From positions 1-64,000 of the forward strand of contig JAFYYR010000006.1 of the NCBI GenBank assembly GCA_017557435.1: DNA of 64,000 bases, written 5' to 3'. Source of the stretch: Pseudobutyrivibrio sp. GTDB lineage: Bacteria; Bacillota; Clostridia; Lachnospirales; Lachnospiraceae. This document shows positions 1-64,000 of this stretch, one piece after another. The notes below the pieces were generated by a model, which worked only from the letters and a program-made list of their open reading frames with translations, did not search any database and was not told where the DNA came from. Numbering within the stretch: the first letter of the stretch is position 1; each line of letters begins with the position of its first letter. The position numbers were made by a program, and so were the translations under genes.

Positions 1-182
1 ATTTTGAAGAAATAAAATCACATGCCTCTGATATCGAAACAAGGCTTGATGATTCTTATTGTACAGCTGAACAAATGAAACAAGATAATCATCAGGTCAT
101 AGATGGTTACAGATCTAATGGAGAACAGATTACCCTGATCACAGAAAACTATGATGATTCGATAAGGGAAGTTTTTGATTAA
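1..182 (+). CDS. C-terminal end of an unidentified protein (5' truncated by window edge)
   Basis: An open frame runs from the window edge (first full codon at 3) to TAA at 180-182. It gives about 59 residues, rich in Asp, Glu and Gln, with a predicted helical character and ending in SIREVFD. No motif is recognisable and the start lies outside the window. It reads in the same direction as the genes that follow, so it could be the last gene of an upstream operon. I do not assign a function; it could also be the tail of a decayed gene. Confidence 0.5.
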   Translation, partial: FEEIKSHASDIETRLDDSYCTAEQMKQDNHQVIDGYRSNGEQITLITENYDDSIREVFD

Positions 183-278
183 CAAATTCAAGTTTATTGA
201 TTTGATGAGGGTTTTTGTGAAATCGATATATAAATCGGGAAAAGGAAAAGAAGAAATCTCTTAAAAGGACGTGGTCAC

Positions 279-335
279 ATGAATTTTTTGACGGAGGCGG
301 AGAAGAAACTAATCGTTGATTATCTACTAAGATAA
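279..335 (+). pseudogene. 18-codon ORF, probable N-terminal gene remnant
   Basis: ATG at 279 is preceded by AAAGGA about 8 bases upstream. It reads MNFLTEAEKKLIVDYLLR and then stops. A proper ribosome binding site in front of such a short reading frame suggests either a gene cut off after its start or a small peptide. The stretch just downstream (334-349) is 16 bases identical to 32177-32192, where the same sequence serves as the leader of another accessory gene, so rearrangement here is plausible. Nothing else supports expression. Confidence 0.25.
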
Positions 336-359
336 AGCGGGATTTGGAGTTATTATTTG

Positions 360-839
360 ATGATAGAGATAAGAAAGCTTAAGGAAAAAGACATAGAAAC
401 AGCTTTGAAAATATATAATTCAAATAAAGAATTTTTAATACATCATATAGGAAGTGAGAAGGTCGATTATTGTTTTCTAAGTAATGAATTAAATGAGATG
501 GTAAGGCATGATTTTACCTCTAATTTAGTGATCATAGATGATGAACCTGTTGGAATTATTGATTATTCTCTGAATGATAGTGGCTATGTGTATTTATCAT
601 TATTAATGCTTTTAAATAATTTTCAAAACAAAGGGCTTGGAACGTCTATTTATCTGTATTTCGAATCATTAGTTGGTGGTAAAAATGCTTCAAAGATTAG
701 AATAGATGTCGTTGACGATTATGAAAACAATGTTATTCCATTTTGGGAAAAAATGGGATTTATTAGAACTAAAAAAGAAGAGTTAACGTGGGGAGGAAAA
801 ACATCATCGGTTACTGTTATGGAAAAATGCATTTCTTAA
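360..839 (+). CDS. GNAT family N-acetyltransferase
   Basis: A 159-residue single-domain GNAT protein that would transfer acetyl from acetyl-CoA to an amine; the substrate is not predictable. The acetyl-CoA loop is visible as NNFQNKGLGTSIY around residues 90-100, and the C-terminal FWEKMGFIRT segment is the usual strand-helix-strand GNAT ending. I use ATG 360 rather than the overlapping TTG 357 because GGAG at 346-349 is better spaced for it. The gene stands alone in the accessory island and is followed 21 bases later by a copy of the dispersed GGGGAC-type palindrome (861-892). Confidence 0.8.
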   Translation: MIEIRKLKEKDIETALKIYNSNKEFLIHHIGSEKVDYCFLSNELNEMVRHDFTSNLVIIDDEPVGIIDYSLNDSGYVYLSLLMLLNNFQNKGLGTSIYLYFESLVGGKNASKIRIDVVDDYENNVIPFWEKMGFIRTKKEELTWGGKTSSVTVMEKCIS

Positions 840-860
840 TAATATAGTCCTGAGCCAAGG

Positions 861-892
861 AATGGCCCAAAGGGATTGGTTAGTGCTCCATT
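861..892 (+). repeat. GGGGAC-type palindromic repeat, copy A (degenerate)
   Basis: Reads AATGGCCC, then AAAGGGATTGGTTAGT, then GCTCCATT. It matches the family core (GGTTAGT) and its outer arms (AATGG, CCATT), but arm pairing is imperfect. It lies 21 bases after the stop of the GNAT gene ending at 839 and has the same orientation as the other five copies. Confidence 0.6.
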
Positions 893-925
893 AAATAAAA
901 TTCAGTTTATAGGAATGATAGAATT

Positions 926-1543
926 ATGAATCCATGGGAAGAAATCAGTTTGTCTGATTATGAAAAACATATGAGTCTTGCTTCCGTAAATCAACTTCAA
1001 GCAATGAATAAAATGATGAAGCTTCAGTTTGAGGAATATCCGGTAGCATCGGTTATTGTATTTGGGGTTGCCGGTGGAAATGGTCTGGAGCATGTAAATC
1101 TGAAAAAATACAGCAAAATTTATGGTGTTGACATTAACAAAGCATATTTGGATAAAGTAAAAAAACGATATTCCTTTATGGGGGATAGTCTTGAATGTAT
1201 AAGGATTGATTTGACTTGTGAATATGATAGGTTGCCTGAGGCAGATTTGGTGATAGCAAATTTACTTATAGAATATGTCGGAATTGAGGCGTTCAAAAGG
1301 GCAATTTTGAAAACAGGGGCAAGATATGTATCCTGTATTATTCAGATAAATGTTGATGAGGGGGCTTGGGTTTCTGATTCACCATATCTTCATTCCTTTG
1401 ATGGACTTGATGCTGTACATCACCAGATGGAGGAACAATCTTTGATAAAGGCGATGAATGAAATCGGATACAGTCTGTTAAAAACAGCTGAGACTCCACT
1501 TCCAAACGGAAAGAAACTTGTAATGCTTGATTTTGAGGGATAA
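926..1543 (+). CDS. Class I SAM-dependent methyltransferase-like protein
   Basis: A 205-residue protein with a Rossmann-type SAM-binding start: the FGVAGGNGLEH loop (around residues 47-57), then an acidic strand end (YGVDIN, around 67) and LPEADLVIANLLIEYV in the motif IV region. A small-molecule or protein methylation role is possible, but no substrate motif is evident. It begins MNPWEEISLSDYEKHM, the same opening as a 19-residue remnant at 34632-34691, so this family has been in both accessory islands. It sits between two GNAT genes. I am confident of the fold, not of activity. Confidence 0.7.
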   Translation: MNPWEEISLSDYEKHMSLASVNQLQAMNKMMKLQFEEYPVASVIVFGVAGGNGLEHVNLKKYSKIYGVDINKAYLDKVKKRYSFMGDSLECIRIDLTCEYDRLPEADLVIANLLIEYVGIEAFKRAILKTGARYVSCIIQINVDEGAWVSDSPYLHSFDGLDAVHHQMEEQSLIKAMNEIGYSLLKTAETPLPNGKKLVMLDFEG

Positions 1544-1570
1544 ATTCTAGTTTTCAGGAGAGGACTGAAT

Positions 1571-2071
1571 ATGAGAATACGACCATATATAGAGAGTAAA
1601 GATTTTGATGAAATAACTAAATGGATTACTGAAGAAAGAGCACATGCTTTGTGGTGTGCGAATTTGATTCATTTTCCTATAGAAAAAGACAATTTTGCGA
1701 AAGTCATGCAGGAAGCGGCTGAACGATTTGGGGATAGTCCATATGTTGCTACTTCTGACGATGGTGAATTAATAGGATTCTTTTGCTATTCGGTTAATCT
1801 GGCCAATAACGAAGGAATGCTGAAATTTGTTATGAACAACCCTCGATTTAGGGGCAAGGGGTACGGCAAGGAAATGCTTCGACTGGCAGTAAAGTATGCA
1901 TTTGAAATTACCAATGCACAAGCAGTTCAATTGAATGTATTCCCTGAGAACGAAATAGCAAAAAAGTGTTATAAAGCTGTTGGTTTTACAGAAAGAAAGA
2001 CGGATTTGAATGCATTTGCTTATAAGGATGAATCTTGGGGCAGATGTAATATGGTTATTAGACGAAGCTAA
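1571..2071 (+). CDS. GNAT family N-acetyltransferase
   Basis: A 166-residue GNAT enzyme with the acetyl-CoA binding motif NNPRFRGKGYGKEML at about residues 96-110 and a VFPENEIAKKCYKAVGF segment typical of the C-terminal half. The start ATG 1571 follows CAGGAGAGGACTGAAT. It is 27 bases after the methyltransferase gene and is probably co-transcribed with it. Its stop codon TAA (2069-2071) overlaps the first bases of a palindromic repeat (copy B). The substrate is unknown. Confidence 0.8.
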   Translation: MRIRPYIESKDFDEITKWITEERAHALWCANLIHFPIEKDNFAKVMQEAAERFGDSPYVATSDDGELIGFFCYSVNLANNEGMLKFVMNNPRFRGKGYGKEMLRLAVKYAFEITNAQAVQLNVFPENEIAKKCYKAVGFTERKTDLNAFAYKDESWGRCNMVIRRS

Positions 2072-2103
2072 TGGTCCCAGGGGACGGGGTTAGTGGTTCA
2101 TTT
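2070..2103 (+). repeat. GGGGAC-type palindromic repeat, copy B
   Basis: Reads AATGGTCC, then CAGGGGACGGGGTTAGT, then GGTTCATT. The core is identical to copies C, D and F from GGGGAC to TTAGT. It begins within the stop codon of the upstream GNAT gene and ends 14 bases before the next GNAT start. Confidence 0.8.
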
Positions 2104-2117
2104 GTGAGGATAATAAT

Positions 2118-2642
2118 ATGATAGAAACAACGCGTCTTTTGCTGAGAAACTATACAATGGATGATTTTGATGCCCTTTATGAGATTATGTCAGATTCAGA
2201 AACTATGAAACATTATCCTGCACCATTCGATGCGGATAGGACAAAGGGATGGATTACATGGAATTTGGAAAATTATAAGAAGTATGGATTTGGATTGTGG
2301 GCAGTTGTGCTAAAGGAAACAGGTGAGTTCATCGGTGACTGTGGCATTACTATACAAAATATTGATGGAGAAATGCTCCCGGAGATTGGGTATCACATTC
2401 ATAAAAAATATTGGAAACGTGGATTTGCAAAAGAAGCTGCACAAGCTGTACGAAACTGGGTTTTTCAGAATACACAGTATGATACAATCTATTCATACAT
2501 GAAGTATACAAACGTAGCTTCATATTCTACGGCCGTAGCCAATGGTATGAAGAAGGTAAAAGAATATCCGGATCCTAAAAATACTATTTCTTATGCCTAC
2601 GCCATTACTCGTTCAGAATGGGAAGCAATGCAATGTAAATGA
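2118..2642 (+). CDS. RimJ/RimL-type GNAT acetyltransferase
   Basis: A 174-residue protein opening with IETTRLLLRNYTMDDFDALYEIM, the classic start of the RimJ/RimL (Acetyltransf_3) branch. Other marks are ETGEFIGDCGI, PEIGYHIHKKYWKRGFAKEAA (acetyl-CoA loop, around residues 93-113) and a C-terminal YPDPKNT segment. This branch acetylates protein N-termini or amino groups of small molecules; nothing here decides which. The ribosome binding site GAGGA precedes ATG 2118. It starts just after repeat copy B and is followed 18 bases later by a DUF4298 gene. Confidence 0.8.
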   Translation: MIETTRLLLRNYTMDDFDALYEIMSDSETMKHYPAPFDADRTKGWITWNLENYKKYGFGLWAVVLKETGEFIGDCGITIQNIDGEMLPEIGYHIHKKYWKRGFAKEAAQAVRNWVFQNTQYDTIYSYMKYTNVASYSTAVANGMKKVKEYPDPKNTISYAYAITRSEWEAMQCK

Positions 2643-2660
2643 GTTAGAGGGGACGATATT

Positions 2661-2948
2661 ATGACTAGCATAGAACGCATTACTAAAATGGAAGCTATTT
2701 TGGATCAGGCCACAACTACAATGGATGAGTTGCAGCAGAAGATAGACGATTTCTATAAAATGCAAAATGACATTAGCCTGTTAGAAGAATATTATTTAAG
2801 CGAGGATTGGAAGAAAGACTTTGCCCTAGATGAAAAAGGAAAACTTCCTAAGGAGTTGAAGCGTGGCGTTTTATCGGAAGATGCTATCTATGATTTACTT
2901 GAGCAAAACAAGGAGCTTATGGCGATAATTTCTAATTACAATAATTAG
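2661..2948 (+). CDS. DUF4298 domain protein
   Basis: A 95-residue soluble protein matching the DUF4298 pattern: an N-terminal helix (MTSIERITKMEAILDQA), LEEYYLSEDWKKDFALDEKG in the middle, KLPKELKRGVLSEDAIYDLL, and a helical end. DUF4298 proteins are small, mostly helical and of unknown function, and often occur near acetyltransferases and other accessory genes in Firmicutes. It follows the RimJ-like gene by 18 bases and has GAGGGGA upstream, so it is probably co-transcribed. Confidence 0.75.
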   Translation: MTSIERITKMEAILDQATTTMDELQQKIDDFYKMQNDISLLEEYYLSEDWKKDFALDEKGKLPKELKRGVLSEDAIYDLLEQNKELMAIISNYNN

Positions 2949-3027
2949 TTTAGGCATTTTTATAAACTGGTTAAGTAAGACTGGAGAATGACAGATTATT
3001 TTTGCGAAAAAGGATGGAGAATATTTT

Positions 3028-3555
3028 ATGAAGCTTATAGTTGTAGACATACAAAAGGGAATAACCGACGAAAGATTATATGATTTTAATAACTTTATAA
3101 AGAACGTGACAAATATCATCGATACAGCAAGAAATAATAATGTCGAGGTTATTTATGTGCAGCATGATGATGGCCCGGGGACAGGCTTTTCTATAGGGGA
3201 TAAGGATTTTGAAATCGCAGATCAGGTAGCACCAAAAGAGAATGAGAAAATATTCATAAAGACCATAAACAGCTGCTTTGGCAATTCTGATTTTACAGAT
3301 TATCTTAAGCATTCAGGAGAAAAAGATTTGATGATAGTTGGATTGCAGACAAATTTCTGCATTGATGCAACTGTTAAGTCTGCTTTTGAAAGAGGCTACA
3401 ATGTGATAGTTCCTAAGGAAACAAATTCTACTTTTGATAACGATTACATGGATGGCGAGACCACTTATAGATATTACAACGAGATGATGTGGCCAAAGAG
3501 ATTTGCAAGCTGCATTTCTGTTGATGAAGCAATAAAGATTATGGAGGAGAAATAA
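3028..3555 (+). CDS. Isochorismatase-like cysteine hydrolase
   Basis: A 175-residue member of the isochorismatase/nicotinamidase superfamily. The catalytic triad is visible as Asp7 (LIVVDIQKG), Lys78 (IFIKTINSCF) and Cys111 (GLQTNFCIDATV), with the usual cis-peptide region before the Cys. Members hydrolyse amides or vinyl ethers of small molecules such as nicotinamide, ureidoacrylate or N-carbamoyl compounds; the substrate cannot be read here. The metal-binding DxH of true nicotinamidases is not evident. ATG 3028 follows AAAAAGGATGGAGAATATTT. Confidence 0.8.
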   Translation: MKLIVVDIQKGITDERLYDFNNFIKNVTNIIDTARNNNVEVIYVQHDDGPGTGFSIGDKDFEIADQVAPKENEKIFIKTINSCFGNSDFTDYLKHSGEKDLMIVGLQTNFCIDATVKSAFERGYNVIVPKETNSTFDNDYMDGETTYRYYNEMMWPKRFASCISVDEAIKIMEEK

Positions 3556-3632
3556 CTGAAATATCCTGCTGATTTGCCTTAATATTTATTAGAAGCTATA
3601 ATAAGAAAAGTTTTGATTAGAAGGAGTTTAAA

Positions 3633-4076
3633 ATGAGTACAGAAATTACAGGCAAGAATGTTGGCAAGACATGCCGCACACATTATAGAGGTACATTTAA
3701 CGATGGAACACAATTTGATTCATCTTACGACAGAGGTGAGCCACTTGAGTTCGTTTGCGGAGCCGGCATGATGATTAAGGGATTTGACAAAGCTGTTGCA
3801 AATATGGAAGTTGGCGATAAGGTAGATATTCATCTTATGCCTGAGGAAGCATACGGCCAGCCTGATGAGGATGCTATTTTTACAGTAGAGATAGCACAGC
3901 TTCCAGGTTCGGAGGAGCTGGTGGTAGGTCAGCAGGTATATTTGCAGGATCCATATGGCAGACCATTTCCAGTAAAGGTTGTTGCCAAGGATGAAAATAA
4001 TATAACTCTTGATGCAAACCATGAGATGGCTGGTAAAGAGCTCAATTTTACAATTGAGCTTGTAGAGGTATTGTAA
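3633..4076 (+). CDS. FKBP-type peptidyl-prolyl isomerase, SlyD-like
   Basis: A 147-residue cytoplasmic prolyl isomerase/chaperone. The FKBP core shows DGTQFDSSYDRGEPLEF, GAGMMIKGFDKAV and MEVGDKVDIHLMPEEAYG, which leads into the insert-in-flap region (to about residue 120) seen in SlyD-type proteins. The His/Cys-rich metal-binding tail of E. coli SlyD is absent; the protein ends ELNFTIELVEVL. GAAGGAG precedes ATG 3633, and AGCTATAAT around 3595-3603 could be its -10 region. A hairpin terminator follows at 4082-4116, so it is likely monocistronic. Confidence 0.88.
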   Translation: MSTEITGKNVGKTCRTHYRGTFNDGTQFDSSYDRGEPLEFVCGAGMMIKGFDKAVANMEVGDKVDIHLMPEEAYGQPDEDAIFTVEIAQLPGSEELVVGQQVYLQDPYGRPFPVKVVAKDENNITLDANHEMAGKELNFTIELVEVL

Positions 4077-4081
4077 TTTTT

Positions 4082-4116
4082 AAAAACCTGATCCTAGGAT
4101 TGGGTTTTTATTTTTA
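4082..4116 (+). terminator. Rho-independent terminator after the FKBP gene
   Basis: AAACC, TGATCC, TAGGATT, GGGTTTTT and TATTTTT form a short hairpin with a T-rich tail directly after the FKBP stop codon and before the ABM gene. Confidence 0.75.
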
Positions 4117-4126
4117 AGGAGAGGCT

Positions 4127-4447
4127 ATGATAACAGTAAATTTATATTATAAGGGGACAAACGGAAGTGCCCGTGCATTTGCAGAAGAAATGGAATCGTC
4201 AGGTATTGCAGACTCTATTAGAGCAGAGCAAGGAAATCTTCGCTACGAATATTTTCAACCTATCAATGACCCGGAAACAGTTTTGCTCATTGATTCATGG
4301 GCTGACCAGGCTGCAATAGATGCACATCATGCATCGCCTATGATGAAACAGCTTGCTGAATTAAGAGAAAAATATGACCTTCACATGACGGTAGAGCGTT
4401 TTGTGAGTGACGAATATGAAGCTGATAAAAAGTTTATTAGAAACTAG
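4127..4447 (+). CDS. Antibiotic biosynthesis monooxygenase (ABM) family protein
   Basis: A 106-residue dimeric ferredoxin-like-fold protein of the ABM/YgiN type. It has ITVNLYYKGTNGSARAFAEEM, then EQGNLRYEYFQPINDPETVLLIDSWADQAAIDAHHASPMM, the characteristic central strand and WxDQxALDxHHxSP block. YgiN-like members are quinol monooxygenases; others degrade haem or have no known activity. No haem ligand set is visible. AAGGAGAGGCT precedes ATG 4127. It stands alone between a terminator and a 70-base gap. Confidence 0.8.
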   Translation: MITVNLYYKGTNGSARAFAEEMESSGIADSIRAEQGNLRYEYFQPINDPETVLLIDSWADQAAIDAHHASPMMKQLAELREKYDLHMTVERFVSDEYEADKKFIRN

Positions 4448-4520
4448 AGCTTTACAATCTAAATAGATATTTAATAGGCCCAATATTTACAGAGAGAATA
4501 ATGAAAATGTAGGTGAAAAA

Positions 4521-5249
4521 ATGATAGGACTAGGAACTTTAATTAACACTGTAGCTATTATTGTTGGAGGATTAATTGGCAATTTTACTGGTAAATTGTT
4601 TAAAGAAGATCAGCAGCATGCAATAACTAAGGCATGCGGAATCAGCGTTTTGTTTATTGCTATAGCTGGTGCTATGCAGGGAATGATGGCTATTGATGGT
4701 AAAAATCTTGTCAGTGGAAAATCAATGCTTGTTGTCCTTTGTATTGTATTAGGAACTATAGTTGGAGAATTAATTGGAATAGAAAATGGCTTTGAAAGCT
4801 TCGGAGAGTGGCTTAAGCAAAAAACGGGTAATAGCGGTGACAAAGAATTCGTAAATGCGTTTGTTACAGCTTCCCTTACAGTTTGCATCGGGGCTATGGC
4901 CATTGTGGGCGCTATTCAAGATGGAATTATGGGTGACTATTCTACACTGGCTGTTAAGTCGGTTTTAGATTTCATCGTAGTAGCTGTTATGACCTCCTCA
5001 CTAGGAAAGGGCAGTGCCTTTTCAGCTATCCCTATTTTCCTGTTTGAGGGCTCAGTTACATTGCTGGCCAAGTTGATTTCACCAATTATGACGGAAATGG
5101 CAATAGCATATTTATCACTTATTGGCTCTATACTTATTTTTTGCGTTGGTGTAAATCTCGTATGGGGAAAAACAGTGCGAGTTGCAAACATGCTTCCTGG
5201 ATTGATATTTGCTGTTGTAGCTGTATATATTCCAGGCGGAATATTTTAA
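4521..5249 (+). CDS. DUF554 family membrane protein (YdfK-like)
   Basis: A 242-residue polytopic membrane protein starting MIGLGTLINTVAIIVGGLIGNFTGKLF, the hallmark opening of DUF554. Internal blocks GISVLFIAIAGAMQGMM, NAFVTASLTVCIGAMAIVGAIQDG and SLIGSILIFCVGVNLVWGK are conserved in the family and form six or so membrane helices. The function is unknown. AGGTGAAAAA precedes ATG 4521, and a perfect-stem terminator follows directly (5258-5293), so the gene appears to be a single transcription unit. Confidence 0.88.
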   Translation: MIGLGTLINTVAIIVGGLIGNFTGKLFKEDQQHAITKACGISVLFIAIAGAMQGMMAIDGKNLVSGKSMLVVLCIVLGTIVGELIGIENGFESFGEWLKQKTGNSGDKEFVNAFVTASLTVCIGAMAIVGAIQDGIMGDYSTLAVKSVLDFIVVAVMTSSLGKGSAFSAIPIFLFEGSVTLLAKLISPIMTEMAIAYLSLIGSILIFCVGVNLVWGKTVRVANMLPGLIFAVVAVYIPGGIF

Positions 5250-5257
5250 AGACTATG

Positions 5258-5293
5258 ATCAAGATAGAGCTTAGCTCTATCTTGATTTTCTTT
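5258..5293 (+). terminator. Terminator after the DUF554 gene
   Basis: ATCAAGATAGAGC, TTA and GCTCTATCTTGAT make a perfect 13-bp stem followed by TTTCTTT. Confidence 0.88.
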
Positions 5294-5322
5294 ACGGATA
5301 ATTTATTCTCGAAAAAAGGTGC

Positions 5323-5352
5323 TATAATCTAACTGTTTAAACAAATGAACAG
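5323..5352 (+). promoter_or_regulatory. Promoter -10 and candidate ArsR operator
   Basis: TATAAT at 5323-5328 is followed by the inverted repeat CTGTTTAAACAAATGAACAG at 5333-5352, which contains the palindrome TGTTTAAACA. It lies about 25 bases before the ArsR start, where an autorepressor would sit. ArsR proteins bind such short dyads around their own promoters; binding here is inferred. Confidence 0.5.
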
Positions 5353-5377
5353 ATTAACGAAAGTTATGAGGTAGTCC

Positions 5378-5710
5378 ATGGATTGTGAAAAAGAATCAAG
5401 GAAATTACAGTTAGAATTTAAAGAGTGTCAAAAGCTTCTTACGGCGATTGGAGACGAAACTAGACAATACATTATGTCTGTAATGATAATGGAAAAATGC
5501 GGTGGTGCCAGAGTAATTGACATAGCTAAAAAGACTCATTTATCTAGGCCGGCAGTATCACATCACATGCAGATATTAAAAGACGCTGGTTTTGTCACAG
5601 CAAGAAAAGAGGGGACAATGATTTATTATTCCGTAAATGCGGATAGAACTGGAATTGAAAAAATCAAAACCCTCGTAAATCATATTGATGAATTACTTGC
5701 CCAGGATTGA
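5378..5710 (+). CDS. ArsR/SmtB family transcriptional regulator
   Basis: A 110-residue winged-helix regulator with ARVIDIAKKTHLSRPAVSHHMQILKDAGFVTARKEGTMIYYSV, the ArsR recognition helix (residues about 55-75) and wing. No clear metal-binding CxC is present in the recognition helix; the Cys residues (CEKES, ECQKLL, EKCGG) are scattered, so a redox or non-metal signal is as likely as a metal. It sits 31 bases upstream of an aldo/keto reductase and probably controls that gene and itself through the dyad at 5333-5352. Confidence 0.85.
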   Translation: MDCEKESRKLQLEFKECQKLLTAIGDETRQYIMSVMIMEKCGGARVIDIAKKTHLSRPAVSHHMQILKDAGFVTARKEGTMIYYSVNADRTGIEKIKTLVNHIDELLAQD

Positions 5711-5741
5711 TGCTCTTTTTTCGGAATAGGAGCGATACAAA

Positions 5742-6599
5742 ATGGAATATGTAACATTATCCAACGGGGTAAAGATGCCGTCACTAGGCTATGGAGTATA
5801 TAAGATTGCACCTGAAAAATGCGAGGAATGCGTGCTTGACGCAATAAAAGTTGGATATCGACTTATAGATACAGCGCAGTATTATGATAATGAAGAAGCA
5901 GTGGGAAATGCCATAAGAAAAAGTGGGATTCCTCGTGAGGATTTTTTTATAGTTACCAAAGTGTGGCTTACAAATGACGGTTATCACAAGGCGAAGGATT
6001 CAATAGAAGAGTCTCTTTCAAAATTAAATATGTCTTATGTGGATTTGCTGCTTATTCATAAGCCTGTAGGTGATTACTTCGGAACCTATCGTGCCCTTGA
6101 GGAGGCGTACAAAGAAGGGAAAGCAAAAGCCATTGGAGTTTCTAGCTTTAACGAAAAGTTACTTAAGAAGTTATATGATTTTGCAGAAATCAAGCCAATG
6201 GTAAATCAGGTTGAGACACATGTATTTTTTCAGCAGAAAAAATTACATAGACTTATGGATGAATTAGAAATTAAGCATATGGCATGGGCACCTTTTGCAG
6301 AGGGGGCGCGAGGATTTTTTTCTAATCCGGTTTTGGATGAGATTGGGAAAAAATACAATAAGAGCATTGCCCAGGTGGCTCTTCGCTTTATGATTCAATC
6401 GGATATAATCCCGATTCCTAAATCAACCCACATTAACCGTATGGCGCAAAACCTTGAAATATTTGATTTTTCCCTTGAAGAGGAAGATATAAAAACTATT
6501 GCCTCTTTGGATACAGGCAAAAGTATATTTGGACCAGAATATGGTCCTCTCACTGGAAAAATATTGTATTTTCTATCCAAGTTGTTTTATCACGGATAA
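5742..6599 (+). CDS. Aldo/keto reductase
   Basis: A 285-residue NAD(P)H-dependent oxidoreductase of the AKR5-like group. It begins EYVTLSNGVKMPSLGYGVYKI. The catalytic set is visible: Asp and Tyr in RLIDTAQYYDNE, Lys in FIVTKVW and His in LLLIHKP. The NADPH-binding end is IPIPKSTHINRMAQNLEIFDFSL. Such enzymes reduce aldehydes and ketones, for example methylglyoxal. Its likely co-transcription with the ArsR gene suggests induction by a reactive compound; that is inference. Directly downstream is a broken cupin gene that may once have been its operon partner. Confidence 0.9.
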   Translation: MEYVTLSNGVKMPSLGYGVYKIAPEKCEECVLDAIKVGYRLIDTAQYYDNEEAVGNAIRKSGIPREDFFIVTKVWLTNDGYHKAKDSIEESLSKLNMSYVDLLLIHKPVGDYFGTYRALEEAYKEGKAKAIGVSSFNEKLLKKLYDFAEIKPMVNQVETHVFFQQKKLHRLMDELEIKHMAWAPFAEGARGFFSNPVLDEIGKKYNKSIAQVALRFMIQSDIIPIPKSTHINRMAQNLEIFDFSLEEEDIKTIASLDTGKSIFGPEYGPLTGKILYFLSKLFYHG

Positions 6600-6624
6600 A
6601 GGATTATATTTACAATATAAATAA

Positions 6625-6813
6625 GGAGAAGGAAAAGAGGCAATAGAGCTTCATCCAGGAGATGTGGTAAATATACCTGCTAATGTAAAGCATTGGCATG
6701 GGGCAGCTAAGAATTCATGGTTCTCACATCTGGCTATTGAAATAGATGGAGAGAATACAAGTAATGAATGGCTTGAGACAGTTTCTGCTGAAGATTATAA
6801 CATGTTAAAATAG
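6625..6813 (+). pseudogene. Cupin-domain protein, 3' fragment
   Basis: The frame opened after TAA 6622-6624 reads EGKEAIELHPGDVVNIPANV, then KHWHGAAKNSWFSHLA, and ends at TAG 6811-6813. This is the second half of a small cupin (metal-binding H-x-H within KHWHG) of the type that often accompanies reductases and carboxymuconolactone decarboxylase-like proteins. There is no start codon, and the first half of the cupin barrel is missing. An AAGGAGAAGG sequence lies right at the break, as if an internal deletion joined a gene leader to the 3' half. Confidence 0.75.
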
Positions 6814-6828
6814 ATGTACATACAATAG

Positions 6829-6859
6829 CGTCTAATCAAGTGGATTAGGCGTTTTTTTT
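6829..6859 (+). terminator. Terminator after the cupin remnant
   Basis: CGTCTAATC and GATTAGGCG form a stem followed by eight T. It probably ended the reductase-cupin transcript. Confidence 0.8.
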
Positions 6860-6982
6860 GGCAAAATAAGTGTGGTATAGAATTTACTTTTTTGCAATTC
6901 GCATTTTCGGTATAATTATAATAATAGATTGTGTAAAGGATAATAGTATTTATGACAGCTGAAGAAATGTAGGGGAATTAAA

Positions 6983-7780
6983 ATGCATAAGAATGGATGT
7001 GTAAAAGTTGGTAATACAGATATGTATTATGCTGCTTTTGGAGAAGGAAAAAAGAATCTTGTAGTTTTACCAGGATTGTCTGATGGACTATGGACTGTAA
7101 AAGGAAAAGCGTGGCTTTTAGCAGGCTCATATAAAAAGTATTTTACCGACTATACGGTTTATATGTTTAGCAGGAAAAATGCCATTCCTGATGGTTATTC
7201 CATTGAAGATATGGCGGAAGATGAGGCGCTGGCCATGAGAAATTTGGGAATAGACAAGGCTATGGTTATGGGAGTATCTCAGGGCGGAATGATAGCACAA
7301 TTTCTGGCAGCAAATCACCCTGAGCTTGTTGAAAAACTAATTCTTGTTGTTACAGCACCCTATGCTAATGAAACTATAAAAAACGTCGTTTCAAAATGGA
7401 TAGATATGACCACAACATCTTCTCATACAGAATTAATGCTAGATACTGCTGAGAAGGTTTACACAAAAGAATTCAATGAAAAGAATAAAAGTTTTCTTCC
7501 TCTTGTAGCCAGATTTACTAAGCCCAAAAACTACGATAGGTTTTGTAAAAACGCATATGCGATTTTGAATTTTGATGCAAGAAATGTGCTTTCTCAGATA
7601 AAATGCCCAACTTATATATTATCAGGTGACAGTGATAATACAGTGGGAAATGATGCTCCCTATGAGCTGCATAATGCAATTGCTGGCAGTGAAATGCAGA
7701 TTTTTGAGGGCCTTGGACATGGACTTTTTGAAGAAGACAGGGATTTCTATAATAAAGTATTAGAAATCTGTAATAGATAA
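6983..7780 (+). CDS. Alpha/beta hydrolase
   Basis: A 265-residue alpha/beta-hydrolase-fold protein. The nucleophile elbow is GVSQGGMIAQF (Ser around residue 98), the acid is in YILSGDSDNTVG and the histidine in FEGLGHGLFEED. The early VVLPGLSDG segment supplies the oxyanion region. It resembles esterase or haloperoxidase-like hydrolases; the substrate is unknown. A TATAAT lies near 6912 and GTAGGGGAATTAAA precedes ATG 6983. A GNAT gene follows after 25 bases. Confidence 0.85.
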   Translation: MHKNGCVKVGNTDMYYAAFGEGKKNLVVLPGLSDGLWTVKGKAWLLAGSYKKYFTDYTVYMFSRKNAIPDGYSIEDMAEDEALAMRNLGIDKAMVMGVSQGGMIAQFLAANHPELVEKLILVVTAPYANETIKNVVSKWIDMTTTSSHTELMLDTAEKVYTKEFNEKNKSFLPLVARFTKPKNYDRFCKNAYAILNFDARNVLSQIKCPTYILSGDSDNTVGNDAPYELHNAIAGSEMQIFEGLGHGLFEEDRDFYNKVLEICNR

Positions 7781-7805
7781 ACACACGGACAGAGGTATTT
7801 AATTT

Positions 7806-8234
7806 ATGACTGACAAAGATATATGTTTTCGAATTACAGATGATGGTGATGAGAGAGATATTCAAGATATATTTGAAATGCTAAAAGCATTCAATTTAAG
7901 CAATCGAGAAGAATCTAAGAATGTTCCCCTTGGTATTTTTTATGAAGATGCACAAGGCAAAAAGTTGGCAGGGCTAACGGGTGAAACATTTGGAAATTGG
8001 CTATGCATACATTATCTTTTTGTTGAAGAGCACATGAGAAAAGAGGGAGTGGGAAGCAAATTATTATTAGCTGCAGAAGAGGAGGCTAGAAATCGAGGAT
8101 GCAAATATGCATTTGTAGATACCTTTTCTTTCCAAGCTCCAGATTTTTACACAAAGCATGGATATAATGAGGTGTTCACCCTCAATGATTATCCCTATAC
8201 AGGAAAAAGATTCTATTACACTAAGGAATTATAA
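7806..8234 (+). CDS. GNAT family N-acetyltransferase
   Basis: A 142-residue GNAT protein with LFVEEHMRKEGVGSKLLLAAEEEARNRGCKYAFVDTF carrying the acetyl-CoA loop (around residues 75-90), and FYTKHGYNEVF near the end. It resembles small-molecule acetyltransferases; the substrate is unknown. It follows the hydrolase gene by 25 bases and is likely in the same transcript. After its stop comes a 332-base gene-free stretch with two long inverted repeats. Confidence 0.82.
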   Translation: MTDKDICFRITDDGDERDIQDIFEMLKAFNLSNREESKNVPLGIFYEDAQGKKLAGLTGETFGNWLCIHYLFVEEHMRKEGVGSKLLLAAEEEARNRGCKYAFVDTFSFQAPDFYTKHGYNEVFTLNDYPYTGKRFYYTKEL

Positions 8235-8276
8235 TATGCTCGATGTGGCATAACTATAGTTCTAACTAAACATGCT

Positions 8277-8314
8277 TACGTGTAAAATAGTTGATTTTTC
8301 TTATTTTACACGTA
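8277..8314 (+). repeat. Inverted repeat 1 (TACGTGTAAAATA arms)
   Basis: TACGTGTAAAATA (8277-8289) and TATTTTACACGTA (8302-8314) are perfect 13-base arms around a 12-base T-rich loop. There is no poly-T tail, so it is not a standard terminator. A related repeat lies at 8435-8472. Confidence 0.85.
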
Positions 8315-8434
8315 GTTATTTGATGGATTTGATACTATGAAGTGAGTGGACAGAGAAGTTATTGCTCACAATAAAAAAATTGTCCTATATAATCCCGGAG
8401 ATAATACACACTGTTAGCTTTTTTAAAAATTTTC

Positions 8435-8472
8435 TACGTGTAAATATTGGAAAAAGCATTAATTTACACGTA
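8435..8472 (+). repeat. Inverted repeat 2 (TACGTGTAAAT arms)
   Basis: TACGTGTAAAT (8435-8445) and ATTTACACGTA (8462-8472) form 11-base arms, enclosed by an outer imperfect pair TGTTAGC and GCTAGCA. The arms match inverted repeat 1. Between the two repeats (8315-8434) I see no gene; this whole 8235-8566 stretch is otherwise AT-rich spacer and promoter DNA. Confidence 0.8.
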
Positions 8473-8566
8473 ATGCTAGCAAAAAACGCAGCATCAGAAA
8501 GTCTCCTTGCTAAAATTATATTCAGTATGATATAGAAAATACTATATAGAAAGGTATTGGGGAAGA

Positions 8567-9166
8567 ATGGATTTATCCAATCAAGAAGGAATTATTTGTA
8601 AAGCCATAGAATATGTCAAAACATTATTCAGTGGCAATTCAGATGGGCATGATGCCAATCATACACTTAGAGTTTATAAGAATGTACAGTTATTATTAGA
8701 ATCATATCCTGAAGCAGACTCTTTTATTTCATCATTATCAGCATTATTACATGATGTGGATGATCATAAACTTTTTAAAACTCAGAACAATGATAATGCT
8801 AGAAATTTCTTGCAAGAGAATGGATTGTCGGAGGAATTAATAGAGAATATTTGCGAGATAATAAATTCTGTATCTTTCAGCAAGAATAAAGGAAAAACTC
8901 CAAGAACTATTGAAGGTCAAATTGTACAGGATGCAGACAGACTTGATGCTATTGGTGCTATTGGTATTGCAAGAACTTTTGCTTATGGAGGAAGAGCCGG
9001 CAGATCTCTTGAGGATTCGATACAGCATTTTTATGATAAGTTGCTTCTGTTAAAAGATGAGATGAATACGGAGGCTGCATTAAAAATCGCCATGGAGCGA
9101 CACGAATACATGGAAAATTTTTTAAAAGAGTATTTTGAAGAAAGTATCATAGATGCAGAAAACTAA
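8567..9166 (+). CDS. HD domain phosphohydrolase (YedJ-like)
   Basis: A 199-residue HD-superfamily metal-dependent phosphohydrolase. The metal ligands are visible: His in DANHTLRVYKN (around residue 32), His-Asp in SALLHDVDDHK (around 65) and the distal Asp in GQIVQDADRLDAIGAIGIARTF (around 128), a block typical of the YedJ/YpgQ group. Such enzymes cleave nucleotides or phosphoesters. TTGGGGAAGA precedes ATG 8567. A 2H phosphoesterase gene follows after 12 bases, pairing two nucleotide-handling hydrolases. Confidence 0.85.
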   Translation: MDLSNQEGIICKAIEYVKTLFSGNSDGHDANHTLRVYKNVQLLLESYPEADSFISSLSALLHDVDDHKLFKTQNNDNARNFLQENGLSEELIENICEIINSVSFSKNKGKTPRTIEGQIVQDADRLDAIGAIGIARTFAYGGRAGRSLEDSIQHFYDKLLLLKDEMNTEAALKIAMERHEYMENFLKEYFEESIIDAEN

Positions 9167-9178
9167 TAGAGGTAGACT

Positions 9179-9706
9179 ATGTATCTGGTTTCGGCATATT
9201 TTGACAGTGAGACAAATAAAATATTGCAGGGGTATATTAATAAAATAGCAGCTGCCACCGGCAATGGATTTATGGTTGAGAATAATGTACCGCCACATTT
9301 GACTTTGTCGGCCATAGAAGCGCGAAGTGTAGATGTGCTGATGCCAGCATTTGATTCGTTGGCAGGTAAAATTGCCCAGGGAGAGATATCAATAATAACA
9401 GTGGGGCAATTGATGCCTAAGGTAATTTATGTTGCTCCATACCTTAATGAATATCTTTGTGCTCTCGAACAGAGAATTTTTGATTGTCTTTCAGGGATTC
9501 CAGAGACTACGGTGAGCAATTACTATAAGCCACTTTCCTGGCTTCCCCATATAACTCTTGCTAAGACTCTGACTAGAGAGCAGATGCTAGAAGCTGTGAG
9601 GGTCATGGAAGATTTTAAAAGTTTCAAGGCCAAGGTGGAGAAAATTGGTCTAGCCAAAGTTAATCCCCACCAGGACGTGAGCCAGATACAATTATCTATT
9701 CCATGA
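9179..9706 (+). CDS. 2'-5' RNA ligase family (2H phosphoesterase) protein
   Basis: A 175-residue 2H-fold protein with the two required HxT motifs: PPHLTLSAI (about residues 40-48) and LPHITLAKT (about 122-130). Family members act on cyclic or 2'-5' phosphodiesters in RNA or nucleotides. AGAGGTAGACT precedes ATG 9179, 12 bases after the HD gene. Its last 11 bases overlap, tail to tail, the end of the opposite-strand HAD gene. Confidence 0.82.
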   Translation: MYLVSAYFDSETNKILQGYINKIAAATGNGFMVENNVPPHLTLSAIEARSVDVLMPAFDSLAGKIAQGEISIITVGQLMPKVIYVAPYLNEYLCALEQRIFDCLSGIPETTVSNYYKPLSWLPHITLAKTLTREQMLEAVRVMEDFKSFKAKVEKIGLAKVNPHQDVSQIQLSIP

Positions 9707-10511
9707 GAATGAATTTTTCGATTGCGGCAGCTACACCATTTTCATCATTGGATGGTGCAATATAATCTGCCCATTCTTTTGTCTCAGCTTGTGCATTTTC
9801 CATGGCAACGGCAAGTCCAGCATAGCGCATCATTGGGATGTCATTGTAGCCATCACCGCAGGCAATGAGAGATTTCCTGTCGATGCCTAGCTTCTCAAGT
9901 AATATCTCCAGGGAAGATGCTTTCTCAATTCCCTGTGGAGTAATCTCCAAAAAGAATGGTTCCGAAAAGAATATATTTACTGCACCCTTAAGCTTGTCAT
10001 CAAGCTTTGCTTGAAGTAACTGAAGGGCCTTGTGGTCGCCAACACACATAAACTTAACAGGAGGGTCAAGCTGGGCCTCTTCTTCTAAATGAAATACCTG
10101 CTGTATAGGTATATTGTTAATACGAGATTCTAGTTGCACGTATTCATCAGTTTCATCATTGGTGATTATACCATCTGCGTTATAGGTTAAAGTGGCAATG
10201 CTCTGCTTGTTAGCGCAGTGGACAATATCTGCATAATAATCGGTTGGAATGACTTCTCTGCGAATGATTTCTCCAGTTTTGCAGTCGATAATCATACCTC
10301 CATTGTATGCGAGAATGTATCCGCCAACTTCCTCCAAGTGAAGCTGCCTTGCAATTTTTTTAATTCCAGGAACGGGTCTTCCCGATGCAAGTATTATTTT
10401 TACGCCAGCCTTAGCGGCTTTCATTATAACTTCTTTGTTTTTCTTACTAATCTCTTTTTGGCTATTTAAGAGAGTTCCATCTAAATCTAATGCTATTGCT
10501 CTGTATTTCAT
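9696..10511 (-). CDS. Cof-type HAD-superfamily sugar phosphatase
   Basis: A 271-residue Cof/YidA-type HAD phosphatase. Motif I is IALDLDGTLLNSQKE (residues about 5-19), motif II lies in KIILASGRPVPG, and motif III/IV is SLIACGDGYNDIPMMRYAGLAVAMENA near the end, with a C2-type cap between. Members dephosphorylate sugar phosphates and cofactors. I choose ATG at 10511 because family proteins start MKYRAIALD; the open frame continues 12 codons upstream without a family match. The 3' end overlaps the 2H gene by 11 bases. Confidence 0.88.
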   Translation of the reverse strand: MKYRAIALDLDGTLLNSQKEISKKNKEVIMKAAKAGVKIILASGRPVPGIKKIARQLHLEEVGGYILAYNGGMIIDCKTGEIIRREVIPTDYYADIVHCANKQSIATLTYNADGIITNDETDEYVQLESRINNIPIQQVFHLEEEAQLDPPVKFMCVGDHKALQLLQAKLDDKLKGAVNIFFSEPFFLEITPQGIEKASSLEILLEKLGIDRKSLIACGDGYNDIPMMRYAGLAVAMENAQAETKEWADYIAPSNDENGVAAAIEKFILME

Positions 10512-10639
10512 AAGTGATATCTTAACAAGCACCCAGACATTCGTCAATTTATTATTTTCCAGTGTAGATAATCCTTTATATGGAATTAGCGTAATGCTAT
10601 AATGAAACGGTAATTTATGGACATAATTGGTAAATTGGT

Positions 10640-11314
10640 ATGGATTATAGAATATTTATAGTAGAGGATGACAGAGGTATAGCCGAGGGCATTACCGAAC
10701 AGATGGAGCAGTGGGGTCTAGAGGCAAAAGCCGTTATAGATTTTCACAATGTGATGGGAGAATTTGCGGAGTATCAGCCCCATCTTGTTTTGATGGACAT
10801 TTCCCTCCCATTTATGAGCGGATATCACTGGTGCAGCGAGATCAGGAAGGTCTCATCAGTCCCTGTCATTTTTGTTTCTTCTGCTTCTGACAATATGAAT
10901 ATCGTAATGGCGGTAAATATGGGGGCAGATGATTTTATCGCTAAGCCATTTGATCATAATGTGCTTACAGCTAAGGTGCAGGCTCTTTTAAGACGCACCT
11001 ATGATTTTGGCGTGGCATCTCCAATCATAGAGCATGATGGTGCTTTGTTAAATACTGGGGACAATACACTTTCCTATCAGGATGCCAAAATAGATTTGAC
11101 GAAAAATGAATACCGCTTGCTACTTACATTGATGCAGAACAAGGGCAAAATCGTGAGCCGCGAGAAGCTTATGGAAGCCCTTTGGGAGAGCGGAGATTTT
11201 ATTGATGAGAACACCCTCACAGTAAATGTGGGACGACTCAGGAAAAAGTTGGAAAATGCAGGTCTTAAGAATTTCATCGCCACCAAGTCAGGCGTTGGAT
11301 ATAAAGTGGGGTAG
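10640..11314 (+). CDS. OmpR-family response regulator, BceR-like
   Basis: A 224-residue response regulator: receiver domain with acidic pocket ED-D at 9-11, phosphorylated Asp53 (LVLMDISLPFMSG) and Lys102 (FIAKPFD), then an OmpR/PhoB winged helix ending IATKSGVGYKVG. Gene order with a short intramembrane kinase, an ABC ATPase and a large FtsX permease identifies a Bce-type peptide-antibiotic detoxification module, in which this protein would switch on the transporter genes. TATAAT at 10598-10603 is a likely -10. The kinase gene starts 4 bases after the stop. Confidence 0.9.
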   Translation: MDYRIFIVEDDRGIAEGITEQMEQWGLEAKAVIDFHNVMGEFAEYQPHLVLMDISLPFMSGYHWCSEIRKVSSVPVIFVSSASDNMNIVMAVNMGADDFIAKPFDHNVLTAKVQALLRRTYDFGVASPIIEHDGALLNTGDNTLSYQDAKIDLTKNEYRLLLTLMQNKGKIVSREKLMEALWESGDFIDENTLTVNVGRLRKKLENAGLKNFIATKSGVGYKVG

Positions 11315-11317
11315 GTA

Positions 11318-12307
11318 ATGAAGCTGTTTGGGACATACATTAAAAGCATAATCGGAGGAGTTCTTATTTTTATATTTTTATTTGCATTGCTTGCCTTATC
11401 ATTTTTCCTTTACGAACTTCCCCTGAGGGCAGTGATTTATCCAATCCTGCTTTGCAGCTTTATAGGATTGCTGTATGTGATTTACAGATATTATGTTTTT
11501 TATAAGCGCCATAAGGAAATCGAAGAATTAAAAAATACAGCCACTGAGCTTATAGAGTTTATGCCTAATTCTTACGGAGGGTTGGACGATGATTATTGTC
11601 AGGTCATAGAGAATTTGGTAGCTGATAAGCGCAAAGATATAGAGGCTGTAAGGGAAGAGACTGGCAAATTGCTGGATTATTACACTTTGTGGGTGCACCA
11701 GATTAAGACCCCTATCGCTTCCATGAGACTTCGACTTCAGCGTGAGGATAGCGAGTTGTCTAGAAGTCTTCTTTCAGACCTAGGTCGTATCGAACGTTAC
11801 GTGGAAATGGTTATTACATATCTGAGACTAGAGGGCTCAGGCAGCGATTACATTTTCAAGGAATATGATTTGGATTCTATCATTGGTGATGTGGTTAAAA
11901 AGTTTGCCGGTGATTTCATTTTGCGCAAGCTGAAACTCAACTATAGACCTGTTGAAAAAAAGGTACTAACCGATGAGAAGTGGCTTTCATTTGTAATAGA
12001 CCAGGTTCTTTCCAATGCACTTAAATATACAAAGCAGGGAGAGATTTCCATATACCTAGAGGAGCCCCTTACCCTTTGTATAGCCGATACTGGAATTGGT
12101 ATTTCACCTGAGGATCTTCCACGTATATTCGAGAGAAACTATACGGGAGTAAGAGGTCGTGCAGATAAGAGGGCAAGTGGTCTTGGTCTATATCTCTGCA
12201 ACAGAATTTGCAAGAATTTGAATCATGAAATAAGCGCTGAGTCCCAGGTGGGACAAGGCACCAAAATTAAAATCAACCTAGAAACTAAGCGGACATTTAT
12301 AGAATAA
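11318..12307 (+). CDS. Intramembrane-sensing histidine kinase, BceS-like
   Basis: A 329-residue kinase with two N-terminal membrane helices (about 10-32 and 38-58) joined by only a few residues, so it has no extracellular sensor domain. The phosphorylation box is WVHQIKTPIASM with His127, in the form typical of BceS kinases, and the ATPase region shows NALKYTKQGE, IADTGIGI and GLGLYL. In this class the partner permease, not the kinase, detects the antimicrobial peptide. A terminator follows at 12350-12384, before the transporter genes. Confidence 0.9.
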   Translation: MKLFGTYIKSIIGGVLIFIFLFALLALSFFLYELPLRAVIYPILLCSFIGLLYVIYRYYVFYKRHKEIEELKNTATELIEFMPNSYGGLDDDYCQVIENLVADKRKDIEAVREETGKLLDYYTLWVHQIKTPIASMRLRLQREDSELSRSLLSDLGRIERYVEMVITYLRLEGSGSDYIFKEYDLDSIIGDVVKKFAGDFILRKLKLNYRPVEKKVLTDEKWLSFVIDQVLSNALKYTKQGEISIYLEEPLTLCIADTGIGISPEDLPRIFERNYTGVRGRADKRASGLGLYLCNRICKNLNHEISAESQVGQGTKIKINLETKRTFIE

Positions 12308-12349
12308 ATCCGATTGTGACAGTTTTGTAAGTTTTCGGGCCGTATTGTA

Positions 12350-12384
12350 AGCCGATTCAATGGAGAGGATCGGCTTTTTTTATT
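12350..12384 (+). terminator. Terminator between kinase and transporter genes
   Basis: AGCCGAT and ATCGGCT pair around a 12-base loop and are followed by seven T. It separates the regulator pair from the ABC genes, so the transporter probably has its own regulated promoter or depends on readthrough. Confidence 0.8.
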
Positions 12385-12422
12385 TATAATCAAACCGAAA
12401 ACGAAATGGAGGTTTGAAAATT

Positions 12423-13184
12423 ATGAGTTTACTTGAAGTTAATAATTTGAAAAAAGTTTATAAAACACGTTTTGGCGGTCAGGAGGTAGAAGCTCTTCGT
12501 AATGTTAATTTCGAAGTAGAAGAAGGCGAGTATGTTGCCATCATGGGTGAATCCGGTTCGGGTAAGACTACACTTCTTAATATTCTTGCAGCCCTTGATA
12601 AGGCTACAGCAGGCCGTGTTGTATTACAGGGTATGGAACTTTCTTCATTAGCAGAAAAGAAAGTTGCTAACTTCCGCCGTGACAATTTAGGATTTGTATT
12701 CCAGGAGTTCAATCTTCTTGATACATTTTCCATTGAAGACAACATTTTCCTTCCATTAGTTCTTTCGGGGAAAAATTACAAGGAAATGAGTGAAAAGATT
12801 AAACCTATAGCTGCAAGGCTTGGTATTTCTGATCTTTTAAAGAAATATCCATACGAAGTATCAGGCGGTCAGAAGCAAAGAGCAGCAGTAGCCAGAGCTC
12901 TTATTACTGATCCAAAGATTATCCTTGCAGATGAGCCAACAGGTGCTCTTGATTCAAAGGCTTCAGATGAGTTACTTAGACTTTTTGGAGAGGTAAATGA
13001 ATTAGGACAGACAATTCTTATGGTTACCCATTCAGCAAAAGCAGCTAGCTGTGCAGGACGAGTTCTTTTTATAAAGGATGGTGAGGTCTTCCACCAGATT
13101 TATAGAGGCGACAGCGATAATCAGCGCTTCTACCAGAAAATCACAGAGACCCTTACACTGCTCACACAAGGAGGTAACCAATAA
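12423..13184 (+). CDS. ABC transporter ATPase, BceA-like
   Basis: A 253-residue ATPase of the MacB/LolD/BceA class. Walker A is GESGSGKT (42-49), the signature is VSGGQKQR, Walker B is IILADEPTGALDSK and the switch histidine is in LMVTHSAKAA. It would power the neighbouring permease in removing antimicrobial peptides from their lipid targets. I use ATG 12423, six bases after an ideal GGAGG-spaced site at 12407-12411, rather than TTG 12414. Its stop codon overlaps the permease start by one base (TAATG), which indicates translational coupling. Confidence 0.92.
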   Translation: MSLLEVNNLKKVYKTRFGGQEVEALRNVNFEVEEGEYVAIMGESGSGKTTLLNILAALDKATAGRVVLQGMELSSLAEKKVANFRRDNLGFVFQEFNLLDTFSIEDNIFLPLVLSGKNYKEMSEKIKPIAARLGISDLLKKYPYEVSGGQKQRAAVARALITDPKIILADEPTGALDSKASDELLRLFGEVNELGQTILMVTHSAKAASCAGRVLFIKDGEVFHQIYRGDSDNQRFYQKITETLTLLTQGGNQ

Positions 13185-15232
13185 TGAAAACCTTATTTTA
13201 TCCTAAGCTTGCATGGGATGGTATAAGGAAAAATAGGAGAATGGTATTTCCTTATATGCTGACATGCATTTGCATGGTATCGATGTTTTATATACTCCTG
13301 TTCCTTGGATCTCCTGCAACAGGAGAGTTGTTGCCACGAGGAGGCACCACAGCCATGACGATTATGCTTCTTGGAAGTATTGTAATTGCTGTTTTCTCTG
13401 TAATCTTTCTTTATTATACTAACTCTTTTTTGATTCGAAGAAGAGCGGGAGAATTTGGATTATATAATGTACTTGGAATGGGCAAGAGAAACCTTGCTAA
13501 GATAATTACCTTTGAGACTTTGATTACATCTGGAATTTCTATAGTTGTAGGTCTTTTGGTAGGTATAGTTATTTCAAAGCTTGCAGAACTTGGTCTATCG
13601 AAAATGCTTGGCGGTCAAGTAAGCTATAATATTCGTATTGAATGGCCATGTGTGAGAATCACAGTGATGTTTTATCTAGTGATTTTTGCAGTAATATGGT
13701 TTACATCTATTATTAGAGTTGGTGTCAGCAGTGCGGTATCACTTTTAAAGAGTGAAAAAGCAGGCGAGAAAGCCCCTAAAGCTAACTGGCTTTTAGGCCT
13801 AGGTGGAGCAATCATTCTTGCAATAGCATACTATAAGGCGGTGACAATTGTCAGTCCTCTTGATGCTATCATGGTATTTTTTGTAGCTGTTATCATGGTT
13901 ATTGTAGCTACATATCTTATAATGATTGCAGGAAGTGTGTTGCTTTGTCGTATACTTCAGAAAAATAAAAAATACTATTACAATCCAAAGCATTTTGTAT
14001 CTGTTTCTTCACTTGTATATAGAATGAAGAGAAATGGTGCAGGTCTGGCATCTATAGCAATCATTGCTACTATGGTGCTAGTTATGATTTCTACCGCATC
14101 ATGCATGTGGTTCGGTAGTCAGGATATGATTGATGAGAGATATCCAGCAGAAATCAATTTTACTGTCAGATTCGATAAAAGCGATTTAATGTCTGAGGAA
14201 AATATAGCCTATTTCAGACAGATTTTTGAAGACTATCGCGCTGAGAACAAAGCAACAACTACAACTGTTATAGACCTTCCTTATTTGGAAATGTCGGGAA
14301 CAGAAGAGGATGATAATACAATTAATTTTGATAAGTCCGATGTAGATGGTCTCAATGTAGGCGCTTTGCGAGAGGTTTGTTTTATTCCCCTCTCTATATA
14401 TAATGAAAAGACTAATCAGAATATTACTTTAGATGATGGTGAAGCACTTGTTTTTTCCACAAATGGAGCAAAGGATTACGATACAATTAATCTGTCTCTA
14501 GATGGAAGAACTAAGAGCTATAAGTGTTTATACGCAGAGACAGAGGAGATGTTTGCAGATTATTATATGGGAAACATTGTTCCTATGATTAGTGTTATAG
14601 TAAATGACTTCAGTGATACCATGAAGTTTTTTGAGGCATCTGAGGGAGACGATTGGTACAATATGTTCACATGGAAGTACAGCTTTGATTTAAATGATTG
14701 TTCTATGACTCCAGCGGAGTATGCCAAAGGTCTTAAGGAATCAGTTTCAAAAGCTTTAGAGGAAAACTCTGACCTTAGTGAAAATTGCTGGTATTATTAT
14801 GAAGAGCGAGAGTTTGAGGCATTGGAATATATAGCATTAAATGGAAGTGTGTTCTTTATTGGAATAGTTTTAAGTATAGTATTTATTTTAGCTGCTGTAC
14901 TTATCATCTATTACAAGCAGATTTCCGAAGGCTACGAGGACGCCAGTCGCTTTGAGGTTATGAAAAAGGTGGGAATGAGTAAAAAAGAGATTAAGAGAAG
15001 CATTAATTCGCAGTTACTTGTGGTATTCTTTATTCCATTGATTTTTGCGGGACTTCATCTAACATTTGCATTCCCTATGATATCAAAGATAATGAATCTA
15101 TTTGGACTTTTTAACACAGGATTTTTTGTAACCACAACAGTAATTTGTTTCCTTGCATTTGCAGTATTCTACACTATAGTTTACAAGGTGACATCAAATG
15201 TTTACTACAACATAGTAACTGATGCTAAATAA
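13184..15232 (+). CDS. FtsX-like ABC permease, BceB-like
   Basis: A 682-residue permease with the ten-helix BceB layout: helix 1 near residues 18-40, a cluster of helices to about 300, a large extracellular domain (about 310-530) and the final three helices (about 545-670). FtsX-type segments include NSFLIRRRAGEFGLYNVLGMGKRNLAK and ASRFEVMKKVGMSKKEIKRS. The extracellular domain would bind the peptide and pass the signal to the kinase at 11318. A shared terminator with the opposite-strand GGDEF gene follows. Confidence 0.9.
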   Translation: MKTLFYPKLAWDGIRKNRRMVFPYMLTCICMVSMFYILLFLGSPATGELLPRGGTTAMTIMLLGSIVIAVFSVIFLYYTNSFLIRRRAGEFGLYNVLGMGKRNLAKIITFETLITSGISIVVGLLVGIVISKLAELGLSKMLGGQVSYNIRIEWPCVRITVMFYLVIFAVIWFTSIIRVGVSSAVSLLKSEKAGEKAPKANWLLGLGGAIILAIAYYKAVTIVSPLDAIMVFFVAVIMVIVATYLIMIAGSVLLCRILQKNKKYYYNPKHFVSVSSLVYRMKRNGAGLASIAIIATMVLVMISTASCMWFGSQDMIDERYPAEINFTVRFDKSDLMSEENIAYFRQIFEDYRAENKATTTTVIDLPYLEMSGTEEDDNTINFDKSDVDGLNVGALREVCFIPLSIYNEKTNQNITLDDGEALVFSTNGAKDYDTINLSLDGRTKSYKCLYAETEEMFADYYMGNIVPMISVIVNDFSDTMKFFEASEGDDWYNMFTWKYSFDLNDCSMTPAEYAKGLKESVSKALEENSDLSENCWYYYEEREFEALEYIALNGSVFFIGIVLSIVFILAAVLIIYYKQISEGYEDASRFEVMKKVGMSKKEIKRSINSQLLVVFFIPLIFAGLHLTFAFPMISKIMNLFGLFNTGFFVTTTVICFLAFAVFYTIVYKVTSNVYYNIVTDAK

Positions 15233-15268
15233 GGGAGATGTAAATAAAAGTAATATGTAAGGTAACAG

Positions 15269-15304
15269 AAAGAGAGCTCCGGGATAAACTCGGAGCTCTC
15301 TTTT
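15269..15304. terminator. Bidirectional terminator between permease and GGDEF genes
   Basis: AGAGAGCTCCG and CGGAGCTCTCT form an 11-bp stem, with A-rich sequence on the left and T-rich on the right. It sits between two convergent genes and can end both transcripts. Confidence 0.85.
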
Positions 15305-16931
15305 AATCTGTGTAAATTTGATTCTTGCCGTGCTGCTTAGAGAAGTAGAGATTGTCGTCGGCTTTTTTGACCACATCCTCTGAGAAACTACCAGAGGCCA
15401 CACCCAAACTAATGGTAATCACCAAATCTGGATCAAAAGACCAGGTTGTAGCAGCCATGCTGCGGCGAAGAGTCTCAGCAATCTCCATGGTGTGAGGGTA
15501 AGAGTTCTTACTAATTATAATAGCAAACTCCTCACCTCCGTATCGGTAACCACGGACATCAGAATTAGCTTTAACCTCGCTATTAATAAATTGACCAAGC
15601 TTCTGTAATACTTTATCACCCTCTGGATGACCGTATGTATCATTGATGGCTTTGAAGTTATCAATATCAAGCATGATTACAGAGTACGGTAACATAGAAC
15701 GCTTGATTCGCTCAATGTCATAGTTGAATGACCTCCTGTTATAGAGGAATGTCAGTCCATCACGTCTACTATTTAAAATGATAATAATAAAGAACAAAAT
15801 AATCAGGCAGGTTATGATAATTGAAAGAACTGTAAGTGCTGTCCTGCTCTTTGTCTTTTCAGCAATTTCTGTGGCCTTTGCAATGGAAAGTCGAGAATCA
15901 TTAACTTGACTATTAAGTATACCTGAGTAAGTCTGGCTCTGCTGTTCAATTATTTCCTTGCTAAGGTTATGTATGTGTATAGACAGGATCTTTTGCATCT
16001 CATCATTATTATCCTGGCAGTATTCCTGCATGGCCAAAAGTGTATCTAAAGCTATCTTATCGCAGTCACTGTTTATACATAGCTTTACAAAATCATCCAC
16101 AAGTGATTGTAACTCTGGAGAAGTGGAACGTGGGTCTTTTGCAATAGCTAATAGACATTTGGTCTGATAGTATGGAATTACAAAATTGCGAAGATGAATA
16201 GGTTCCTTTTTAGTCTCCACTACATCTGATTCGCTGAACTGGTTTAAAATATCAGAACAATCATTAAGCAGACCTTGACGTAAATATATATATGCTAATG
16301 TAATCTGATTATTTCTAGTGTAGTCAGCAGCATTTGGATCCGAGTCTGCGATGCTGTCTATATATCCCTGAGATTTGTTAAGGTATTCTATGGCCTGAGT
16401 GTAGTTCTTTTTATCAGTATCTAAAAGAGCTAGTACTCGGTATGCATAGCTTTTGATGGAAGCATTTGAAACCTCCTCAAAAGGCTCAATGTCACGGGCA
16501 CGACTGAGCATTTCCTCAGCAGCTGGATAGGCATGATTATTAATATGAAGACATGCCAAATCCAGGTAAATGTTCACCGTGTAGTCCTTTTCGTCTGATT
16601 GCTCCAGATAGTAGAGGGCATAACCTAAATAACGATAATAGGTCATCTCTTCACCTAGCTGATTGTAGATTAGTCCAGCTTGTTCATATAGGAGACCTAA
16701 ATCTGTGTCATTATATACGCCCTTGCTAATCAAGGCATCGATATTTTTAACTTCATCTTCTAGGGACACACCAGAGAGACGGTTGTTTTCAGAAAGTACC
16801 TCCAATACCTTTTCATGATTAGTCCGTTTATCAAAGAAATTTTTGGCATAATAAATAGACTGCGCTAGGATTAAACCTACAACTACGATAAATGTTGTTA
16901 TTAAAATTTTTTGAATAGTCGATTTTGTCAT
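15303..16931 (-). CDS. Membrane diguanylate cyclase with TPR-like sensor region
   Basis: A 542-residue protein: membrane helix at about 9-28, a long helical TPR-like region (about 60-345) predicted outside, a second membrane helix near 365-390, then a GGDEF domain with GYRYGGEEFAIIIS. The intact GGEEF and the NRRSFNYDIERIKR and DIDNFKAINDTYGH blocks suggest it makes cyclic di-GMP. No RxxD inhibitory site stands five residues before GGEEF. A c-di-GMP-binding type domain (MshEN) is encoded at 24456, which could be a receptor. The start has no visible Shine-Dalgarno sequence; see the promoter entry. Confidence 0.88.
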   Translation of the reverse strand: MTKSTIQKILITTFIVVVGLILAQSIYYAKNFFDKRTNHEKVLEVLSENNRLSGVSLEDEVKNIDALISKGVYNDTDLGLLYEQAGLIYNQLGEEMTYYRYLGYALYYLEQSDEKDYTVNIYLDLACLHINNHAYPAAEEMLSRARDIEPFEEVSNASIKSYAYRVLALLDTDKKNYTQAIEYLNKSQGYIDSIADSDPNAADYTRNNQITLAYIYLRQGLLNDCSDILNQFSESDVVETKKEPIHLRNFVIPYYQTKCLLAIAKDPRSTSPELQSLVDDFVKLCINSDCDKIALDTLLAMQEYCQDNNDEMQKILSIHIHNLSKEIIEQQSQTYSGILNSQVNDSRLSIAKATEIAEKTKSRTALTVLSIIITCLIILFFIIIILNSRRDGLTFLYNRRSFNYDIERIKRSMLPYSVIMLDIDNFKAINDTYGHPEGDKVLQKLGQFINSEVKANSDVRGYRYGGEEFAIIISKNSYPHTMEIAETLRRSMAATTWSFDPDLVITISLGVASGSFSEDVVKKADDNLYFSKQHGKNQIYTD

Positions 16932-16937
16932 AAGTAT

Positions 16938-16966
16938 ATTATATCGCTTATGAATGATTATTCCAA
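16938..16966 (-). promoter_or_regulatory. Promoter abutting the GGDEF start codon (possible leaderless mRNA)
   Basis: Reading the minus strand, TTGGAA (16966-16961), a 17-base spacer and TATAAT (16943-16938) precede the ATG at 16931-16929 by only six bases. Transcription would start at or next to the start codon, leaving no room for a ribosome binding site. Confidence 0.6.
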
Positions 16967-17053
16967 CTTAAGGTTGCATAATCTGAAAATATATGCTAAT
17001 ATCAATCGATTTGAGAATCAGATAATAATTCACAGATTATTGAGGGCGTATAA

Positions 17054-18727
17054 ATGAAATCTAATAACAAAGTTTGTCGTTTATTTTCGGCATTATTAGC
17101 AGGAGTTTTGATATTCCTAGCACTGGATTTACCAGTAGCGGCATCGACTATTACCTACAATATAAAGTCTTTTCAATCATTTAAACCTGGAGATACCATA
17201 TTTGATATGGGTGTAACAGAAGGAGATATTGCTGATCGATTACCTAGTACTTTGGTAGCTATAGCTGATGTAATTACAGAATCTGAGGGTAATCCTTCAT
17301 CAGGAACAGGTCCTGCATCTAGTTATGAAGTAGATCAAACTGTAAGTGTTCCTGTGACCTGGGAGTGTCAGGATTTTGATGCTGGTGTGCCAGGAGAATA
17401 CACTTTTACAGCAAGATGTACAGACTCTGCATATAGATTTGAGAGTGGTGTTCGTTATCCTGATATACGTATTTTGTTGCAAGCTACAATAGATGTACCA
17501 GTAGAAAAAGAGGTACCTATAGAGGAGCCTGAGGAAGAAGTGCCATCTGAGACTCCTGAGAATGAACCAGTTAATAATACACCTGAGCAGCAGGTTAAGC
17601 CTACACCAGCACCTACCCCTTCAGAGGAACAGCCAGCTGGAGGTTCATCTGATAATAATTCAGGTAATGGTGGAAGCAATTCATCTGAGAATAACGCGGG
17701 TAATGGTGAAAGCAATTCATCTGAGAATAACGCGGGCAATGGTGGAAGCAGTTCATCTGGTAATAGTTCAGGCAATAGTAGCAGTGGTTCGTCTAGCAGT
17801 TCAAATACTGTAGCACCAGCTACTGAGACACCAGTTGCTGCCACTCCTACAGATGCTACACCAGAAGCTCAGACACCTACTCAGCAGGCAGCTAGCACAA
17901 ACACTAGTCATAGCAACAGCGGCAGCAGACATAGCGATTCTCCCGCACCTAAAGTAGAGGAGCAGGTTACTGAGGCATCGATTGTGGTAGAGGAGACACC
18001 TATCGAAGAGCCTAAGGAGACTCCTAATGATATCCCTGTTTCTGTAACTAACAAAACAGAGACAAAATCAGAGATGTCTGTAGGTAAGGGTAAGGCTGTT
18101 ATTAATATTCAAAATGATAATTCATCAGAAGTCAATGCAACTATCACTGATGATGAGACTCTTTTGAAAAACATTCTCACAGATGAGCAGTTAAAGAGAG
18201 TGGCAGAAGGTGCTACTGTTAATTTAAAGATTTCTGCAAATATTGTTAAAGAATCTGACCTTACAGCAGAGGACGCTGATAACATTCAAAAAGGTGTAGA
18301 AGAATATAAAAAAGATGTTCCAGGACTTGCTATAGCAGGTTATTTAGATATAAGCATTTACCTGCAGATGGATGATGAGGACTGGAGTTATGTGAGCAAC
18401 ACTAATAAGCCAGTTGAGCTGGTTATTAATGTTCCAGATAGTATGAAGGGATTGTCTAAGAATTACTATATTCTTAGATTACACGATGGACAGACTAGTC
18501 TATTTAGTGACAACGATGACGATCCTGATACAATCACTATTTCTACAGGCAAGTTCTCTATCTATGTTGTAATGTATGATAGTGAAGCTGCAGCAGAGAT
18601 AGAGAAGTCAGAGAAGAACGAGATTAATCTTCTTATTATTTTCGTAATCGCACTTATCGTAGTATTAGTGATTCAGATTGTGTATATCTTCGCTATTCGT
18701 AAAAAATTACATTCAAGTGGACAATAA
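17054..18727 (+). CDS. Exported, C-terminally membrane-anchored protein with Ser/Gly/Asn repeat linker
   Basis: A 557-residue surface protein with a signal peptide (about 1-31, ending PVAAS), a first folded region (32-155), a Glu/Pro-rich then Ser/Gly/Asn-rich low-complexity linker (155-310) and a second region with beta-like character (340-510). A C-terminal membrane helix (LLIIFVIALIVVLVIQIVYIF) is followed by a short basic tail. The linker contains a 36-bp tandem repeat at 17663-17770. There is no LPxTG signal, so anchoring is by the membrane helix. I do not recognise the folded regions. It ends overlapping the convergent XRE gene by 15 bases. Confidence 0.8.
   Translation: MKSNNKVCRLFSALLAGVLIFLALDLPVAASTITYNIKSFQSFKPGDTIFDMGVTEGDIADRLPSTLVAIADVITESEGNPSSGTGPASSYEVDQTVSVPVTWECQDFDAGVPGEYTFTARCTDSAYRFESGVRYPDIRILLQATIDVPVEKEVPIEEPEEEVPSETPENEPVNNTPEQQVKPTPAPTPSEEQPAGGSSDNNSGNGGSNSSENNAGNGESNSSENNAGNGGSSSSGNSSGNSSSGSSSSSNTVAPATETPVAATPTDATPEAQTPTQQAASTNTSHSNSGSRHSDSPAPKVEEQVTEASIVVEETPIEEPKETPNDIPVSVTNKTETKSEMSVGKGKAVINIQNDNSSEVNATITDDETLLKNILTDEQLKRVAEGATVNLKISANIVKESDLTAEDADNIQKGVEEYKKDVPGLAIAGYLDISIYLQMDDEDWSYVSNTNKPVELVINVPDSMKGLSKNYYILRLHDGQTSLFSDNDDDPDTITISTGKFSIYVVMYDSEAAAEIEKSEKNEINLLIIFVIALIVVLVIQIVYIFAIRKKLHSSGQ
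17663..17770 (+). repeat. Three 36-bp tandem repeats inside the surface protein gene
   Basis: Units at 17663-17698, 17699-17734 and 17735-17770 encode GNGGSNSSENNA, GNGESNSSENNA and GNGGSSSSGNSS. The first two differ by a single base, which suggests recent expansion. The repeat lengthens a flexible extracellular linker without changing frame. Confidence 0.9.
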
Positions 18728-19213
18728 TTTATTCTTATCAATTTTGCCCTCTGAAATCATATTAGAAACCCAAAGCTTGAGTGACTCGACTGTACGGTCG
18801 ATTTGCTCAAGCTGTTTTTGTATTGCCACAAAATCTTCGATTTCATCATCGGAAATGATGCCATCGGCAGTGATATCGATGAGCCTATCCTTTTGATTGT
18901 TTAGAGAGTTAAGGGCAGAAAGCATCCCAAGCACAATCTCGGGAAGAGAGGAAGTCTTTACCTCTGGGACAGTCTCCTGGCCAATGCGACATTCGTGGGT
19001 GCAGTAATAGTTGCACAGGTCCTGACGCTTGTACGCGTTGGCAAGGTCCACCACATCCTCTGGATAAATTGACACCTTACCAGTTTCGATTTTTTCCAGT
19101 CGACTTTCAGTCATGGAGCCAATCAATTCACTGGCTTGTGCTCTTGTAAGTCCAGCCTCCTCACGAGCCTTGAAATATTCACTTTTATCCTCTTTAATCG
19201 ATTTTCTTCCCAT
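18713..19213 (-). CDS. XRE-family helix-turn-helix protein
   Basis: A 166-residue DNA-binding protein. Residues about 12-60 form the HTH (YFKAREEAGLTRAQASELIGSMTESRLEKIETGKVSIYPEDV), followed by a Cys cluster (DLCNYYCTHECRIG) and a helical, possibly coiled-coil C-terminal half. The Cys spacing suggests a metal or redox site, but that is inference. AGGAGGG precedes the ATG at 19213. It is convergent with the surface protein gene and overlaps its last 15 bases. Confidence 0.82.
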   Translation of the reverse strand: MGRKSIKEDKSEYFKAREEAGLTRAQASELIGSMTESRLEKIETGKVSIYPEDVVDLANAYKRQDLCNYYCTHECRIGQETVPEVKTSSLPEIVLGMLSALNSLNNQKDRLIDITADGIISDDEIEDFVAIQKQLEQIDRTVESLKLWVSNMISEGKIDKNKLLST

Positions 19214-19378
19214 AGTAAAACCCTCCTAATTTATTACCATTATATCTATTTTGCCAAAAAAGAAAAATAGACTATATTTATTTACCTAAATAGTGATTTT
19301 TTAAAGGTGGACAGGATTGTATTATTTATTTAAGAAAAACGAAAACAACCGTTTATAAAGAAAGGTGAGGTAAGCATT

Positions 19379-19579
19379 ATGAATGGTAAGAAATTATATA
19401 AAAGCAATAACAAAAAAATCTGTGGTGTATGTGCAGGCGTAGCAGAGTATTTAGATATTGATCCAACACTTGTTAGACTGATTTGGGCAGCATTTACACT
19501 AGCTGGAGGAAGCGGCATTTTAATTTACATAATCGCAGCACTTATTATGGATGACAGTCCAGTAGACGTAGTTAATTAA
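19379..19579 (+). CDS. PspC domain membrane protein
   Basis: A 66-residue protein consisting of one PspC domain: KKLYKSNNKKICGVCAGVAEYLDIDPTLVRLIWAAFTLAGGSGILIYIIAALIMDD, with membrane segments at about 32-58. PspC-type proteins sense or respond to envelope stress; small stand-alone forms are common in Firmicutes. AAAGGTGAGG precedes it, and a second small membrane protein gene follows after 12 bases. Confidence 0.9.
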   Translation: MNGKKLYKSNNKKICGVCAGVAEYLDIDPTLVRLIWAAFTLAGGSGILIYIIAALIMDDSPVDVVN

Positions 19580-19591
19580 GGAGGTATTGAT

Positions 19592-19807
19592 ATGAGTATT
19601 CTATTTTTTATCCTGTTTTTCATGATATTTGGTAAGATGATTGGATTTGCATTCAGAGCCACATGGGGAATTTTAAAGATAGGTCTTTTTATCGTATTCC
19701 TTCCATTGATACTGGTGGCTATGGTATTTGGAGGACTCCTTTACATCGCATTTCCGATACTAATTATCGTGGGAATCGCATCACTGATAGCCAGTGCAGT
19801 GAAATAA
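19592..19807 (+). CDS. Small two-helix membrane protein next to PspC
   Basis: A 71-residue, strongly hydrophobic protein with helices at about 2-22 and 27-70, split by a Gly-rich stretch. I do not recognise a named family. GGAGGTATTG precedes ATG 19592, and the 12-base spacing from the PspC gene suggests a two-gene envelope-stress unit, ended by the terminator at 19821. Confidence 0.75.
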   Translation: MSILFFILFFMIFGKMIGFAFRATWGILKIGLFIVFLPLILVAMVFGGLLYIAFPILIIVGIASLIASAVK

Positions 19808-19820
19808 GAAAATAGCAAGA

Positions 19821-19852
19821 AGGCAGTGGACTTTGGTCTGCTGCCTTTTTTG
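19821..19852 (+). terminator. Terminator after the PspC pair
   Basis: AGGCAG and CTGCC pair around a GGACTTTGGTCT hairpin and are followed by six T. Confidence 0.8.
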
Positions 19853-19994
19853 TTATTTGTTATAATGAAACAAAATATAACTGGCGGTTAAAAAAATAAA
19901 ACAAAAGCTAAAAGCTATTCACTACAGTTTAGCAACAGATATGGCTATAATGTGTATGTAACTGTTAATACCGAGGAGTCAAATGGAGGTATTT

Positions 19995-21041
19995 ATGAAA
20001 ATAAATGAAGTTATTCGAAAACACAGGAAAGAAAAGAATATGACTCAGGAAGAGATGGCAAATAGACTTGGTGTTACTGCTCCAGCAGTAAATAAGTGGG
20101 AGAGTGGTGCTTCGATGCCAGATATTTCTCTATTAGCCCCTATTGCCAGATTGCTTAATGTATCTTTGGATGAGCTTCTTTCATTTAAAGAGGAACTGTC
20201 GGAAATTGAGGTGTCAAGTATTATAAAAGAGATATATGAGATGTTTGATACTGAGCCTATCGAGGCAGTTTATCATAGAATTCTAGAAGTTACCAAGGAA
20301 TATCCTAATGCTGAGTCCCTGCTGCTTTCTCTAGTTGGTATTTTTGATAGTAGATGCGTTATTCTTGGTGAGGATAGCAATGAAGAATACAATAAATGGA
20401 TTCAGGGAAGCTATCAGAATCTATTATTCAGCCATGATGAGGAGGTAAGAGTAGGAGCAGCTGGTGGACTTTATGCATTGTATATCCGTAAGGAAATGTA
20501 TGAGGATGCGGAGAGATGCTTGAGCTATTTTTCCGCTAAGGACCCTGATAGAAAGAGAAAGTTAGCGACTATTTACTATGGGAAGGGTCAATATGAAGAG
20601 GCATATAAAACCCTTGAAGCTGAGATTTTATCTAACTATCAGACTATATCCGTTATGCTTCTTGAGATATTCATGGTAGCAGTGAAAACTGAAAATTTTG
20701 AAAAAGCCAAAGCAATTATCGAGAAGGAAAGTGCTTTTGCAGAACTTTTTGAAATGGGTGAGTATCACAAAAATGCAGGAAAATTAGAGTTAGCCGTTGC
20801 TCTTAAAGATTCGAAAGAGACATTAAGAATACTGGATAGCCTTTTGTCAAACACTAATACTGTGATGGATTATACAAAGTCAAAGCTGTTTGAGCACATG
20901 ACATTCCAGGAAGTAAATCCTGCTTTATTCCAGACATTACGTGTTAATACCCTTAAGCATTTCAGCGAGGATGATAATTATAAATTTGTAAGAGAATCAG
21001 AAGGCTGGGAGGCATTTGAGAAAAAATGGATGAGGGCATAG
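19995..21041 (+). CDS. XRE regulator with C-terminal TPR-like domain
   Basis: A 348-residue regulator with an N-terminal HTH (MKINEVIRKHRKEKNMTQEEMANRLGVTAPAVNKWESGASMPDISLLAPIARLLNVSLDELLSF, residues 1-65) and a long helical repeat region (about 70-348) resembling peptide-sensing or protein-binding TPR modules. I chose ATG 19995, since the upstream ATG 19983 overlaps the GGAGG ribosome binding site at 19985-19989. It is flanked by terminators, so it is a single unit. The ligand is unknown. Confidence 0.85.
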   Translation: MKINEVIRKHRKEKNMTQEEMANRLGVTAPAVNKWESGASMPDISLLAPIARLLNVSLDELLSFKEELSEIEVSSIIKEIYEMFDTEPIEAVYHRILEVTKEYPNAESLLLSLVGIFDSRCVILGEDSNEEYNKWIQGSYQNLLFSHDEEVRVGAAGGLYALYIRKEMYEDAERCLSYFSAKDPDRKRKLATIYYGKGQYEEAYKTLEAEILSNYQTISVMLLEIFMVAVKTENFEKAKAIIEKESAFAELFEMGEYHKNAGKLELAVALKDSKETLRILDSLLSNTNTVMDYTKSKLFEHMTFQEVNPALFQTLRVNTLKHFSEDDNYKFVRESEGWEAFEKKWMRA

Positions 21042-21071
21042 AATCAAAATTAAATATTGCAAAAGAAAAAC

Positions 21072-21106
21072 GAGTCTCCAATATTAATTTGGAGGCTCAT
21101 TTTTTG
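21072..21106 (+). terminator. Terminator after the XRE-TPR gene
   Basis: GAGTCTCC and GGAGGCTC pair around an AT-rich loop, followed by ATTTTTTG. Confidence 0.85.
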
Positions 21107-21294
21107 TGAGGGATTCATTTACATCTTTTTCTAGTAAAAGTGTAAGATAAAAGATGAGGCTTAGGGTGTGAAATTTCATGAATTGGCAGTTGATTCGAGA
21201 AAGTTATATGGTAAGATTATAAAGTCAAATGCTTAATGGTAAGTTTGAGCATTTTGAAACTATAACGAAAATAATAGTTGAGAAAGAAGAGTGT

Positions 21295-22779
21295 ATGAGA
21301 AACATAGGATTTAGTAACGAAAAGTATACTGAGATGCAGTCAAAAAGAATCAGAGAGCGCATCGATCAATTTGGAGGAAAGCTTTATCTTGAATTTGGAG
21401 GAAAGCTTTTTGATGATTATCACGCTTCTCGAGTTCTTCCAGGATTTAAGCCTGATGCTAAGATTACAATGCTCAAGGAACTTGCTGACAAGACTGAGAT
21501 TGTAATTGCTATCAAGGCAGGAGATATCGAGAAAAATAAGGTCCGTGGAGATATCGGTATCACATACGATATGGATCTTCTTAGACTTATTGACGCATTT
21601 ACAAGCTATGGACTCTATGTGGGTTCTGTAGTTCTTACTCAATTTGCTGAACAGCCATCAGCAGTAGCATACGAGAAGAAGCTTAAGGCTTTAGGTCTTA
21701 AGGTATTCAGACATTATATTATCCCAGGCTACCCATCAAATATTCCATTTATCGTATCTGATGAGGGCTTCGGTAAGAATGATTATATTGAAACAACCAG
21801 ACCACTTGTTGTAGTTACAGCTCCAGGTCCTGGTTCAGGAAAGATGGCTACATGCCTTTCTCAGCTTTATCATGAATCTAAGCGTGGCGTTAAGGCTGGA
21901 TACGCTAAGTTCGAGACATTCCCTATTTGGAATTTACCACTTAACCATCCAGTAAACTTGGCTTACGAGGCTGCCACAGCAGATTTAAATGATGTAAATA
22001 TGATTGACCCATTCCACTTGGAAGCTTACGGCGAAACTGTTGTTAACTATAACCGTGATGTAGAGGTGTTCCCAGTTCTCAAGGCAATGTTTGAGAAGAT
22101 TTCTGGTGAGTCACCATACAAGTCACCTACAGATATGGGTGTTAACATGGCAGGCAATGCTATCATCGATGATGATGCTTGTCGCAATGCTTCTAATCAG
22201 GAGATTATTCGTCGTTACTATGAGGCTACTGTTGCCAGAAGAAAGGGCGATGGCAGCGATTCTGCAATCCAGAAGCTTGAGCTTCTTATGGAAAAGGCAG
22301 GTATTTCAGTATCAGATAGACCTGTAGTTGCAGCAGCTAATATCAAGGCGGACCAGACAGGTGTACCATGTGCAGCTATGGAACTTTCAGATGGTAAGAT
22401 TATCACTGGTAAGACTTCAGAGATGCTTGGTGCTTCATCTGCTATGATTTTAAATGCACTAAAATATGTAGCAGAGATTCCAGATGAAGTTAAGCTTATC
22501 TCGCCAGAGGTTCTTACACCTATTATGAATCTTAAGACTAATTATTTAGGAGATAACAATCCACACCTTCATTTGAATGAGCTCCTTATTGCTCTTTCAA
22601 TGGAAGCTATCAGCAGCGAGAATGCTAAAAAGGCTTATGATTGCCTTCCAGCATTAGACGGAGCTGAGGTGCATTCTTCAGTTATTCTCTCTTCAGTAGA
22701 CGTAGGCGTGTTTAAGCAGCTTGGTGTACAGCTTACATGTGAGCCTCGCTACGAAGGAAACAAGCTTTATCACAACTAG
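21295..22779 (+). CDS. DUF1846 family protein
   Basis: A 494-residue cytoplasmic protein matching the DUF1846 family over its whole length: MRNIGFSNEKYTEMQSKRIRERI, LYLEFGGKLFDDYHASRVLPGF, VVTAPGPGSGKMATCLSQLYHE (nucleotide-binding-like loop) and a C-terminal domain with SSAMILNALKYVAEIPD. The biochemical role is not established; the family is common in Firmicutes. I choose ATG 21295, where the conserved opening begins; the frame extends 22 codons upstream without a family match. The gene uses highly biased codons, which suggests strong expression. Confidence 0.88.
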   Translation: MRNIGFSNEKYTEMQSKRIRERIDQFGGKLYLEFGGKLFDDYHASRVLPGFKPDAKITMLKELADKTEIVIAIKAGDIEKNKVRGDIGITYDMDLLRLIDAFTSYGLYVGSVVLTQFAEQPSAVAYEKKLKALGLKVFRHYIIPGYPSNIPFIVSDEGFGKNDYIETTRPLVVVTAPGPGSGKMATCLSQLYHESKRGVKAGYAKFETFPIWNLPLNHPVNLAYEAATADLNDVNMIDPFHLEAYGETVVNYNRDVEVFPVLKAMFEKISGESPYKSPTDMGVNMAGNAIIDDDACRNASNQEIIRRYYEATVARRKGDGSDSAIQKLELLMEKAGISVSDRPVVAAANIKADQTGVPCAAMELSDGKIITGKTSEMLGASSAMILNALKYVAEIPDEVKLISPEVLTPIMNLKTNYLGDNNPHLHLNELLIALSMEAISSENAKKAYDCLPALDGAEVHSSVILSSVDVGVFKQLGVQLTCEPRYEGNKLYHN

Positions 22780-22932
22780 TTTTTCAATAAATGTTACAAA
22801 AAAACTTGCATTCCAATCCTAAAAATGCTGAATAGGACGAAAATAAAGGGGTGCAAAGAATAAATGTAGATTTTAATTCTTTAGTATGTTAAAGTATTGT
22901 GAGAAAATTAATAATCATGGAGAGGAAGAATC

Positions 22933-24423
22933 ATGGCAGTTAAATATGTTAGTACAAGAGATGTAAATAAGCAGGAGATTACAGCATCACAGGCTATTTT
23001 AAAGGGACTTGCAGATGATGGCGGTTTATTTGTTCCTACATCTATCCCTAAGCTGGATGTTTCTTTAGATAAGCTTGCTGAGATGTCATATCAGCAGGTG
23101 GCTTACGAAGTATTAAAGCTTTTCTTAAGCGATTTCACAGAGGATGAGTTAAAGCACTGTATCAATAGCGCATACGACAGCAAGTTTGACACAGAGGAGA
23201 TTGCTCCACTTGTATATGCTGATGGCGCATACTATCTTGAGCTTTTCCACGGTGCAACTATTGCATTCAAAGATATGGCACTTTCAATTTTGCCACATCT
23301 TATGATTACTTCCGCTCGTAAAAATAATATTAAAAATGATATCGTTATCCTTACAGCTACATCTGGTGATACAGGTAAGGCTGCACTTGCAGGTTTTGCA
23401 GATGTTGAGGGTACACGTATTGTAGTTTTCTATCCTAAGAATGGTGTTTCTGCTATCCAGGAGCGTCAGATGGTTACACAGAAGGGTGCTAACACACATG
23501 TAGTTGGTATCAAGGGTAACTTCGATCAGGCTCAGACTGGTGTTAAGCAGATGTTCAATGATAAGGAACTTGCTAAGGAGCTTGATGGAGCTGGATTCCA
23601 GTTCTCATCTGCTAACTCAATCAATATTGGTCGTCTTGTTCCACAGATTGCTTACTACGTATATGCTTATGCTAAGCTTCTCGGCGAGGAGAAGATTAAG
23701 GACGGCGAGCAGATCAATGTAGTTGTTCCTACAGGTAACTTTGGTAATATTCTTGCAGCATACTATGCTAAGAATATGGGGCTTCCAATTGCAAAGCTTA
23801 TCTGTGCTTCTAACGAGAACAAGGTACTTTACGATTTCTTCACTACAGGTGAGTACGATAAGAACCGTGACTTTATCCTTACTAATTCTCCATCAATGGA
23901 TATTCTCATCTCAAGCAATTTAGAGAGACTTATCTATCACATTGCAGGTGATGATGCTGCCAAGAACGCACAGCTTATGGAGAGCCTTAAGACTACAGGT
24001 AAGTATGAGATTACAGCTGATATGAAGGCTAAGCTCGCTTCATTCTATGGCAACTATGCATCAGAGCAGGAGACAGGCAAGACTATCAAGAATCTTTACG
24101 AGAAGACAGGATATGTTATCGATACACATACAGCAGTTGCTTCATGTGTTTATAATAAGTACGAGAGCGAAGCTTCAGATGGCAAGACAACAGTTATCGC
24201 TTCAACAGCTAGCCCATTCAAGTTCACACGTGCGGTAATGGGTGCCATCGATTCTGCATACGAGAAGGAAGAAGACTTCGTACTTGTTGACAAGCTTTCT
24301 GAGCTTGCTAAGGTAGATGTTCCTAATGCAATCGAAGAGATTAGAAGCGCTGCAGTACTTCACGATACAGTAGTAGAAGTTGCTGATATGTGCTCAGAGG
24401 TTAAGAGATTCCTCGGAATTTAA
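22933..24423 (+). CDS. thrC: Threonine synthase
   Basis: A 496-residue PLP enzyme converting O-phosphohomoserine to threonine. It is the long, fungal/E. coli-like type, with the N-terminal VKYVSTRD segment, the PLP lysine at about 113 (ELFHGATIAFKDMA) and the phosphate/PLP-binding TATSGDTGKAALAGF and VVPTGNFGNILAAYYAK. GGAGAGGAA precedes ATG 22933, and a terminator follows at 24431. The 5' leader contains a stem-loop (22806-22856), but there is no T-box, so control is unclear. Confidence 0.95.
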   Translation: MAVKYVSTRDVNKQEITASQAILKGLADDGGLFVPTSIPKLDVSLDKLAEMSYQQVAYEVLKLFLSDFTEDELKHCINSAYDSKFDTEEIAPLVYADGAYYLELFHGATIAFKDMALSILPHLMITSARKNNIKNDIVILTATSGDTGKAALAGFADVEGTRIVVFYPKNGVSAIQERQMVTQKGANTHVVGIKGNFDQAQTGVKQMFNDKELAKELDGAGFQFSSANSINIGRLVPQIAYYVYAYAKLLGEEKIKDGEQINVVVPTGNFGNILAAYYAKNMGLPIAKLICASNENKVLYDFFTTGEYDKNRDFILTNSPSMDILISSNLERLIYHIAGDDAAKNAQLMESLKTTGKYEITADMKAKLASFYGNYASEQETGKTIKNLYEKTGYVIDTHTAVASCVYNKYESEASDGKTTVIASTASPFKFTRAVMGAIDSAYEKEEDFVLVDKLSELAKVDVPNAIEEIRSAAVLHDTVVEVADMCSEVKRFLGI

Positions 24424-24430
24424 TAATATA

Positions 24431-24459
24431 AAAAAGAGCCCTTAGGGCTCTTTTTTTAA
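24431..24459. terminator. Terminator after thrC, shared with the convergent gene
   Basis: GAGCCC, TTA and GGGCTC, then seven T, with A-run on the left. It can also serve the minus-strand CheX gene that ends at 24456. Confidence 0.88.
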
Positions 24460-25337
24460 TACGAAACAATTAAATGAACGATTCCAAATGGATAGGCAAC
24501 AGGGAAGTCTACGCAATTGTTAATTCCCATAAGTACACCTTCCTCAGTTATCTCTGGTGGCGCCAGCTCTATATCTTTCGATTGCTGGTTTGATGCATTT
24601 ACTATATAAAGACCATTGTGGAGATTTAAAAAATCCTCAAGGGCTGCAACCACATATTCATTGAATTCACTAAATTCTTCTTTTGCATATCTTGAAGCAA
24701 AAGCAATGGCTGTCTCTCTATCACAGTCGATATGAGTGATATAATCATGATCACTAATCACAGCCTGTGATACTCCAAATGTAATAGGATACTCATCTAC
24801 AATCATTGGTGTGAGAGGAGAAAAATCCTCACCAATAAAGCGAATCAGACTGTTAAACATAAGCTCCAAGTACATTACGTTTAAATCGTTAGCAGGCATT
24901 TCTGCAACTAGGAAGAATTTTTCTATTATGGATTTAATTAGCTCGCTATTTTCGACATCCAACTCCAAATCATATATTTCGGTGTCAGATTTATATTCAA
25001 ATATTATTCTTTCCAAATCCTCGTAGCTTATAATTCCATCGTCTACTAGATTTTGGCCCAATAGAATATAGTCTGGAGTTTGCTTAGATAATAATTCAGA
25101 TACCTGATCATCTGATAAATATCCACGGGATACAGCAATCTCTCCAAAACGTTTATCTTCACGAGTTTGGATATAGAGACACTCGTCTACTTCATTTGCA
25201 GTCATCAAACCTTCATGTATTGCAATTGTACCCAACTTAATGTGGGTCTGAGAAAGACGAGCCATTGCATTAAAGAGCTGGTCTTGTGTGACTATGCCCT
25301 TTTGCAGCAAATAATTCCCTAAGAATTGTGTAAACAT
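24456..25337 (-). CDS. MshEN-like/CheX fusion protein
   Basis: A 293-residue protein. Residues 6-29, 35-57, 64-86 and 93-115 are four copies of the LGxxLxxxGxxxxxxL motif (LGNYLLQKGIVTQDQL, LGTIAIHEGLMTANEV, FGEIAVSRGYLSDDQV, LGQNLVDDGIISYEDL), which defines the MshEN/GspE N-terminal c-di-GMP-binding fold. From about 130 to the end the sequence resembles CheX, a CheY-P phosphatase, including ELMFNSLIRFIGED and a GVLMGINNC segment. It is encoded 3 bases after a CheY-like gene. The inferred role is c-di-GMP-gated control of that regulator; whether catalytic CheX residues are all present was not checked structurally. Confidence 0.72.
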   Translation of the reverse strand: MFTQFLGNYLLQKGIVTQDQLFNAMARLSQTHIKLGTIAIHEGLMTANEVDECLYIQTREDKRFGEIAVSRGYLSDDQVSELLSKQTPDYILLGQNLVDDGIISYEDLERIIFEYKSDTEIYDLELDVENSELIKSIIEKFFLVAEMPANDLNVMYLELMFNSLIRFIGEDFSPLTPMIVDEYPITFGVSQAVISDHDYITHIDCDRETAIAFASRYAKEEFSEFNEYVVAALEDFLNLHNGLYIVNASNQQSKDIELAPPEITEEGVLMGINNCVDFPVAYPFGIVHLIVSY

Positions 25338-25340
25338 AAA

Positions 25341-25721
25341 CTATTTTCCTCCAAGACGCAGTTCAATAATTTCGCTAATCTGGTTTTTCTCAAATGGTTT
25401 CTGGATAAAATCCTTTGCGCCTAATTGAATAGCTTTTTTTAGCTGATCTTGAGTACCTACAGAAGATACGATTATGATTACCGCATCTTGATCAAATGCC
25501 TTGATTTCCGAAAGTGCTTCGTTACCATCTTTCTCCGGCATAACAATATCCATAAAAACAATGTCGGGTTTCTCTTTTTTGTAAAGTTCGATGGCTTCTG
25601 TACCATTCCTGCCTTCCAGGAAAATAGCGCCGTCTGCAATTTCCTTTACGGCATCCATAAGCTGTTTTCTAGCAAGAACTGAATCGTCGCAAATTAAAAT
25701 TTTCTTATTGGTGATGTCCAT
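25341..25721 (-). CDS. CheY-like single-domain response regulator
   Basis: A 126-residue receiver: acidic pocket DD at 12-13 (ILICDDSVLARKQ), phosphorylated Asp58 (IVFMDIVMPEKDG) and the conserved KPF lysine (FIQKPFEKNQ). It has no output domain, so it acts by protein contact. It is the first gene of a two-gene unit with the MshEN-CheX protein, its likely phosphatase. GGAGGGTAGGCTT precedes the start. No flagellar or kinase genes are nearby, so a non-motility role is possible. Confidence 0.9.
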   Translation of the reverse strand: MDITNKKILICDDSVLARKQLMDAVKEIADGAIFLEGRNGTEAIELYKKEKPDIVFMDIVMPEKDGNEALSEIKAFDQDAVIIIVSSVGTQDQLKKAIQLGAKDFIQKPFEKNQISEIIELRLGGK

Positions 25722-25918
25722 AAGCCTACCCTCCTACAAAGTATAAATTAATAATACAATAACAATAAGTTTAATTCAAACGAATTTGCAGATAACTTGT
25801 GAATATTTGATGAATTGAATGGAAATTCGCAAAAGCAATTTAGATGGCTGTTTTTTATAGAATTAGAATATGAAAAAAGCTATAATTAACTAAAAATGAC
25901 AGAGAGGTTTTATGTGTT

Positions 25919-26269
25919 ATGGGTATGAATTTTATGTTGATTATTGACATCGTGGTTTTGGCGCTTGGCGGGTATCTTGTTTTTTCTGGAATCAGATATT
26001 ATAAGAAGGGCGATGTTGATAACATGCTTATTACAGCAGAGGAGAGAGCTAGAGTATCCGATATTCAGGGCTTGTCAAAATATCTTATGCCAAAGTCAGC
26101 AATCTTCGGTGCATTCTGTGTTATCTTTGGAATTCAGGGCATTTTAAGTGATTCACAGAAGGTGATTTTCCCTAAGGCAGTTAATGCCGCTTTCTTACTA
26201 GCATTCGTTGTTGTTTGGATTATTTTTTCTTATGTGATTCGCAAGGCGAAGAAGACATATATTCACTAA
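25919..26269 (+). CDS. Unrecognised small membrane protein
   Basis: A 116-residue protein with predicted membrane helices at about 4-24, 58-75 and 85-108 and a charged loop KKGDVDNMLITAEERARVSDIQG between the first two. It is not a family I can name with confidence; the layout recalls DUF3784-like proteins. GAGAGG lies about 11 bases before ATG 25919. A response regulator gene follows after 76 bases. Confidence 0.65.
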   Translation: MGMNFMLIIDIVVLALGGYLVFSGIRYYKKGDVDNMLITAEERARVSDIQGLSKYLMPKSAIFGAFCVIFGIQGILSDSQKVIFPKAVNAAFLLAFVVVWIIFSYVIRKAKKTYIH

Positions 26270-26345
26270 AATATTTATTTTACATCACCTAGAATTCACA
26301 TTGCAGGGCGATAATGCTCAGTGTGATAGCATTTAGGAGGCGTAC

Positions 26346-27017
26346 ATGAAAAAAATATTAGTAGTTGACGATGAGGAAAAAATTCGTTCAATTATTCGTA
26401 AATACGGTGAGTTTGAAGGCTATCTTATAGATGAAGCAACTGACGGTATGGATGCCATCCAAAAGGTTAGAGATAAGGGCGATTATGACGTGATAATAAT
26501 GGACGTTATGATGCCTGAGTTGGATGGATTTTCTGCCTGTACAGAGATTAAAAAGATAAAAGATATTCCTGTTATTATGCTTTCTGCTAGAGGCGAGGAG
26601 TACGACAGGATTCATGGCTTCGAGGCAGGAGTGGATGACTATGTTGTTAAGCCATTTTCTCCAAAGGAGCTTATGATGCGAGTAAATGTAGTTACCAGTC
26701 GTAGCAAGTCCTCTGAGGAGAAGGCAGATATTTACGTATATGAGGGATTAGAAATCAATTTTACAGCCAGAACAGTTTCTATTGATGGCAAGAGAATTGA
26801 CATGTCCCCTAAGGAATATGAATTACTATTTTATCTTGCTAAGAATAGAAATATCGCCCTTGAAAGAGAGCGTCTTATTACAGAGGTATGGGGCTATGAT
26901 TACTATGGAGATGATAGGACTCTAGATACTCATATTAAGCTGTTGAGAAATAGTTTGGGGGAATATAGGAAATTGCTTGTGACACTTAGGGGTGTCGGAT
27001 ATCGCTTTGAAGCATAG
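26346..27017 (+). CDS. OmpR-family response regulator
   Basis: A 223-residue regulator with receiver (phosphorylated Asp53 in VIIMDVMMPELDG, KPFSPKEL) and a winged-helix output domain ending VTLRGVGYRFEA. It binds DNA as a dimer when phosphorylated by the kinase encoded 15 bases downstream. TAGGAGGCGTAC precedes ATG 26346. The signal is not predictable from sequence. Confidence 0.92.
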   Translation: MKKILVVDDEEKIRSIIRKYGEFEGYLIDEATDGMDAIQKVRDKGDYDVIIMDVMMPELDGFSACTEIKKIKDIPVIMLSARGEEYDRIHGFEAGVDDYVVKPFSPKELMMRVNVVTSRSKSSEEKADIYVYEGLEINFTARTVSIDGKRIDMSPKEYELLFYLAKNRNIALERERLITEVWGYDYYGDDRTLDTHIKLLRNSLGEYRKLLVTLRGVGYRFEA

Positions 27018-27032
27018 TTTTGGAGGATTCCA

Positions 27033-28625
27033 TTGAATAATAGTCGTATTAGTATTAGATGGAAGACATTTTGTATATTCTTGATTTTTGCCATAGTACT
27101 TTTAGGAGTACTATGGTTTTTTCAGATTGTCTATCTTAATGATTTCTACAAAATAATTAAAAGACGTGAGACAGAGACTGTTCTTAGCCAGATAGAGGAG
27201 CTGGTTCGCAACAAAGAAGATGACGACGATACAATAGAGGAGATTGCTGCCAGTCACAATCTAGGTATCTTTATTACTGATAGATTTGGTAACACTTTGT
27301 ATGATGCGGATTATATTCCAAATTCCCACATTGCAGGAATGCCTCGATATATATTTGGGCTTTTCTACGATACTGCCGTGGCCAATGGAGGCAAGGCAGT
27401 AGTTGAATACAAGGGAAGCGAGATGCAAAAAGACAGTCAGGAAGGCTTCATTATACAGCAACTGATTAATAATCAGGAGACTGTAGAAGTGGTATCTGGA
27501 GCTACATCTGAGCCAGAGGAAGATACTATCAACCAGGGAGAGGGCCGAGTAGGTTACACCATTTCTGGACGACAGACCACTACAATATCTGAGTTCAGGC
27601 AAAATGTTGGAGATGATAGAGCCGAGTCTGTTATATACGTCAGCATAGTGGAAAATGATCACAAGCAGACTGTTATTATGATTAATTCAGTTCTAACACC
27701 GATCGATGCCACAGTTACCACACTTGAAGCTCAGCTTAAGATGATTTCTATTATTATGGTGGTCTTTGCATTTGTTCTCGCAGTTGTTAATTCCAAGAGC
27801 GTGTCCAGGTCTATCATCAGTCTTAATGATGGAGCTAAGAAACTGGCCCAAGGAGATTACTCTGTTAAGTTTGATTCAGGAGACTATATGGAGGTGGCTG
27901 AGTTATCAGATACCCTTAACTACGCTGCTAATGAACTGGGAAAGGCTGACGCCCTTCAAAAAGAGTTAATTGCAAACGTGTCCCACGATCTTAGAACTCC
28001 TCTTACAATGATTAAGGGCTATGCAGAGGTTATGCGCGACATTCCAGGAGAAAATACCCCTGAAAATGTTCAGGCTATTATAGAAGAAACCGAGCGCCTT
28101 ACAGGCCTGGTAAATGATATGCTTGATATTTCAAAACTAAAGGCGGGCACAATCACAATTAAGCCAACTATTTATAATATTACAGAAAGCATTAAGCATG
28201 TGCTGGAGCGATATAATAAGCTTAGGGAAGTTGATGGCTATACAATTGATTTCATTTATGAGGATGAGGTGTATGTGGAAGCTGACGAGCAAAAGATGTA
28301 TCAGGTTATTTATAATCTGGTGAACAATGCCATCAACTATACTGGCGATGATAAGAAGGTAACTGTTGTTCAAAAGGTAATTGATAGCATTCTTCGAATC
28401 GAAGTAATTGATACAGGAAATGGATTAAATCAAGAAGATATCCCTTATGTTTGGGATAGATATTACAAGGATAAGACTGCTCATAGGAGAGCACTTCAAG
28501 GCACGGGTCTTGGACTTTCTATTGTTAAAAATGTTTTGGAGCTTCATGGAGCTAAATACGGAGTTTCCTCAGTAAAAGGAAAGGGAGCTACATTTTGGTT
28601 TGAACTTCCTATTAGTACATCATAA
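27033..28625 (+). CDS. Sensor histidine kinase with extracellular domain and HAMP
   Basis: A 530-residue kinase: membrane helix about 12-34, an extracellular sensor region (35-232), helix 236-253, HAMP-like segment (SVSRSIISLNDGAKKLAQGDYSVKF), H-box NVSHDLRTPLTM with His318, then NAINYTG, DTGNGL and GTGLGLSIVKN of the ATPase. It starts with TTG 27033, correctly spaced from TGGAGG at 27021-27026; no ATG lies nearby. It pairs with the regulator at 26346. A terminator follows. Confidence 0.9.
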   Translation: MNNSRISIRWKTFCIFLIFAIVLLGVLWFFQIVYLNDFYKIIKRRETETVLSQIEELVRNKEDDDDTIEEIAASHNLGIFITDRFGNTLYDADYIPNSHIAGMPRYIFGLFYDTAVANGGKAVVEYKGSEMQKDSQEGFIIQQLINNQETVEVVSGATSEPEEDTINQGEGRVGYTISGRQTTTISEFRQNVGDDRAESVIYVSIVENDHKQTVIMINSVLTPIDATVTTLEAQLKMISIIMVVFAFVLAVVNSKSVSRSIISLNDGAKKLAQGDYSVKFDSGDYMEVAELSDTLNYAANELGKADALQKELIANVSHDLRTPLTMIKGYAEVMRDIPGENTPENVQAIIEETERLTGLVNDMLDISKLKAGTITIKPTIYNITESIKHVLERYNKLREVDGYTIDFIYEDEVYVEADEQKMYQVIYNLVNNAINYTGDDKKVTVVQKVIDSILRIEVIDTGNGLNQEDIPYVWDRYYKDKTAHRRALQGTGLGLSIVKNVLELHGAKYGVSSVKGKGATFWFELPISTS

Positions 28626-28629
28626 AAAT

Positions 28630-28663
28630 AGCGCTAGCCCAATAAGGGTTAGCGCTTTTATTT
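28630..28663. terminator. Bidirectional terminator after kinase and small gene
   Basis: AGCGCTAGCCC and GGGTTAGCGCT form an 11-bp stem with TTTTATTT on the right and AAAAATA on the left, serving the kinase on the plus strand and the 49-residue gene on the minus strand. Confidence 0.85.
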
Positions 28664-28811
28664 AGCTAAAAATCGATGTTATTGCCTCTGCAATATTGTG
28701 TAATAATCCATGCTTTTCTTCAAGCATCTTTTCCAAATCTTCCTTATAGTGCCCCTCTTTGTAAGCTCTCGCAAGTCGTGATTCCATTCGCTTAATGTTT
28801 TCTTCATTCAT
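28662..28811 (-). CDS. 49-residue helical protein, unrecognised
   Basis: The minus strand reads MNEENIKRMESRLARAYKEG, then HYKEDLEKMLEEKHGLLHNI, then AEAITSIFS, and stops at 28664-28662. An excellent ribosome binding site (GAGGAGG) lies eight bases before the ATG, and the reading frame fills the gap exactly down to a terminator. The protein is highly charged and predicted all-helical, soluble or peripheral. No homologue is recalled. The strength of the start site makes it a convincing small gene. Confidence 0.7.
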   Translation of the reverse strand: MNEENIKRMESRLARAYKEGHYKEDLEKMLEEKHGLLHNIAEAITSIFS

Positions 28812-28963
28812 AGCAGTTACCTCCTCTTTAAAGACTATGAAACGGTGAAAACATTAATCCCCCTAAATGAAACTAGTAAAATATGTGGTGTGTAATTAAA
28901 ACTATACATCAAACCCTGTGTAGAAATAGTGAAGTAAAATGTAAGCTAATGTGAAAAAAGTAT

Positions 28964-29134
28964 GACCGACGAAGGCACACAAGGAAGACGCATATATTAT
29001 GGGCCCTTCGTGCGGAAGACGGGGTGAGGTGGAAATAGAAAAAGATCCAGTGGATCTTTTTCCCACCGAACCGACCGACGAAGCCCGTCAGGGCGAGGAG
29101 ACCTTGGACCTCGGGTCCAAGGATCTCATCGGCC
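28964..29134 (+). ncRNA. Candidate structured RNA beside tRNA-Leu
   Basis: This GC-rich stretch in AT-rich surroundings folds on paper into several stems: CCG-CGAAGG (28966-28975) with CCTTCG-CGG (29005-29015); GGTGG (29028) with CCACC (29063) around AAAAAGATCC and GGATCTTTTT; GCCC-GTCA-GGGC (29083-29094); CCTTGGACC-TCG-GGTCCAAGG (29102-29122) flanked by GAGA and TCTC; and a closing CCGA with TCGG. GACCGACGAAG occurs twice (28964 and 29073). It has no open reading frame and no family I can name. The strand is undetermined because stems read both ways. Confidence 0.5.
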
Positions 29135-29136
29135 TG

Positions 29137-29217
29137 TTAATTAAGAGCTAGGATGCTTTTTGATTAAATTAAACAGAAAACAAAAAAAGAACTAGGAAGC
29201 ATCCTAGTTCTTAATTA
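29137..29217. repeat. 22-base inverted repeat enclosing the tRNA terminator
   Basis: TTAATTAAGAGCTAGGATGC (from 29137) matches the reverse complement of GCATCCTAGTTCTTAATTAA (29198-29217) with one mismatch. The right arm is itself part of the tRNA-Leu terminator hairpin, so two alternative hairpins share one arm. Confidence 0.8.
29182..29210 (-). terminator. Terminator of the minus-strand tRNA-Leu
   Basis: Read on the minus strand, GAACTAGG, ATGCTT and CCTAGTTC are followed by seven T. Confidence 0.85.
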
Positions 29218-29220
29218 AAA

Positions 29221-29305
29221 TGCGGAAGGCGGGACTTGAACCCGCACGCTCGCAATGAGCACAAGATCCTTAGTCTTGCTCGTCTGCCAGTTCCGACACT
29301 TCCGC
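29221..29305 (-). tRNA. tRNA-Leu (anticodon AAG)
   Basis: An 85-base leucine tRNA with acceptor GCGGAAG/CTTCCGC, discriminator A, a long class II variable arm (GCTC-ATT-GCGAGC) and T-loop GGTTCAAGTCC. The anticodon stem CAAGA/TCTTG encloses loop CTAAGGA, giving AAG at 34-36 with G37. It is identical in sequence to the plus-strand copy at 31909-31993. CCA is not encoded. A34 would need deamination to inosine to read CUC as well as CUU. Confidence 0.93.
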
Positions 29306-29316
29306 GCGACTTGATT

Positions 29317-29345
29317 ATAATAACAAACCATCTATGCTGCGTCAA
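29317..29345 (-). promoter_or_regulatory. Promoter of the minus-strand tRNA-Leu
   Basis: TTGACG (29345-29340), a 17-base spacer and TATTAT (29322-29317) lie 12 bases before the tRNA 5' end. The other tRNA-Leu(AAG) copy has the same TATTAT and 17-base spacing. Confidence 0.75.
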
Positions 29346-29513
29346 GGGAAAAATGGTAATTTTTTTATTTTTTTGCAAGATTATTGAAAAGCCTCTTAAC
29401 CATGGTGGAAAACTAGCGATAATTGCCAAGATTAAATGGATTGTCGCTCAAATATGTAAAATATTTGAGATTTAAGGTATACTAAATGTGAGTTATTGTA
29501 TGGGAGAATGAAA

Positions 29514-30878
29514 ATGACCTTTTCGGATTTGAATTTTATTTTTAGATTGTTACCAATCTTTTTAATAATATATTATCTTACACCAGCCAAATTTAGACCA
29601 TGGACTCTGCTTGCAGAGAGCCTTGTTTTCTATTACATCAATGAACCTAAGCTCATTGTTGTGTTGTTAGCAGGCACTGTTGTGACTTGGTGTTTCGCCA
29701 AAATCAACATCTACAGAAGATGGAAGTGGCTTTTGGCTCTTGGTATTATTCTTGATGTGTCATTGCTTGGCTTTTTCAAGGCTTGTGGAGTGCTTAAGCT
29801 TGGCATTATTATTCCAATCGGCCTTAGCTATTTTGTATTCAAGCTGATTTCTTACCAGGTAGATTCATTCAGAGGTATGATAAGTGGCACTAGTTTCTTA
29901 GGCTTAGCCAATTATTTTTTGATGTTTCCTCAGATTATTTCAGGCCCAATTTCTAGATTCAATTACATAATAGAGAATGATTTCTGGCGTAAGAGCGAGG
30001 ATAAATTTAGCGCCAGATTATATAAGGTAATCAGTAGAATAGAGGATGGCCTTAAGTATTTTGTTATTGGCCTATTTTTCAAGGTTATTATTGCAGATCA
30101 CTTAGCTATCCTTTGGAATGATATCAAGACTATTGGATACGAGAGTATTTCTACACCATTGGCATGGCTTGGCGCGTATACATATTCCCTTGATTTATAT
30201 TTTGATTTCTGGGGATATTCTCTTATGGCAGCAGGCGTGGGTATCATGCTTGGATTCCCATTTATTAGGAACTTTGACCAGCCATATTATGCTTCATCTA
30301 TTTCTGATTTTTACAGAAGATGGCATAGTACACTTGGAACATGGTTTAGAGACTACGTGTATTTCCCACTCGGCGGTAATCGCAAGGGATGGTTACGCAC
30401 AGCATTTAACCTTTTTGTAGTATGGCTATTTACTGGTGTGTGGCATGGAATTACACTTAATTTCCTAATCTGGGCAGGTGTGATTTGCCTTATTATCATG
30501 ATAGAGAAATTTGTCCTATCCCACGTGAAGTGGCTTCACATGATAATTGGTCGCATTAATGTTTTGATTATCATTCCTGTGACCTGGGTGATATTTGCTA
30601 TTCACTCATTCAAGGATTTGAAATTTTACCTGCTTAGACTGTTCCCAATTTGGGACATCAGCATTGCTGTAAATGGAAATGATTACATCAAATGTCTAAA
30701 GAGCTATTGGCCATTTTTAGCACTTGGTCTATTCTTTAGTTTGCCATTTGTTACTAATATTTATAAGAAACATAAGGATAATTTTCTGATAGTGCTGGGA
30801 TTGTTTGGATTGTTCTGGATTGCTATTTTTAGTCTTGCAAATTCATCTGGCAATCCATTTATGTATCTTAGATTCTAG
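29514..30878 (+). CDS. MBOAT-family membrane O-acyltransferase
   Basis: A 454-residue polytopic enzyme of the AlgI/DltB/PatA type that moves acetyl or acyl groups across the membrane. Family blocks are FPQIISGPISRFNYI, DFWGYSLMAAGVGIMLGF, SDFYRRWHSTLGTWFRDYVYFPLGGNR and the catalytic histidine in WLFTGVWHGITLNF (around residue 320). I choose ATG 29514 after GGGAG; TTG 29496 and ATG 29508 are in frame but poorly placed. An SGNH protein gene follows after 13 bases, the usual pair for O-acylation of a surface polysaccharide. Confidence 0.92.
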   Translation: MTFSDLNFIFRLLPIFLIIYYLTPAKFRPWTLLAESLVFYYINEPKLIVVLLAGTVVTWCFAKINIYRRWKWLLALGIILDVSLLGFFKACGVLKLGIIIPIGLSYFVFKLISYQVDSFRGMISGTSFLGLANYFLMFPQIISGPISRFNYIIENDFWRKSEDKFSARLYKVISRIEDGLKYFVIGLFFKVIIADHLAILWNDIKTIGYESISTPLAWLGAYTYSLDLYFDFWGYSLMAAGVGIMLGFPFIRNFDQPYYASSISDFYRRWHSTLGTWFRDYVYFPLGGNRKGWLRTAFNLFVVWLFTGVWHGITLNFLIWAGVICLIIMIEKFVLSHVKWLHMIIGRINVLIIIPVTWVIFAIHSFKDLKFYLLRLFPIWDISIAVNGNDYIKCLKSYWPFLALGLFFSLPFVTNIYKKHKDNFLIVLGLFGLFWIAIFSLANSSGNPFMYLRF

Positions 30879-30891
30879 TTTGGGGAAATAT

Positions 30892-31791
30892 ATGAAAATA
30901 AAAGGATTTTTTCTAATAAGCTTAATATTTATAAGCGCCATAGGATTATCTGTAACGGCGTTCTACTCAAAGGATGGCTTGTACTTGCCATACTGGAGCA
31001 ATGTTTTGGACAGACCTATTTTATCAACTGTACTTACTGCCGCTGCAGATGGTGTGTATCCATGGAGCCCTGATGCGCCTGTTAGTAAGACACAGACTGA
31101 TGCACAGGTTGAAAAGGAAAACAATATTAACAACAATACATCAAAGCCTGAGAACACCTCTGACATACCTAATGTGCCAAAGGATGACAGGAAGAAGTTT
31201 ACTACTGTAGATGACAGTTATTTTGAGGATGCGCTGTTTATTGGAGATTCTCGTATGGTGGGGCTCTCTGAGTATTGTGAGGCACTTGATACCAGAGCTA
31301 CTTTCTATGCTAAGAAGTCCCTCACCATCTATGATATCCGTGACAAGGAATGGATTCAGACTGAAAATGGCAAGAAAATCACCCTGTGGGAAGCCCTTGA
31401 GGGTCAGCAGTTTACTAAAATATACATAATGGTAGGCATCAATGAAATTGGTATCGGTGAGCCAGAGACCTTTAGAGATGCTTACAAGGAAGTGGTTGAT
31501 GCTATTATGGCCAGCCAGCCTAATGCCATTATATACATTAACAGCATCATGCATGTTAATAAGGAAAAAAATGACAATGACGAGCTTTACAACAATACAA
31601 ATATAGAAGCTAGAAATGAAGCCATCAAGCAGCTGGCTGATGAGAAGAAGATTTTCTATATTAATATTAATGAGGCAGTGGATGACGAAGAGGGTAATTT
31701 GAACTCTGAATGGACATCTGATGGAGTGCATTTGAAGGGGGCGTATTACGAGCCTTGGCATCTATATTTACTTAGTCATGCAATAGTCTGA
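30892..31791 (+). CDS. Membrane-anchored SGNH hydrolase-like acyl-transfer partner
   Basis: A 299-residue protein: N-terminal membrane anchor (about 4-24), a disordered linker rich in Asn, Lys and Thr (65-105) and an SGNH domain with GDSRMVG (Ser120), the GxN block VGINEIG and the catalytic Asp-His in TSDGVHLKGAYY. It would complete acetyl transfer to, or remove acetyl from, an exported glycan together with the MBOAT protein. I choose ATG 30892 because the membrane anchor starts there and TTGGGGAAATAT precedes it; the open frame reaches further back into the MBOAT gene. Confidence 0.85.
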   Translation: MKIKGFFLISLIFISAIGLSVTAFYSKDGLYLPYWSNVLDRPILSTVLTAAADGVYPWSPDAPVSKTQTDAQVEKENNINNNTSKPENTSDIPNVPKDDRKKFTTVDDSYFEDALFIGDSRMVGLSEYCEALDTRATFYAKKSLTIYDIRDKEWIQTENGKKITLWEALEGQQFTKIYIMVGINEIGIGEPETFRDAYKEVVDAIMASQPNAIIYINSIMHVNKEKNDNDELYNNTNIEARNEAIKQLADEKKIFYININEAVDDEEGNLNSEWTSDGVHLKGAYYEPWHLYLLSHAIV

Positions 31792-31842
31792 ATTTTCTGA
31801 TTTAGTGCGCTAAAGAAAGACACTTTAATTTGCCAAAAATCG

Positions 31843-31871
31843 TTGACTATTGGCGGTTCCTTTGCTATTAT
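31843..31871 (+). promoter_or_regulatory. Promoter of the plus-strand tRNA-Leu(AAG)
   Basis: TTGACT (31843-31848), 17-base spacer, TATTAT (31866-31871), about 37 bases before the tRNA. Confidence 0.8.
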
Positions 31872-31908
31872 ACTTCTTGTCGTTAAGACATAGAACAATA
31901 AGTTCTGA

Positions 31909-31993
31909 GCGGAAGTGTCGGAACTGGCAGACGAGCAAGACTAAGGATCTTGTGCTCATTGCGAGCGTGCGGGTTCAAGTCCCGCCTTCCGCA
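31909..31993 (+). tRNA. tRNA-Leu (anticodon AAG), second identical copy
   Basis: All 85 bases match the minus-strand gene at 29221-29305, with the same anticodon loop CTAAGGA. The two genes point away from each other, with the MBOAT/SGNH operon between them. Promoter spacing is conserved, but the sequence between promoter and tRNA is different. Confidence 0.93.
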
Positions 31994-32005
31994 TCATATA
32001 AAAGT

Positions 32006-32037
32006 AACCAGAGCGTAAAGCTCTGGTTATTTTTTTA
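32006..32037 (+). terminator. Terminator of the plus-strand tRNA-Leu
   Basis: AACCAGAGC, GTAAA and GCTCTGGTT followed by ATTTTTTTA. Confidence 0.88.
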
Positions 32038-32049
32038 TGTGTCGAAGAG

Positions 32050-32071
32050 TCCACCTCACCCCGCCATCCGC
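32050..32071 (-). repeat. Decayed tRNA-end-like motif, inverted copy of 29012-29033
   Basis: The minus strand here and the plus strand at 29012-29033 share GCGGAWGRCGGGG followed by TGAGGTGGA (20 of 22 bases). The first 12 bases resemble the reverse complement of the 3' end of the neighbouring tRNA-Leu (GCGGAAGGCGGG). Confidence 0.6.
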
Positions 32072-32139
32072 GGGATTTTCCCATTGTATAAATAAATTAA
32101 AGCCACAATTGGATTTTTGGGTATAATGATGTATGCTTA

Positions 32140-32192
32140 AATGGACCAGGGGGACGGGGTTAGTGGTTCATTATACAAAGCGGGATTTGGAG
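32140..32192 (+). repeat. GGGGAC-type palindromic repeat, copy C, with extended leader
   Basis: Reads AATGGACC, AGGGGGACGGGGTTAGT and GGTTCATT (32140-32172). The following AAAGCGGGATTTGGAG (32177-32192) is identical to 334-349, the leader of the first GNAT gene, so the similarity of the two islands extends beyond the hairpin. Confidence 0.75.
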
Positions 32193-32202
32193 GAGGTTTG
32201 AA

Positions 32203-32457
32203 GTGGGTTATACAGACAACAAGGTAAGGGTTACAGTAGTAGAAAGTCATTGTCCAAAGTACAAAGTTGGAGATGTTATTCGTTTTATAGGTAGTGACCT
32301 TGATAAAGATAATAGTGATAATGTTTGCATGGTTGCAATGCAGGCAATATATCCGTTCATTTATGCTTTTAGAAGAGGAGGCAATTTAAAAAATGGACCT
32401 TATCAATGTACTGATTGCGGTGAGACTGTAGTATTTAATATTGAAATTGAATCATAA
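32203..32457 (+). CDS. TIGR04076-like small protein
   Basis: An 84-residue protein with KVRVTVVESHCPKYKVGDVIRF, MQAIYPFIYAFRRGG and YQCTDCGETVVFNIEI, matching the layout of the TIGR04076 family (N-terminal beta region, Pro-containing central helix, terminal Cys/Asp-Gly turn and FKIE-like end). The function is unknown. It starts with GTG 32203 behind GGAGGAGGTTTGAA; no ATG is available. It is the first gene after repeat copy C. Confidence 0.7.
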   Translation: MGYTDNKVRVTVVESHCPKYKVGDVIRFIGSDLDKDNSDNVCMVAMQAIYPFIYAFRRGGNLKNGPYQCTDCGETVVFNIEIES

Positions 32458-32511
32458 AAATCGGCATTTATAGAGGTAAATTGTATTTCAGTTTTAATAA
32501 GGACGGGGAAT

Positions 32512-33006
32512 ATGATAAAGTTTTTACATTTGTTCAAGAACTATTACTTGGGAATATCGTTTATAGGTATAGCAGCATTTGTGATACAAGAGATTCCATA
32601 TATCGTTATGCCATTGATAAAATCTGCATCAAATCCAATCATGAATATGTCGAATGAGATCAAATGGATTGGGACAGTACAGGGAATATTTGGTATTTTG
32701 TCTATGATTCTGCTGATGTTGATTGTAAGGGATGATGTTAAACTTATTCCGAAAGAAACAACAAAAGAAAAGATATTCCTTTTTCTTATGATTCTGATGA
32801 TCCTAATCAACTTTATTGGATGGATACTGTACTATATGGGTTACCAGTATGGATGGATGATCATAATCACTCAGTTTGCCGTTGTTCCGTTGTACTATTT
32901 GTTTTTAGGACTTTGGCAGAGAAATTACCTGTTGGCAGGAACGGCGGTTCCATTTTTTGTGATTCATACCATCAACGGGATTATGAATTTTGCCGTTAAG
33001 AGATAA
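32512..33006 (+). CDS. Unrecognised polytopic membrane protein
   Basis: A 164-residue protein with five probable membrane helices (about 12-35, 52-70, 83-107, 113-132, 138-158) and short loops. No conserved catalytic motif is visible. GGACGGGGAAT precedes ATG 32512. The spacer before it (32459-32479) shares an ATCGG...TTTATAGAGGT stretch with the spacer at 34912-34931, another sign of shared leaders within the accessory island. Confidence 0.65.
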   Translation: MIKFLHLFKNYYLGISFIGIAAFVIQEIPYIVMPLIKSASNPIMNMSNEIKWIGTVQGIFGILSMILLMLIVRDDVKLIPKETTKEKIFLFLMILMILINFIGWILYYMGYQYGWMIIITQFAVVPLYYLFLGLWQRNYLLAGTAVPFFVIHTINGIMNFAVKR

Positions 33007-33049
33007 TATCTTTCAGTAAAACGATCTATGAACAATGAGGTTTTAAGTA

Positions 33050-33817
33050 ATGAATAATGGTGAGATAAAGGAAATCGCGTTGAAGCAGTCTGCAGAGGAT
33101 ATAGGCTGCCAGGCGCATGATTTCCTTTCAGATAAGAATATTATTGTGCCATTTTGTTTAGGCAAGAATGCGCGAAAGTATTATAAGGAACCAATCATAT
33201 GTAATTTTGTTTCCTATGGAAGTAATATCGTTGTGGCTACAACAAAAGATGTATCGGATCTGGTAACGGAGTATATAGGCAAGTTTGAGTTTTATCATTG
33301 CTTTGAAACGCCAAATATGCACTGGCTCAATGAAAGACTGTTAGAACGGGGGCATAAGGTATGTTTCATGGCTGAATATTATCTTCCTGATGTAAACAAA
33401 ATTCCTGATGCGGAGTGCTTATATGAAACGCACATACTGGTTCAAGAGGATTTCAAGAATTTGTATCTGCCTGAATGGAGTAATGCACTATGTAAGGATC
33501 GCAGCCATCTGGATATGCTGGGTATTGGAGCATACGATAATGGCAGATTGATTGGGGTTGCAGCCTGTTCAGCAGATTGCGATGAAATGTGGCAGATAGG
33601 CATAGACGTTCTGCCGGAATACAGGCAAAAAGGGATTGCATCAGCACTGACTAGCAAACTGGCAAAAGAGATTCTAAATCGGGGAAAGGTTCCGTTTTAT
33701 TGCTCTGCATGGTCAAACATCAGATCCGCCAGAAATGCGGCAAAAAGCGGCTTTATTCCAGCATGGGTAGAAATGACAGTAAAGCCGGCGGACGTTGTTG
33801 ATGAGATGAATTCATAA
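33050..33817 (+). CDS. GNAT acetyltransferase with N-terminal extension
   Basis: A 255-residue protein. The first about 125 residues are an extension, which may be a decayed second GNAT-like module, and the C-terminal half is a clear GNAT domain with QIGIDVLPEYRQKGIASALTSKLAKEILNRG (around residues 185-215) and SAWSNIRSARNAAKSGF. The length and two-part layout match putative double-GNAT enzymes of Firmicutes. The substrate is unknown. Confidence 0.8.
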   Translation: MNNGEIKEIALKQSAEDIGCQAHDFLSDKNIIVPFCLGKNARKYYKEPIICNFVSYGSNIVVATTKDVSDLVTEYIGKFEFYHCFETPNMHWLNERLLERGHKVCFMAEYYLPDVNKIPDAECLYETHILVQEDFKNLYLPEWSNALCKDRSHLDMLGIGAYDNGRLIGVAACSADCDEMWQIGIDVLPEYRQKGIASALTSKLAKEILNRGKVPFYCSAWSNIRSARNAAKSGFIPAWVEMTVKPADVVDEMNS

Positions 33818-33869
33818 CTTCCAGTTTTATAGACGATGACAAATCGCGGTTTATAAGGGGGATTATTGT

Positions 33870-34586
33870 TTGACTTTTTGGATAATTGCCACGCTATGTG
33901 CTTTTTTTATAAAGGGACTATGTGGTTTTGCAAATACACTAGTCTTTACATCTATTTTAGGATTTGGAGTGGTAAACGTTAATATATCTCCAGTGGAATT
34001 ATTACTTGGATACCCGACAAATCTAATATTGACTTGGAATAATCGTAAAAAACTTGATAAAAAAGTCTATATTCCTTTAGCATTGTTGGTTCTAGGTGGT
34101 AGTATCCCTGGGGCAATACTTTTAAAGAGTGTTGATGTTAAATATTTAAAAGTGTTCTTTGGAATCGTTGTTATTCTTATTGCTGTTGAAATATTTTTTA
34201 GAGAATATCAATGTACAAATGAAAAGGATTCAAATATTATATTGTGCATCATTGGCGTACTATCTGGCATCTTATGTGGATTGTTTGGGATAGGAGCGTT
34301 GCTTGCTGCCTATGTTGGGCGAGTGACTACTACAACGGATGAATTTAAAGCCAATATAAGCGCGGTTTTTATTGTTGAAAATACAGTAAGATTTTTTACA
34401 TATTATTTGCTTGGAGTATTTACGCTTGATTCATTGAAACAAGCAGCAACCCTTATTCCGTTCATGATTATTGGATTGTTTGCTGGAATGGAGAGTTCAA
34501 AAGTCTTGGATGAAAGAATTGTAAAAAAGATTGTTATAGTTCTTTTGGTAATATCAGGTTTACTTTTAGTTGGAATGAATTTGTAG
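33870..34586 (+). CDS. TauE/SafE-family sulfite exporter-like membrane protein
   Basis: A 238-residue membrane protein of the TauE/SafE type: FIKGLCGFANTLVFTSILGFG in the first repeat and GILCGLFGIGALLAAYVGRVTTTTDEFKANIS in the second, the family's duplicated GxxG-rich layout with about eight helices. Members export sulfite, sulfoacetate or related organic anions; the substrate is uncertain. It starts with TTG 33870, eight bases after AAGGGGG; no ATG is nearby. Confidence 0.85.
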   Translation: MTFWIIATLCAFFIKGLCGFANTLVFTSILGFGVVNVNISPVELLLGYPTNLILTWNNRKKLDKKVYIPLALLVLGGSIPGAILLKSVDVKYLKVFFGIVVILIAVEIFFREYQCTNEKDSNIILCIIGVLSGILCGLFGIGALLAAYVGRVTTTTDEFKANISAVFIVENTVRFFTYYLLGVFTLDSLKQAATLIPFMIIGLFAGMESSKVLDERIVKKIVIVLLVISGLLLVGMNL

Positions 34587-34631
34587 TGTTAAAAGATATC
34601 GACAACTTCGGATTAGAAGGGTTAATAAGTA

Positions 34632-34691
34632 ATGAATCCATGGAAAAAACTAGTGATGTTTGATTATGAGTGTTTTTTGGAGGAAGAATAG
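34632..34691 (+). pseudogene. N-terminal remnant of a methyltransferase-like gene
   Basis: ATG 34632 reads MNPWKKLVMFDYECFLEEE and then TAG. Its start aligns with MNPWEEISLSDYEKHMSL of the intact methyltransferase at 926. The rest of the gene is gone, and the PF20097-type gene begins three bases later, using the remnant's TTTGGAGGAAG as ribosome binding site. Confidence 0.6.
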
Positions 34692-34693
34692 TT

Positions 34694-34909
34694 ATGAATT
34701 GTCCTAAGTGCGGAAAAGAAATGAGAACAGGATTTGTCGAGGCAAAGAGTGCAGGAAGTCTTACGCAAGCTTTTACACAGGTTACCTGGTATCCTGAGGA
34801 ATATAAAGGCAAATTTATTAAGAGGGAACCAGTAACACTTTCATTGCAAGCGGAAGGTCAATATTGTGATGAGTGCATGACTGTGTTTGCAAGTTTTAAT
34901 CAGAGATAA
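34694..34909 (+). CDS. Small zinc-ribbon-type protein (PF20097-like)
   Basis: A 71-residue protein with an N-terminal MNCPKCGKEMRTGFV and a C-terminal YCDECMTVFASF, giving a CxxC...CxxC pair likely to bind zinc. The central part (SAGSLTQAFTQVTWYPEEYKGKF) matches the small PF20097 zinc-ribbon family of unknown function. I choose ATG 34694, as the two CxxC pairs frame the domain and GGAGGAAG precedes it. It sits between two gene remnants in the accessory island. Confidence 0.72.
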   Translation: MNCPKCGKEMRTGFVEAKSAGSLTQAFTQVTWYPEEYKGKFIKREPVTLSLQAEGQYCDECMTVFASFNQR

Positions 34910-34936
34910 AGAATCGGATTTTATAGAGGTGATGAC

Positions 34937-34996
34937 ATGATAACGGAGAGACTAGAAATAAACAAAGTAACCCCTAATGGCCCTAGGGGACGGGGT
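34937..34996 (+). pseudogene. N-terminal GNAT remnant cut by a palindromic repeat
   Basis: ATG 34937 reads MITERLEINKVTPNGPRGRG and then TAG. The opening resembles the RimJ-type GNAT start (compare IETTRLLLRN at 2118). From codon 13 on, the reading frame is the palindromic repeat itself (copy D), whose TTAG supplies the stop codon. Confidence 0.55.
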
Positions 34997-35006
34997 TAGT
35001 GGTCCA
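34976..35006 (+). repeat. GGGGAC-type palindromic repeat, copy D
   Basis: Reads AATGGCCC, TAGGGGACGGGGTTAGT and GGTCCAA. The right arm has lost its last bases. It lies between a GNAT remnant and the next intact GNAT gene. Confidence 0.8.
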
Positions 35007-35034
35007 AAAGATAATAAAAAAGGGGGATTTATTT

Positions 35035-35601
35035 ATGGAAAATGTTTATTCGGTTTGTCCGACATTTGAAGATGCTTCATATTTTCTGAGGTTCGTGACA
35101 GAAGAGGATGCAAAAGACTTGCTGGAAGTTTATAGCGATAAGCATGCTTTGCCATTTTTTAACAGCGATAATTGTCACGGTGATAATTTCTATTATCCAA
35201 ATAAAGAGGCAATGGAAAAGGCTATAGATTTCTGGATTTATTCCTATAACGAGAAATTTTTTGTTCGCTGGACGATTATAGACAAGAAGCTTTCTGAAGC
35301 TATTGGTACCATTGAACTGTTTCACAGAGAAGCAGATGATGATTTTAATCATGTGGGTGTTATTCGTCTAGATTTAAGAAGTGACTATGAGGACAAGAAC
35401 ACTATCAAGGAAATACTATCTATAATTATTCCGCCGGCTTTTGAGTTATTTGAATGTGATGAAATAATCTCTAAGGTCCCATTGTATGCTATAGACCGCG
35501 CTCAGGCTTTTTCTGAGTATGGTTTTAAGAAATCAGATAAGTTGATGGTGGGCACAATGGATCATTATGCTTATAAGGATTATTGGACTATTTGTAAATA
35601 A
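35035..35601 (+). CDS. GNAT-fold protein, paralogue 1 flanking the sigma operon
   Basis: A 188-residue GNAT-like protein beginning MENVYSVCPTFEDASYFLRF, with FYYPNKEAMEKAIDFW, RWTIIDKKLSEAIGTIELF and HVGVIRLDLRSDYEDKNTIKEIL. The usual acetyl-CoA loop (R/Q-x-x-G-x-G/A) is not evident where expected; RSDYEDKNTI stands there, so activity may be altered. It is about 85 percent identical by eye to the protein at 37678. ATG 35035 follows AAAAAGGGGGATTT; the frame continues upstream into repeat D but without a plausible start. Confidence 0.78.
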   Translation: MENVYSVCPTFEDASYFLRFVTEEDAKDLLEVYSDKHALPFFNSDNCHGDNFYYPNKEAMEKAIDFWIYSYNEKFFVRWTIIDKKLSEAIGTIELFHREADDDFNHVGVIRLDLRSDYEDKNTIKEILSIIIPPAFELFECDEIISKVPLYAIDRAQAFSEYGFKKSDKLMVGTMDHYAYKDYWTICK

Positions 35602-35620
35602 ACTTGGGAGAAGAAAATCT

Positions 35621-35651
35621 AATGGCTAATAGGGCGGGATTAGTGTCCATT
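35621..35651 (+). repeat. GGGGAC-type palindromic repeat, copy E (divergent)
   Basis: Reads AATGG, CTAAT, AGGGCGGG, ATTAG, TGT and CCATT. Outer AATGG/CCATT and inner CTAAT/ATTAG both pair, although the core has changed. It lies 19 bases after the stop of GNAT paralogue 1. Confidence 0.65.
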
Positions 35652-35702
35652 AAAAGAGGGTAACCAAGTAATTTGGTTACTCTCTTTTGGATATATTATT
35701 TT
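35652..35702 (+). terminator. Hairpin after repeat E, probable terminator
   Basis: AAAAGAG-GGTAACCA and TGGTTAC-TCTCTTTT form a long stem; the T-rich tail is delayed (TATATTATTTTTT). It insulates the sigma operon from upstream transcription. Confidence 0.65.
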
Positions 35703-35789
35703 TTAACCAAAAATTTTTAAAATAGTTGTAACGAATTATAAGAAAAACGGACTAATCTATTAGAACAAAAGAAAGGAGGATACCCTAGG

Positions 35790-36281
35790 TTGAACTTGAA
35801 AAAGATATGCGAAGATTTTTACCCGCTAGTACTGGGGTATCTACTTACTTTGACTAATGGGAACAGGGATTTAGCAGAAGATCTTACACAGGAAACATTT
35901 CTTAGAGCTATCAAAAATAGTAGCAAATTTAAGGGGGAATCGAAGGTTTCTACTTGGCTTTGTCAGATTGCTAAATATACTTTTTGGCAATACCTTGAAA
36001 AGGCTAATAAATTCAAACAGGTCCCTCTTGATGAAATAATGAATATTTCTACAGATGAACTTATTGAGGAAGTCTATATAAGAGAAGAAACCAACAGAAC
36101 TCTATACAAGAATATCGAAAATCTGGATAGCGCTACAAAAGAAGTAATGTTGTTAAGGCTGACTGGTGAATTGTCATTCAAAGAAATTGGAGAGCTGCTA
36201 ACTAAGACTGAAAACTGGGCTAGAGTAACTTTTTATAGAGGAAAGGCAAAATTAGGAAAGGAGATACATGATTATGACTAA
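35790..36281 (+). CDS. ECF-type RNA polymerase sigma factor
   Basis: A 163-residue sigma factor with region 2 (YPLVLGYLLTLTNGNRDLAEDLTQETFLRAIKNSSKFKGESKVSTWLCQIAKYTFWQYL, residues about 9-68) and region 4 (LDSATKEVMLLRLTGELSFKEIGELLTKTENWARVTFYRGKAKL, about 112-155). It starts with TTG 35790 behind GAAAGGAGGATACC. It overlaps the next gene by 14 bases, and the following three genes encode zinc-finger, membrane and exported-type proteins likely to control it. A typical role is a response to an envelope signal. Confidence 0.92.
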   Translation: MNLKKICEDFYPLVLGYLLTLTNGNRDLAEDLTQETFLRAIKNSSKFKGESKVSTWLCQIAKYTFWQYLEKANKFKQVPLDEIMNISTDELIEEVYIREETNRTLYKNIENLDSATKEVMLLRLTGELSFKEIGELLTKTENWARVTFYRGKAKLGKEIHDYD

Positions 36282-36570
36282 ATTTGAATGCGATTTGGTG
36301 GCAGATCTTCTTCCTAGGTATATCGATAAAAAGACATCGGAGGAATCTAATCGATTTATCGAAGAACATATAAGAGACTGTCAGGACTGTAAAGAACTCT
36401 ACGAGGCCATGGTAGCCGATGTTGTTGTTGACGTTGAACAGCCACCAATCAAAAAGCGTTTTAGATTAAATGGAATAATGAAGATGGCATTGATAGTTCT
36501 TGGATATCTTGTGGTAGTACTTATCGCATTATTCCTTTTCTCATACATTTTATTAAACGGGGTGATTTGA
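36268..36570 (+). CDS. Zinc-finger anti-sigma-like membrane protein
   Basis: A 100-residue protein: DLVADLLPRYIDKKTSEESNRFIEEHIRDCQDCKELYEAM (zf-HC2 type, with His and CxxC) and one membrane helix (about 72-95). Such proteins hold ECF sigma factors at the membrane. The start (ATG 36268, or 36274) lies inside the end of the sigma gene with AAGGAG in front, indicating translational coupling. Its stop overlaps the next start (TGATG). Confidence 0.85.
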   Translation: MIMTKFECDLVADLLPRYIDKKTSEESNRFIEEHIRDCQDCKELYEAMVADVVVDVEQPPIKKRFRLNGIMKMALIVLGYLVVVLIALFLFSYILLNGVI

Positions 36571-36890
36571 TGGAAAAAAATAAGATTTCTTGCAAAATCA
36601 TTGAAGATCTGCTTCCGTCATATAAAGATGGAATTTTGACGGATAGTGTTAATGATGCTGTAGAACTCCATTTGAATAATTGTGAATACTGCAGAATAAA
36701 ACTACATGAATTGGAAACTGTGATGGATGATGCTGAGAACAATTCAGCAAAAAGGGATGCTGCATTTATAAGTGGCATACGAAGATATAAGCATTATCTG
36801 ATAGGACTAGTAATAGGAGCAGCAATACCAATAGGATTGTTTTTGATATTTGTACTGTGGGTAGTCGGACTAATGATTATAAACAACTGA
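36570..36890 (+). CDS. Second zinc-finger anti-sigma-like membrane protein
   Basis: A 106-residue paralogue-like neighbour of the previous gene: CKIIEDLLPSYKDGILTDSVNDAVELHLNNCEYCRIKLHELE (zf-HC2) followed by one membrane helix (about 75-100, GLVIGAAIPIGLFLIFVLWVVGLMII). Two zinc-finger partners in one operon suggest either a two-protein anti-sigma complex or a divergent duplicate. ATG 36570 overlaps the preceding stop by one base. Confidence 0.82.
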   Translation: MEKNKISCKIIEDLLPSYKDGILTDSVNDAVELHLNNCEYCRIKLHELETVMDDAENNSAKRDAAFISGIRRYKHYLIGLVIGAAIPIGLFLIFVLWVVGLMIINN

Positions 36891-36903
36891 GGAGATGAGT
36901 GCT

Positions 36904-37590
36904 ATGTTACAGAAAAAAGGGGCGAAAATTACAATTGGAATAGTGGGTGGTTTGTTAATAGGTACAATCACTGTATTGGCAGTGGTGTTTATTTTAGTGA
37001 TGTTATTTTTCTTTGGTGGACCTCCTAAAGTCACTAAAAACATCAATAAATATGAGGAAACTATGTACAAATACACTGCCGAAGCTGGTAGTAAAAATCC
37101 GGTAAGAACAGGATTTTTTATTTTCCCAGAAACTATTCCTGAAAGCGCATTTGAGCAAAAGGAAAAGCCTGAGTTCTATTATTCCTATCAGGATACCTTT
37201 GATGATCCTACCTGCGAAGTATACTTAAAATGCACTTATTCGGATGATGATTATAAAGCTGAATTAGACAGAATTAAGAACGAGTATAAGAATGATAAGA
37301 AGGTTATTTTTGATAATTCCGATAGATTTAATTATCCGACTTATATAGCTATAGATCATCATTCTTTTTCTTATGAATATGCCATGGATGTCGGTGATAA
37401 TAGTATCGTCTATATATATACTGCATTTAAAAATACATTACGAAGCATAAAAAAGATTCCAGAGGAATATCTGCCTGATGATTTTGAAGAAAGTTTAACT
37501 CTAGAAAACGGTTCATATTGGGCAGATGATAACTATGATATCTACCAGATACATAATGGTGGTGAAACAGATTTCACAAGAAATAAATAG
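36904..37590 (+). CDS. Membrane-anchored extracytoplasmic protein of the sigma operon
   Basis: A 228-residue protein with an N-terminal membrane helix (about 8-38, ending in FFGGPPK) and a 190-residue exported-side domain rich in Tyr, Asp and Lys, with no family I recognise. I choose ATG 36904, since ATG 36895 abuts the GAGGAG site. As the last gene of a sigma/anti-sigma operon, it may be a sensor or an effector of the same signal; this is inference. Confidence 0.7.
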   Translation: MLQKKGAKITIGIVGGLLIGTITVLAVVFILVMLFFFGGPPKVTKNINKYEETMYKYTAEAGSKNPVRTGFFIFPETIPESAFEQKEKPEFYYSYQDTFDDPTCEVYLKCTYSDDDYKAELDRIKNEYKNDKKVIFDNSDRFNYPTYIAIDHHSFSYEYAMDVGDNSIVYIYTAFKNTLRSIKKIPEEYLPDDFEESLTLENGSYWADDNYDIYQIHNGGETDFTRNK

Positions 37591-37677
37591 GATAATCTTC
37601 TTGGATAAAAACATTTGTTCTTGTTGGGCTAATGGGATATAATATAGTCTATAAATATAATCAAGGGGGATTATTTT

Positions 37678-38262
37678 ATGGAAAATGTATATGAGGTTTG
37701 TCCGACATTTGAGAATGATAATTATATCCTGAGGTTTGCAGTGAAGGAGGATGCTTTTGACTTACTTCAGGTCTATAGCGATAAGCATGCTTTACCATTC
37801 TTTAACAGTGACAATTGCCACGGGGATAATTTCTATTATCCAACTAAAGAAGCAATGGAAAAGGCTATAGATTTTTGGCTCTATTCCTATGAACAGAAGT
37901 TTTTTGTTCGTTGGGCGATAATTGATAAGAAGCTGTCTAAGGCGATTGGCACCATTGAACTGTTTCACAGAGAGGCAGATGATGATTTTAATCATGTGGG
38001 TGTTATTCGTCTAGATTTAAGAAGTGACTATGAGAATGAGAAGGCTATCAAAGAAATACTATCTATAATTATTCCACCGGCTTTTGATTTATTTGAATGT
38101 AATGAAATAATCTCCAAAGTTCCACTGTATGCCATAGACCGTGCACAGGCTTTTTCTGAGTATGGCTTTGAAAAATCAGATGGGTTGATGGTGGGCACAA
38201 ATGATCACTATGCCTACAAGGATTATTGGACTATTCAAAATGGACCTAGGGGACGGGGTTAG
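37678..38262 (+). CDS. GNAT-fold protein, paralogue 2, with repeat-encoded C-terminus
   Basis: A 194-residue near-copy of the protein at 35035, starting MENVYEVCPTFENDNYILRF and sharing long identical blocks such as HALPFFNSDNCHGDNFYYP and ISKVPLYAIDRAQAFSEYGF. The last residues, NGPRGRG, are encoded by palindromic repeat copy F, which also supplies the TAG stop; paralogue 1 ends DYWTICK instead. The AAGGGGGATTATTTT leader also matches paralogue 1. It lacks a clear acetyl-CoA Gly loop in the same place. Confidence 0.8.
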   Translation: MENVYEVCPTFENDNYILRFAVKEDAFDLLQVYSDKHALPFFNSDNCHGDNFYYPTKEAMEKAIDFWLYSYEQKFFVRWAIIDKKLSKAIGTIELFHREADDDFNHVGVIRLDLRSDYENEKAIKEILSIIIPPAFDLFECNEIISKVPLYAIDRAQAFSEYGFEKSDGLMVGTNDHYAYKDYWTIQNGPRGRG

Positions 38263-38274
38263 TGGTCCATTTTT
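38239..38274 (+). repeat. GGGGAC-type palindromic repeat, copy F (best-paired)
   Basis: Reads AATGGACC, TAGGGGACGGGGTTAGT and GGTCCATT: perfect 8-bp outer arms, an optional inner CTA/TAG pair with a TG bulge, and a G-rich loop. It spans the end of GNAT paralogue 2. Confidence 0.9.
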
Positions 38275-38302
38275 GGAATATAGATAGATTCGAGGAAAGA
38301 TA

Positions 38303-39052
38303 ATGATAGATTACAAAGTAATGATAAATGGCTTAGCTGTGGATGCTGTTTATTCTGAGGAATGTGTTAATGAGATTTTCATTCCACTGCTTAAGAGACT
38401 GACAGATTTACAGAGACTTAAAAATAGAAGAATACTTGTGATGTTTGCGGCGCCTCCAGGGGCAGGCAAAAGCACTCTCTGTTCATTTTTAGAGAAGCTT
38501 TCTAAGGAGACTAATGGAGTCACTCCACTTCAGGCTATTGGCATGGATGGCTTTCACCGCAGACAGGAGTATCTGACTAGTCACACTACCATTAGAGATG
38601 GCAAAGAGATTAAGATGGTTGAGATAAAGGGAGCGCCAGAGACCTTTGATTTAGATTTAATGAAAAGCCGTATTCAATCAATTACAAGGAAAGATTCTTT
38701 GGGCTGGCCTATATACGATAGGACTCTCCATAATCCAGTGGACAATGCTATTCAGGTAGAATCAGACATTGTTCTATTAGAGGGCAACTATCTTTTATTA
38801 AATCAGCCGGGCTGGGATGATATTTCAAAATATGCTGATTACACCATTTCTATTGTGGCAGATGAAAATCAGCTGAGACAGCGTTTGATTGAAAGAAAGG
38901 CACTCAGTGGCAATTCAATTGAAAAAGCCACAGCCTTTGTAGACTATAGCGACATGGTCAATGTGAAGACCTGCCTGAACTGTAGCAAAGAAGCTGACCT
39001 TGTACTGCAGGTAAAATCAGACAATACAATAGAGTGTATAAGCAGCAAATAG
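38303..39052 (+). CDS. P-loop nucleoside/sugar kinase, uridine-kinase-like
   Basis: A 249-residue kinase of the phosphoribulokinase/uridine kinase superfamily (FrcK or YggC-like group). Walker A is APPGAGKST at 50-58. The substrate region shows GMDGFHRRQEYL and WPIYDRTLHNP, and Walker B-like DIVLLEGNYLLLNQPGWDDI is followed by RQRLIERKALSGNS (lid). It phosphorylates a sugar, nucleoside or pantothenate-like substrate; which one is not decided. GAGGAAAGATA precedes ATG 38303, 29 bases after repeat F. Confidence 0.85.
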   Translation: MIDYKVMINGLAVDAVYSEECVNEIFIPLLKRLTDLQRLKNRRILVMFAAPPGAGKSTLCSFLEKLSKETNGVTPLQAIGMDGFHRRQEYLTSHTTIRDGKEIKMVEIKGAPETFDLDLMKSRIQSITRKDSLGWPIYDRTLHNPVDNAIQVESDIVLLEGNYLLLNQPGWDDISKYADYTISIVADENQLRQRLIERKALSGNSIEKATAFVDYSDMVNVKTCLNCSKEADLVLQVKSDNTIECISSK

Positions 39053-39282
39053 GGGGGCATTTTCTGACAGATCCTTATGGCTTCGGCCTTCCCAATTTTA
39101 CAATTGTAAATTTTTACAAAACAAACAATCGAACATTGAACTATCTGACAAATATGATACAAATTGTGAATTTATCTTGCAATTTAATAAAACCAAGCTA
39201 TAATATACTTAACAGCAGAAAAAATGGTTTCAGAAAGGGAGGTATTGTTCAAGAGAGAGTAGATTATTATTTTTTATTTTAA
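39053..39282. other. Gene-free spacer with a palindromic AT-rich hairpin
   Basis: After the kinase stop comes a GGCTTCGGCC hairpin (39079-39088) and then the perfect palindrome TTTACAATTGTAAA (39097-39110) followed by TTTTT, a possible weak terminator. Between 39117 and 39282 I see AT-rich DNA with a possible promoter (TATAAT near 39200) leading into the stem-loop array that follows. Confidence 0.4.
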
Positions 39283-39510
39283 GTTGGTATTAAAATTCAG
39301 AGAATGGAGGTACGGTCCACCAGAGGATTAAATTTTAAAACCAAGTTACAATGTTAAAATCTAGGGAATGGAGGTATGGTCCACCAGAGAATTAACATTA
39401 AAAACACGCGACAATTTCATGATGAGGTCCATCACTGATAAAAAAGCTTTCAAATGGACAGTGACATGAAAAAATAAAACAGAATGTGAGGTATTAGTCC
39501 ATTGGGATCG
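39283..39510 (+). repeat. Four-unit degenerate stem-loop array, non-coding
   Basis: Units 1 (39283-39342) and 2 (39349-39398) share GAATGGAGGTAYGGTCCACC followed by AGAGRATTAA, each inside a different but self-complementary closing stem (TTAAAATT with AATTTTAA; AATGTTAA with TTAACATT). Unit 3 (39414-39470) keeps GAGGTCCATCACTG inside TTTCATG/CATGAAA, and unit 4 (39481-39510) keeps TGAGGTATTAGTCCATT. No reading frame covers it. Confidence 0.65.
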
Positions 39511-39518
39511 ATTTTCAG

Positions 39519-39580
39519 GGGCGGCATCAGCTAGGAATCAAGTGATTTCGAGTTGGTGTCGCCCGTTTATTGTGTTTTTA
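39519..39580 (+). terminator. 22-bp hairpin ending the stem-loop array
   Basis: Arms 39519-39540 and 39543-39564 pair over 22 positions with one mismatch and several G-T pairs around a 2-base loop, beginning GGGCGGCATC and ending GGTGTCGCCC. GTTTATTGTGTTTTTA follows. It probably ends a transcript crossing the array. Confidence 0.65.
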
Positions 39581-39606
39581 TTGGAGAAAATATGAGGGAA
39601 AACACC

Positions 39607-39635
39607 TTGACTAAAGGCCCTAAATTCCTTAGAAT
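39607..39635 (+). promoter_or_regulatory. Promoter of tRNA-Leu(CAG)
   Basis: TTGACT (39607-39612), 17-base spacer, TAGAAT (39630-39635), 11 bases before the tRNA. Confidence 0.8.
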
Positions 39636-39646
39636 ACTAAATGTTT

Positions 39647-39730
39647 GCAGGAATGGCGGAATTGGCAGACGCGCAGGCTTCAGGTGCCTGTGGTAGCAAT
39701 ATCGTGTGGGTTCAAGTCCCATTTCCTGCA
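39647..39730 (+). tRNA. tRNA-Leu (anticodon CAG)
   Basis: An 84-base class II tRNA with acceptor GCAGGAA/TTCCTGC, discriminator A, D-loop AATTGGCAGAC, anticodon stem CAGGC/GCCTG around loop TTCAGGT (anticodon CAG), a long variable arm and T-loop GGTTCAAGTCC. CCA is not encoded. It reads CUG codons. Confidence 0.95.
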
Positions 39731-39734
39731 TTTA

Positions 39735-39768
39735 GCCTAGACACATTTGTGTCTGGGCTTTTTTTATT
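39735..39768 (+). terminator. Terminator of tRNA-Leu(CAG)
   Basis: GCCTAGACACA and TGTGTCTGGGC pair tightly and are followed by TTTTTTT. Confidence 0.9.
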
Positions 39769-39853
39769 ATTAAAAAAGATTTTTCTTTAAAGATTTTTTA
39801 AGAATTGATTTGTTAACATGTCATCACAACGAGAATTTGGAGGATTATTTCAG

Positions 39854-42280
39854 ATGTTTTTCAGAATGTTGAAAAAAGATTTGGCGGATAAAAAGCGGTT
39901 GAATATTATCCTTTTAATATTTATGTGTATGACATCCGTTTTAACTGTATGTAGCGCAATAATGCTATACACCAATATATTTGGAATAAAATCTGATAGA
40001 GAAAAAGTCAATGCTGCAGATGTAGTAATAATCAACAGTAGAGATTTAGGCGGTATTGAGGAAAAGCAAAAAAAGCTATCTGAGTGGTTTTTAAATAGAG
40101 ATGGTGTAACTGAGTTAGAGTTAGGCGAAACAATTTCATTTAGACAAAACGCAGTAGATTTTGAGGGATTTGAAGAAGACTCACAGGCTTTTTTGAAAGA
40201 TGCTAAGTATTTTGCATATGACCTGAACATGAAACACAATCGAGTAACTGACATGAACAGCCAATTCTTTGATTTAGATCACGGCACAATTGCGGTGCCT
40301 CAGATTATTCACAAATATGCTGGCGTAAATATTGGTGATACGGTGAGAATTACAACTCAGTTAGGAAATATATATGAGTTTAAGGTCACAGTTATAACTA
40401 AAGATCCGGGCATGAATGGACATCTTAGACTTTTTTTTAATGAAGAGGATTATGAAGTACTAAAGAAAGATAGCCCAATAATAGAAGATGTATATATGGT
40501 GAAGCTTTTCGAAGGGAATACATATCTAGACCAAAGTAGTTTGGTTAACGATTTTTCTGGGATGAAGGAATCAGAGGCTGAATATATTAGAGGATACAAA
40601 CTAGATGATTCATATACGGATCAGGAAGTTTCATCAACGCTTACAGCTTTGATGATTGTATTTTCCGTGTTATTGATTCTTATGGTTTTTATGACCATTA
40701 GTTTCACTATAAAATCTGCAATAAAAAATGAAGAAAAAGAGTTGGGAATGCTAAAAGCACTGGGAATAGAATCGATGTCCTTTAACTGGCTTTTTGCAGC
40801 GAAATACATAGCTATTTCATTGTTTTCCAGCATAGTAGGTTTCCTTGGTGGAATATATTTTTCAAGACTTGAAATAAAGTATCTTACCTTTGGATATCTA
40901 GAACCTGAGCTTGTAAATACCATACCTGTAGCAGTAATAACATCATTGATGTCCTTTATCATTATAGTGCTATTTGTTGCTATTGCCTTAAGGCGAATGA
41001 AACGTATCAGCATAATTGATGTAATTTCAGGTGAAAACAGAGGAGAGCGATTTGGTAAGCATCCAGGATTATTTCTCCATAAGATGAAGAAAATTAATGT
41101 TCCTTTTTATTTGGCGCTTACTGATTTAACAAATCGAATAAAGCGATATAAATTCCTTATATTTGCATATACCTTTGGAATAGCAATAATTATCACTCTT
41201 CTCGAAATTTATAATACAGTCTATTCTTCATATTGGATTGAAAGAGTGTGGGGCCGACCAGAGTTTGATTTTGTGTTAGATATGCCAAAAGGGATGTCTG
41301 ATGCATATATTCAAAGGGGTGGAAGCCTAGGTGGTGCCATAGATATTGTAAATGAAGAACTAAGAGAGGCCATTATTCCAGCAACAGTAGGTTATTGCAG
41401 TTATGTTCCTGATATAGAGCTTACACATAATAATGAAATCCATATGGCGGGCATGTATTTCGACTGCGATTATATATCTGACTTTGAGCTGTATGAGGGA
41501 GTGCATCCAAAGTTAAGGAATGAGGTTTTAATGGACGCTATTGATGCAAAAAAAAGTGGCATAGAAGTTGGCGATTCCATAAGTGTAAAGTACAAAAAAT
41601 ACAATGATGATGGGCTTACATACAAAGAGGTGGAGGAAGAGTTTATAGTTGTAGGTCTACTAGATGTTGCGGAGGGACAGATAAGTATTTACGCCAGTGA
41701 TATGTTTGAAGGAGCTGCCGAGGCAGAACGAATGATTGTTGGATCTAAAATAGACGCCCCTGAGAGTATGAAAGATGAATATATAGAACAAATGAGAGAA
41801 CTGTATGGTCAAAGTAGTATCAGAAATAAGATTGAAGAAATTGACTATTCTCTCAGTGGATATGGTGCTGTGTACTCATCGATTCTTATGTTGTTTATAC
41901 CAATGATATTGATTTTGATGATTATGGTCACAGTGTTGTATCAATCAGTGAATATGGTAGATGAGACGCCAGATATTGCTCTATTAAAATGTGGTGGTTT
42001 TACAAATGGTAACGTCAAAGCTTGGCAGCTGATTAGAAGTACTATGATATCTATTGGTTCATCCATACTAGCCATCTTATTGGTAAACACAGTGATTGCT
42101 TCTGGATTAAAAAAATTGTTCTTTAATTTGGGATATTTATTGAACTACCATTCAAATCAAGATGTCTTTAGGTTTTATATAGTACTTCCTATTTTGATTA
42201 CAGTCATTATCGACTTTATCACATATCTAACCCTAAAGAGAGTTGATGATATGGAGATATCAAAAATTCGTGACATTTAA
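39854..42280 (+). CDS. Large FtsX-type ABC permease
   Basis: An 808-residue permease with two FtsX domains: helix 1 near residues 15-40, an extracellular domain (about 45-255), helices at about 270-385 (with KNEEKELGMLKALGIESMSFNW), a second extracellular domain (about 450-670) and final helices (about 675-800). This is the MacB/YknZ or long-permease layout rather than the ten-helix BceB form. I choose ATG 39854 with GGAGG at 39839-39843; the open frame starts 12 codons earlier, without a binding site. Its ATPase is encoded 22 bases downstream. Confidence 0.88.
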   Translation: MFFRMLKKDLADKKRLNIILLIFMCMTSVLTVCSAIMLYTNIFGIKSDREKVNAADVVIINSRDLGGIEEKQKKLSEWFLNRDGVTELELGETISFRQNAVDFEGFEEDSQAFLKDAKYFAYDLNMKHNRVTDMNSQFFDLDHGTIAVPQIIHKYAGVNIGDTVRITTQLGNIYEFKVTVITKDPGMNGHLRLFFNEEDYEVLKKDSPIIEDVYMVKLFEGNTYLDQSSLVNDFSGMKESEAEYIRGYKLDDSYTDQEVSSTLTALMIVFSVLLILMVFMTISFTIKSAIKNEEKELGMLKALGIESMSFNWLFAAKYIAISLFSSIVGFLGGIYFSRLEIKYLTFGYLEPELVNTIPVAVITSLMSFIIIVLFVAIALRRMKRISIIDVISGENRGERFGKHPGLFLHKMKKINVPFYLALTDLTNRIKRYKFLIFAYTFGIAIIITLLEIYNTVYSSYWIERVWGRPEFDFVLDMPKGMSDAYIQRGGSLGGAIDIVNEELREAIIPATVGYCSYVPDIELTHNNEIHMAGMYFDCDYISDFELYEGVHPKLRNEVLMDAIDAKKSGIEVGDSISVKYKKYNDDGLTYKEVEEEFIVVGLLDVAEGQISIYASDMFEGAAEAERMIVGSKIDAPESMKDEYIEQMRELYGQSSIRNKIEEIDYSLSGYGAVYSSILMLFIPMILILMIMVTVLYQSVNMVDETPDIALLKCGGFTNGNVKAWQLIRSTMISIGSSILAILLVNTVIASGLKKLFFNLGYLLNYHSNQDVFRFYIVLPILITVIIDFITYLTLKRVDDMEISKIRDI

Positions 42281-42302
42281 TGAAATATAGTTGGAGGAAA
42301 AG

Positions 42303-43067
42303 ATGGGTAAAACAGTTTTAGAAGCAAAGGAATTGTGCAAGACATATATTGTTGATAAATACAGTAATAATGTCCTGAGAAATGTTGATTTCAAGCTTAA
42401 TGAAGGCGAGTTTACAGCTATTATGGGGCCTTCTGGTTCAGGTAAATCAACACTTTTGTACACTTTAAGCGGTATGGATGAAGTTACCTCAGGAAGTGTT
42501 TTGTTTGATGGAAAAGACATTTCTATAATGAATCATAAGCAGCTTAGCAACCTGCGACTGAATGAAATGGGATTTGTTTTTCAGCAGATGTATATGCTTA
42601 AAAAGCTATGCATTTTGGATAATATCATTTTGCCGGGATATCAGACATCTAAAGCAAGTAAAACTGAGGTTAACGACAGGGCAAGAAAGCTTATGCACAA
42701 TTTGGGTATAGAAAGCATTGCTCAGAATGAAATATTTGAAGTGTCAGGTGGCCAGCTTCAACGGGCTTGTCTGTGCAGAGCTCTAATTAACTCCCCGAAA
42801 ATTCTGTTTGCAGACGAGCCAACTGGAGCGTTAAATTCAAAAGCGTCTACAGAGGTTATGAAAGAGCTGAGAAAAGCTAACAGTGAAGGTATGACCATTC
42901 TAATGGTAACTCACAGTGAAAAGGTGGCAGCTAGTTCAGAAAGAGTGGTTTTTTTGGTAGATGGAAATATAAAAGGGGAGCTATATCTTGGAAAACAAGA
43001 GGATGATAGTGATGGCTTGGTGCGAGAAAGAAAACTCAAAATCTGGCTTGATGAGATGGGATGGTAA
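42303..43067 (+). CDS. ABC transporter ATPase paired with the large permease
   Basis: A 254-residue ATPase of the MacB/BceA class: Walker A GPSGSGKST (42-50), Q-loop FVFQQMYMLKKLC, signature VSGGQLQRACLC, Walker B ILFADEPTGALNSK and switch LMVTHSEKVA. ATG 42303 follows TTGGAGGAAAAG; TTG 42291 is in frame but overlaps this site. It is followed by an exported hydrolase in the same operon. Confidence 0.92.
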   Translation: MGKTVLEAKELCKTYIVDKYSNNVLRNVDFKLNEGEFTAIMGPSGSGKSTLLYTLSGMDEVTSGSVLFDGKDISIMNHKQLSNLRLNEMGFVFQQMYMLKKLCILDNIILPGYQTSKASKTEVNDRARKLMHNLGIESIAQNEIFEVSGGQLQRACLCRALINSPKILFADEPTGALNSKASTEVMKELRKANSEGMTILMVTHSEKVAASSERVVFLVDGNIKGELYLGKQEDDSDGLVRERKLKIWLDEMGW

Positions 43068-43072
43068 TATTT

Positions 43073-44470
43073 ATGAAAAGGATAATAGCTATAGTCATAG
43101 TAGGAGCCCTGCTTTTACTAGGCTCAAAAACAGCTAAATGTGAAGAGGTGGAAGGGCAAAGTGAGCCTGTGAAGCCGGTGGCAAATTACGATACAAAAGA
43201 AACTGCGGTATACACTGAAGACGGCATAGAAGCAGATGTATTATTTGAATACACTACTCCAGATGGGATATGCACCATAAAAGTGACAGAGGCCTATTAT
43301 GACGTTACTTTGGATGAGGAAAACGCTACATCCTATCAGGCGGGGCTGGCATACGGAAAGGCTATATCAGAGGTGTATCCCAATTACTGCACTGATTTGG
43401 AACCCTATATTCATGAAAATATTAGGTATGCTTTTCCGAATGTTAAGGATGATTTTTCTCCTGTAACCACGCGACTGGGTAGTCTTTATCACTCTATAAA
43501 TGGAGATTATCAGCAGGAGATAAAGGGACTTTCTGATGGTCTTGGCCTTAAAAAACGTGGTATCAAAAAGGATGGAGTTTTAAGTGTTGAAGAGTTTTTG
43601 GCAGGCCAGCTCCTTCCAGATGCATTGAGGCAGACAGCCTGCTCAGGATTGTCATTGTGGGGAGAGAAGACTATCACAGGTGATATGCTAGCTGTTAGAT
43701 GCTTAGAGTGGCAATTGGGAAGTGATAATACTATGTGTAAAATTCACTCTGTCCTTCACTTGAAAAATGGAGAAAAAAGTATCGCTTCAATAGGGTTTTT
43801 AGGATTGCTTGAGATGATTTCAGGTATAAATAATGATGGTGTATTTGGAGCTATTTTAGATGTAGATACTGGTCAAGAATATGATTTTGAAGGAAAGACC
43901 TGTTATACCTATTCGTTAAGAAAGGCATTGGAGGAATACAATACTGCCAAGGATGTTGGGGAATACATGGTATCTAACAGCGATAGATTCACCTATAGCC
44001 ACAACATTATGATTACAGATGGAAATGAATCCTACTGTGCAGAAGATGCAGTTTTAAAAATAAAAGAAAAGGGAAAGGGATATTCTGTTTTAAGAGACAA
44101 CAAAACCCCTATGATGAAGGATGTAAAATGGGAAAGCCCTGATAGCTTCTGCATTATTAATTCCTTTGTGACTGAGAATAACTATGACATCATGTCGGGC
44201 TTTTTACCTAATGTGGCTAGATTTGTAAAATACAATGAGTGGGTAAAAAACACCGATAAGTTTAATGTGGTAGAACTTAAGAATACAATGACTCAGGAGC
44301 AGGTAGAGACGGATCTTTATGGTTCTCCAGTTATCTATAATGTCCACAAGGACGATTTGACACAGATGATTCTCATAGACTATCATCAAGGTAGCGTGCA
44401 GGTTGTATTTACTGGGCTTGACGGTGTGGAGGATAAGCCTGTTTTTTATCAGGTGGAGAAGTTTAAATAA
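43073..44470 (+). CDS. Exported C45/choloylglycine-hydrolase-like Ntn hydrolase
   Basis: A 465-residue protein with a signal peptide or membrane anchor (about 3-25) and an Ntn-type fold of the C45 acyltransferase/penicillin acylase-like group. Candidate nucleophile Cys190 lies in RQTACSGLSLWGEKTITGDMLAVRCLEWQ, whose downstream Arg209 matches the conserved Arg/Asn-Asp position of this group; MISGINNDGVFGAI and AEDAVLKIKEKG follow. Processing at Cys190 would be needed for activity. Family members cleave or transfer amides on lipids, bile salts, penicillins or peptides. Its place between an ABC exporter and a two-component system suggests a secreted modifying or resistance enzyme; the substrate is unknown. 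Confidence 0.78.
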   Translation: MKRIIAIVIVGALLLLGSKTAKCEEVEGQSEPVKPVANYDTKETAVYTEDGIEADVLFEYTTPDGICTIKVTEAYYDVTLDEENATSYQAGLAYGKAISEVYPNYCTDLEPYIHENIRYAFPNVKDDFSPVTTRLGSLYHSINGDYQQEIKGLSDGLGLKKRGIKKDGVLSVEEFLAGQLLPDALRQTACSGLSLWGEKTITGDMLAVRCLEWQLGSDNTMCKIHSVLHLKNGEKSIASIGFLGLLEMISGINNDGVFGAILDVDTGQEYDFEGKTCYTYSLRKALEEYNTAKDVGEYMVSNSDRFTYSHNIMITDGNESYCAEDAVLKIKEKGKGYSVLRDNKTPMMKDVKWESPDSFCIINSFVTENNYDIMSGFLPNVARFVKYNEWVKNTDKFNVVELKNTMTQEQVETDLYGSPVIYNVHKDDLTQMILIDYHQGSVQVVFTGLDGVEDKPVFYQVEKFK

Positions 44471-44482
44471 TGGTGAGGCGCT

Positions 44483-45154
44483 ATGGATATTTTGCTTATA
44501 GAGGATAATAAAGAGCTGGGACAGCTAATATTCGATTTTATTAGGACTACCGAATACACAGTCTCATGGGTACAATCGGCAGAGGAGGCTTTACAGGAGA
44601 TTGAAAATACTAATTACAGACTGCTTTTATTAGATGTAATGCTTCCAGGCCGGGATGGTTTTAGCGCTCTTGCCTGTATTCGGAAAAATTATAATATGCC
44701 GGTGCTAATGATGAGCGCCAGGACTGATGATGAAAGCAAAATTCTTGGAATGGAAACAGGGGCCGATGATTACATCGAAAAGCCCTTTTCCATTCCTGTT
44801 CTTTTATCTAAAATTAGGGCTCTCCTTAGACGGTCATACCCTAATCAGGAATCGAATATAATGATTTATAAAAATATCAAAGTTGATATTGGGGCACGCA
44901 CTGTTATGAAAAGCGGCCAGAGTGTAGATGTTTCAGGAAAAGAATTTGACATTCTTGTGTGCCTCATGAAAAAGCCAGGACAGATTGTGGATAAAAATGA
45001 ACTTTTTGATGAAGTGTGGGGATATTATAGCGATACTGAAATGAGTTCGTTAAATGTATATATCAGATGGCTTAGGGAGAAAATTGAAGATGACCCTAAA
45101 GAACCCATTTTTATAAAAACAGTCTGGGGAAAGGGATATAAGTTTGGAGAATAA
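44483..45154 (+). CDS. OmpR-family response regulator of the C45/ABC operon
   Basis: A 223-residue regulator with a receiver (phosphorylated Asp51 in LLLLDVMLPGRDG, KPFSIPVL) and a winged helix ending IKTVWGKGYKFGE. It lies 12 bases after the hydrolase gene and 3 bases before its kinase, so it is expected to autoregulate the operon. Sequence type is closer to the VanR/BceR branch than to PhoP, judged only by eye. Confidence 0.9.
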   Translation: MDILLIEDNKELGQLIFDFIRTTEYTVSWVQSAEEALQEIENTNYRLLLLDVMLPGRDGFSALACIRKNYNMPVLMMSARTDDESKILGMETGADDYIEKPFSIPVLLSKIRALLRRSYPNQESNIMIYKNIKVDIGARTVMKSGQSVDVSGKEFDILVCLMKKPGQIVDKNELFDEVWGYYSDTEMSSLNVYIRWLREKIEDDPKEPIFIKTVWGKGYKFGE

Positions 45155-45157
45155 TTT

Positions 45158-46435
45158 ATGAGAAGATATTATAAATATTGGATTTTTCTAATTTTATATT
45201 ATATCTGCTGGGGACTGATTATTTTTTCCTTATGGAAAAAGTTATCTGTCAGTGAGACTCGAAATCGCATGGCATTTATGAATAGGATGACGAACCAGAT
45301 TAGTATAACATCTAACGCGGGTGTAACCCCTTTGCTGCGTGATTTTTCTGACAAGGACATACCTGAAAAAATAGAAGTCTTTTATGAAAAAGATGGCAAT
45401 ATGAAAATCATTGGAGGAGCTGATAATACCTATTTATTCCCACTTGAGGGTAAGGAGGGTGAGGTCATAGGCTTTGTAGTTTATGGATACAAATCTACGG
45501 TAACAAAGCAGATGCTGTTTTTGGCAGAGATATCAGCTTTTGTATTTTTTATTCCTGTATTTATAGCGGCGTTTATAATTAATAAAAAGATTTTGAGGCC
45601 ATTTCAAGAGTTTTCTGATTATCCAGAAAAGCTTTCAAAGGGGCTAGTGTCCGATGGCTTACCTGAGACAAAAAGCCGATTGTTTGGCAGATATGTTTGG
45701 GGTATGAATATGCTTGGCAACAAAATCGATGAGGACAAACGGGAGATTGATAGGCTCCTCTTCGATAGAAAACAGTTCATTTCAACTTTGGCCCATGGAA
45801 TAAAGACTCCTGTATCTAATATAAAACTATATTCTGAGGCAATAGAAACAGGCTTGTATCGGGATGGTAATCCGGATCCAAAAGACAGCGAGATAGCTGC
45901 TAAAATTAAAAAGAATGCTGATGATATAGCAGAACTTGCAGGGAAAATATTAGATGACCCAGGTTCTCTTCAGAGTAAGTATTCTCCTGAAATTGAGAAT
46001 TTTTATTTAGATGAAATAAGAAGCCGTGTTGTAGAAGATTTTCAAAATAGGTGCAATGTGAACAACATTCCATTTGCAATAGAGCTAAGTGGGAATCCTC
46101 TTGTAAATAGTGACATTAATTTAGTCATAAAGTGCCTGACTCAGTTTATTGAAAATGCCATTAAGTATGGGGATGGAACAGGCATAAAATTAAAATGCTT
46201 TAGACAAGATGATATGATGTTTTACAGTGTGATTAACAACGGAGTAACTATTGATAGTAGGGAGATTCCATACGTTTTCAACTGTTATTATAGAGGTTCT
46301 AATTCATATAATCATGAGGGCAGCGGCATTGGATTATATGAGGCAAAGTCAATTGCCAAGGCATTGGGTGGTGATATTATTATGAAAATATGGGAAAATA
46401 CCACAGAGGTATTGATGTATATTCCTGATAATTAA
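45158..46435 (+). CDS. Sensor histidine kinase of the C45/ABC operon
   Basis: A 425-residue kinase: membrane helix about 8-27, a roughly 90-residue extracellular loop, helix about 120-142, then a HAMP-like linker, H-box STLAHGIKTPVSN with His213, and an ATPase region with FIENAIKYGDG and GSGIGLYEAKSIAKALGG. The extracellular loop distinguishes it from the intramembrane kinase at 11318. A long palindromic terminator follows, closing the operon. Confidence 0.88.
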   Translation: MRRYYKYWIFLILYYICWGLIIFSLWKKLSVSETRNRMAFMNRMTNQISITSNAGVTPLLRDFSDKDIPEKIEVFYEKDGNMKIIGGADNTYLFPLEGKEGEVIGFVVYGYKSTVTKQMLFLAEISAFVFFIPVFIAAFIINKKILRPFQEFSDYPEKLSKGLVSDGLPETKSRLFGRYVWGMNMLGNKIDEDKREIDRLLFDRKQFISTLAHGIKTPVSNIKLYSEAIETGLYRDGNPDPKDSEIAAKIKKNADDIAELAGKILDDPGSLQSKYSPEIENFYLDEIRSRVVEDFQNRCNVNNIPFAIELSGNPLVNSDINLVIKCLTQFIENAIKYGDGTGIKLKCFRQDDMMFYSVINNGVTIDSREIPYVFNCYYRGSNSYNHEGSGIGLYEAKSIAKALGGDIIMKIWENTTEVLMYIPDN

Positions 46436-46450
46436 ATAAATTTAAAAAAA

Positions 46451-46490
46451 ATTGCGCAGAAAAAAGGATATCCTTTTTTTCTGCGTAATT
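46451..46490 (+). terminator. Terminator closing the C45/ABC operon
   Basis: GCGCAGAAAAAAGGAT and ATCCTTTTTTTCTGCGT form an almost perfect palindrome of about 16 bp. Confidence 0.85.
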
Positions 46491-46511
46491 TGTATTATAG
46501 AGGTGTCGAGC

Positions 46512-46599
46512 GCACTAAGGAGGGGCCCTTTTAGGGAAGATGCCTTAGTGCTACAGCACAGTCCCATTGCCGAAGGCAATTATTATGGCTGTGCTTTCC
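46512..46599 (+). ncRNA. Double-hairpin element, copy 1, leader of dgt-dnaG-rpoD
   Basis: Hairpin A: GCACTAAGG (46512-46520) with CCTTAGTGC (46543-46551). Hairpin B: AGCACAG (46555-46561) with CTGTGCT (46589-46595), containing CCC, then the perfect ATTGCC-GAA-GGCAAT mini-hairpin (46566-46580), an asymmetric loop TATTAT and GG, with TTCC after. Copy 2 at 50868-50953 has the same layout with different stem bases. Confidence 0.6.
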
Positions 46600-46647
46600 C
46601 GTCGTATTATAGGACTTATTATTGTTTCACATATTTGGGAGGCTAAA

Positions 46648-47664
46648 ATGGGCACAATAAGAGAAATGATTGAGCAGATGGAGAGGGAGACTCTTAGTTG
46701 TTATGCAACGCTCAATGAAAATTCAAAAGGGCGCGCAAAAGACGAGCCACAATGTGATATCAGACCTCTTTTTCAGAGGGATAGAGATAGAATCTTACAT
46801 AGCAAGGCGTTTCGTAGATTAAAAAATAAAACGCAAGTATTTCTTACTCCTCAGGGTGATCACTATAGAACGAGATTATCTCACACATTAGAAGTTTCAC
46901 AGAATGCTAGGACTATTGCCAAGGCCCTCAGACTTAATGAGGATTTGGTTGAGGCAATTGCCCTTGGTCATGACTTGGGACACACTCCTTTTGGTCATGC
47001 AGGTGAGGCACAGCTTAATGCTATGTGCTCTACGGGATTTATCCACTCAGAGCAGAGTGTGCGTATAGTTGAGAAATTGGAAAAGGGCGGTCAGGGTCTT
47101 AACCTTACATGGGAGGTTATTGATGGTATCAGAAATCATCAGACCAGTGGACATCCAGCCACACCAGAGGGACAGATTGTTAGACTTTCTGACAAGATAG
47201 CCTATGTTAACAGTGATATAGATGATGCCATCAGAGCGCAGATTCTTACAGAGGAGGATATTCCTCTTGAGATTAGAAAGACTCTAGGAATGTCTTCTGC
47301 TGTTAGACTTGATACACTTATTCACGATGTAATCATCAGCAGCCAGGATAGCCCTGTTATTAAGATGTCACCTGAAATTGAGGAGGCTATGGCAGAGCTT
47401 CGCCGCTTCATGTTTGCCAATGTCTATAAGGATTCAGTGGCAAAAGTAGAAGAGGTCAAGGCTAAGCGTATGATTCGCGAATTATACGAGTACTACACAG
47501 TTCATTTTGATGAGCTTCCAGACCGCTATCGCGCCATGGAGGACGAGGGCGAGAGTGAGGAGCGCATCATTTGCGATTATATTTCTGGTATGACAGACCA
47601 GTATTGCATTACTAAATTTAACGAATACTTTATGCCAAAGGCATGGGTAGTAGATGGATTTTAA
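46648..47664 (+). CDS. dgt: Deoxyguanosinetriphosphate triphosphohydrolase-like protein
   Basis: A 338-residue HD-domain dNTP triphosphohydrolase. Metal-binding residues appear in RLSHTLEVSQ, LGHDLGHTPFGHAGE and RLSDKIAYVNSDIDDA, and the family opening IRPLFQRDRDRILHSKAFRRLKNKTQVF is clear. It hydrolyses dNTPs to deoxynucleoside plus triphosphate and so affects dNTP supply. I choose ATG 46648 after TTGGGAGGCTAAA; the open frame extends back to a TTG inside the leader hairpin. It is co-directional with dnaG 19 bases downstream, a typical Clostridia arrangement. Confidence 0.93.
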   Translation: MGTIREMIEQMERETLSCYATLNENSKGRAKDEPQCDIRPLFQRDRDRILHSKAFRRLKNKTQVFLTPQGDHYRTRLSHTLEVSQNARTIAKALRLNEDLVEAIALGHDLGHTPFGHAGEAQLNAMCSTGFIHSEQSVRIVEKLEKGGQGLNLTWEVIDGIRNHQTSGHPATPEGQIVRLSDKIAYVNSDIDDAIRAQILTEEDIPLEIRKTLGMSSAVRLDTLIHDVIISSQDSPVIKMSPEIEEAMAELRRFMFANVYKDSVAKVEEVKAKRMIRELYEYYTVHFDELPDRYRAMEDEGESEERIICDYISGMTDQYCITKFNEYFMPKAWVVDGF

Positions 47665-47683
47665 TAAATATACGGGAGAATAA

Positions 47684-49453
47684 ATGCCTTATTATTCAGA
47701 GGACGTTGTTGAGGAGGTCCGTTCCAGGACTGACATTGTAGACGTCATTTCAAAGTATGTTAACTTACAAAAAAAGGGCAGCCAGTATTTTGGACTATGT
47801 CCCTTTCATAATGAGAAGACGGGTTCTTTTTCCGTAAGCCCACAGAAGCAGATGTATTACTGCTTTGGTTGCGGCGCTGGGGGCAATGTTTTCAGCTTTC
47901 TTATGAACTATGAGAACATGACCTTTAAGGAGGCAGTTGAGGAGCTTGCTGGTCAATGCGGAGTTACCTTGCCTCAGAGAGAGATGACCTATCAGGAGAG
48001 GCAGCATGCTGATAAGCGCAGTCGTCTCTTTGAGATTAACAAAGAGGCAGCAGCTTATTACTACAAGTTACTTCGTTCCCCAGCAGGTGAGCAGGCTATG
48101 GCCTATTTCACCAAGCGTGGATTGTCTCAGGAGACTCTTCACAAATTTGGACTTGGATGCACCAGCAAGTATTCTGATTCCCTTTATAAATATTTGAGGG
48201 AAAAGGGATACGATGACAACATCCTTAAGGATTGCGGTCTTATCACTATCGATGAGAAGCGTGGTGGTCATGACAAGTTCTGGAATAGAGCTATGTTTCC
48301 TATATTTGATGCCAATGGCAAGGTAGTTGCCTTTGGTGGTCGAGTAATGGGAGATGGCGAGCCTAAATACCTTAACTCTCCAGAGACTGAGATTTTCAAC
48401 AAATCCCGCACATTGTTTGGACTATATTTTGCTAGGAAGACTCGCAGAGAGCAGTTCATTTTGTGCGAGGGATATATGGATGTTATATCCTTACATCAGG
48501 CTGGATTTGACAATGCAGTAGCATCACTTGGTACAGCCCTTACAGAGGGGCATGCTGGTATGCTTAAGCGCTATGTTAAGGACGTATACCTTAGCTATGA
48601 CTCGGATGGAGCTGGTCAAAAGGCGGCTCTTAGAGCTATTCCGATTCTGAAGCGAGCGGGGATTTCCTGCCGCATTATAAATATGACTCCTTACAAGGAC
48701 CCTGATGAGTTTATCAAGGCACTGGGAGCCGAGGAATATGAGAAGCGTATTTTAAATGCAGAGAATAGTTTTATGTATCAGATACGCATGCTTCAGAACA
48801 ATTACGATATGACTGACCCTGAGAAGAAATCAGACTTCCAGAAAAAGGCAGCAGAGATGATAGTGCTAGAGTTTCCTACTCAGCTTGAGAGGGAAAATTA
48901 CACCGAGGCTGTGGCTGCTAAGTTCAATATTCCAAAGGATGCTCTGGCTAAATACATTATTGAGCTAGGTGCCTCAGGAATTACTGCTAAGTCAGAGAAT
49001 CAGGGATTTGAAAGTCGCACCAAGGTCCAAAAGGCCAAGGACGACGGAATGAAGTTCTCCCAGCGACTGCTTATTACATGGCTGGTTGAAGACCCATCCA
49101 TTTTCCCAAAGGTTCAGCCTTTTGTGGGACCTGATGATTTTGAGGATGGTGTATATAAAAAAGTTGCCGAAGAGGTTTTCAAAAACTGCGAGGACAACAA
49201 ATCCGTAGACACTGCCAGAGTGGTTGATATGTTTATGGATGAGGAGGAGCGCAAGACTGTTGCTGCACTTTTTAACACCACTGTTGGAGAACTGACAGAC
49301 AATGCTGATTTGAGCAAGGCTCTTAAGGAGACTTTGCTTAGAATAAAGAAAAATTCGCTCGCGCTGTTAAAGGCAAATAATGCCGATTTTGCTAGATTTA
49401 AACAGACTAATGACAGCTTAAAGAAACTTGAGCGTACCAATATTTCACTTTAA
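47684..49453 (+). CDS. dnaG: DNA primase
   Basis: A 589-residue primase with the N-terminal CHC2 zinc site ([11 protein letters not shown]...[16 protein letters not shown], residues about 40-70), the RNA polymerase core with [19 protein letters not shown], and the Toprim domain with [11 protein letters not shown] and [11 protein letters not shown] (around 265-315). The C-terminal DnaB-interacting region follows from about 430. It lays down RNA primers for replication. GGGAGAATAA precedes ATG 47684; rpoD follows after 13 bases. Confidence 0.96.
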
Positions 49454-49466
49454 GAAAGGAATAACA

Positions 49467-50864
49467 ATGGCAAAGAAGAAAGTTGATGAGTTAATCGAAA
49501 ACGGAGATTTAAAGGCTGCTGCTGATGAGTTTTTAGCTCAGGCAGAGGCAGATGAGGTTGATGAAGTAGATGAGGACACAGATGACAAAGATGTAGATTT
49601 TGGCGATATCGAGGAGATTTCGGCAGAAGACTTAGAGTTTAATGAGCATGACTTCGACAACATCGATGAGAAGGAAGATGACGATGATGTTGATGAATTC
49701 TTAGCTTCAGTTGGAGCAAAGACTTCAATGCTTATGGATGACGATGATGATGACGATGATGACGGGGATTCATTTGGTAGTGATGAGCTTGATTCAAAGG
49801 TAGCAGAGCTTATTAAGATTGCTAAGGCTCAGAAGAGCATCATCGAGGATTATGAGATTTCAGAGTTCTTAAAGGATTACAAAATCGATGCAAAGCAGAT
49901 GGAGCGCATCCTTTCATACTTAGACAAGAAGGGTATCGATGTTAACTTCTCATCAGGCCCATCTGATGCACTTTTACTTGCAAGCGACGATGAGGATCTT
50001 GAAGATATCGATATGTCAGTGCCTGACTCAGTCAGCATTGAGGATCCAGTTCGTATGTACCTTAAGGAAATCGGTAAGGTACCACTTCTTTCAGCTGAGG
50101 AAGAGGTTGAGCTTGCTCAGAGAATGGAAGATGGAGATCAGGAGGCTAAGAACAAGCTTGCTGAAGCTAACCTTCGTCTTGTTGTTTCAATTGCTAAGCG
50201 TTACGTAGGACGTGGTATGCTTTTCCTTGATCTTATTCAGGAAGGTAACCTTGGTCTTATGAAGGCAGTTGAGAAGTTCGATTACCACAAGGGTTACAAG
50301 TTCTCTACATATGCTACATGGTGGATTCGTCAGGCTATCACACGTGCTATCGCTGACCAGGCCCGTACAATTCGTATTCCTGTACATATGGTTGAGACTA
50401 TCAATAAGCTCATCAGAGTTTCTAGACAGTTACTTCAGGAGTACGGCCGTGAGCCATCTCCAGAAGAGATTGCATCAGCTATGGGTATCACAGTTGACCG
50501 TGTACACGAGATTCTCAAGATTTCTCAGGAGCCAGTTTCACTTGAGACTCCTATCGGTGAGGAGGAAGATAGCCACCTTGGAGATTTCCTTCCAGATGAG
50601 AATGTTCCTGTACCAGCTGAGGCAGCTACATTTACACTCCTTAAGGAGCAGCTCCATGAGGTGCTTGATACACTTACAGAGCGTGAGCAGAGAGTACTTA
50701 TCCTTAGATTTGGTCTTGAGGATGGCAAGGCTCGCACACTTGAGGAAGTAGGTAAGGAATTCAACGTTACTCGTGAGCGTATTCGTCAGATTGAGGCTAA
50801 GGCACTTAGAAAGCTTCGTCACCCTAGCCGCAGTAGAAAATTAAAGGATTATTTAGACCAGTAA
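49467..50864 (+). CDS. rpoD: Primary RNA polymerase sigma factor
   Basis: A 465-residue housekeeping sigma-70. Region 1.2-2 is at about 200-340 ([75 protein letters not shown]), region 3 at 340-400 and region 4 at 405-465 ([41 protein letters not shown]). The N-terminal 120 residues are extremely acidic, including nine consecutive Asp at 91-99, a strong variant of the usual acidic region 1.1. I choose ATG 49467 after AAGAAAGGAATAAC rather than the open frame start inside dnaG. Confidence 0.96.
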
Positions 50865-50867
50865 AGG

Positions 50868-50953
50868 CATAATATAATCCGAACATTAGTGAAGGATTAT
50901 GTTATGCTCAAGAACTGCCCATTGCCGAAGGCAATCTTAAATGCAGTTCTTCC
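50868..50953 (+). ncRNA. Double-hairpin element, copy 2, leader of trmK
   Basis: Hairpin A: CATAATATAATCC (50868-50880) with GGATTATGTTATG (50894-50906), 13 bp with one G-T pair. Hairpin B: AAGAACTGC (50910-50918) with GCAGTTCTT (50943-50951), containing CC, ATTGCC-GAA-GGCAAT (50921-50935) and CTTAAAT. The mini-hairpin is identical to copy 1, while both outer stems differ in sequence yet stay paired. It starts four bases after the rpoD stop. Confidence 0.65.
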
Positions 50954-50985
50954 TTGAATATTATTACAACAGAGTAAATATTATA

Positions 50986-51699
50986 ATGCTAAAATTATCA
51001 CCTAGATTACAAATTGTATACGATATGGTTCCTTGTTGCGGTGTTGTTGCCGATGTGGGCTGCGACCATGGCTATTTAACCATTTCTCTTTTGGAAAATG
51101 GTGTAGCAGATTCTGCCATAGCTATGGATATCAATGCAGGCCCACTTAAAAAGGCGGAGGAGAATATTAGAGCTGCCGGGCTTTCTTCTAAAGTGTCTCT
51201 TAGAATCTCTAATGGATTACAAAAGCTTGAAGAAAATGAAGCAGATGTTATATGTATTTGTGGCATGGGTGGCACACTTATTGGTAAAATAATAGTAGCA
51301 GAGGAAAGGGTGGCCAAGTCAGCTTCCACCCTTATCATAGAACCTCAGTCAGATTACTTTTCCTTAAGAAAGGCTCTTATGGAAATGGGGTTTGTAATTA
51401 CTGACGAGGATTTAACCTGCGAGGAAAATAAGATTTATCCTATAATAAAGTTATATTACGAGCCGGATGAGAGTAAGCGAGTTTTATTAAATGAAGCCCA
51501 GCTTGAGTACGGCCCTGTAATTATAAAAAAGGTACCTGAGCTTTTGATTAAGCTATTAGATAAAAATCAGCAGGAATATTCATCTATTTTACGGTCATTA
51601 GAATCTAAGGATGGCGATAAAAGTGATGCTATTTTATCTAGAATGGAGCAGCTTAGACATGAGCTTGATTTGATTGCACAGGTGCGAAATACAATCTAG
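50986..51699 (+). CDS. trmK: tRNA (adenine(22)-N1)-methyltransferase
   Basis: A 237-residue TrmK/YqfN-type enzyme: LSPRLQIVYDMV at the start, SAM-binding VVADVGCDHGYLTISLL, AMDINAGPLKKAEENI, the CICGMGGTLIGKII motif IV-like block and IIEPQSDYFSLRKALMEMGF. It methylates A22 in the D-loop of tRNAs. I choose ATG 50986, where the conserved opening starts; ATG 50941 lies in the leader hairpin. In many Firmicutes trmK follows rpoD directly, as here, with a Nif3-like gene next; here a kinase gene follows instead. Confidence 0.92.
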   Translation: MLKLSPRLQIVYDMVPCCGVVADVGCDHGYLTISLLENGVADSAIAMDINAGPLKKAEENIRAAGLSSKVSLRISNGLQKLEENEADVICICGMGGTLIGKIIVAEERVAKSASTLIIEPQSDYFSLRKALMEMGFVITDEDLTCEENKIYPIIKLYYEPDESKRVLLNEAQLEYGPVIIKKVPELLIKLLDKNQQEYSSILRSLESKDGDKSDAILSRMEQLRHELDLIAQVRNTI

Positions 51700-51712
51700 G
51701 AGGAGTGGGGCT

Positions 51713-53377
51713 ATGGCAAAAGTAATCATTAACGATCAGGAAGAGACTTACGAGGATGGCATTCGTTTAGTTGATATTGCAGCCATTCATCAGGATGAGT
51801 ACAAAGACGATATTGTGCTTGCTAAGTACAAAGGAAGTCTTACAGAGCTACACAAGGTGATTAATGGAGTAGGGACTCTTGAGTTTCTTACTACTGCAGA
51901 CAAGGATGGACGTAGAGCCTACAGGCGAAGTGTGGTTTTCTTGCTTCAGCGTGCTCTTATGGATGTTTACCCTTTGCCAGCAAATCCATACCTTAGAGTT
52001 GAGCATTCTCTCGGACAGGGAGATTTCTGCACAATCGAGGGTGTTGGAGATATAACAGAAGACAAATTACAGGAATTAAAAACTGTTATGCTTGATTTGG
52101 TTGAGCAGGATATTCCCCTTAAGAAATATTCCATCAAAACCACTCAGGCTAAGGAGATGTTCCACAGCTTCAACATGAAGGACAAGGAGCAGCTTCTGAA
52201 ATATAGAACGAGTTCTAATATCAATGTATATGATTTGGACGGTTGCATAGACTATTTCTATGGCTATATGGTGCCATCTACCAAGTATCTCAGATATTTT
52301 GACTTGCTTAAATTTGAAAATGGGTTTATGCTAATGTTCCCTAATGGGGACAAGCTAGTTGGTGACACTAAAAAGGTTGCAGAGTTTAATAACCCAATCA
52401 AGCTATTTAGTGTTCAGCAGGCATCTTCTGAGTTCGGTCGCACAATGGGTGTGGCAACAGTAGGTGCTTTAAATGAAGCTATCGCCACTGGTAGAATCAA
52501 GGACATTGTCCTTTCTCAAGAGGCGATAATGGAGCGCAATATCGGCGATTTGGCTCGCACAATTGCATCCAATCATGATGTGAAGTTTGTTATGATGGCA
52601 GGACCTTCGTCATCAGGAAAGACCACATTCTCACACAAGCTTTCGGCTCATTTAAGAGCATTAGGCTGTGTGCCTCATCCATTGCCACTGGATGATTTTT
52701 ATCTTAATAGAGATCAGATGCCAATCGATGAGTATGGAGAAAAGGATTTTGAGTCTATAGAGGGACTTGATATTCCATATTTCAACGAATGCATGGTTAA
52801 GCTTCTTAATGGTGAGAAAGTTTTACTTCCAAACTTCAACTTCAAAACTGGTAAGAGAGAGTACAATGACCATTACATGCAGCTTGGTCCTAATGATATT
52901 CTTGTTATCGAGGGTATCCACGGACTCAATGACAGAATGAGTGCATCTCTTCCAGCAGAGAGCAAATACAAAATTTACTTGTCAGCTTTAACACAGCTTT
53001 CAATAGACGAGCACAACCCACTTTCTACAGCAGATGGGCGTCTTATTAGAAGAATCGTAAGAGATTCTCGTACACGTGCCACATCAGCTGCAGAGACAAT
53101 AGCAATGTGGGATTCAGTTAGACGTGGTGAGGAAAAATACATTTTCCCATTCCAGGAACATGCAGATTATTTATTTAATACAGCTTTAATTTATGAGATG
53201 GCTGTGCTAAAATTGTACGTCGACCCACAGCTTTATGCTATTGAACCAGATCATCCGATGTATGCAGAGGCCAAGAGACTTATCAAGCTTTTGGATTACT
53301 TCTTACCTATGTCACCGGATGTGATTCCTAATAATTCTCTTGTTAGAGAGTTCATCGGAGGCAGCTGTATCCTATAG
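51713..53377 (+). CDS. TGS-like/uridine-kinase-type nucleoside kinase
   Basis: A 554-residue protein: an N-terminal ubiquitin-like TGS segment (about 1-60), a domain like the second additional domain of threonyl-tRNA synthetase (about 70-225) and a uridine kinase domain from about 285 with Walker A AGPSSSGKTT (296-305), DDFYLNRDQMP and VIEGIHGLND. This three-part protein is widespread in Clostridia and Bacteroidetes; a nucleoside kinase role is inferred. AGGAGGAGTGGGGCT precedes ATG 51713, 13 bases after trmK. Confidence 0.88.
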   Translation: MAKVIINDQEETYEDGIRLVDIAAIHQDEYKDDIVLAKYKGSLTELHKVINGVGTLEFLTTADKDGRRAYRRSVVFLLQRALMDVYPLPANPYLRVEHSLGQGDFCTIEGVGDITEDKLQELKTVMLDLVEQDIPLKKYSIKTTQAKEMFHSFNMKDKEQLLKYRTSSNINVYDLDGCIDYFYGYMVPSTKYLRYFDLLKFENGFMLMFPNGDKLVGDTKKVAEFNNPIKLFSVQQASSEFGRTMGVATVGALNEAIATGRIKDIVLSQEAIMERNIGDLARTIASNHDVKFVMMAGPSSSGKTTFSHKLSAHLRALGCVPHPLPLDDFYLNRDQMPIDEYGEKDFESIEGLDIPYFNECMVKLLNGEKVLLPNFNFKTGKREYNDHYMQLGPNDILVIEGIHGLNDRMSASLPAESKYKIYLSALTQLSIDEHNPLSTADGRLIRRIVRDSRTRATSAAETIAMWDSVRRGEEKYIFPFQEHADYLFNTALIYEMAVLKLYVDPQLYAIEPDHPMYAEAKRLIKLLDYFLPMSPDVIPNNSLVREFIGGSCIL

Positions 53378-53400
53378 TGGCCTCACTTAAAAAGTTAATA

Positions 53401-53745
53401 AAGGTCCGATGAGTAGTCGCTGCTTTACTGTAATGGTAGAGGAGAGGAAAGTCCGGGCTTCACAGGGCAAGGATGCCAGCTAACGGCTGGTGGAGGTGAC
53501 TCCAAGGATAGTGCAACAGAGATATACCGCCTATAGCAATATAGGTAAGGGTGGAAAGGCGGTGTAAGAGACCACCGTGCCGCTGGTAACAGCGGTAGCC
53601 ATGTAAACCCCATCCGAAGCAAGTTCTAAAAAGCGCGTACGTGGCCCGCCAGCGCTAGGTTGAACGCTTGAGACCACTGGCGACAGTGGCCCTAGATAGA
53701 TGACTACTTTAAAAGACATAACCCGGCTCACAGTCGGGCCTTTTT
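53401..53745 (+). ncRNA. rnpB: RNase P RNA, bacterial type A
   Basis: Catalytic RNA that trims tRNA 5' leaders. P1 pairs AAGGTCCGA (53401-53409) with TCGGGCCTT (53734-53742). Universal blocks are visible: GAGGAGAGGAAAGTCCGGGC (P3-P4 region), CAGGGCAAGGATGCCAGCTAACGGCTGG (given in parts, around 53464-53490), GGTAAGGGTGGAAAGG, AGAGACCACCG, AAACCCCATCCGAAGCAAG and ACCCGGCT near the 3' end. It lies 23 bases after the kinase gene. Confidence 0.95.
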
Positions 53746-53892
53746 GTATCTATTCAGAGCTAAGTAAAAAATACACTAACCTAGTCTGCTTGCAAGCTAG
53801 TTTAGTGTATTTTTTATTTAGCGAGATACACACATGAGCAAAAGTAAAGCGCGTTAGCGCAATTTTGCGAATGGGTGACTGAATAGATACAA
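53744..53892. repeat. 14-base inverted repeat around the post-rnpB terminator
   Basis: TTGTATCTATTCAG (53744-53757) and CTGAATAGATACAA (53879-53892) are perfect inverted arms. A direct repeat, ATGGGTGRCTGAATAGA, also occurs at 53871-53887 and 53897-53913. No gene lies inside. Confidence 0.75.
53766..53818 (+). terminator. Strong terminator downstream of rnpB
   Basis: AAAAAATACACTAA with CTAG on the left pairs with CTAG and TTAGTGTATTTTTT on the right, followed by ATTT. Confidence 0.9.
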
Positions 53893-54117
53893 CAGTATGG
53901 GTGGCTGAATAGAGGGGCTGGGAGGCGAGTATTTTCTGACTATATTGTGATTTTTACTAAAGGATGACGAAAAATTGGCGCGACAGTGGCAATTATTTAC
54001 AAATGTGAAATTTTTGTGTCCTAAATCCTTGAATCGTGCTATAATTATTGTAGTTTATGCGGGAGAATGTAGTTGTGGAGGTACTTTGTTGTTGTGGTTT
54101 AAAAGGATGGTGTAATA
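53893..54117 (+). other. Spacer with CarD-gene promoter
   Basis: TATAAT at 54040-54045 lies 72 bases before the CarD start; its -35 is weak (GTGTCC around 54016). No other gene or RNA is apparent in this stretch. Confidence 0.45.
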
Positions 54118-54651
54118 ATGGAATATCACGTAGGCGATTATTTAGTTCATGAGGGTAGTGGAGTATGTCAGATCGAGGATATTGATGACATGGAGCTTAT
54201 GGGCAAAGGTTCTCGCAAAACTTATTATTGTATGGCCCCTGTATTTAAGGCAGGAGCAAAGGTATTCACACCTACAGTTGGGTCTACTGTTAGACTTCGT
54301 CCAGTAGCAGAGGCTGAGACTTTTACTAGAATTCTTGAGAACATCGACGACATTCAGTGTCTGGAGGAGCCTAATGACAGAGCTCTTCAGGAGCGCTTCA
54401 AAGAGGTTATGGCGGAGTTTACACCAGAGGCTATGGCATCTGTAGTTAAGACAGTTCTTCTTAGAAAATGGCAGCGTATACAGTCAGGTAAGAAAGTTAT
54501 GGCATTAGATGAGAAGACTCTTAATGTTGCAGGAAGAAAGCTTTACGAGGAAATGGCTTTTTCTATGGGCAAGGATATTACTTATGCTCAGGATTTGTTT
54601 GAGAGTACTCTTAAGGCACATGCAGCTGATTCAGTTTTGATAGGGGCATAA
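54118..54651 (+). CDS. CarD/CdnL-family transcription regulator
   Basis: A 177-residue protein with the N-terminal RNA-polymerase-interacting domain of the CarD_CdnL_TRCF family (EYHVGDYLVHEGSGVCQIEDIDDMEL...YYCMAPVF...VFTPTV, residues 1-65) and an all-helical C-terminal half (about 85-177) containing LLRKWQRIQSGKKVMALDEKTLNVAGRKLYEEMAFS. Such proteins bind RNA polymerase beta and stabilise open complexes. A PAP2 gene follows after 3 bases. Confidence 0.87.
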   Translation: MEYHVGDYLVHEGSGVCQIEDIDDMELMGKGSRKTYYCMAPVFKAGAKVFTPTVGSTVRLRPVAEAETFTRILENIDDIQCLEEPNDRALQERFKEVMAEFTPEAMASVVKTVLLRKWQRIQSGKKVMALDEKTLNVAGRKLYEEMAFSMGKDITYAQDLFESTLKAHAADSVLIGA

Positions 54652-54654
54652 TTA

Positions 54655-55191
54655 ATGGTTTTTCCTTATACTAGAATTACTAATAACATAAAAAATAATA
54701 ATGGTCTTGTTACAGCTTTAAAAGTGGTGGACAAGACCATTACTTATATTACGATTATATTTTATCTTTATTTCCTTTATTTCTGCTATAAGTGGATTCC
54801 TGGGGATGGTGGAGTACTTCTCTATAGGAGCATTTTAGTGCCGGGAGTTTCTTTTGTAGCAGTTTCTATTTTTAGAAAGATTCTCAGTGCACCTAGACCT
54901 TACCAGGTTTTTGGGTTTACTCCAGTTTTAGACAAGGACACTGTGGGCAAGAGTTTTCCTAGCCGACATGTGTTTTCTATATTCATGATTTCTATGACAT
55001 ATCTGCAGTCATCAGTTCTTATGGCTGTTGTTATTTCTGTGCTTGGAATCTGCCTTGCTATCATCAGGGTAGTTGGCGGCGTTCATTTCATTAAGGACGT
55101 TGTGGCAGGTGCAAGTATCGCAATTATTATTTCCATCATTTGTTATGGTATTTTTGGTGGCGTTTTTGGACTTCTTATGCTACCATTTTAA
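54655..55191 (+). CDS. PAP2-family membrane phosphatase
   Basis: A 178-residue membrane phosphatase with six helices and the PAP2 catalytic motifs: RKILSAPRPYQVF (motif 1, around 80-92), KSFPSRHVFSIF (motif 2, around 99-110) and RVVGGVHFIKDVVAG (motif 3, around 139-153). Members dephosphorylate lipids such as undecaprenyl pyrophosphate or phosphatidic acid. It starts three bases after the CarD gene. Confidence 0.88.
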   Translation: MVFPYTRITNNIKNNNGLVTALKVVDKTITYITIIFYLYFLYFCYKWIPGDGGVLLYRSILVPGVSFVAVSIFRKILSAPRPYQVFGFTPVLDKDTVGKSFPSRHVFSIFMISMTYLQSSVLMAVVISVLGICLAIIRVVGGVHFIKDVVAGASIAIIISIICYGIFGGVFGLLMLPF

Positions 55192-55252
55192 TTAAATATA
55201 AGTAAATATTGGAGATAGTTCTTCTAAATAAGAGGGAACAGGAGAATTACTA

Positions 55253-55513
55253 ATGAAAAAGAACGTAAAAAGGGCGCTAGCTGTATTCTTCAGCGTTCTT
55301 GGTACAGTACTTGGCATATACATTGGTGGATACTGGTTATTTGTTCGTCCGGTATACTGGCTGGTTACCAGTTTTACTGGCGGTACTCTTACAGCGGGGA
55401 TTCTACTTATCAATGTCATCAAGATTTTTGTCGCATCCACAGTTGGAGGAGCAATATGGATTATTTGCGACATTATAGCAAGCTACTTTAGGGACTTGCC
55501 TACCGATGACTAG
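55253..55513 (+). CDS. Unrecognised two-helix membrane protein
   Basis: An 86-residue protein with hydrophobic segments at about 8-30 and 38-72 and a charged C-terminus (FRDLPTDD). No named family is recognised. ACAGGAGAATTACTA precedes ATG 55253. It lies between the PAP2 and phosphofructokinase genes and may share a transcript with either. Confidence 0.7.
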   Translation: MKKNVKRALAVFFSVLGTVLGIYIGGYWLFVRPVYWLVTSFTGGTLTAGILLINVIKIFVASTVGGAIWIICDIIASYFRDLPTDD

Positions 55514-55558
55514 ATAGAGAATTAATAAACAAAAGTATTTATTGGGAGGTAAGATGTA

Positions 55559-56803
55559 ATGACAGGGAACGTAATTGTGGGACAATCAGGCGGACCGACC
55601 GCCGCAATTAACTCTTCATTAGCGGGAGTTATCAGAACAGCTAAAGACCGTGGTGCTAAAAAAGTATTCGGTATGCTCCATGGTATCAAAGGATTAATGG
55701 ATGAACAGTACATTGATCTTTCCGATTACATCAAAAATGATTTGGATGTTGAGCTTTTAAAGCGTACACCAGCGGCATATTTGGGGTCATGCCGTTTCAA
55801 GTTACCAGAGATTCACGAGGATATGAAGACTTACGAGAAGATTTTCGAAATCCTCAATAAGCTAGAGATCGAAGCGCTTATATATATTGGTGGAAATGAT
55901 TCCATGGACACCATTAAAAAGCTTTCTGATTATGCTATTCTTACAGGTTCAGATATCAGATTCGTCGGCTGTCCTAAGACAATCGATAACGATCTGGCTC
56001 TTACTGATCACACACCGGGATATGGTAGTGCAGCTAAATACATCGGTACTTCTGTAAAGGAAATCATCAGAGATAGCTATTGCCTTGAGTACGGCAAGGG
56101 CCTTGTTACCATTGTGGAGATAATGGGACGTAATGCAGGCTGGCTTACTGGTGCTTCTATCCTTGCTAAGGGAGAGGACTGCGAGGGTCCTGATTTGATT
56201 TATTTACCAGAGGTTGCCTTTGATATTGAGAAGTTTAAGCAGAGAGTTGAAAAATTACTTAAGACTCAGTCTTCTGTAGTTATCTGTATTTCAGAGGGTA
56301 TTCATACTAAGGACGGCAAATATGTCTGCGAGCTTGGCAATAATGTAGAGTTCGTCGATGCATTTAACCATAAGCAGCTTACAGGTACAGCAGCATATCT
56401 CTGCAATTATATTGGTGCAGAGCTTGGCTGCAAGACCAGAGCTATCGAGCTTTCTACATTACAGAGAGCTGGTTCACATCTTGCATCTCGTGTTGATATC
56501 CTAGAGGCATATCAGGTAGGTGGTGCAGCTGTTCTTGCTGCAGATGAGGGCGATACAGGCAAGATGGTTACACTTACACGTCATTCTGATGACCCATATC
56601 AGTGCGGTACAGAGGTTAAGGATGTACACAAGATAGCTAATGACGAGAAGCTAGTTCCTCGTAACTGGATTACTCATGATGGTACCTATGTTACAGAGGC
56701 TTTCATCACATACGTAAGACCATTGATTCAAGGTGATGTATCTCCAATCATGGTTGATGGTATACCAAGACATATATATAGACCAACTAAGAAATCTAAT
56801 TAA
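55559..56803 (+). CDS. pfp: PPi-dependent phosphofructokinase
   Basis: A 414-residue phosphofructokinase. The two residues that separate phosphate donors both point to pyrophosphate: Asp114 in IYIGGNDSMDT (Gly in ATP enzymes) and Lys140 in GCPKTIDND (Gly in ATP enzymes). The fructose-6-phosphate site shows EIMGRNAGWLTGAS and CISEGIHTKDG. It interconverts fructose 6-phosphate and fructose 1,6-bisphosphate reversibly, saving ATP in glycolysis. GGGAGGTAAGATGTA precedes ATG 55559. Confidence 0.93.
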   Translation: MTGNVIVGQSGGPTAAINSSLAGVIRTAKDRGAKKVFGMLHGIKGLMDEQYIDLSDYIKNDLDVELLKRTPAAYLGSCRFKLPEIHEDMKTYEKIFEILNKLEIEALIYIGGNDSMDTIKKLSDYAILTGSDIRFVGCPKTIDNDLALTDHTPGYGSAAKYIGTSVKEIIRDSYCLEYGKGLVTIVEIMGRNAGWLTGASILAKGEDCEGPDLIYLPEVAFDIEKFKQRVEKLLKTQSSVVICISEGIHTKDGKYVCELGNNVEFVDAFNHKQLTGTAAYLCNYIGAELGCKTRAIELSTLQRAGSHLASRVDILEAYQVGGAAVLAADEGDTGKMVTLTRHSDDPYQCGTEVKDVHKIANDEKLVPRNWITHDGTYVTEAFITYVRPLIQGDVSPIMVDGIPRHIYRPTKKSN

Positions 56804-56829
56804 TAGTTTTATTTTGGGAGGGGGTATAA

Positions 56830-58377
56830 ATGCAGGTATTTCATGGAACAATTCTCACATGCGACGAGAATAATACTGTAGCGAACTATCTGGTAGAAAG
56901 AGAAGGCAGAATTGCCTATATCGGAGAGACGCTACCGACTCAGTATGAGGTTGTACCACCTATTGAATTGGGAAATAATGTTATGATACCAGCTTTTGTT
57001 GATACCCATTTACATTACTCAGGTTTTTCTGTTTTACACAGGATGTTTCCAATTAGCGATACAGATTCCAATGCAAATATTTTGGAGCAGTTAAAGGATT
57101 ACTCTGTTAATACCCGAGAAAACATAATAGTTGGATTTGGCGCTACTGAGTATGCAGTTAGCGAGGGACATCTTATCCTTAGGGAGCAGCTTGATTTGGC
57201 CTGCAATGACAAGCCAGCATTTATTATCAAGCATGATGCCCACTCAGGTGTTGCCAACACTTTGTTTTTAAATGCTATTCAATCTAAAATCGCTAATTTA
57301 AGAGGCTATAATCCAGATACTGGTGAATTGAGACAGGAGGCCTTTATGGCAGCCTGCGAGTTTATCACTCACGGCCTTTCTACCAAAAAGGTTATCGACT
57401 CTATGGTAGAGACAGCTGACTTTCTTGCCAGCAAGGGTATAGGACTTATCTGTTCAGCCAGTGGACTTGGTTTTATCAGAGACTACGATTTTGATATGGA
57501 GCGCTCTGTTGCCAAGGGACTTGATAATGGCATGCAGATTCGTGCAGCATACCAGACGGCCAATATGGATAAGATAGCCAAAAAGGACATGACTCGAGTA
57601 GTGTTTGCCAATTTGGATGGCACCTTCTCCAATATGGATGCGGCGCTAATCGATAATTATGAGACTATTAATAACAAGGGATTGTCTTATTTTGAAGATG
57701 TAGATGTTCAGAAGTTTTGTATTAATGCCAATAGAGCAGGCTATCAGATAGCTCTTCATGCTGTTGGAGACGCGGCCTTTGAGCAGGCGGTCAATGCTAT
57801 CGCCATGGCTTTAGAGGATTATCCTAGATATGATCATCGTCATGTGATACTTCACGGTAGTTTACCAACTGAGCAGGGACTAAAGACTTGTGCCAAATAC
57901 AAGATAATGATATCTATGAAGCCTTCCATGCTATCCCATACTGACGGAGCAGAGGAGTTCCTTGAAAGTATGATAGGCAAGGACCGTCTAGACAGAATCA
58001 ATCCTCTTAGAACTATTCAGGATTTAGGTATAAAAGTGTGCTTCAATTCAGATGCACCAGCGTCAAATCCAGACCCAATTCTTTGGATTCATGATGCATG
58101 CAATAACAGAAACAAATCACAGTCTGTTTCAGTATACGAGGCTCTCAGGATGGCTACCTTCAACGGAGCATATTCTGTTTTTGATGAAAAGGAGAGAGGC
58201 TCCCTTGAAATGGGCAAGAGCTGTGATTTAACTATTCTTGATGCCAATCCATTTGAGGTACCTGTGGATGAGATTAAGAATATCAACGTGGTAGATATGT
58301 ATCTTAAGGGCAAGCCATATCAGCGTTCAAGAATGGGCTCTATGGCCACTATGTTAAGAGGTATGTTCCCACAATAA
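56830..58377 (+). CDS. Metal-dependent amidohydrolase, YtcJ-like
   Basis: A 515-residue amidohydrolase: ILTCDENNTVANYLVEREGRIAYIG (beta-sandwich start), metal-binding HxH in FVDTHLHYSGF (around residue 61), a His in VILHGSLPTEQGL, FNSDAPASNPDPI carrying the late Asp, and a C-terminal GKSCDLTILDANPFEV. YtcJ-type enzymes hydrolyse N-substituted formamides or similar amides; the substrate is uncertain. GGGAGGGGGTATAA precedes ATG 56830. Confidence 0.86.
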   Translation: MQVFHGTILTCDENNTVANYLVEREGRIAYIGETLPTQYEVVPPIELGNNVMIPAFVDTHLHYSGFSVLHRMFPISDTDSNANILEQLKDYSVNTRENIIVGFGATEYAVSEGHLILREQLDLACNDKPAFIIKHDAHSGVANTLFLNAIQSKIANLRGYNPDTGELRQEAFMAACEFITHGLSTKKVIDSMVETADFLASKGIGLICSASGLGFIRDYDFDMERSVAKGLDNGMQIRAAYQTANMDKIAKKDMTRVVFANLDGTFSNMDAALIDNYETINNKGLSYFEDVDVQKFCINANRAGYQIALHAVGDAAFEQAVNAIAMALEDYPRYDHRHVILHGSLPTEQGLKTCAKYKIMISMKPSMLSHTDGAEEFLESMIGKDRLDRINPLRTIQDLGIKVCFNSDAPASNPDPILWIHDACNNRNKSQSVSVYEALRMATFNGAYSVFDEKERGSLEMGKSCDLTILDANPFEVPVDEIKNINVVDMYLKGKPYQRSRMGSMATMLRGMFPQ

Positions 58378-58394
58378 TATGATTTGTATTTATG

Positions 58395-58427
58395 AGGCGC
58401 CCCTTATATTGAAGGAGCGCCTTTATT
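58395..58427 (+). terminator. Terminator after the amidohydrolase gene
   Basis: AGGCGC, CCCTTATATTGAAGGA and GCGCCT, followed by TTTATT. A second small hairpin, GAGTTTTG with CAAAACTC (58447-58467), lies just before the addB ribosome binding site and could mask or expose it. Confidence 0.75.
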
Positions 58428-58486
58428 GCTTAATAGGAAATATCTGGAGTTTTGCAGAGCAAAACTCTATTTTATAGGAGAATAAT

Positions 58487-61400
58487 ATGTCACTTTCCCT
58501 TATTATTGGAAATTCAGGCAGCGGAAAATCAACAAGCATCTATACTCGAATCATCAAAGAGTCTATGGAACACAAGGACAAAAATTTCTTAGTGATTGTA
58601 CCAGAGCAATACACTATGTCCACCCAGAGACTTTTAGTTTCCATGCACCCTAACAAATGCATAATGAATATCGATGTGCTCTCATTTAACAGACTGGCAT
58701 ATCGTGTCTTCGAGGAGCTTGGAGCGGCTGTTCACGCTGTTTTGGATGATACAGGAAAGTCACTTGTCATAAGAAAGCTTGTAGAAAATCATTTAAATGA
58801 CCTAAGTGTATTAAGAAATAATATTACTAGAGTAAGTTATATCACTCAGGTTAAGTCGCTGATTTCTGAGATGACTCAGTACAATATTACTCCAGAGAAG
58901 CTAAAGTCCATGATAGATTCTCCTACTATGTCTGAGAGCTTCAAAAGAAAAGCTACTGATTTATCAGTTTTGTATACAGCGTTTCTTGATTTTATAGATG
59001 GCAAATTTGTCACAACAGAATCTATTTTATCTACTTTAAATTCTATGATAGATGATTCTGATATAGTTTGCGGTTCGACGGTAGTACTTGATGGATTTAC
59101 TGGATTTACTCCAATCCAGTACCAGCTTGTAGAGCATATGCTTAAGATTTGCTCAGAAGTTGCGGTAACAATCACAGCAGACGAGGATACCCCTCTTTTT
59201 GAAAATTTGGCAGATGATGAACTTTTTTCTATGTCATCAGAGTTTGTCCGCAAGCTAACTACTATTTCGAAAAATGCTAAGGTTCAGATTAATGAGCCTT
59301 ATTATATAAATGAGGAAAATGGTTGGCTCAGTGCCAATCCAGTTCTTACCCATCTGGAGAAAAACATTTTTAGAAACAAGACCAAAGCATACCAGGGTCA
59401 GGTAGGGGATTCTATCAATCTTGTGAGCCTTAAAAATGCCAGAGAAGAATTAGAATTTGTTGCCATTAATATCAGCCGCCTTGTAAGAGCTGGGATGCAT
59501 TACAAGGATATAGCTGTTGTTGCTCCTGACTTGGAGCAGTATAGATACCTTGTATCAGGGATTTGGTCAGATTACAACATCCCTTACTTTGTTGACGCCA
59601 AAACTGAGATCCTATTCCATCCAATGTCTGAGATGGTAGATTCTATTTTTGATATTTTCACTAGAAATTTTAGAAGCGAAGATGTCTTTAGGTTTTTACG
59701 AACAGGATTAACAGATTTATCCTTTGAAGAAATTGATTATCTGGAAAACTATATTATTGCAACTGGAATACGTGGAAAAAATAAATATTTTCATCCATTT
59801 GCAATCAGGTCCAACTCATATAGAGAAGATGATGATTTACTAAAAGTAAATGAGATAAGAGAAAAATTTATAAAGCCATTTGTTGAGTTTGATAAGGCTA
59901 TAGAAAAGGAAGCTACAGTTGAAAATATAGCACGAGCATTATATGGATTTTTCTTAGCCTATGATGTAGAAAAAAAGATTAATGCCAGAGGCAAGCTATA
60001 TGAAGAAACTGATGCAGTTAAATCAAAAGAGTACAGCCAGATTTATCCTGTAATCATAGATATTTTAGACAAAATGGTTTCTATATTAGGTGAGGATGTA
60101 ATGGATATAGAGGAGTTCCATGACATTTACGAGGCAGGTCTTTCTGCTGCTTCTATAGGTGTCATCCCACCAGCAGCCGACAGTGTTATTCTAGGTGATA
60201 TAGAAAGAACCAGATTATCAAATATCAAGGTACTATTTTGTCTGGGAGCATCTGATGATTCTATTCCTAAAAAGGTAGAAAATGGCGGTATCCTTTCTCA
60301 ATTAGAAAGAGAGCAGTTGCTAGATTTAGGATTTGAACTTGCGCCTTCTGATAGACAAAAATCGTTTAGACAGCGATTCTATCTCTATTTGATGCTGACA
60401 AAGCCAAATGAAAAACTTTTCCTTACTATGCCTCGAGTAGATGGTGCAGGTAAGGGAGTTAATCCATCTTATCTTGTGGATGTGATTACAAAACTTTTCC
60501 CAGCAGTAAGCCTTAGGGAGATAGAGGATTTTGAAATAGCAGATAGGACTCTTGCAAAAAAAAGCAGCTTAAAGCTCTTGATAGAGCTTATCAATCGCAT
60601 TAGCACATACGGAATTGATACTTTAGATGATGTGGAAAAAGATGTATTTGTCCACCTGGTTGATTGGGCAAAAAATGAAGAGTCAGTGGATTTTGATACC
60701 TGCTTAAAGGCTGCATTTTATGAGCATTCACCGGAGCGAGTTGATGAAGATATAATGCTTGCTGTCAATGAGGCATTTAACGAGGATGAGACTGTTTCAG
60801 GTTCTGTGTCTAAGTTTGAGGAATACAATGAGTGCGGATACAAATATTTCCTGACCTATGTTTTAAACCTCAAGGAGCGAGAAGAATTTGAGCTATCAAG
60901 TATCGACATGGGTAACTTTTACCATGAGGCAATTGAGCGCTATTCTGATAGCCTAAAGGCCGATGGCAAAAGCTTCAAATCTGTTTCAAAAGAAGAGCGA
61001 GAAGCCTATATTGATATGGCTATTAATCAGACATTTGAGGCTATGGCAAAGGTAAATACTTTAGAGGACTCTACCCAGCGATACATAGTAGAATCCATGA
61101 AGGATACCTTAAGATACACTGTGGAGGTCATCACCACTCAGATAAAAAGAGGCGAATTTGAACCTGCATTTTTTGAGGAGCCAATTCAAACATCTATTAC
61201 GGATACTTCAAATGGAGAGACTATTGCCAACCTTAAGGGCAAGGTAGATAGAATAGATATTGCAGGGGATGATGACAAAGCAGTTAGAATTATCGATTAT
61301 AAGTCTAGCGGACATAAGTTAGATTTAAGTGAGTGCTACTATGGCCTTTCTATGCAGCTGCCTATTTATATGGGAGTTGTTCTTGAAAAGTTAAAGGAGC

Positions 61401-61924
61401 GTTATCCAGATTCTAAGCTACACTCATCAGCTATGCTTTATTATGAGATGGCTAACAAATATTTAGAGACTACAAAGAGTGCTTCCTCTAGTGAGGAGGA
61501 GAGACTAAAGCTTAGCAAGATGGATGGACTGTTGTCATCTGACAAGGATGATTTATTTGCCAACGATTCTACAGTAGGTACAGAAGAGGGGCAGACAGAT
61601 AAGTCATCTATAGTTCCTTATGCAATCAAAAAGGACGGAGAGCTTGCTAAGACTACCAATGCTGTAAGCAGAGAGGATATGGATACTGTAATTAAGTATG
61701 GAGCTTTTACAGCAAGCCAGGCAGCCAAAGACATTATCGCCGGCAAATTTGATTGCAAACCAGCAAGACTTGGTACAATCGATGCATGTCGATTCTGTAG
61801 ATATAAAAGCGTTTGTCATTTCAATGAAAATGAACAGGGATTTGAAGCCAGAAACTTTTCTAAGCTTGAGGATAGAGATGAAGTAATCAGGCTTATGAAA
61901 GAGAAGATGGAAGAAGGAGAATAA
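58487..61924 (+). CDS. addB: Helicase-exonuclease subunit AddB
   Basis: A 1145-residue subunit of the AddAB double-strand-break repair complex. It has the Walker A GNSGSGKST near residues 8-16, an inactive-helicase-like middle and a C-terminal RecB-type nuclease domain (GNFYHEAIERYSDS, LKGKVDRIDIAGDDDKAVRIIDYKSSGHKLDLSECYYGLSMQLPIYM). Iron-sulphur cysteines stand in YNECGYKYF and CRFCRYKSVC. TAGGAGAATAAT precedes ATG 58487. addA follows after 3 bases. Confidence 0.95.
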   Translation: MSLSLIIGNSGSGKSTSIYTRIIKESMEHKDKNFLVIVPEQYTMSTQRLLVSMHPNKCIMNIDVLSFNRLAYRVFEELGAAVHAVLDDTGKSLVIRKLVENHLNDLSVLRNNITRVSYITQVKSLISEMTQYNITPEKLKSMIDSPTMSESFKRKATDLSVLYTAFLDFIDGKFVTTESILSTLNSMIDDSDIVCGSTVVLDGFTGFTPIQYQLVEHMLKICSEVAVTITADEDTPLFENLADDELFSMSSEFVRKLTTISKNAKVQINEPYYINEENGWLSANPVLTHLEKNIFRNKTKAYQGQVGDSINLVSLKNAREELEFVAINISRLVRAGMHYKDIAVVAPDLEQYRYLVSGIWSDYNIPYFVDAKTEILFHPMSEMVDSIFDIFTRNFRSEDVFRFLRTGLTDLSFEEIDYLENYIIATGIRGKNKYFHPFAIRSNSYREDDDLLKVNEIREKFIKPFVEFDKAIEKEATVENIARALYGFFLAYDVEKKINARGKLYEETDAVKSKEYSQIYPVIIDILDKMVSILGEDVMDIEEFHDIYEAGLSAASIGVIPPAADSVILGDIERTRLSNIKVLFCLGASDDSIPKKVENGGILSQLEREQLLDLGFELAPSDRQKSFRQRFYLYLMLTKPNEKLFLTMPRVDGAGKGVNPSYLVDVITKLFPAVSLREIEDFEIADRTLAKKSSLKLLIELINRISTYGIDTLDDVEKDVFVHLVDWAKNEESVDFDTCLKAAFYEHSPERVDEDIMLAVNEAFNEDETVSGSVSKFEEYNECGYKYFLTYVLNLKEREEFELSSIDMGNFYHEAIERYSDSLKADGKSFKSVSKEEREAYIDMAINQTFEAMAKVNTLEDSTQRYIVESMKDTLRYTVEVITTQIKRGEFEPAFFEEPIQTSITDTSNGETIANLKGKVDRIDIAGDDDKAVRIIDYKSSGHKLDLSECYYGLSMQLPIYMGVVLEKLKERYPDSKLHSSAMLYYEMANKYLETTKSASSSEEERLKLSKMDGLLSSDKDDLFANDSTVGTEEGQTDKSSIVPYAIKKDGELAKTTNAVSREDMDTVIKYGAFTASQAAKDIIAGKFDCKPARLGTIDACRFCRYKSVCHFNENEQGFEARNFSKLEDRDEVIRLMKEKMEEGE

Positions 61925-61927
61925 AAA

Positions 61928-64000
61928 GTGGCGTTAACTAAAGAACAGATTAAAGTTCGTGATACAAGAAAAAAGAATATGTTAGTAAGCGCTGCTGCCG
62001 GAAGTGGAAAGACATTTGTGTTGGTAGAGCGCATTATATCTCAGATACTTGATGAGAAAAATGGCATCGATGTAGACAGAATTCTTGTGGTGACATTTAC
62101 AACTGCTGCCGCTGCTGAGATGAAGGACAGAATTCGCGTAGCCATTGACAAGGCTGTTGCAGAAAAAGCGGACAATGGCAGAATTCGCTCTCAGGCTACC
62201 CTTATTCACAATGCCCAGATTCGTACTATAGATAGTTTCTGTAATTGGGTGGTTAAGAATTATTTCTACGAGATAAATATGGATCCATCCTTCAGAGTTG
62301 GAACTACTGGCGAGCTTAAGATGCTTTCAGATGAGGTATTCTCTGATTTGCTTTCAAATAGACTTCAGGAGAATGAAGGGGACTTTAGACTATTAGCTGA
62401 TTCATATATAGTGGGCCGTAATATAGACACTCTTAAAAATATGGTCTTTGAGCTTCATAAAAAGGCTACCAGTTTTGCATGGGTTGACGAATGGTACGAG
62501 GACGCACTTCGTATATACGATATAGATTCAATAGAAGCCCTTCAGTCATCTGATTTTATGAAGGCATTACTTGATTACACTAATATGAGCTTAGACTCTA
62601 TTATAGGAAGAATTAAAAGAATTATTAGCTTATATACAGTGGATTGTGATTCAAAGGACAAGACTATTCTTTCAAATGAACTATCATATTTTACAGCTAT
62701 TTATGATGCTGCCACCTATGATGAAAAGAGGACTTTATTTGATGGATTTGTGCCTGAAAGATGGTCTAGTAAAAACACATCTTTAAATGATTATGAGCTA
62801 GCTCAGGCAAAAGATTTTCGAGATTCATATAAAAAGCTGATTGAAGGTTTGAAAGCAGACTTTTTTAATCAGTCCCTTGATGAGCTTTTTGACAGTCTTT
62901 TATATGTAAAAAGACAGGCTGTGGCTCTTATTGATTTTGCCAGAGATTACTCAGATGCGTTGATGGCGGAAAAAAGAAAAAAGAATATATTTGATTTTAA
63001 TGATGTGGAGCATATGGCTCTTGAGATTCTTAGAAACAAAGAATCAAAGGAACATGAAAAGCGTCCAGTAGCAATAGAGCTATGCAATCACTTTAAGGAA
63101 GTAATGGTAGATGAGTATCAGGATTCCAATGAATTGCAGGAACAGATTCTTACTGCAGTTAGCTCTGACAATAATTACTTTACTGTAGGTGATGTAAAGC
63201 AGTCTATCTATGCCTTTAGACAGGCTAGCCCACAGCTTTTTATAGATAAGCTAGGCACCTATCCTCAGGATGATTCATCTGATTCAATTCGAGTTGATTT
63301 AGATTGTAATTTCAGAAGTAGAGGAGAGGTTTTACATTTTTGTAATCAGGTCTTTAGACCTCTTATGCAACCAGATATGGGTGGAGTTACTTATGATGAC
63401 AAAGCAGCCCTTAAAGTAGGTGACGACACTTTCCCTGGAGATCCTAGTGATTATAAGCCAGAGATGATTATAGCCGCTCAGAATCCTGAGGACATGGCTA
63501 CAATGGATATTGATGATGCTGATGAACTAGAGGCCCACGTGGTTGCATCTAAAATCAAAAAGCTTTTAGCTGATGGATTTCAGGTTAGTGCTAAGGGAGA
63601 AGATGGTCGCATACTTCGTCATATGAAATTATCAGATGTGGTTATTTTAATGCGTGCCACAACAGGTCATGCAGATAAATATATTAGTGTTTTAAAAGAC
63701 AGTGGTATTCCAGCCTATGTGGCAGAGGAAAAGGGATTTTTTGAGCGAGAAGAAATCGAGACTGTTTTATCTATGCTGAAAATCATCGATAATCCATTTG
63801 ATGATATTCCACTTGCAGCAGTTTTGCATTCTCCTATGTTTGGATTCACATCCAATAGATTGGCCCAGATAAGAGCCACAGATGGTAAGTCACCTTTATA
63901 TACATGTCTAAGAGAATATAGTGAAAAACACTCAGCAGATGATGTAAAATACTTCCTTGATTCACTTGAGAATCATAGAAATGCAGCGGTAGATACACCT
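61928..64000 (+). CDS. addA: Helicase-nuclease subunit AddA (3' truncated by window)
   Basis: The first 691 codons of the AddA subunit. It starts with GTG 61928 behind AAGGAGAATAA, three bases after the addB stop. UvrD-type helicase motifs are present: SAAAGSGKT (motif I, residues about 20-28), VVTFTTAAAAEMKDRI (Ia), AQIRTIDSFCNW, VMVDEYQDSNELQEQI (II), FTVGDVKQSIYAFRQASPQLF (III) and DLDCNFRSRGEVLHF (IV). The nuclease domain lies beyond the window. With AddB it resects DNA ends for RecA loading. Confidence 0.95.
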   Translation, partial: MALTKEQIKVRDTRKKNMLVSAAAGSGKTFVLVERIISQILDEKNGIDVDRILVVTFTTAAAAEMKDRIRVAIDKAVAEKADNGRIRSQATLIHNAQIRTIDSFCNWVVKNYFYEINMDPSFRVGTTGELKMLSDEVFSDLLSNRLQENEGDFRLLADSYIVGRNIDTLKNMVFELHKKATSFAWVDEWYEDALRIYDIDSIEALQSSDFMKALLDYTNMSLDSIIGRIKRIISLYTVDCDSKDKTILSNELSYFTAIYDAATYDEKRTLFDGFVPERWSSKNTSLNDYELAQAKDFRDSYKKLIEGLKADFFNQSLDELFDSLLYVKRQAVALIDFARDYSDALMAEKRKKNIFDFNDVEHMALEILRNKESKEHEKRPVAIELCNHFKEVMVDEYQDSNELQEQILTAVSSDNNYFTVGDVKQSIYAFRQASPQLFIDKLGTYPQDDSSDSIRVDLDCNFRSRGEVLHFCNQVFRPLMQPDMGGVTYDDKAALKVGDDTFPGDPSDYKPEMIIAAQNPEDMATMDIDDADELEAHVVASKIKKLLADGFQVSAKGEDGRILRHMKLSDVVILMRATTGHADKYISVLKDSGIPAYVAEEKGFFEREEIETVLSMLKIIDNPFDDIPLAAVLHSPMFGFTSNRLAQIRATDGKSPLYTCLREYSEKHSADDVKYFLDSLENHRNAAVDTP

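Follow-up and report, generated by a model that had tools for sequence, protein, structure and literature searches.

REP-like repeats behind small accessory genes in Pseudobutyrivibrio and their putative role in cassette exchange

Introduction

Six copies of a short repeat, all in one orientation, lie among small accessory genes in the window (the whole 64-kb stretch of Pseudobutyrivibrio DNA analyzed here), most of them at the 3′ ends of GNAT acetyltransferase genes. What is this repeat, and does it take part in the gain and loss of the genes that it follows? A first-pass annotation likened the copies to REP elements mobilized by Y1 transposases and suggested that they may act as recombination points, gathering small genes into a cassette-like arrangement with no integrase nearby. 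We compared the window with the rest of its genome (G000), with other genomes of the genus, including the rumen commensal P. xylanivorans MZ8, and with repeat-bearing loci from Butyrivibrio and other genera.

Results

The six window copies are real, four of them intact and two decayed, and share one strand. The core GGGGACGGGGTTAGT has four matches at up to three mismatches (expected, 0.48), all exact and all on the plus strand (positions 2080, 32150, 34986, and 38249), and the pattern AATGG-N-TTAGTG-N-CCATT recovers the copies at 861-892 and 35621-35651 along with the intact copy at 38239 (expected, 0.01). The full repeat is about 33 bases long, with the consensus AATGGWCC-NN-GGGGACGGGGTTAGT-GGWCCATT. 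As first annotated, five of the six copies adjoin the 3′ end of a GNAT gene or a GNAT remnant, the exception being copy C, which has no GNAT upstream (Table 1). Copy E is decayed in MZ8 as it is in the window and is thus old.

TABLE 1 Repeat copies and neighboring genes in the window
Feature	Position	Strand	Evidence or comparison
GNAT acetyltransferase, 160 aa	357..839	+	Acetyltransf_1, 5.3e-9
Repeat copy A, decayed	861..892	+	Starts 22 nt past GNAT stop
Methyltransferase-like protein, 205 aa	926..1543	+	Methyltransf_25, 5.1e-4, under curated cutoff; 70% identical stretch in MZ8 sits in a different cassette (C25:62245-62762)
GNAT, 166 aa, stop overlapping repeat B	1571..2071	+	Homologue in MZ8 (66% identical) forms the repeat-bounded cassette that window 32140 lacks
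Repeat copy B, intact	2070..2103	+	MZ8 synteny begins here: right side conserved, left differs
GNAT, 174 aa	2118..2642	+	Acetyltransf_3, 3.9e-33
Repeat copy C, intact	32140..32172	+	Aligns with a pair of MZ8 copies that are separated by 551 bp and have an extra GNAT gene between them
Small accessory ORF, 84 aa	32203..32457	+	No Pfam match; head plus repeat recur behind a different gene in another Lachnospiraceae genome (L119)
GNAT, 255 aa	33050..33817	+	Missing from this place in MZ8
13-codon stub fused directly to repeat D	34937..34975	+	Resemblance to GNAT N terminus judged by eye; in MZ8, this repeat is preceded by a whole GNAT (L173:8639-9094)
Repeat copy D, intact	34976..35006	+	MZ8 synteny resumes at left edge
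GNAT ORF	34999..35601	+	Acetyltransf_3, 3.7e-8; likely start ATG near 35035
Repeat copy E, decayed	35621..35651	+	Arm/core pattern match; starts 20 nt past GNAT 34999-35601
GNAT194, 194 aa	37678..38262	+	Missing in MZ8 between ORF 36895-37590 and repeat; paralogue of GNAT 34999-35601 and 85% identical to the MZ8 counterpart of that gene
Repeat copy F, intact	38239..38274	+	Lies inside last codons of GNAT194 and supplies its stop codon; MZ8 synteny resumes at left edge
Uridine-kinase-like (PRK) gene	38303..39052	+	DNA match in 24/29 genus genomes

The copies had been described as confined to two accessory islands, which is true within the window only. Genome-wide, G000 carries 16 + 16 core matches at up to two mismatches, on 14 of its 29 contigs and on both strands, versus 1 + 3 for the reversed pattern (32 versus 4), as for a multicopy short intergenic repeat of the REP or TIR kind. 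Many copies lie close behind stop codons, and a 3′ end is found within 50 bp of 149/274 copies (54%), a small preference relative to random noncoding positions (50%); avoidance of 5′ ends is the clearer effect (within 50 bp of 72/274 copies, or 26%, versus 52%). In the genus, many copies form directly oriented series that follow small accessory genes or groups of genes. Copies 300 to 4,000 bp apart in Pseudobutyrivibrio point the same way in 42 of 47 cases and opposite ways in 5, with small accessory genes enclosed, and in MZ8 co-orientation at this distance reaches 24/24; it is weaker outside the genus, as counted across loci L031 to L153, MZ8 loci included (38 same, 23 opposite). Every copy of one array (L174) is antisense to the genes.

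The association with GNAT 3′ ends that holds for five window copies amounts elsewhere to a mild excess at most. Outside the window genome, which contributed none, we compared 138 repeat-adjacent proteins (from 161 ORFs, minus redundant ones and those >700 aa) with 138 controls drawn at random from the 722 other ORFs of repeat-bearing loci. Acetyltransf_1 matched 8 repeat-adjacent proteins and 3 controls, Acetyltransf_7 matched 6 and at most 1, and Acetyltransf_3 matched 4 in each set. A GNAT-specific cassette is not upheld; the proteins adjoining repeats are mixed, and the small enzymes among them range over peptide deformylase, NUDIX, MazG, GNAT, and macro domain.

In Butyrivibrio and other genera, inverted copies of the repeat lie on either side of a gene that encodes about 260 aa, including an HUH motif and a conserved tyrosine. 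At least four such elements (L049, L079, L095, and L117) occur among 115 loci fetched by the repeat alone, and more are found among Y1 hits; copies also flank a transposase gene in L158 and L160. Y1_Tnp matched 8/138 repeat-adjacent proteins, 3 of which sit in loci fetched by Y1, versus 0/138 controls. Against NCBIfam REP_Tyr_transpos (cutoff, 80 bits), L117 scores 80.8 bits, and L049, L163, and L159 fall narrowly short at 73.1 to 76.7 bits; the best PDB match is TnpArep (4er8; E = 0.008). The kinship to Y1-mobilized elements first proposed is seen in relatives but not in the window's own genome: in four repeat-bearing Pseudobutyrivibrio genomes (G000, G319, G316, and G310), we found no Y1 match at E 0.001 and, by profile search, no RAYT. 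The repeat is best read as the terminal sequence of a RAYT/TIRYT-type element, one with a REP-associated tyrosine transposase, from gut Lachnospiraceae; the element itself is of a known kind.

As described by Di Nocera et al. 2013 (PMC3733652), RAYT/REP and TIRYT/TIR repeats and TIRtrons resemble this repeat in being short and intergenic, in forming inverted dimers, in lying near gene 3′ ends, and in having inverted copies that flank an HUH/Tyr transposase gene; of G-rich motifs, some TIRs there have GGGGWSAS where the repeat has GGGGACGG. Among our 322 copies, which were chosen by their core, GGGGWSAS is exact in 10 and GGGGWSRS in 288. Unlike REPs and TIRs, the repeat has no terminal tag of the REP superfamilies (GTAG near an end in 1/322 copies, CGTC in 0/322), is hosted by Lachnospiraceae, is abundant without the transposase, and forms directly oriented gene arrays. 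The main text of PMC3733652 contains none of the terms Firmicutes, Clostridi-, Lachnospiraceae, and Butyrivibrio (0 occurrences of each), and neither the repeat nor REP-bounded cassette arrays of Lachnospiraceae figured among the literature matches listed, in a search that covered few subscription journals.

Single copies are weakly palindromic. When five window copies (861, 2070, 32140, 34976, and 38239) were folded, the outer stem formed in two, and three did no better than shuffles. Arm center bases are complementary in 93/195 singletons (expected, 91.3) and in 102/209 of a looser set (expected, 96.0; standard deviation, 5.3); the conserved single-copy hairpin of REPs was not found among the 195 singletons. 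Inverted dimers (n = 47) match between partners better than with shuffled partners, in the outer arms (35/47 versus 20.6), inner arms (35/47 versus 18.1), and spacer (27/47 versus 9.5). Within the genus, 20 of 23 pairs within 130 bp are +- and 3 are --; two inverted dimers that we folded were both very stable. In Butyrivibrio and other genera, gene-less paired inverted copies can form long perfect hairpins. The outer flanks are complementary in some dimers (mean of 3.11/8 in 37 dimers versus 2.37 shuffled; highest of 500 shuffles, 3.16). No empty sites proving dimer insertion into terminator hairpins were found, and a search of the fetched loci for empty sites of copies gave one doubtful case only. 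REPINs consist of two inverted REPs. Our dimers share their inverted arrangement and partner complementarity (PMC8049555) and differ in that array singletons stand beside dimers in Pseudobutyrivibrio and that the four array-bearing genomes without Y1 yielded no RAYT. A G-quadruplex was set aside, as one copy has only two GGGG runs.

A transcription terminator or mRNA 3′ stabilizer that travels with genes by gene duplication would suit both the frequent position close behind stop codons and the stability of the two folded dimers. With the conserved stem missing in single copies, three of five window copies folding no better than shuffles, and co-orientation antisense to genes and junctions at copies left unexplained, we regard this as highly improbable.

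When species are aligned, differences in gene content and order often begin or end at a copy. Each of the four intact window copies coincides with the end of a synteny block shared with MZ8 (expected, 0.11; P = 0.00085), as do five of seven copies on the MZ8 side (expected, 0.18); in an array compared between MZ8 and G310, the counts are 6/9 and 7/7 (expected, 0.73 and 0.96). Those two arrays have cassettes in common, some only partly, in different order (1 to 9 in MZ8, 1-3-(9/3)-4-6-9'-2 in G310), and cassette 6 matches from repeat to repeat over all 834 bp at 97% amid different neighbors. A 551-bp cassette of GNAT gene plus repeat, with a repeat at both ends, is present in MZ8 and missing in the window. 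Some other exchanges lack a repeat at one or both ends: GNAT194 on its left side (37596), two further breaks in the window (33015 and 33848), and a GNAT that MZ8 has gained (C25:33311-33774). A hybrid-arm test went in the expected direction in 16 of 29 pairs (P = 0.046), a weak signal from nonindependent pairs. Synteny breaks at copies, shared cassettes, and the lack of an integron integrase over cutoff support the cassette-like recombination points first suggested. Random placement and orientation with no bounded insertions or deletions does not describe genus copies 0.3 to 4 kb apart, but many copies outside arrays do keep both flanks between species, as in six G000-MZ8 pairs; on G000 contig C24, one of six copies is at a block end (two of five on the MZ8 side).

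Ordinary REP insertions offer another account, in which a transposase put copies behind genes, the islands turn over for unrelated reasons, and breaks meet repeats because both favor intergenic space. In other phyla, too, REPs are found within about 20 bp of gene 3′ ends (PMC3733652); breaks also occur at 3′ ends that have no repeat in these islands and arrays (13/59), and many nonarray copies are static. Breaks are, however, commoner at repeats (22/27, with the two sides of each comparison not independent), two cassettes carry repeats at both ends, and random insertion does not predict 24/24 co-oriented neighbors in MZ8, the antisense array included. We consider this account unlikely.

Integron cassette arrays and CALINs string together small genes of various kinds, many of which end in a short site, with the sites all oriented alike. 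RAYTs cut and rejoin REP DNA. The Pseudobutyrivibrio arrays likewise are small-gene series with co-oriented short sites at which order is shuffled. A site-specific system, in which a tyrosine or Y1 enzyme (unrecognized or acting in trans) recombines DNA at the repeat and arrays work integron-like, would fit these co-oriented gene-plus-site arrays, the shuffled cassettes, the varied small enzymes, and the activity of RAYTs. Against it, 0/29 genus genomes have an integron integrase (IntI) over the TIGR02249 cutoff of 265 bits (best, 98.9), and the attC box pair, which we take to be RYYYAAC plus GTTRRRY, occurs in 0/322 copies (either box alone in 5) in the 35 nt read per copy; an integron is rejected on both grounds. 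Y1 is lacking in the four genomes named above, and MZ8 has one PF00589 match, presumably the housekeeping Xer, with a best match of like size in G000, G307, and G316. Such a system seems to us quite improbable. The pdif modules, gene modules bounded by short Xer sites, are alike in placing gene modules between short sites, and the repeat is presumably unlike dif.

In Neisseria, minimal mobile elements are whole-gene cassettes exchanged by homologous recombination (solely so, by definition), and the short palindromic dRS3/NIME repeats are proposed as integration or deletion sites (pilC1) (PMC3898611). There, an element lies between two conserved genes, whereas here a repeated anchor behind many genes gives serial cassettes.

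Discussion

The reading that we favor, at a probability of roughly 0.6, is that transposon ends, now orphaned, supply portable homology through which cassettes are exchanged, with general recombination as the probable route. A transposase would have spread single copies and dimers, and Pseudobutyrivibrio would have lost it or gained its copies horizontally. The copies would then provide short stretches of portable homology. If two copies within an array recombined, the intervening DNA would be deleted or duplicated; if an array recombined with incoming DNA, a cassette made of a gene and its repeat would be inserted or swapped, and the upstream gene would tend to keep the left portion of the repeat and the downstream gene the right portion. 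The likeliest agent is general (RecA-type) recombination; we infer this enzyme rather than observe it. No recombination was seen, and sequence cannot tell general from site-specific exchange. The first-pass interpretation is, overall, partly supported.

A bolder version, which we think unlikely, is an integron-like cassette system with neither integrase nor attC, in which domesticated transposon ends behind small genes would be exchange sites common to species and genera and site preference would come from the host or an enzyme acting in trans, through Xer, a visiting RAYT, or a process on single strands at the G-rich core. To our knowledge, integrons are rare in Firmicutes.

What is new is best read as the arrays without integrase or transposase. 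If orphan transposon ends do serve cassette exchange, a selfish element's ends would have become the joints of accessory-gene exchange in a common gut genus, and cassettes would evolve there without an integrase. Co-oriented REPs 0.3 to 4 kb apart would be a searchable signature for hidden cassette arrays in Firmicutes, and the arrays would make it possible to test whether REPs shape gene content, beyond merely sitting between genes.

The repeat in the window, the genome, and the family

All six repeats reported by the first-pass annotation, 33-base elements with AATGG and CCATT arms around a core, are present in the window, which is the beginning of contig C29 of a 2.84-Mb genome in 29 contigs (see table). 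They share one orientation, as claimed, all lying on the plus strand, with the core intact in four and decayed in two. The same annotation had confined the repeat to the two accessory islands; core matches (up to 2 mismatches) instead number 16 + 16 on 14 of the 29 contigs, against 1 + 3 for a reversed-pattern control, and some adjoin ordinary genes such as metallophosphoesterase-like and biotin-ligase-like open reading frames (ORFs) identified by eye, so that the repeat is not an island marker. A link to GNAT genes was also proposed, and it holds locally, five of the six window copies sitting where a GNAT gene or a GNAT stub ends, but it is at most mild among repeat-adjacent proteins overall.

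A pattern of 23 fixed bases matched at least 115 stretches in the species genomes of genome_contigs. Among the matches listed, 114 of 115 belong, by record title, to Lachnospiraceae (Butyrivibrio, Pseudobutyrivibrio, Oribacterium, and others); many isolate names suggest ruminant guts and one suggests horse faeces. One listed match, on a 3.8-kb contig labelled Aeriscardovia (L040), is probably mis-binned, because the sequence beside the repeat shares 97% identity with Pseudobutyrivibrio ACV-2 (L092). A 21-base pattern matches 15 of 299 family genomes (up to 1 mismatch) and 11 of 29 genus genomes (up to 2 mismatches), with 29 copies in the window's genome (G000), 50 in P. xylanivorans MZ8, and, in other Pseudobutyrivibrio genomes, 36 in G316, 8 in G310, 9 in G307, and 1 each in G299 and G318.

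Transposase-bearing elements and orphan repeats

The suggested tie between REP-like elements and Y1 transposases is borne out in Butyrivibrio and other genera, where a Y1 transposase gene sits between inverted copies 883 to 894 bp apart. The 115 loci retrieved through the repeat alone include at least four of these elements (L049, L079, L095, and L117), and more were found among Y1 matches (L158, L160, and variants). In the flanked proteins the HUH motif reads NHIH or NHVH, and a Y[IV]HNNPV segment is conserved. With a score of 80.8, L117 is above the cut-off of 80 for NCBIfam REP_Tyr_transpos, and L049 (76.7), L163 (76.5), and L159 (73.1) fall slightly under it; the closest match among solved structures is TnpArep 4er8 (E = 0.008). 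Y1_Tnp was found in 8 of 138 repeat-adjacent proteins, three of them from loci fetched by Y1, versus 0 of 138 controls. The repeat is a RAYT/TIRYT (REP-associated tyrosine transposase) element together with its derivatives.

This transposase is missing from the repeat-bearing Pseudobutyrivibrio genomes G000, MZ8, G316, and G310. None of the four has a PF01797 (Y1) match at E = 0.001, and the RAYT profile gave only HTH-end matches at E = 0.01 or worse in the first three and none in G310, which is 81% complete and in 460 contigs. The Y1 search took in 22 of the 29 genus genomes, including all 11 that bear repeats. G307 has two Y1 matches, one of IS200 type without repeats (L209) and one partial (L215); G299 and G318 have Y1 genes without repeats there (L212 and L216), the former scoring 80.1 with REP_Tyr_transpos.

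Inverted dimers and directly oriented arrays

Inverted pairs (plus then minus, TTAGT ends facing) no more than 110 bp apart are common (47 nonredundant dimers), and genus copies within 130 bp of each other are plus-minus in 20 of 23 cases. In each of three parts, the outer arm, the spacer, and the inner arm, partners agree with each other far more often than shuffled partners do, and the arms of one copy show no excess complementarity to each other in 195 singletons; the dimer is therefore the folding unit. Predicted folds of two dimers reach −57.9 and −38.5 kcal/mol. In several dimers the outer flanks are complementary too (see table), as though the dimer had landed in the loop of a pre-existing hairpin.

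Consecutive copies 300 to 4,000 bp apart are co-oriented in 42 of 47 cases in the genus and 24 of 24 in MZ8, dimer members counted. Loci L031 to L153, from many genera plus MZ8, have 38 co-oriented and 23 opposite pairs, and the bias is thus weaker outside the genus. By automatic ORF calls, 203 singletons lie between co-directional ORFs (100), convergent ORFs (26), or divergent ORFs (18), inside an ORF call (34), or at a locus edge (25); of the 100, 75 are closer to the upstream stop, 67 within 20 nt of it, and 65 are on the gene's strand. REPs are normally placed near 3′ ends, according to PMC3733652. Here the excess of 3′ ends within 50 bp is small (149 of 274 copies, or 54%, versus 50% for random noncoding positions), and the clear effect is avoidance of 5′ ends (72 of 274, or 26%, versus 52%). 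The sense gene's stop lies inside the repeat in 42 of 209 singletons, nine times at the TAG of GGTTAG. All five copies in MZ8 array L174 are antisense to the genes, yet co-oriented. The largest MZ8 array carries peptide deformylase, AAA/DUF4143, GNAT, HTH, NUDIX, nucleotidyltransferase, MazG, macro domain, and ApbA genes (of 10 scanned proteins, one had no match).

Probable gene exchange at repeats

Except in the islands and at several further sites, the window is collinear with 110 kb of MZ8 contig C25. Block ends coincide with all four intact window copies, where circular shift predicts 0.11 (p = 0.00085), and with 5 of 7 MZ8 C25 copies (0.18 expected; p = 0.0003). These copies support the proposal that repeats may be recombination points bounding gene gain and loss, but some exchange ends have no repeat and copies outside arrays are often static: six G000-MZ8 pairs are kept in both species, and on G000 contig C24 only one of six copies is at a block end.

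Coordinates of repeats, exchange ends, and neighbouring features
Feature	Location	Observation
Copy A	window 861	
Copy B	window 2070	Window and MZ8 alike on right, unlike on left
Copy C	window 32140	Additional 551-bp GNAT-plus-repeat cassette in MZ8, repeat on each end
Copy D	window 34976	Alike on right, unlike on left; joined to 13-codon stub, whole GNAT still at corresponding place in MZ8
Copy E	window 35621	
Copy F	window 38239	Additional GNAT in window; repeat is its right end
GNAT194	window 37678..38262 (+)	194 aa; stop codon furnished by copy F
Exchange ends	window 37596, 33015, 33848	No repeat
MZ8 GNAT	C25:33311-33774, at window 9143-9165	Homologous (68%) to window 363-826; no repeat nearby
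Further indels versus MZ8	window 39768/39779, 46504-46635, 53743-53897	No repeats; repeat-less indels include ~1.45 kb only in MZ8, near second tRNA-Leu
tRNA-Leu genes	window 31909-31993, 39646-39731	Bracket island 2
Additional ~3.3 kb in MZ8	C25:56521-59789	Edged by repeat of tRNA-Leu 3′ region (window 31973-32052); resembles element inserted at tRNA
Two additional MZ8 genes	L177:10960-11080 vs L181:6710-8470	Ended by opposite-strand copy; G000 has only CCTAGGTCC there, possibly a repeat remnant
RHS-repeat protein, then repeated two-gene cassettes	L174:4856-10173	Most cassettes ended by antisense copy
Reverse transcriptase gene	L171:408-1544	RVT_1, 5.4e-20; ~4 kb ahead of first repeat of MZ8 C11 array
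Dimers with complementary outer flanks	L036:139; L064:4466 and 7019; L075:945; L116:5764	7 to 8 of 8 nt; L075, sole one folded, gives perfect 41-bp stem

The MZ8 C11 array (9 copies) and the G310 C425 array (7 copies) have common cassettes, some partial, in different orders (1 to 9 in MZ8; 1-3-(9/3)-4-6-9′-2 in G310), and MZ8 cassettes 5, 7, and 8 lack a complete counterpart in G310. Cassette 6 is common from repeat to repeat (834/834 bp, 97%), and its neighbours on either side differ between the two arrays. A cassette head plus repeat recurs behind a different gene at L119, in a further Lachnospiraceae genome (94% over 136 bp). Copies lie at block ends in 6 of 9 (C11) and 7 of 7 (C425) cases, versus 0.73 and 0.96 expected. 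G310 is fragmented, but assembly error is unlikely to have produced the arrays, given a 1.4-Mb contig in MZ8 and a repeat length of only 33 bp.

Across the same islands and arrays, breaks occur at 22 of 27 repeats versus 13 of 59 repeat-less 3′ ends; the pooled p of 2e-7 overstates the case because both sides of each comparison are pooled, and the four comparisons individually give p = 0.001 to 0.04. With transposase loci dropped, pairs sharing only the upstream flank (n = 9) keep the left arm (9.3 of 10 versus 8.2 for the right), and those sharing only the downstream flank (n = 20) keep the right (9.4 versus 8.1); random-pair agreement is 6.2 and 7.6, and p = 0.046 over 29 nonindependent pairs.

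Mechanism

A cassette-like arrangement without a nearby integrase had been proposed, and none of the 29 genus genomes has an integron integrase over the cut-off. With no attC box pair in any of 322 copies either, the integron family is excluded on the tested features. MZ8 has a single PF00589 match, presumably Xer, and the best matches in G000, G307, and G316 are of similar size. The simplest account is general recombination, with the 33-bp repeats left behind by the transposon serving as portable homologies; a trans-acting or host enzyme might instead be the agent. For Neisseria, PMC3898611 describes minimal mobile elements as gene cassettes moved by homologous recombination and dRS3 repeats as proposed integration or deletion sites. 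The element itself is a new member of an already known type, the RAYT/TIRYT repeats; new here too are co-oriented orphan arrays, in which joints and gene exchange often fall together.
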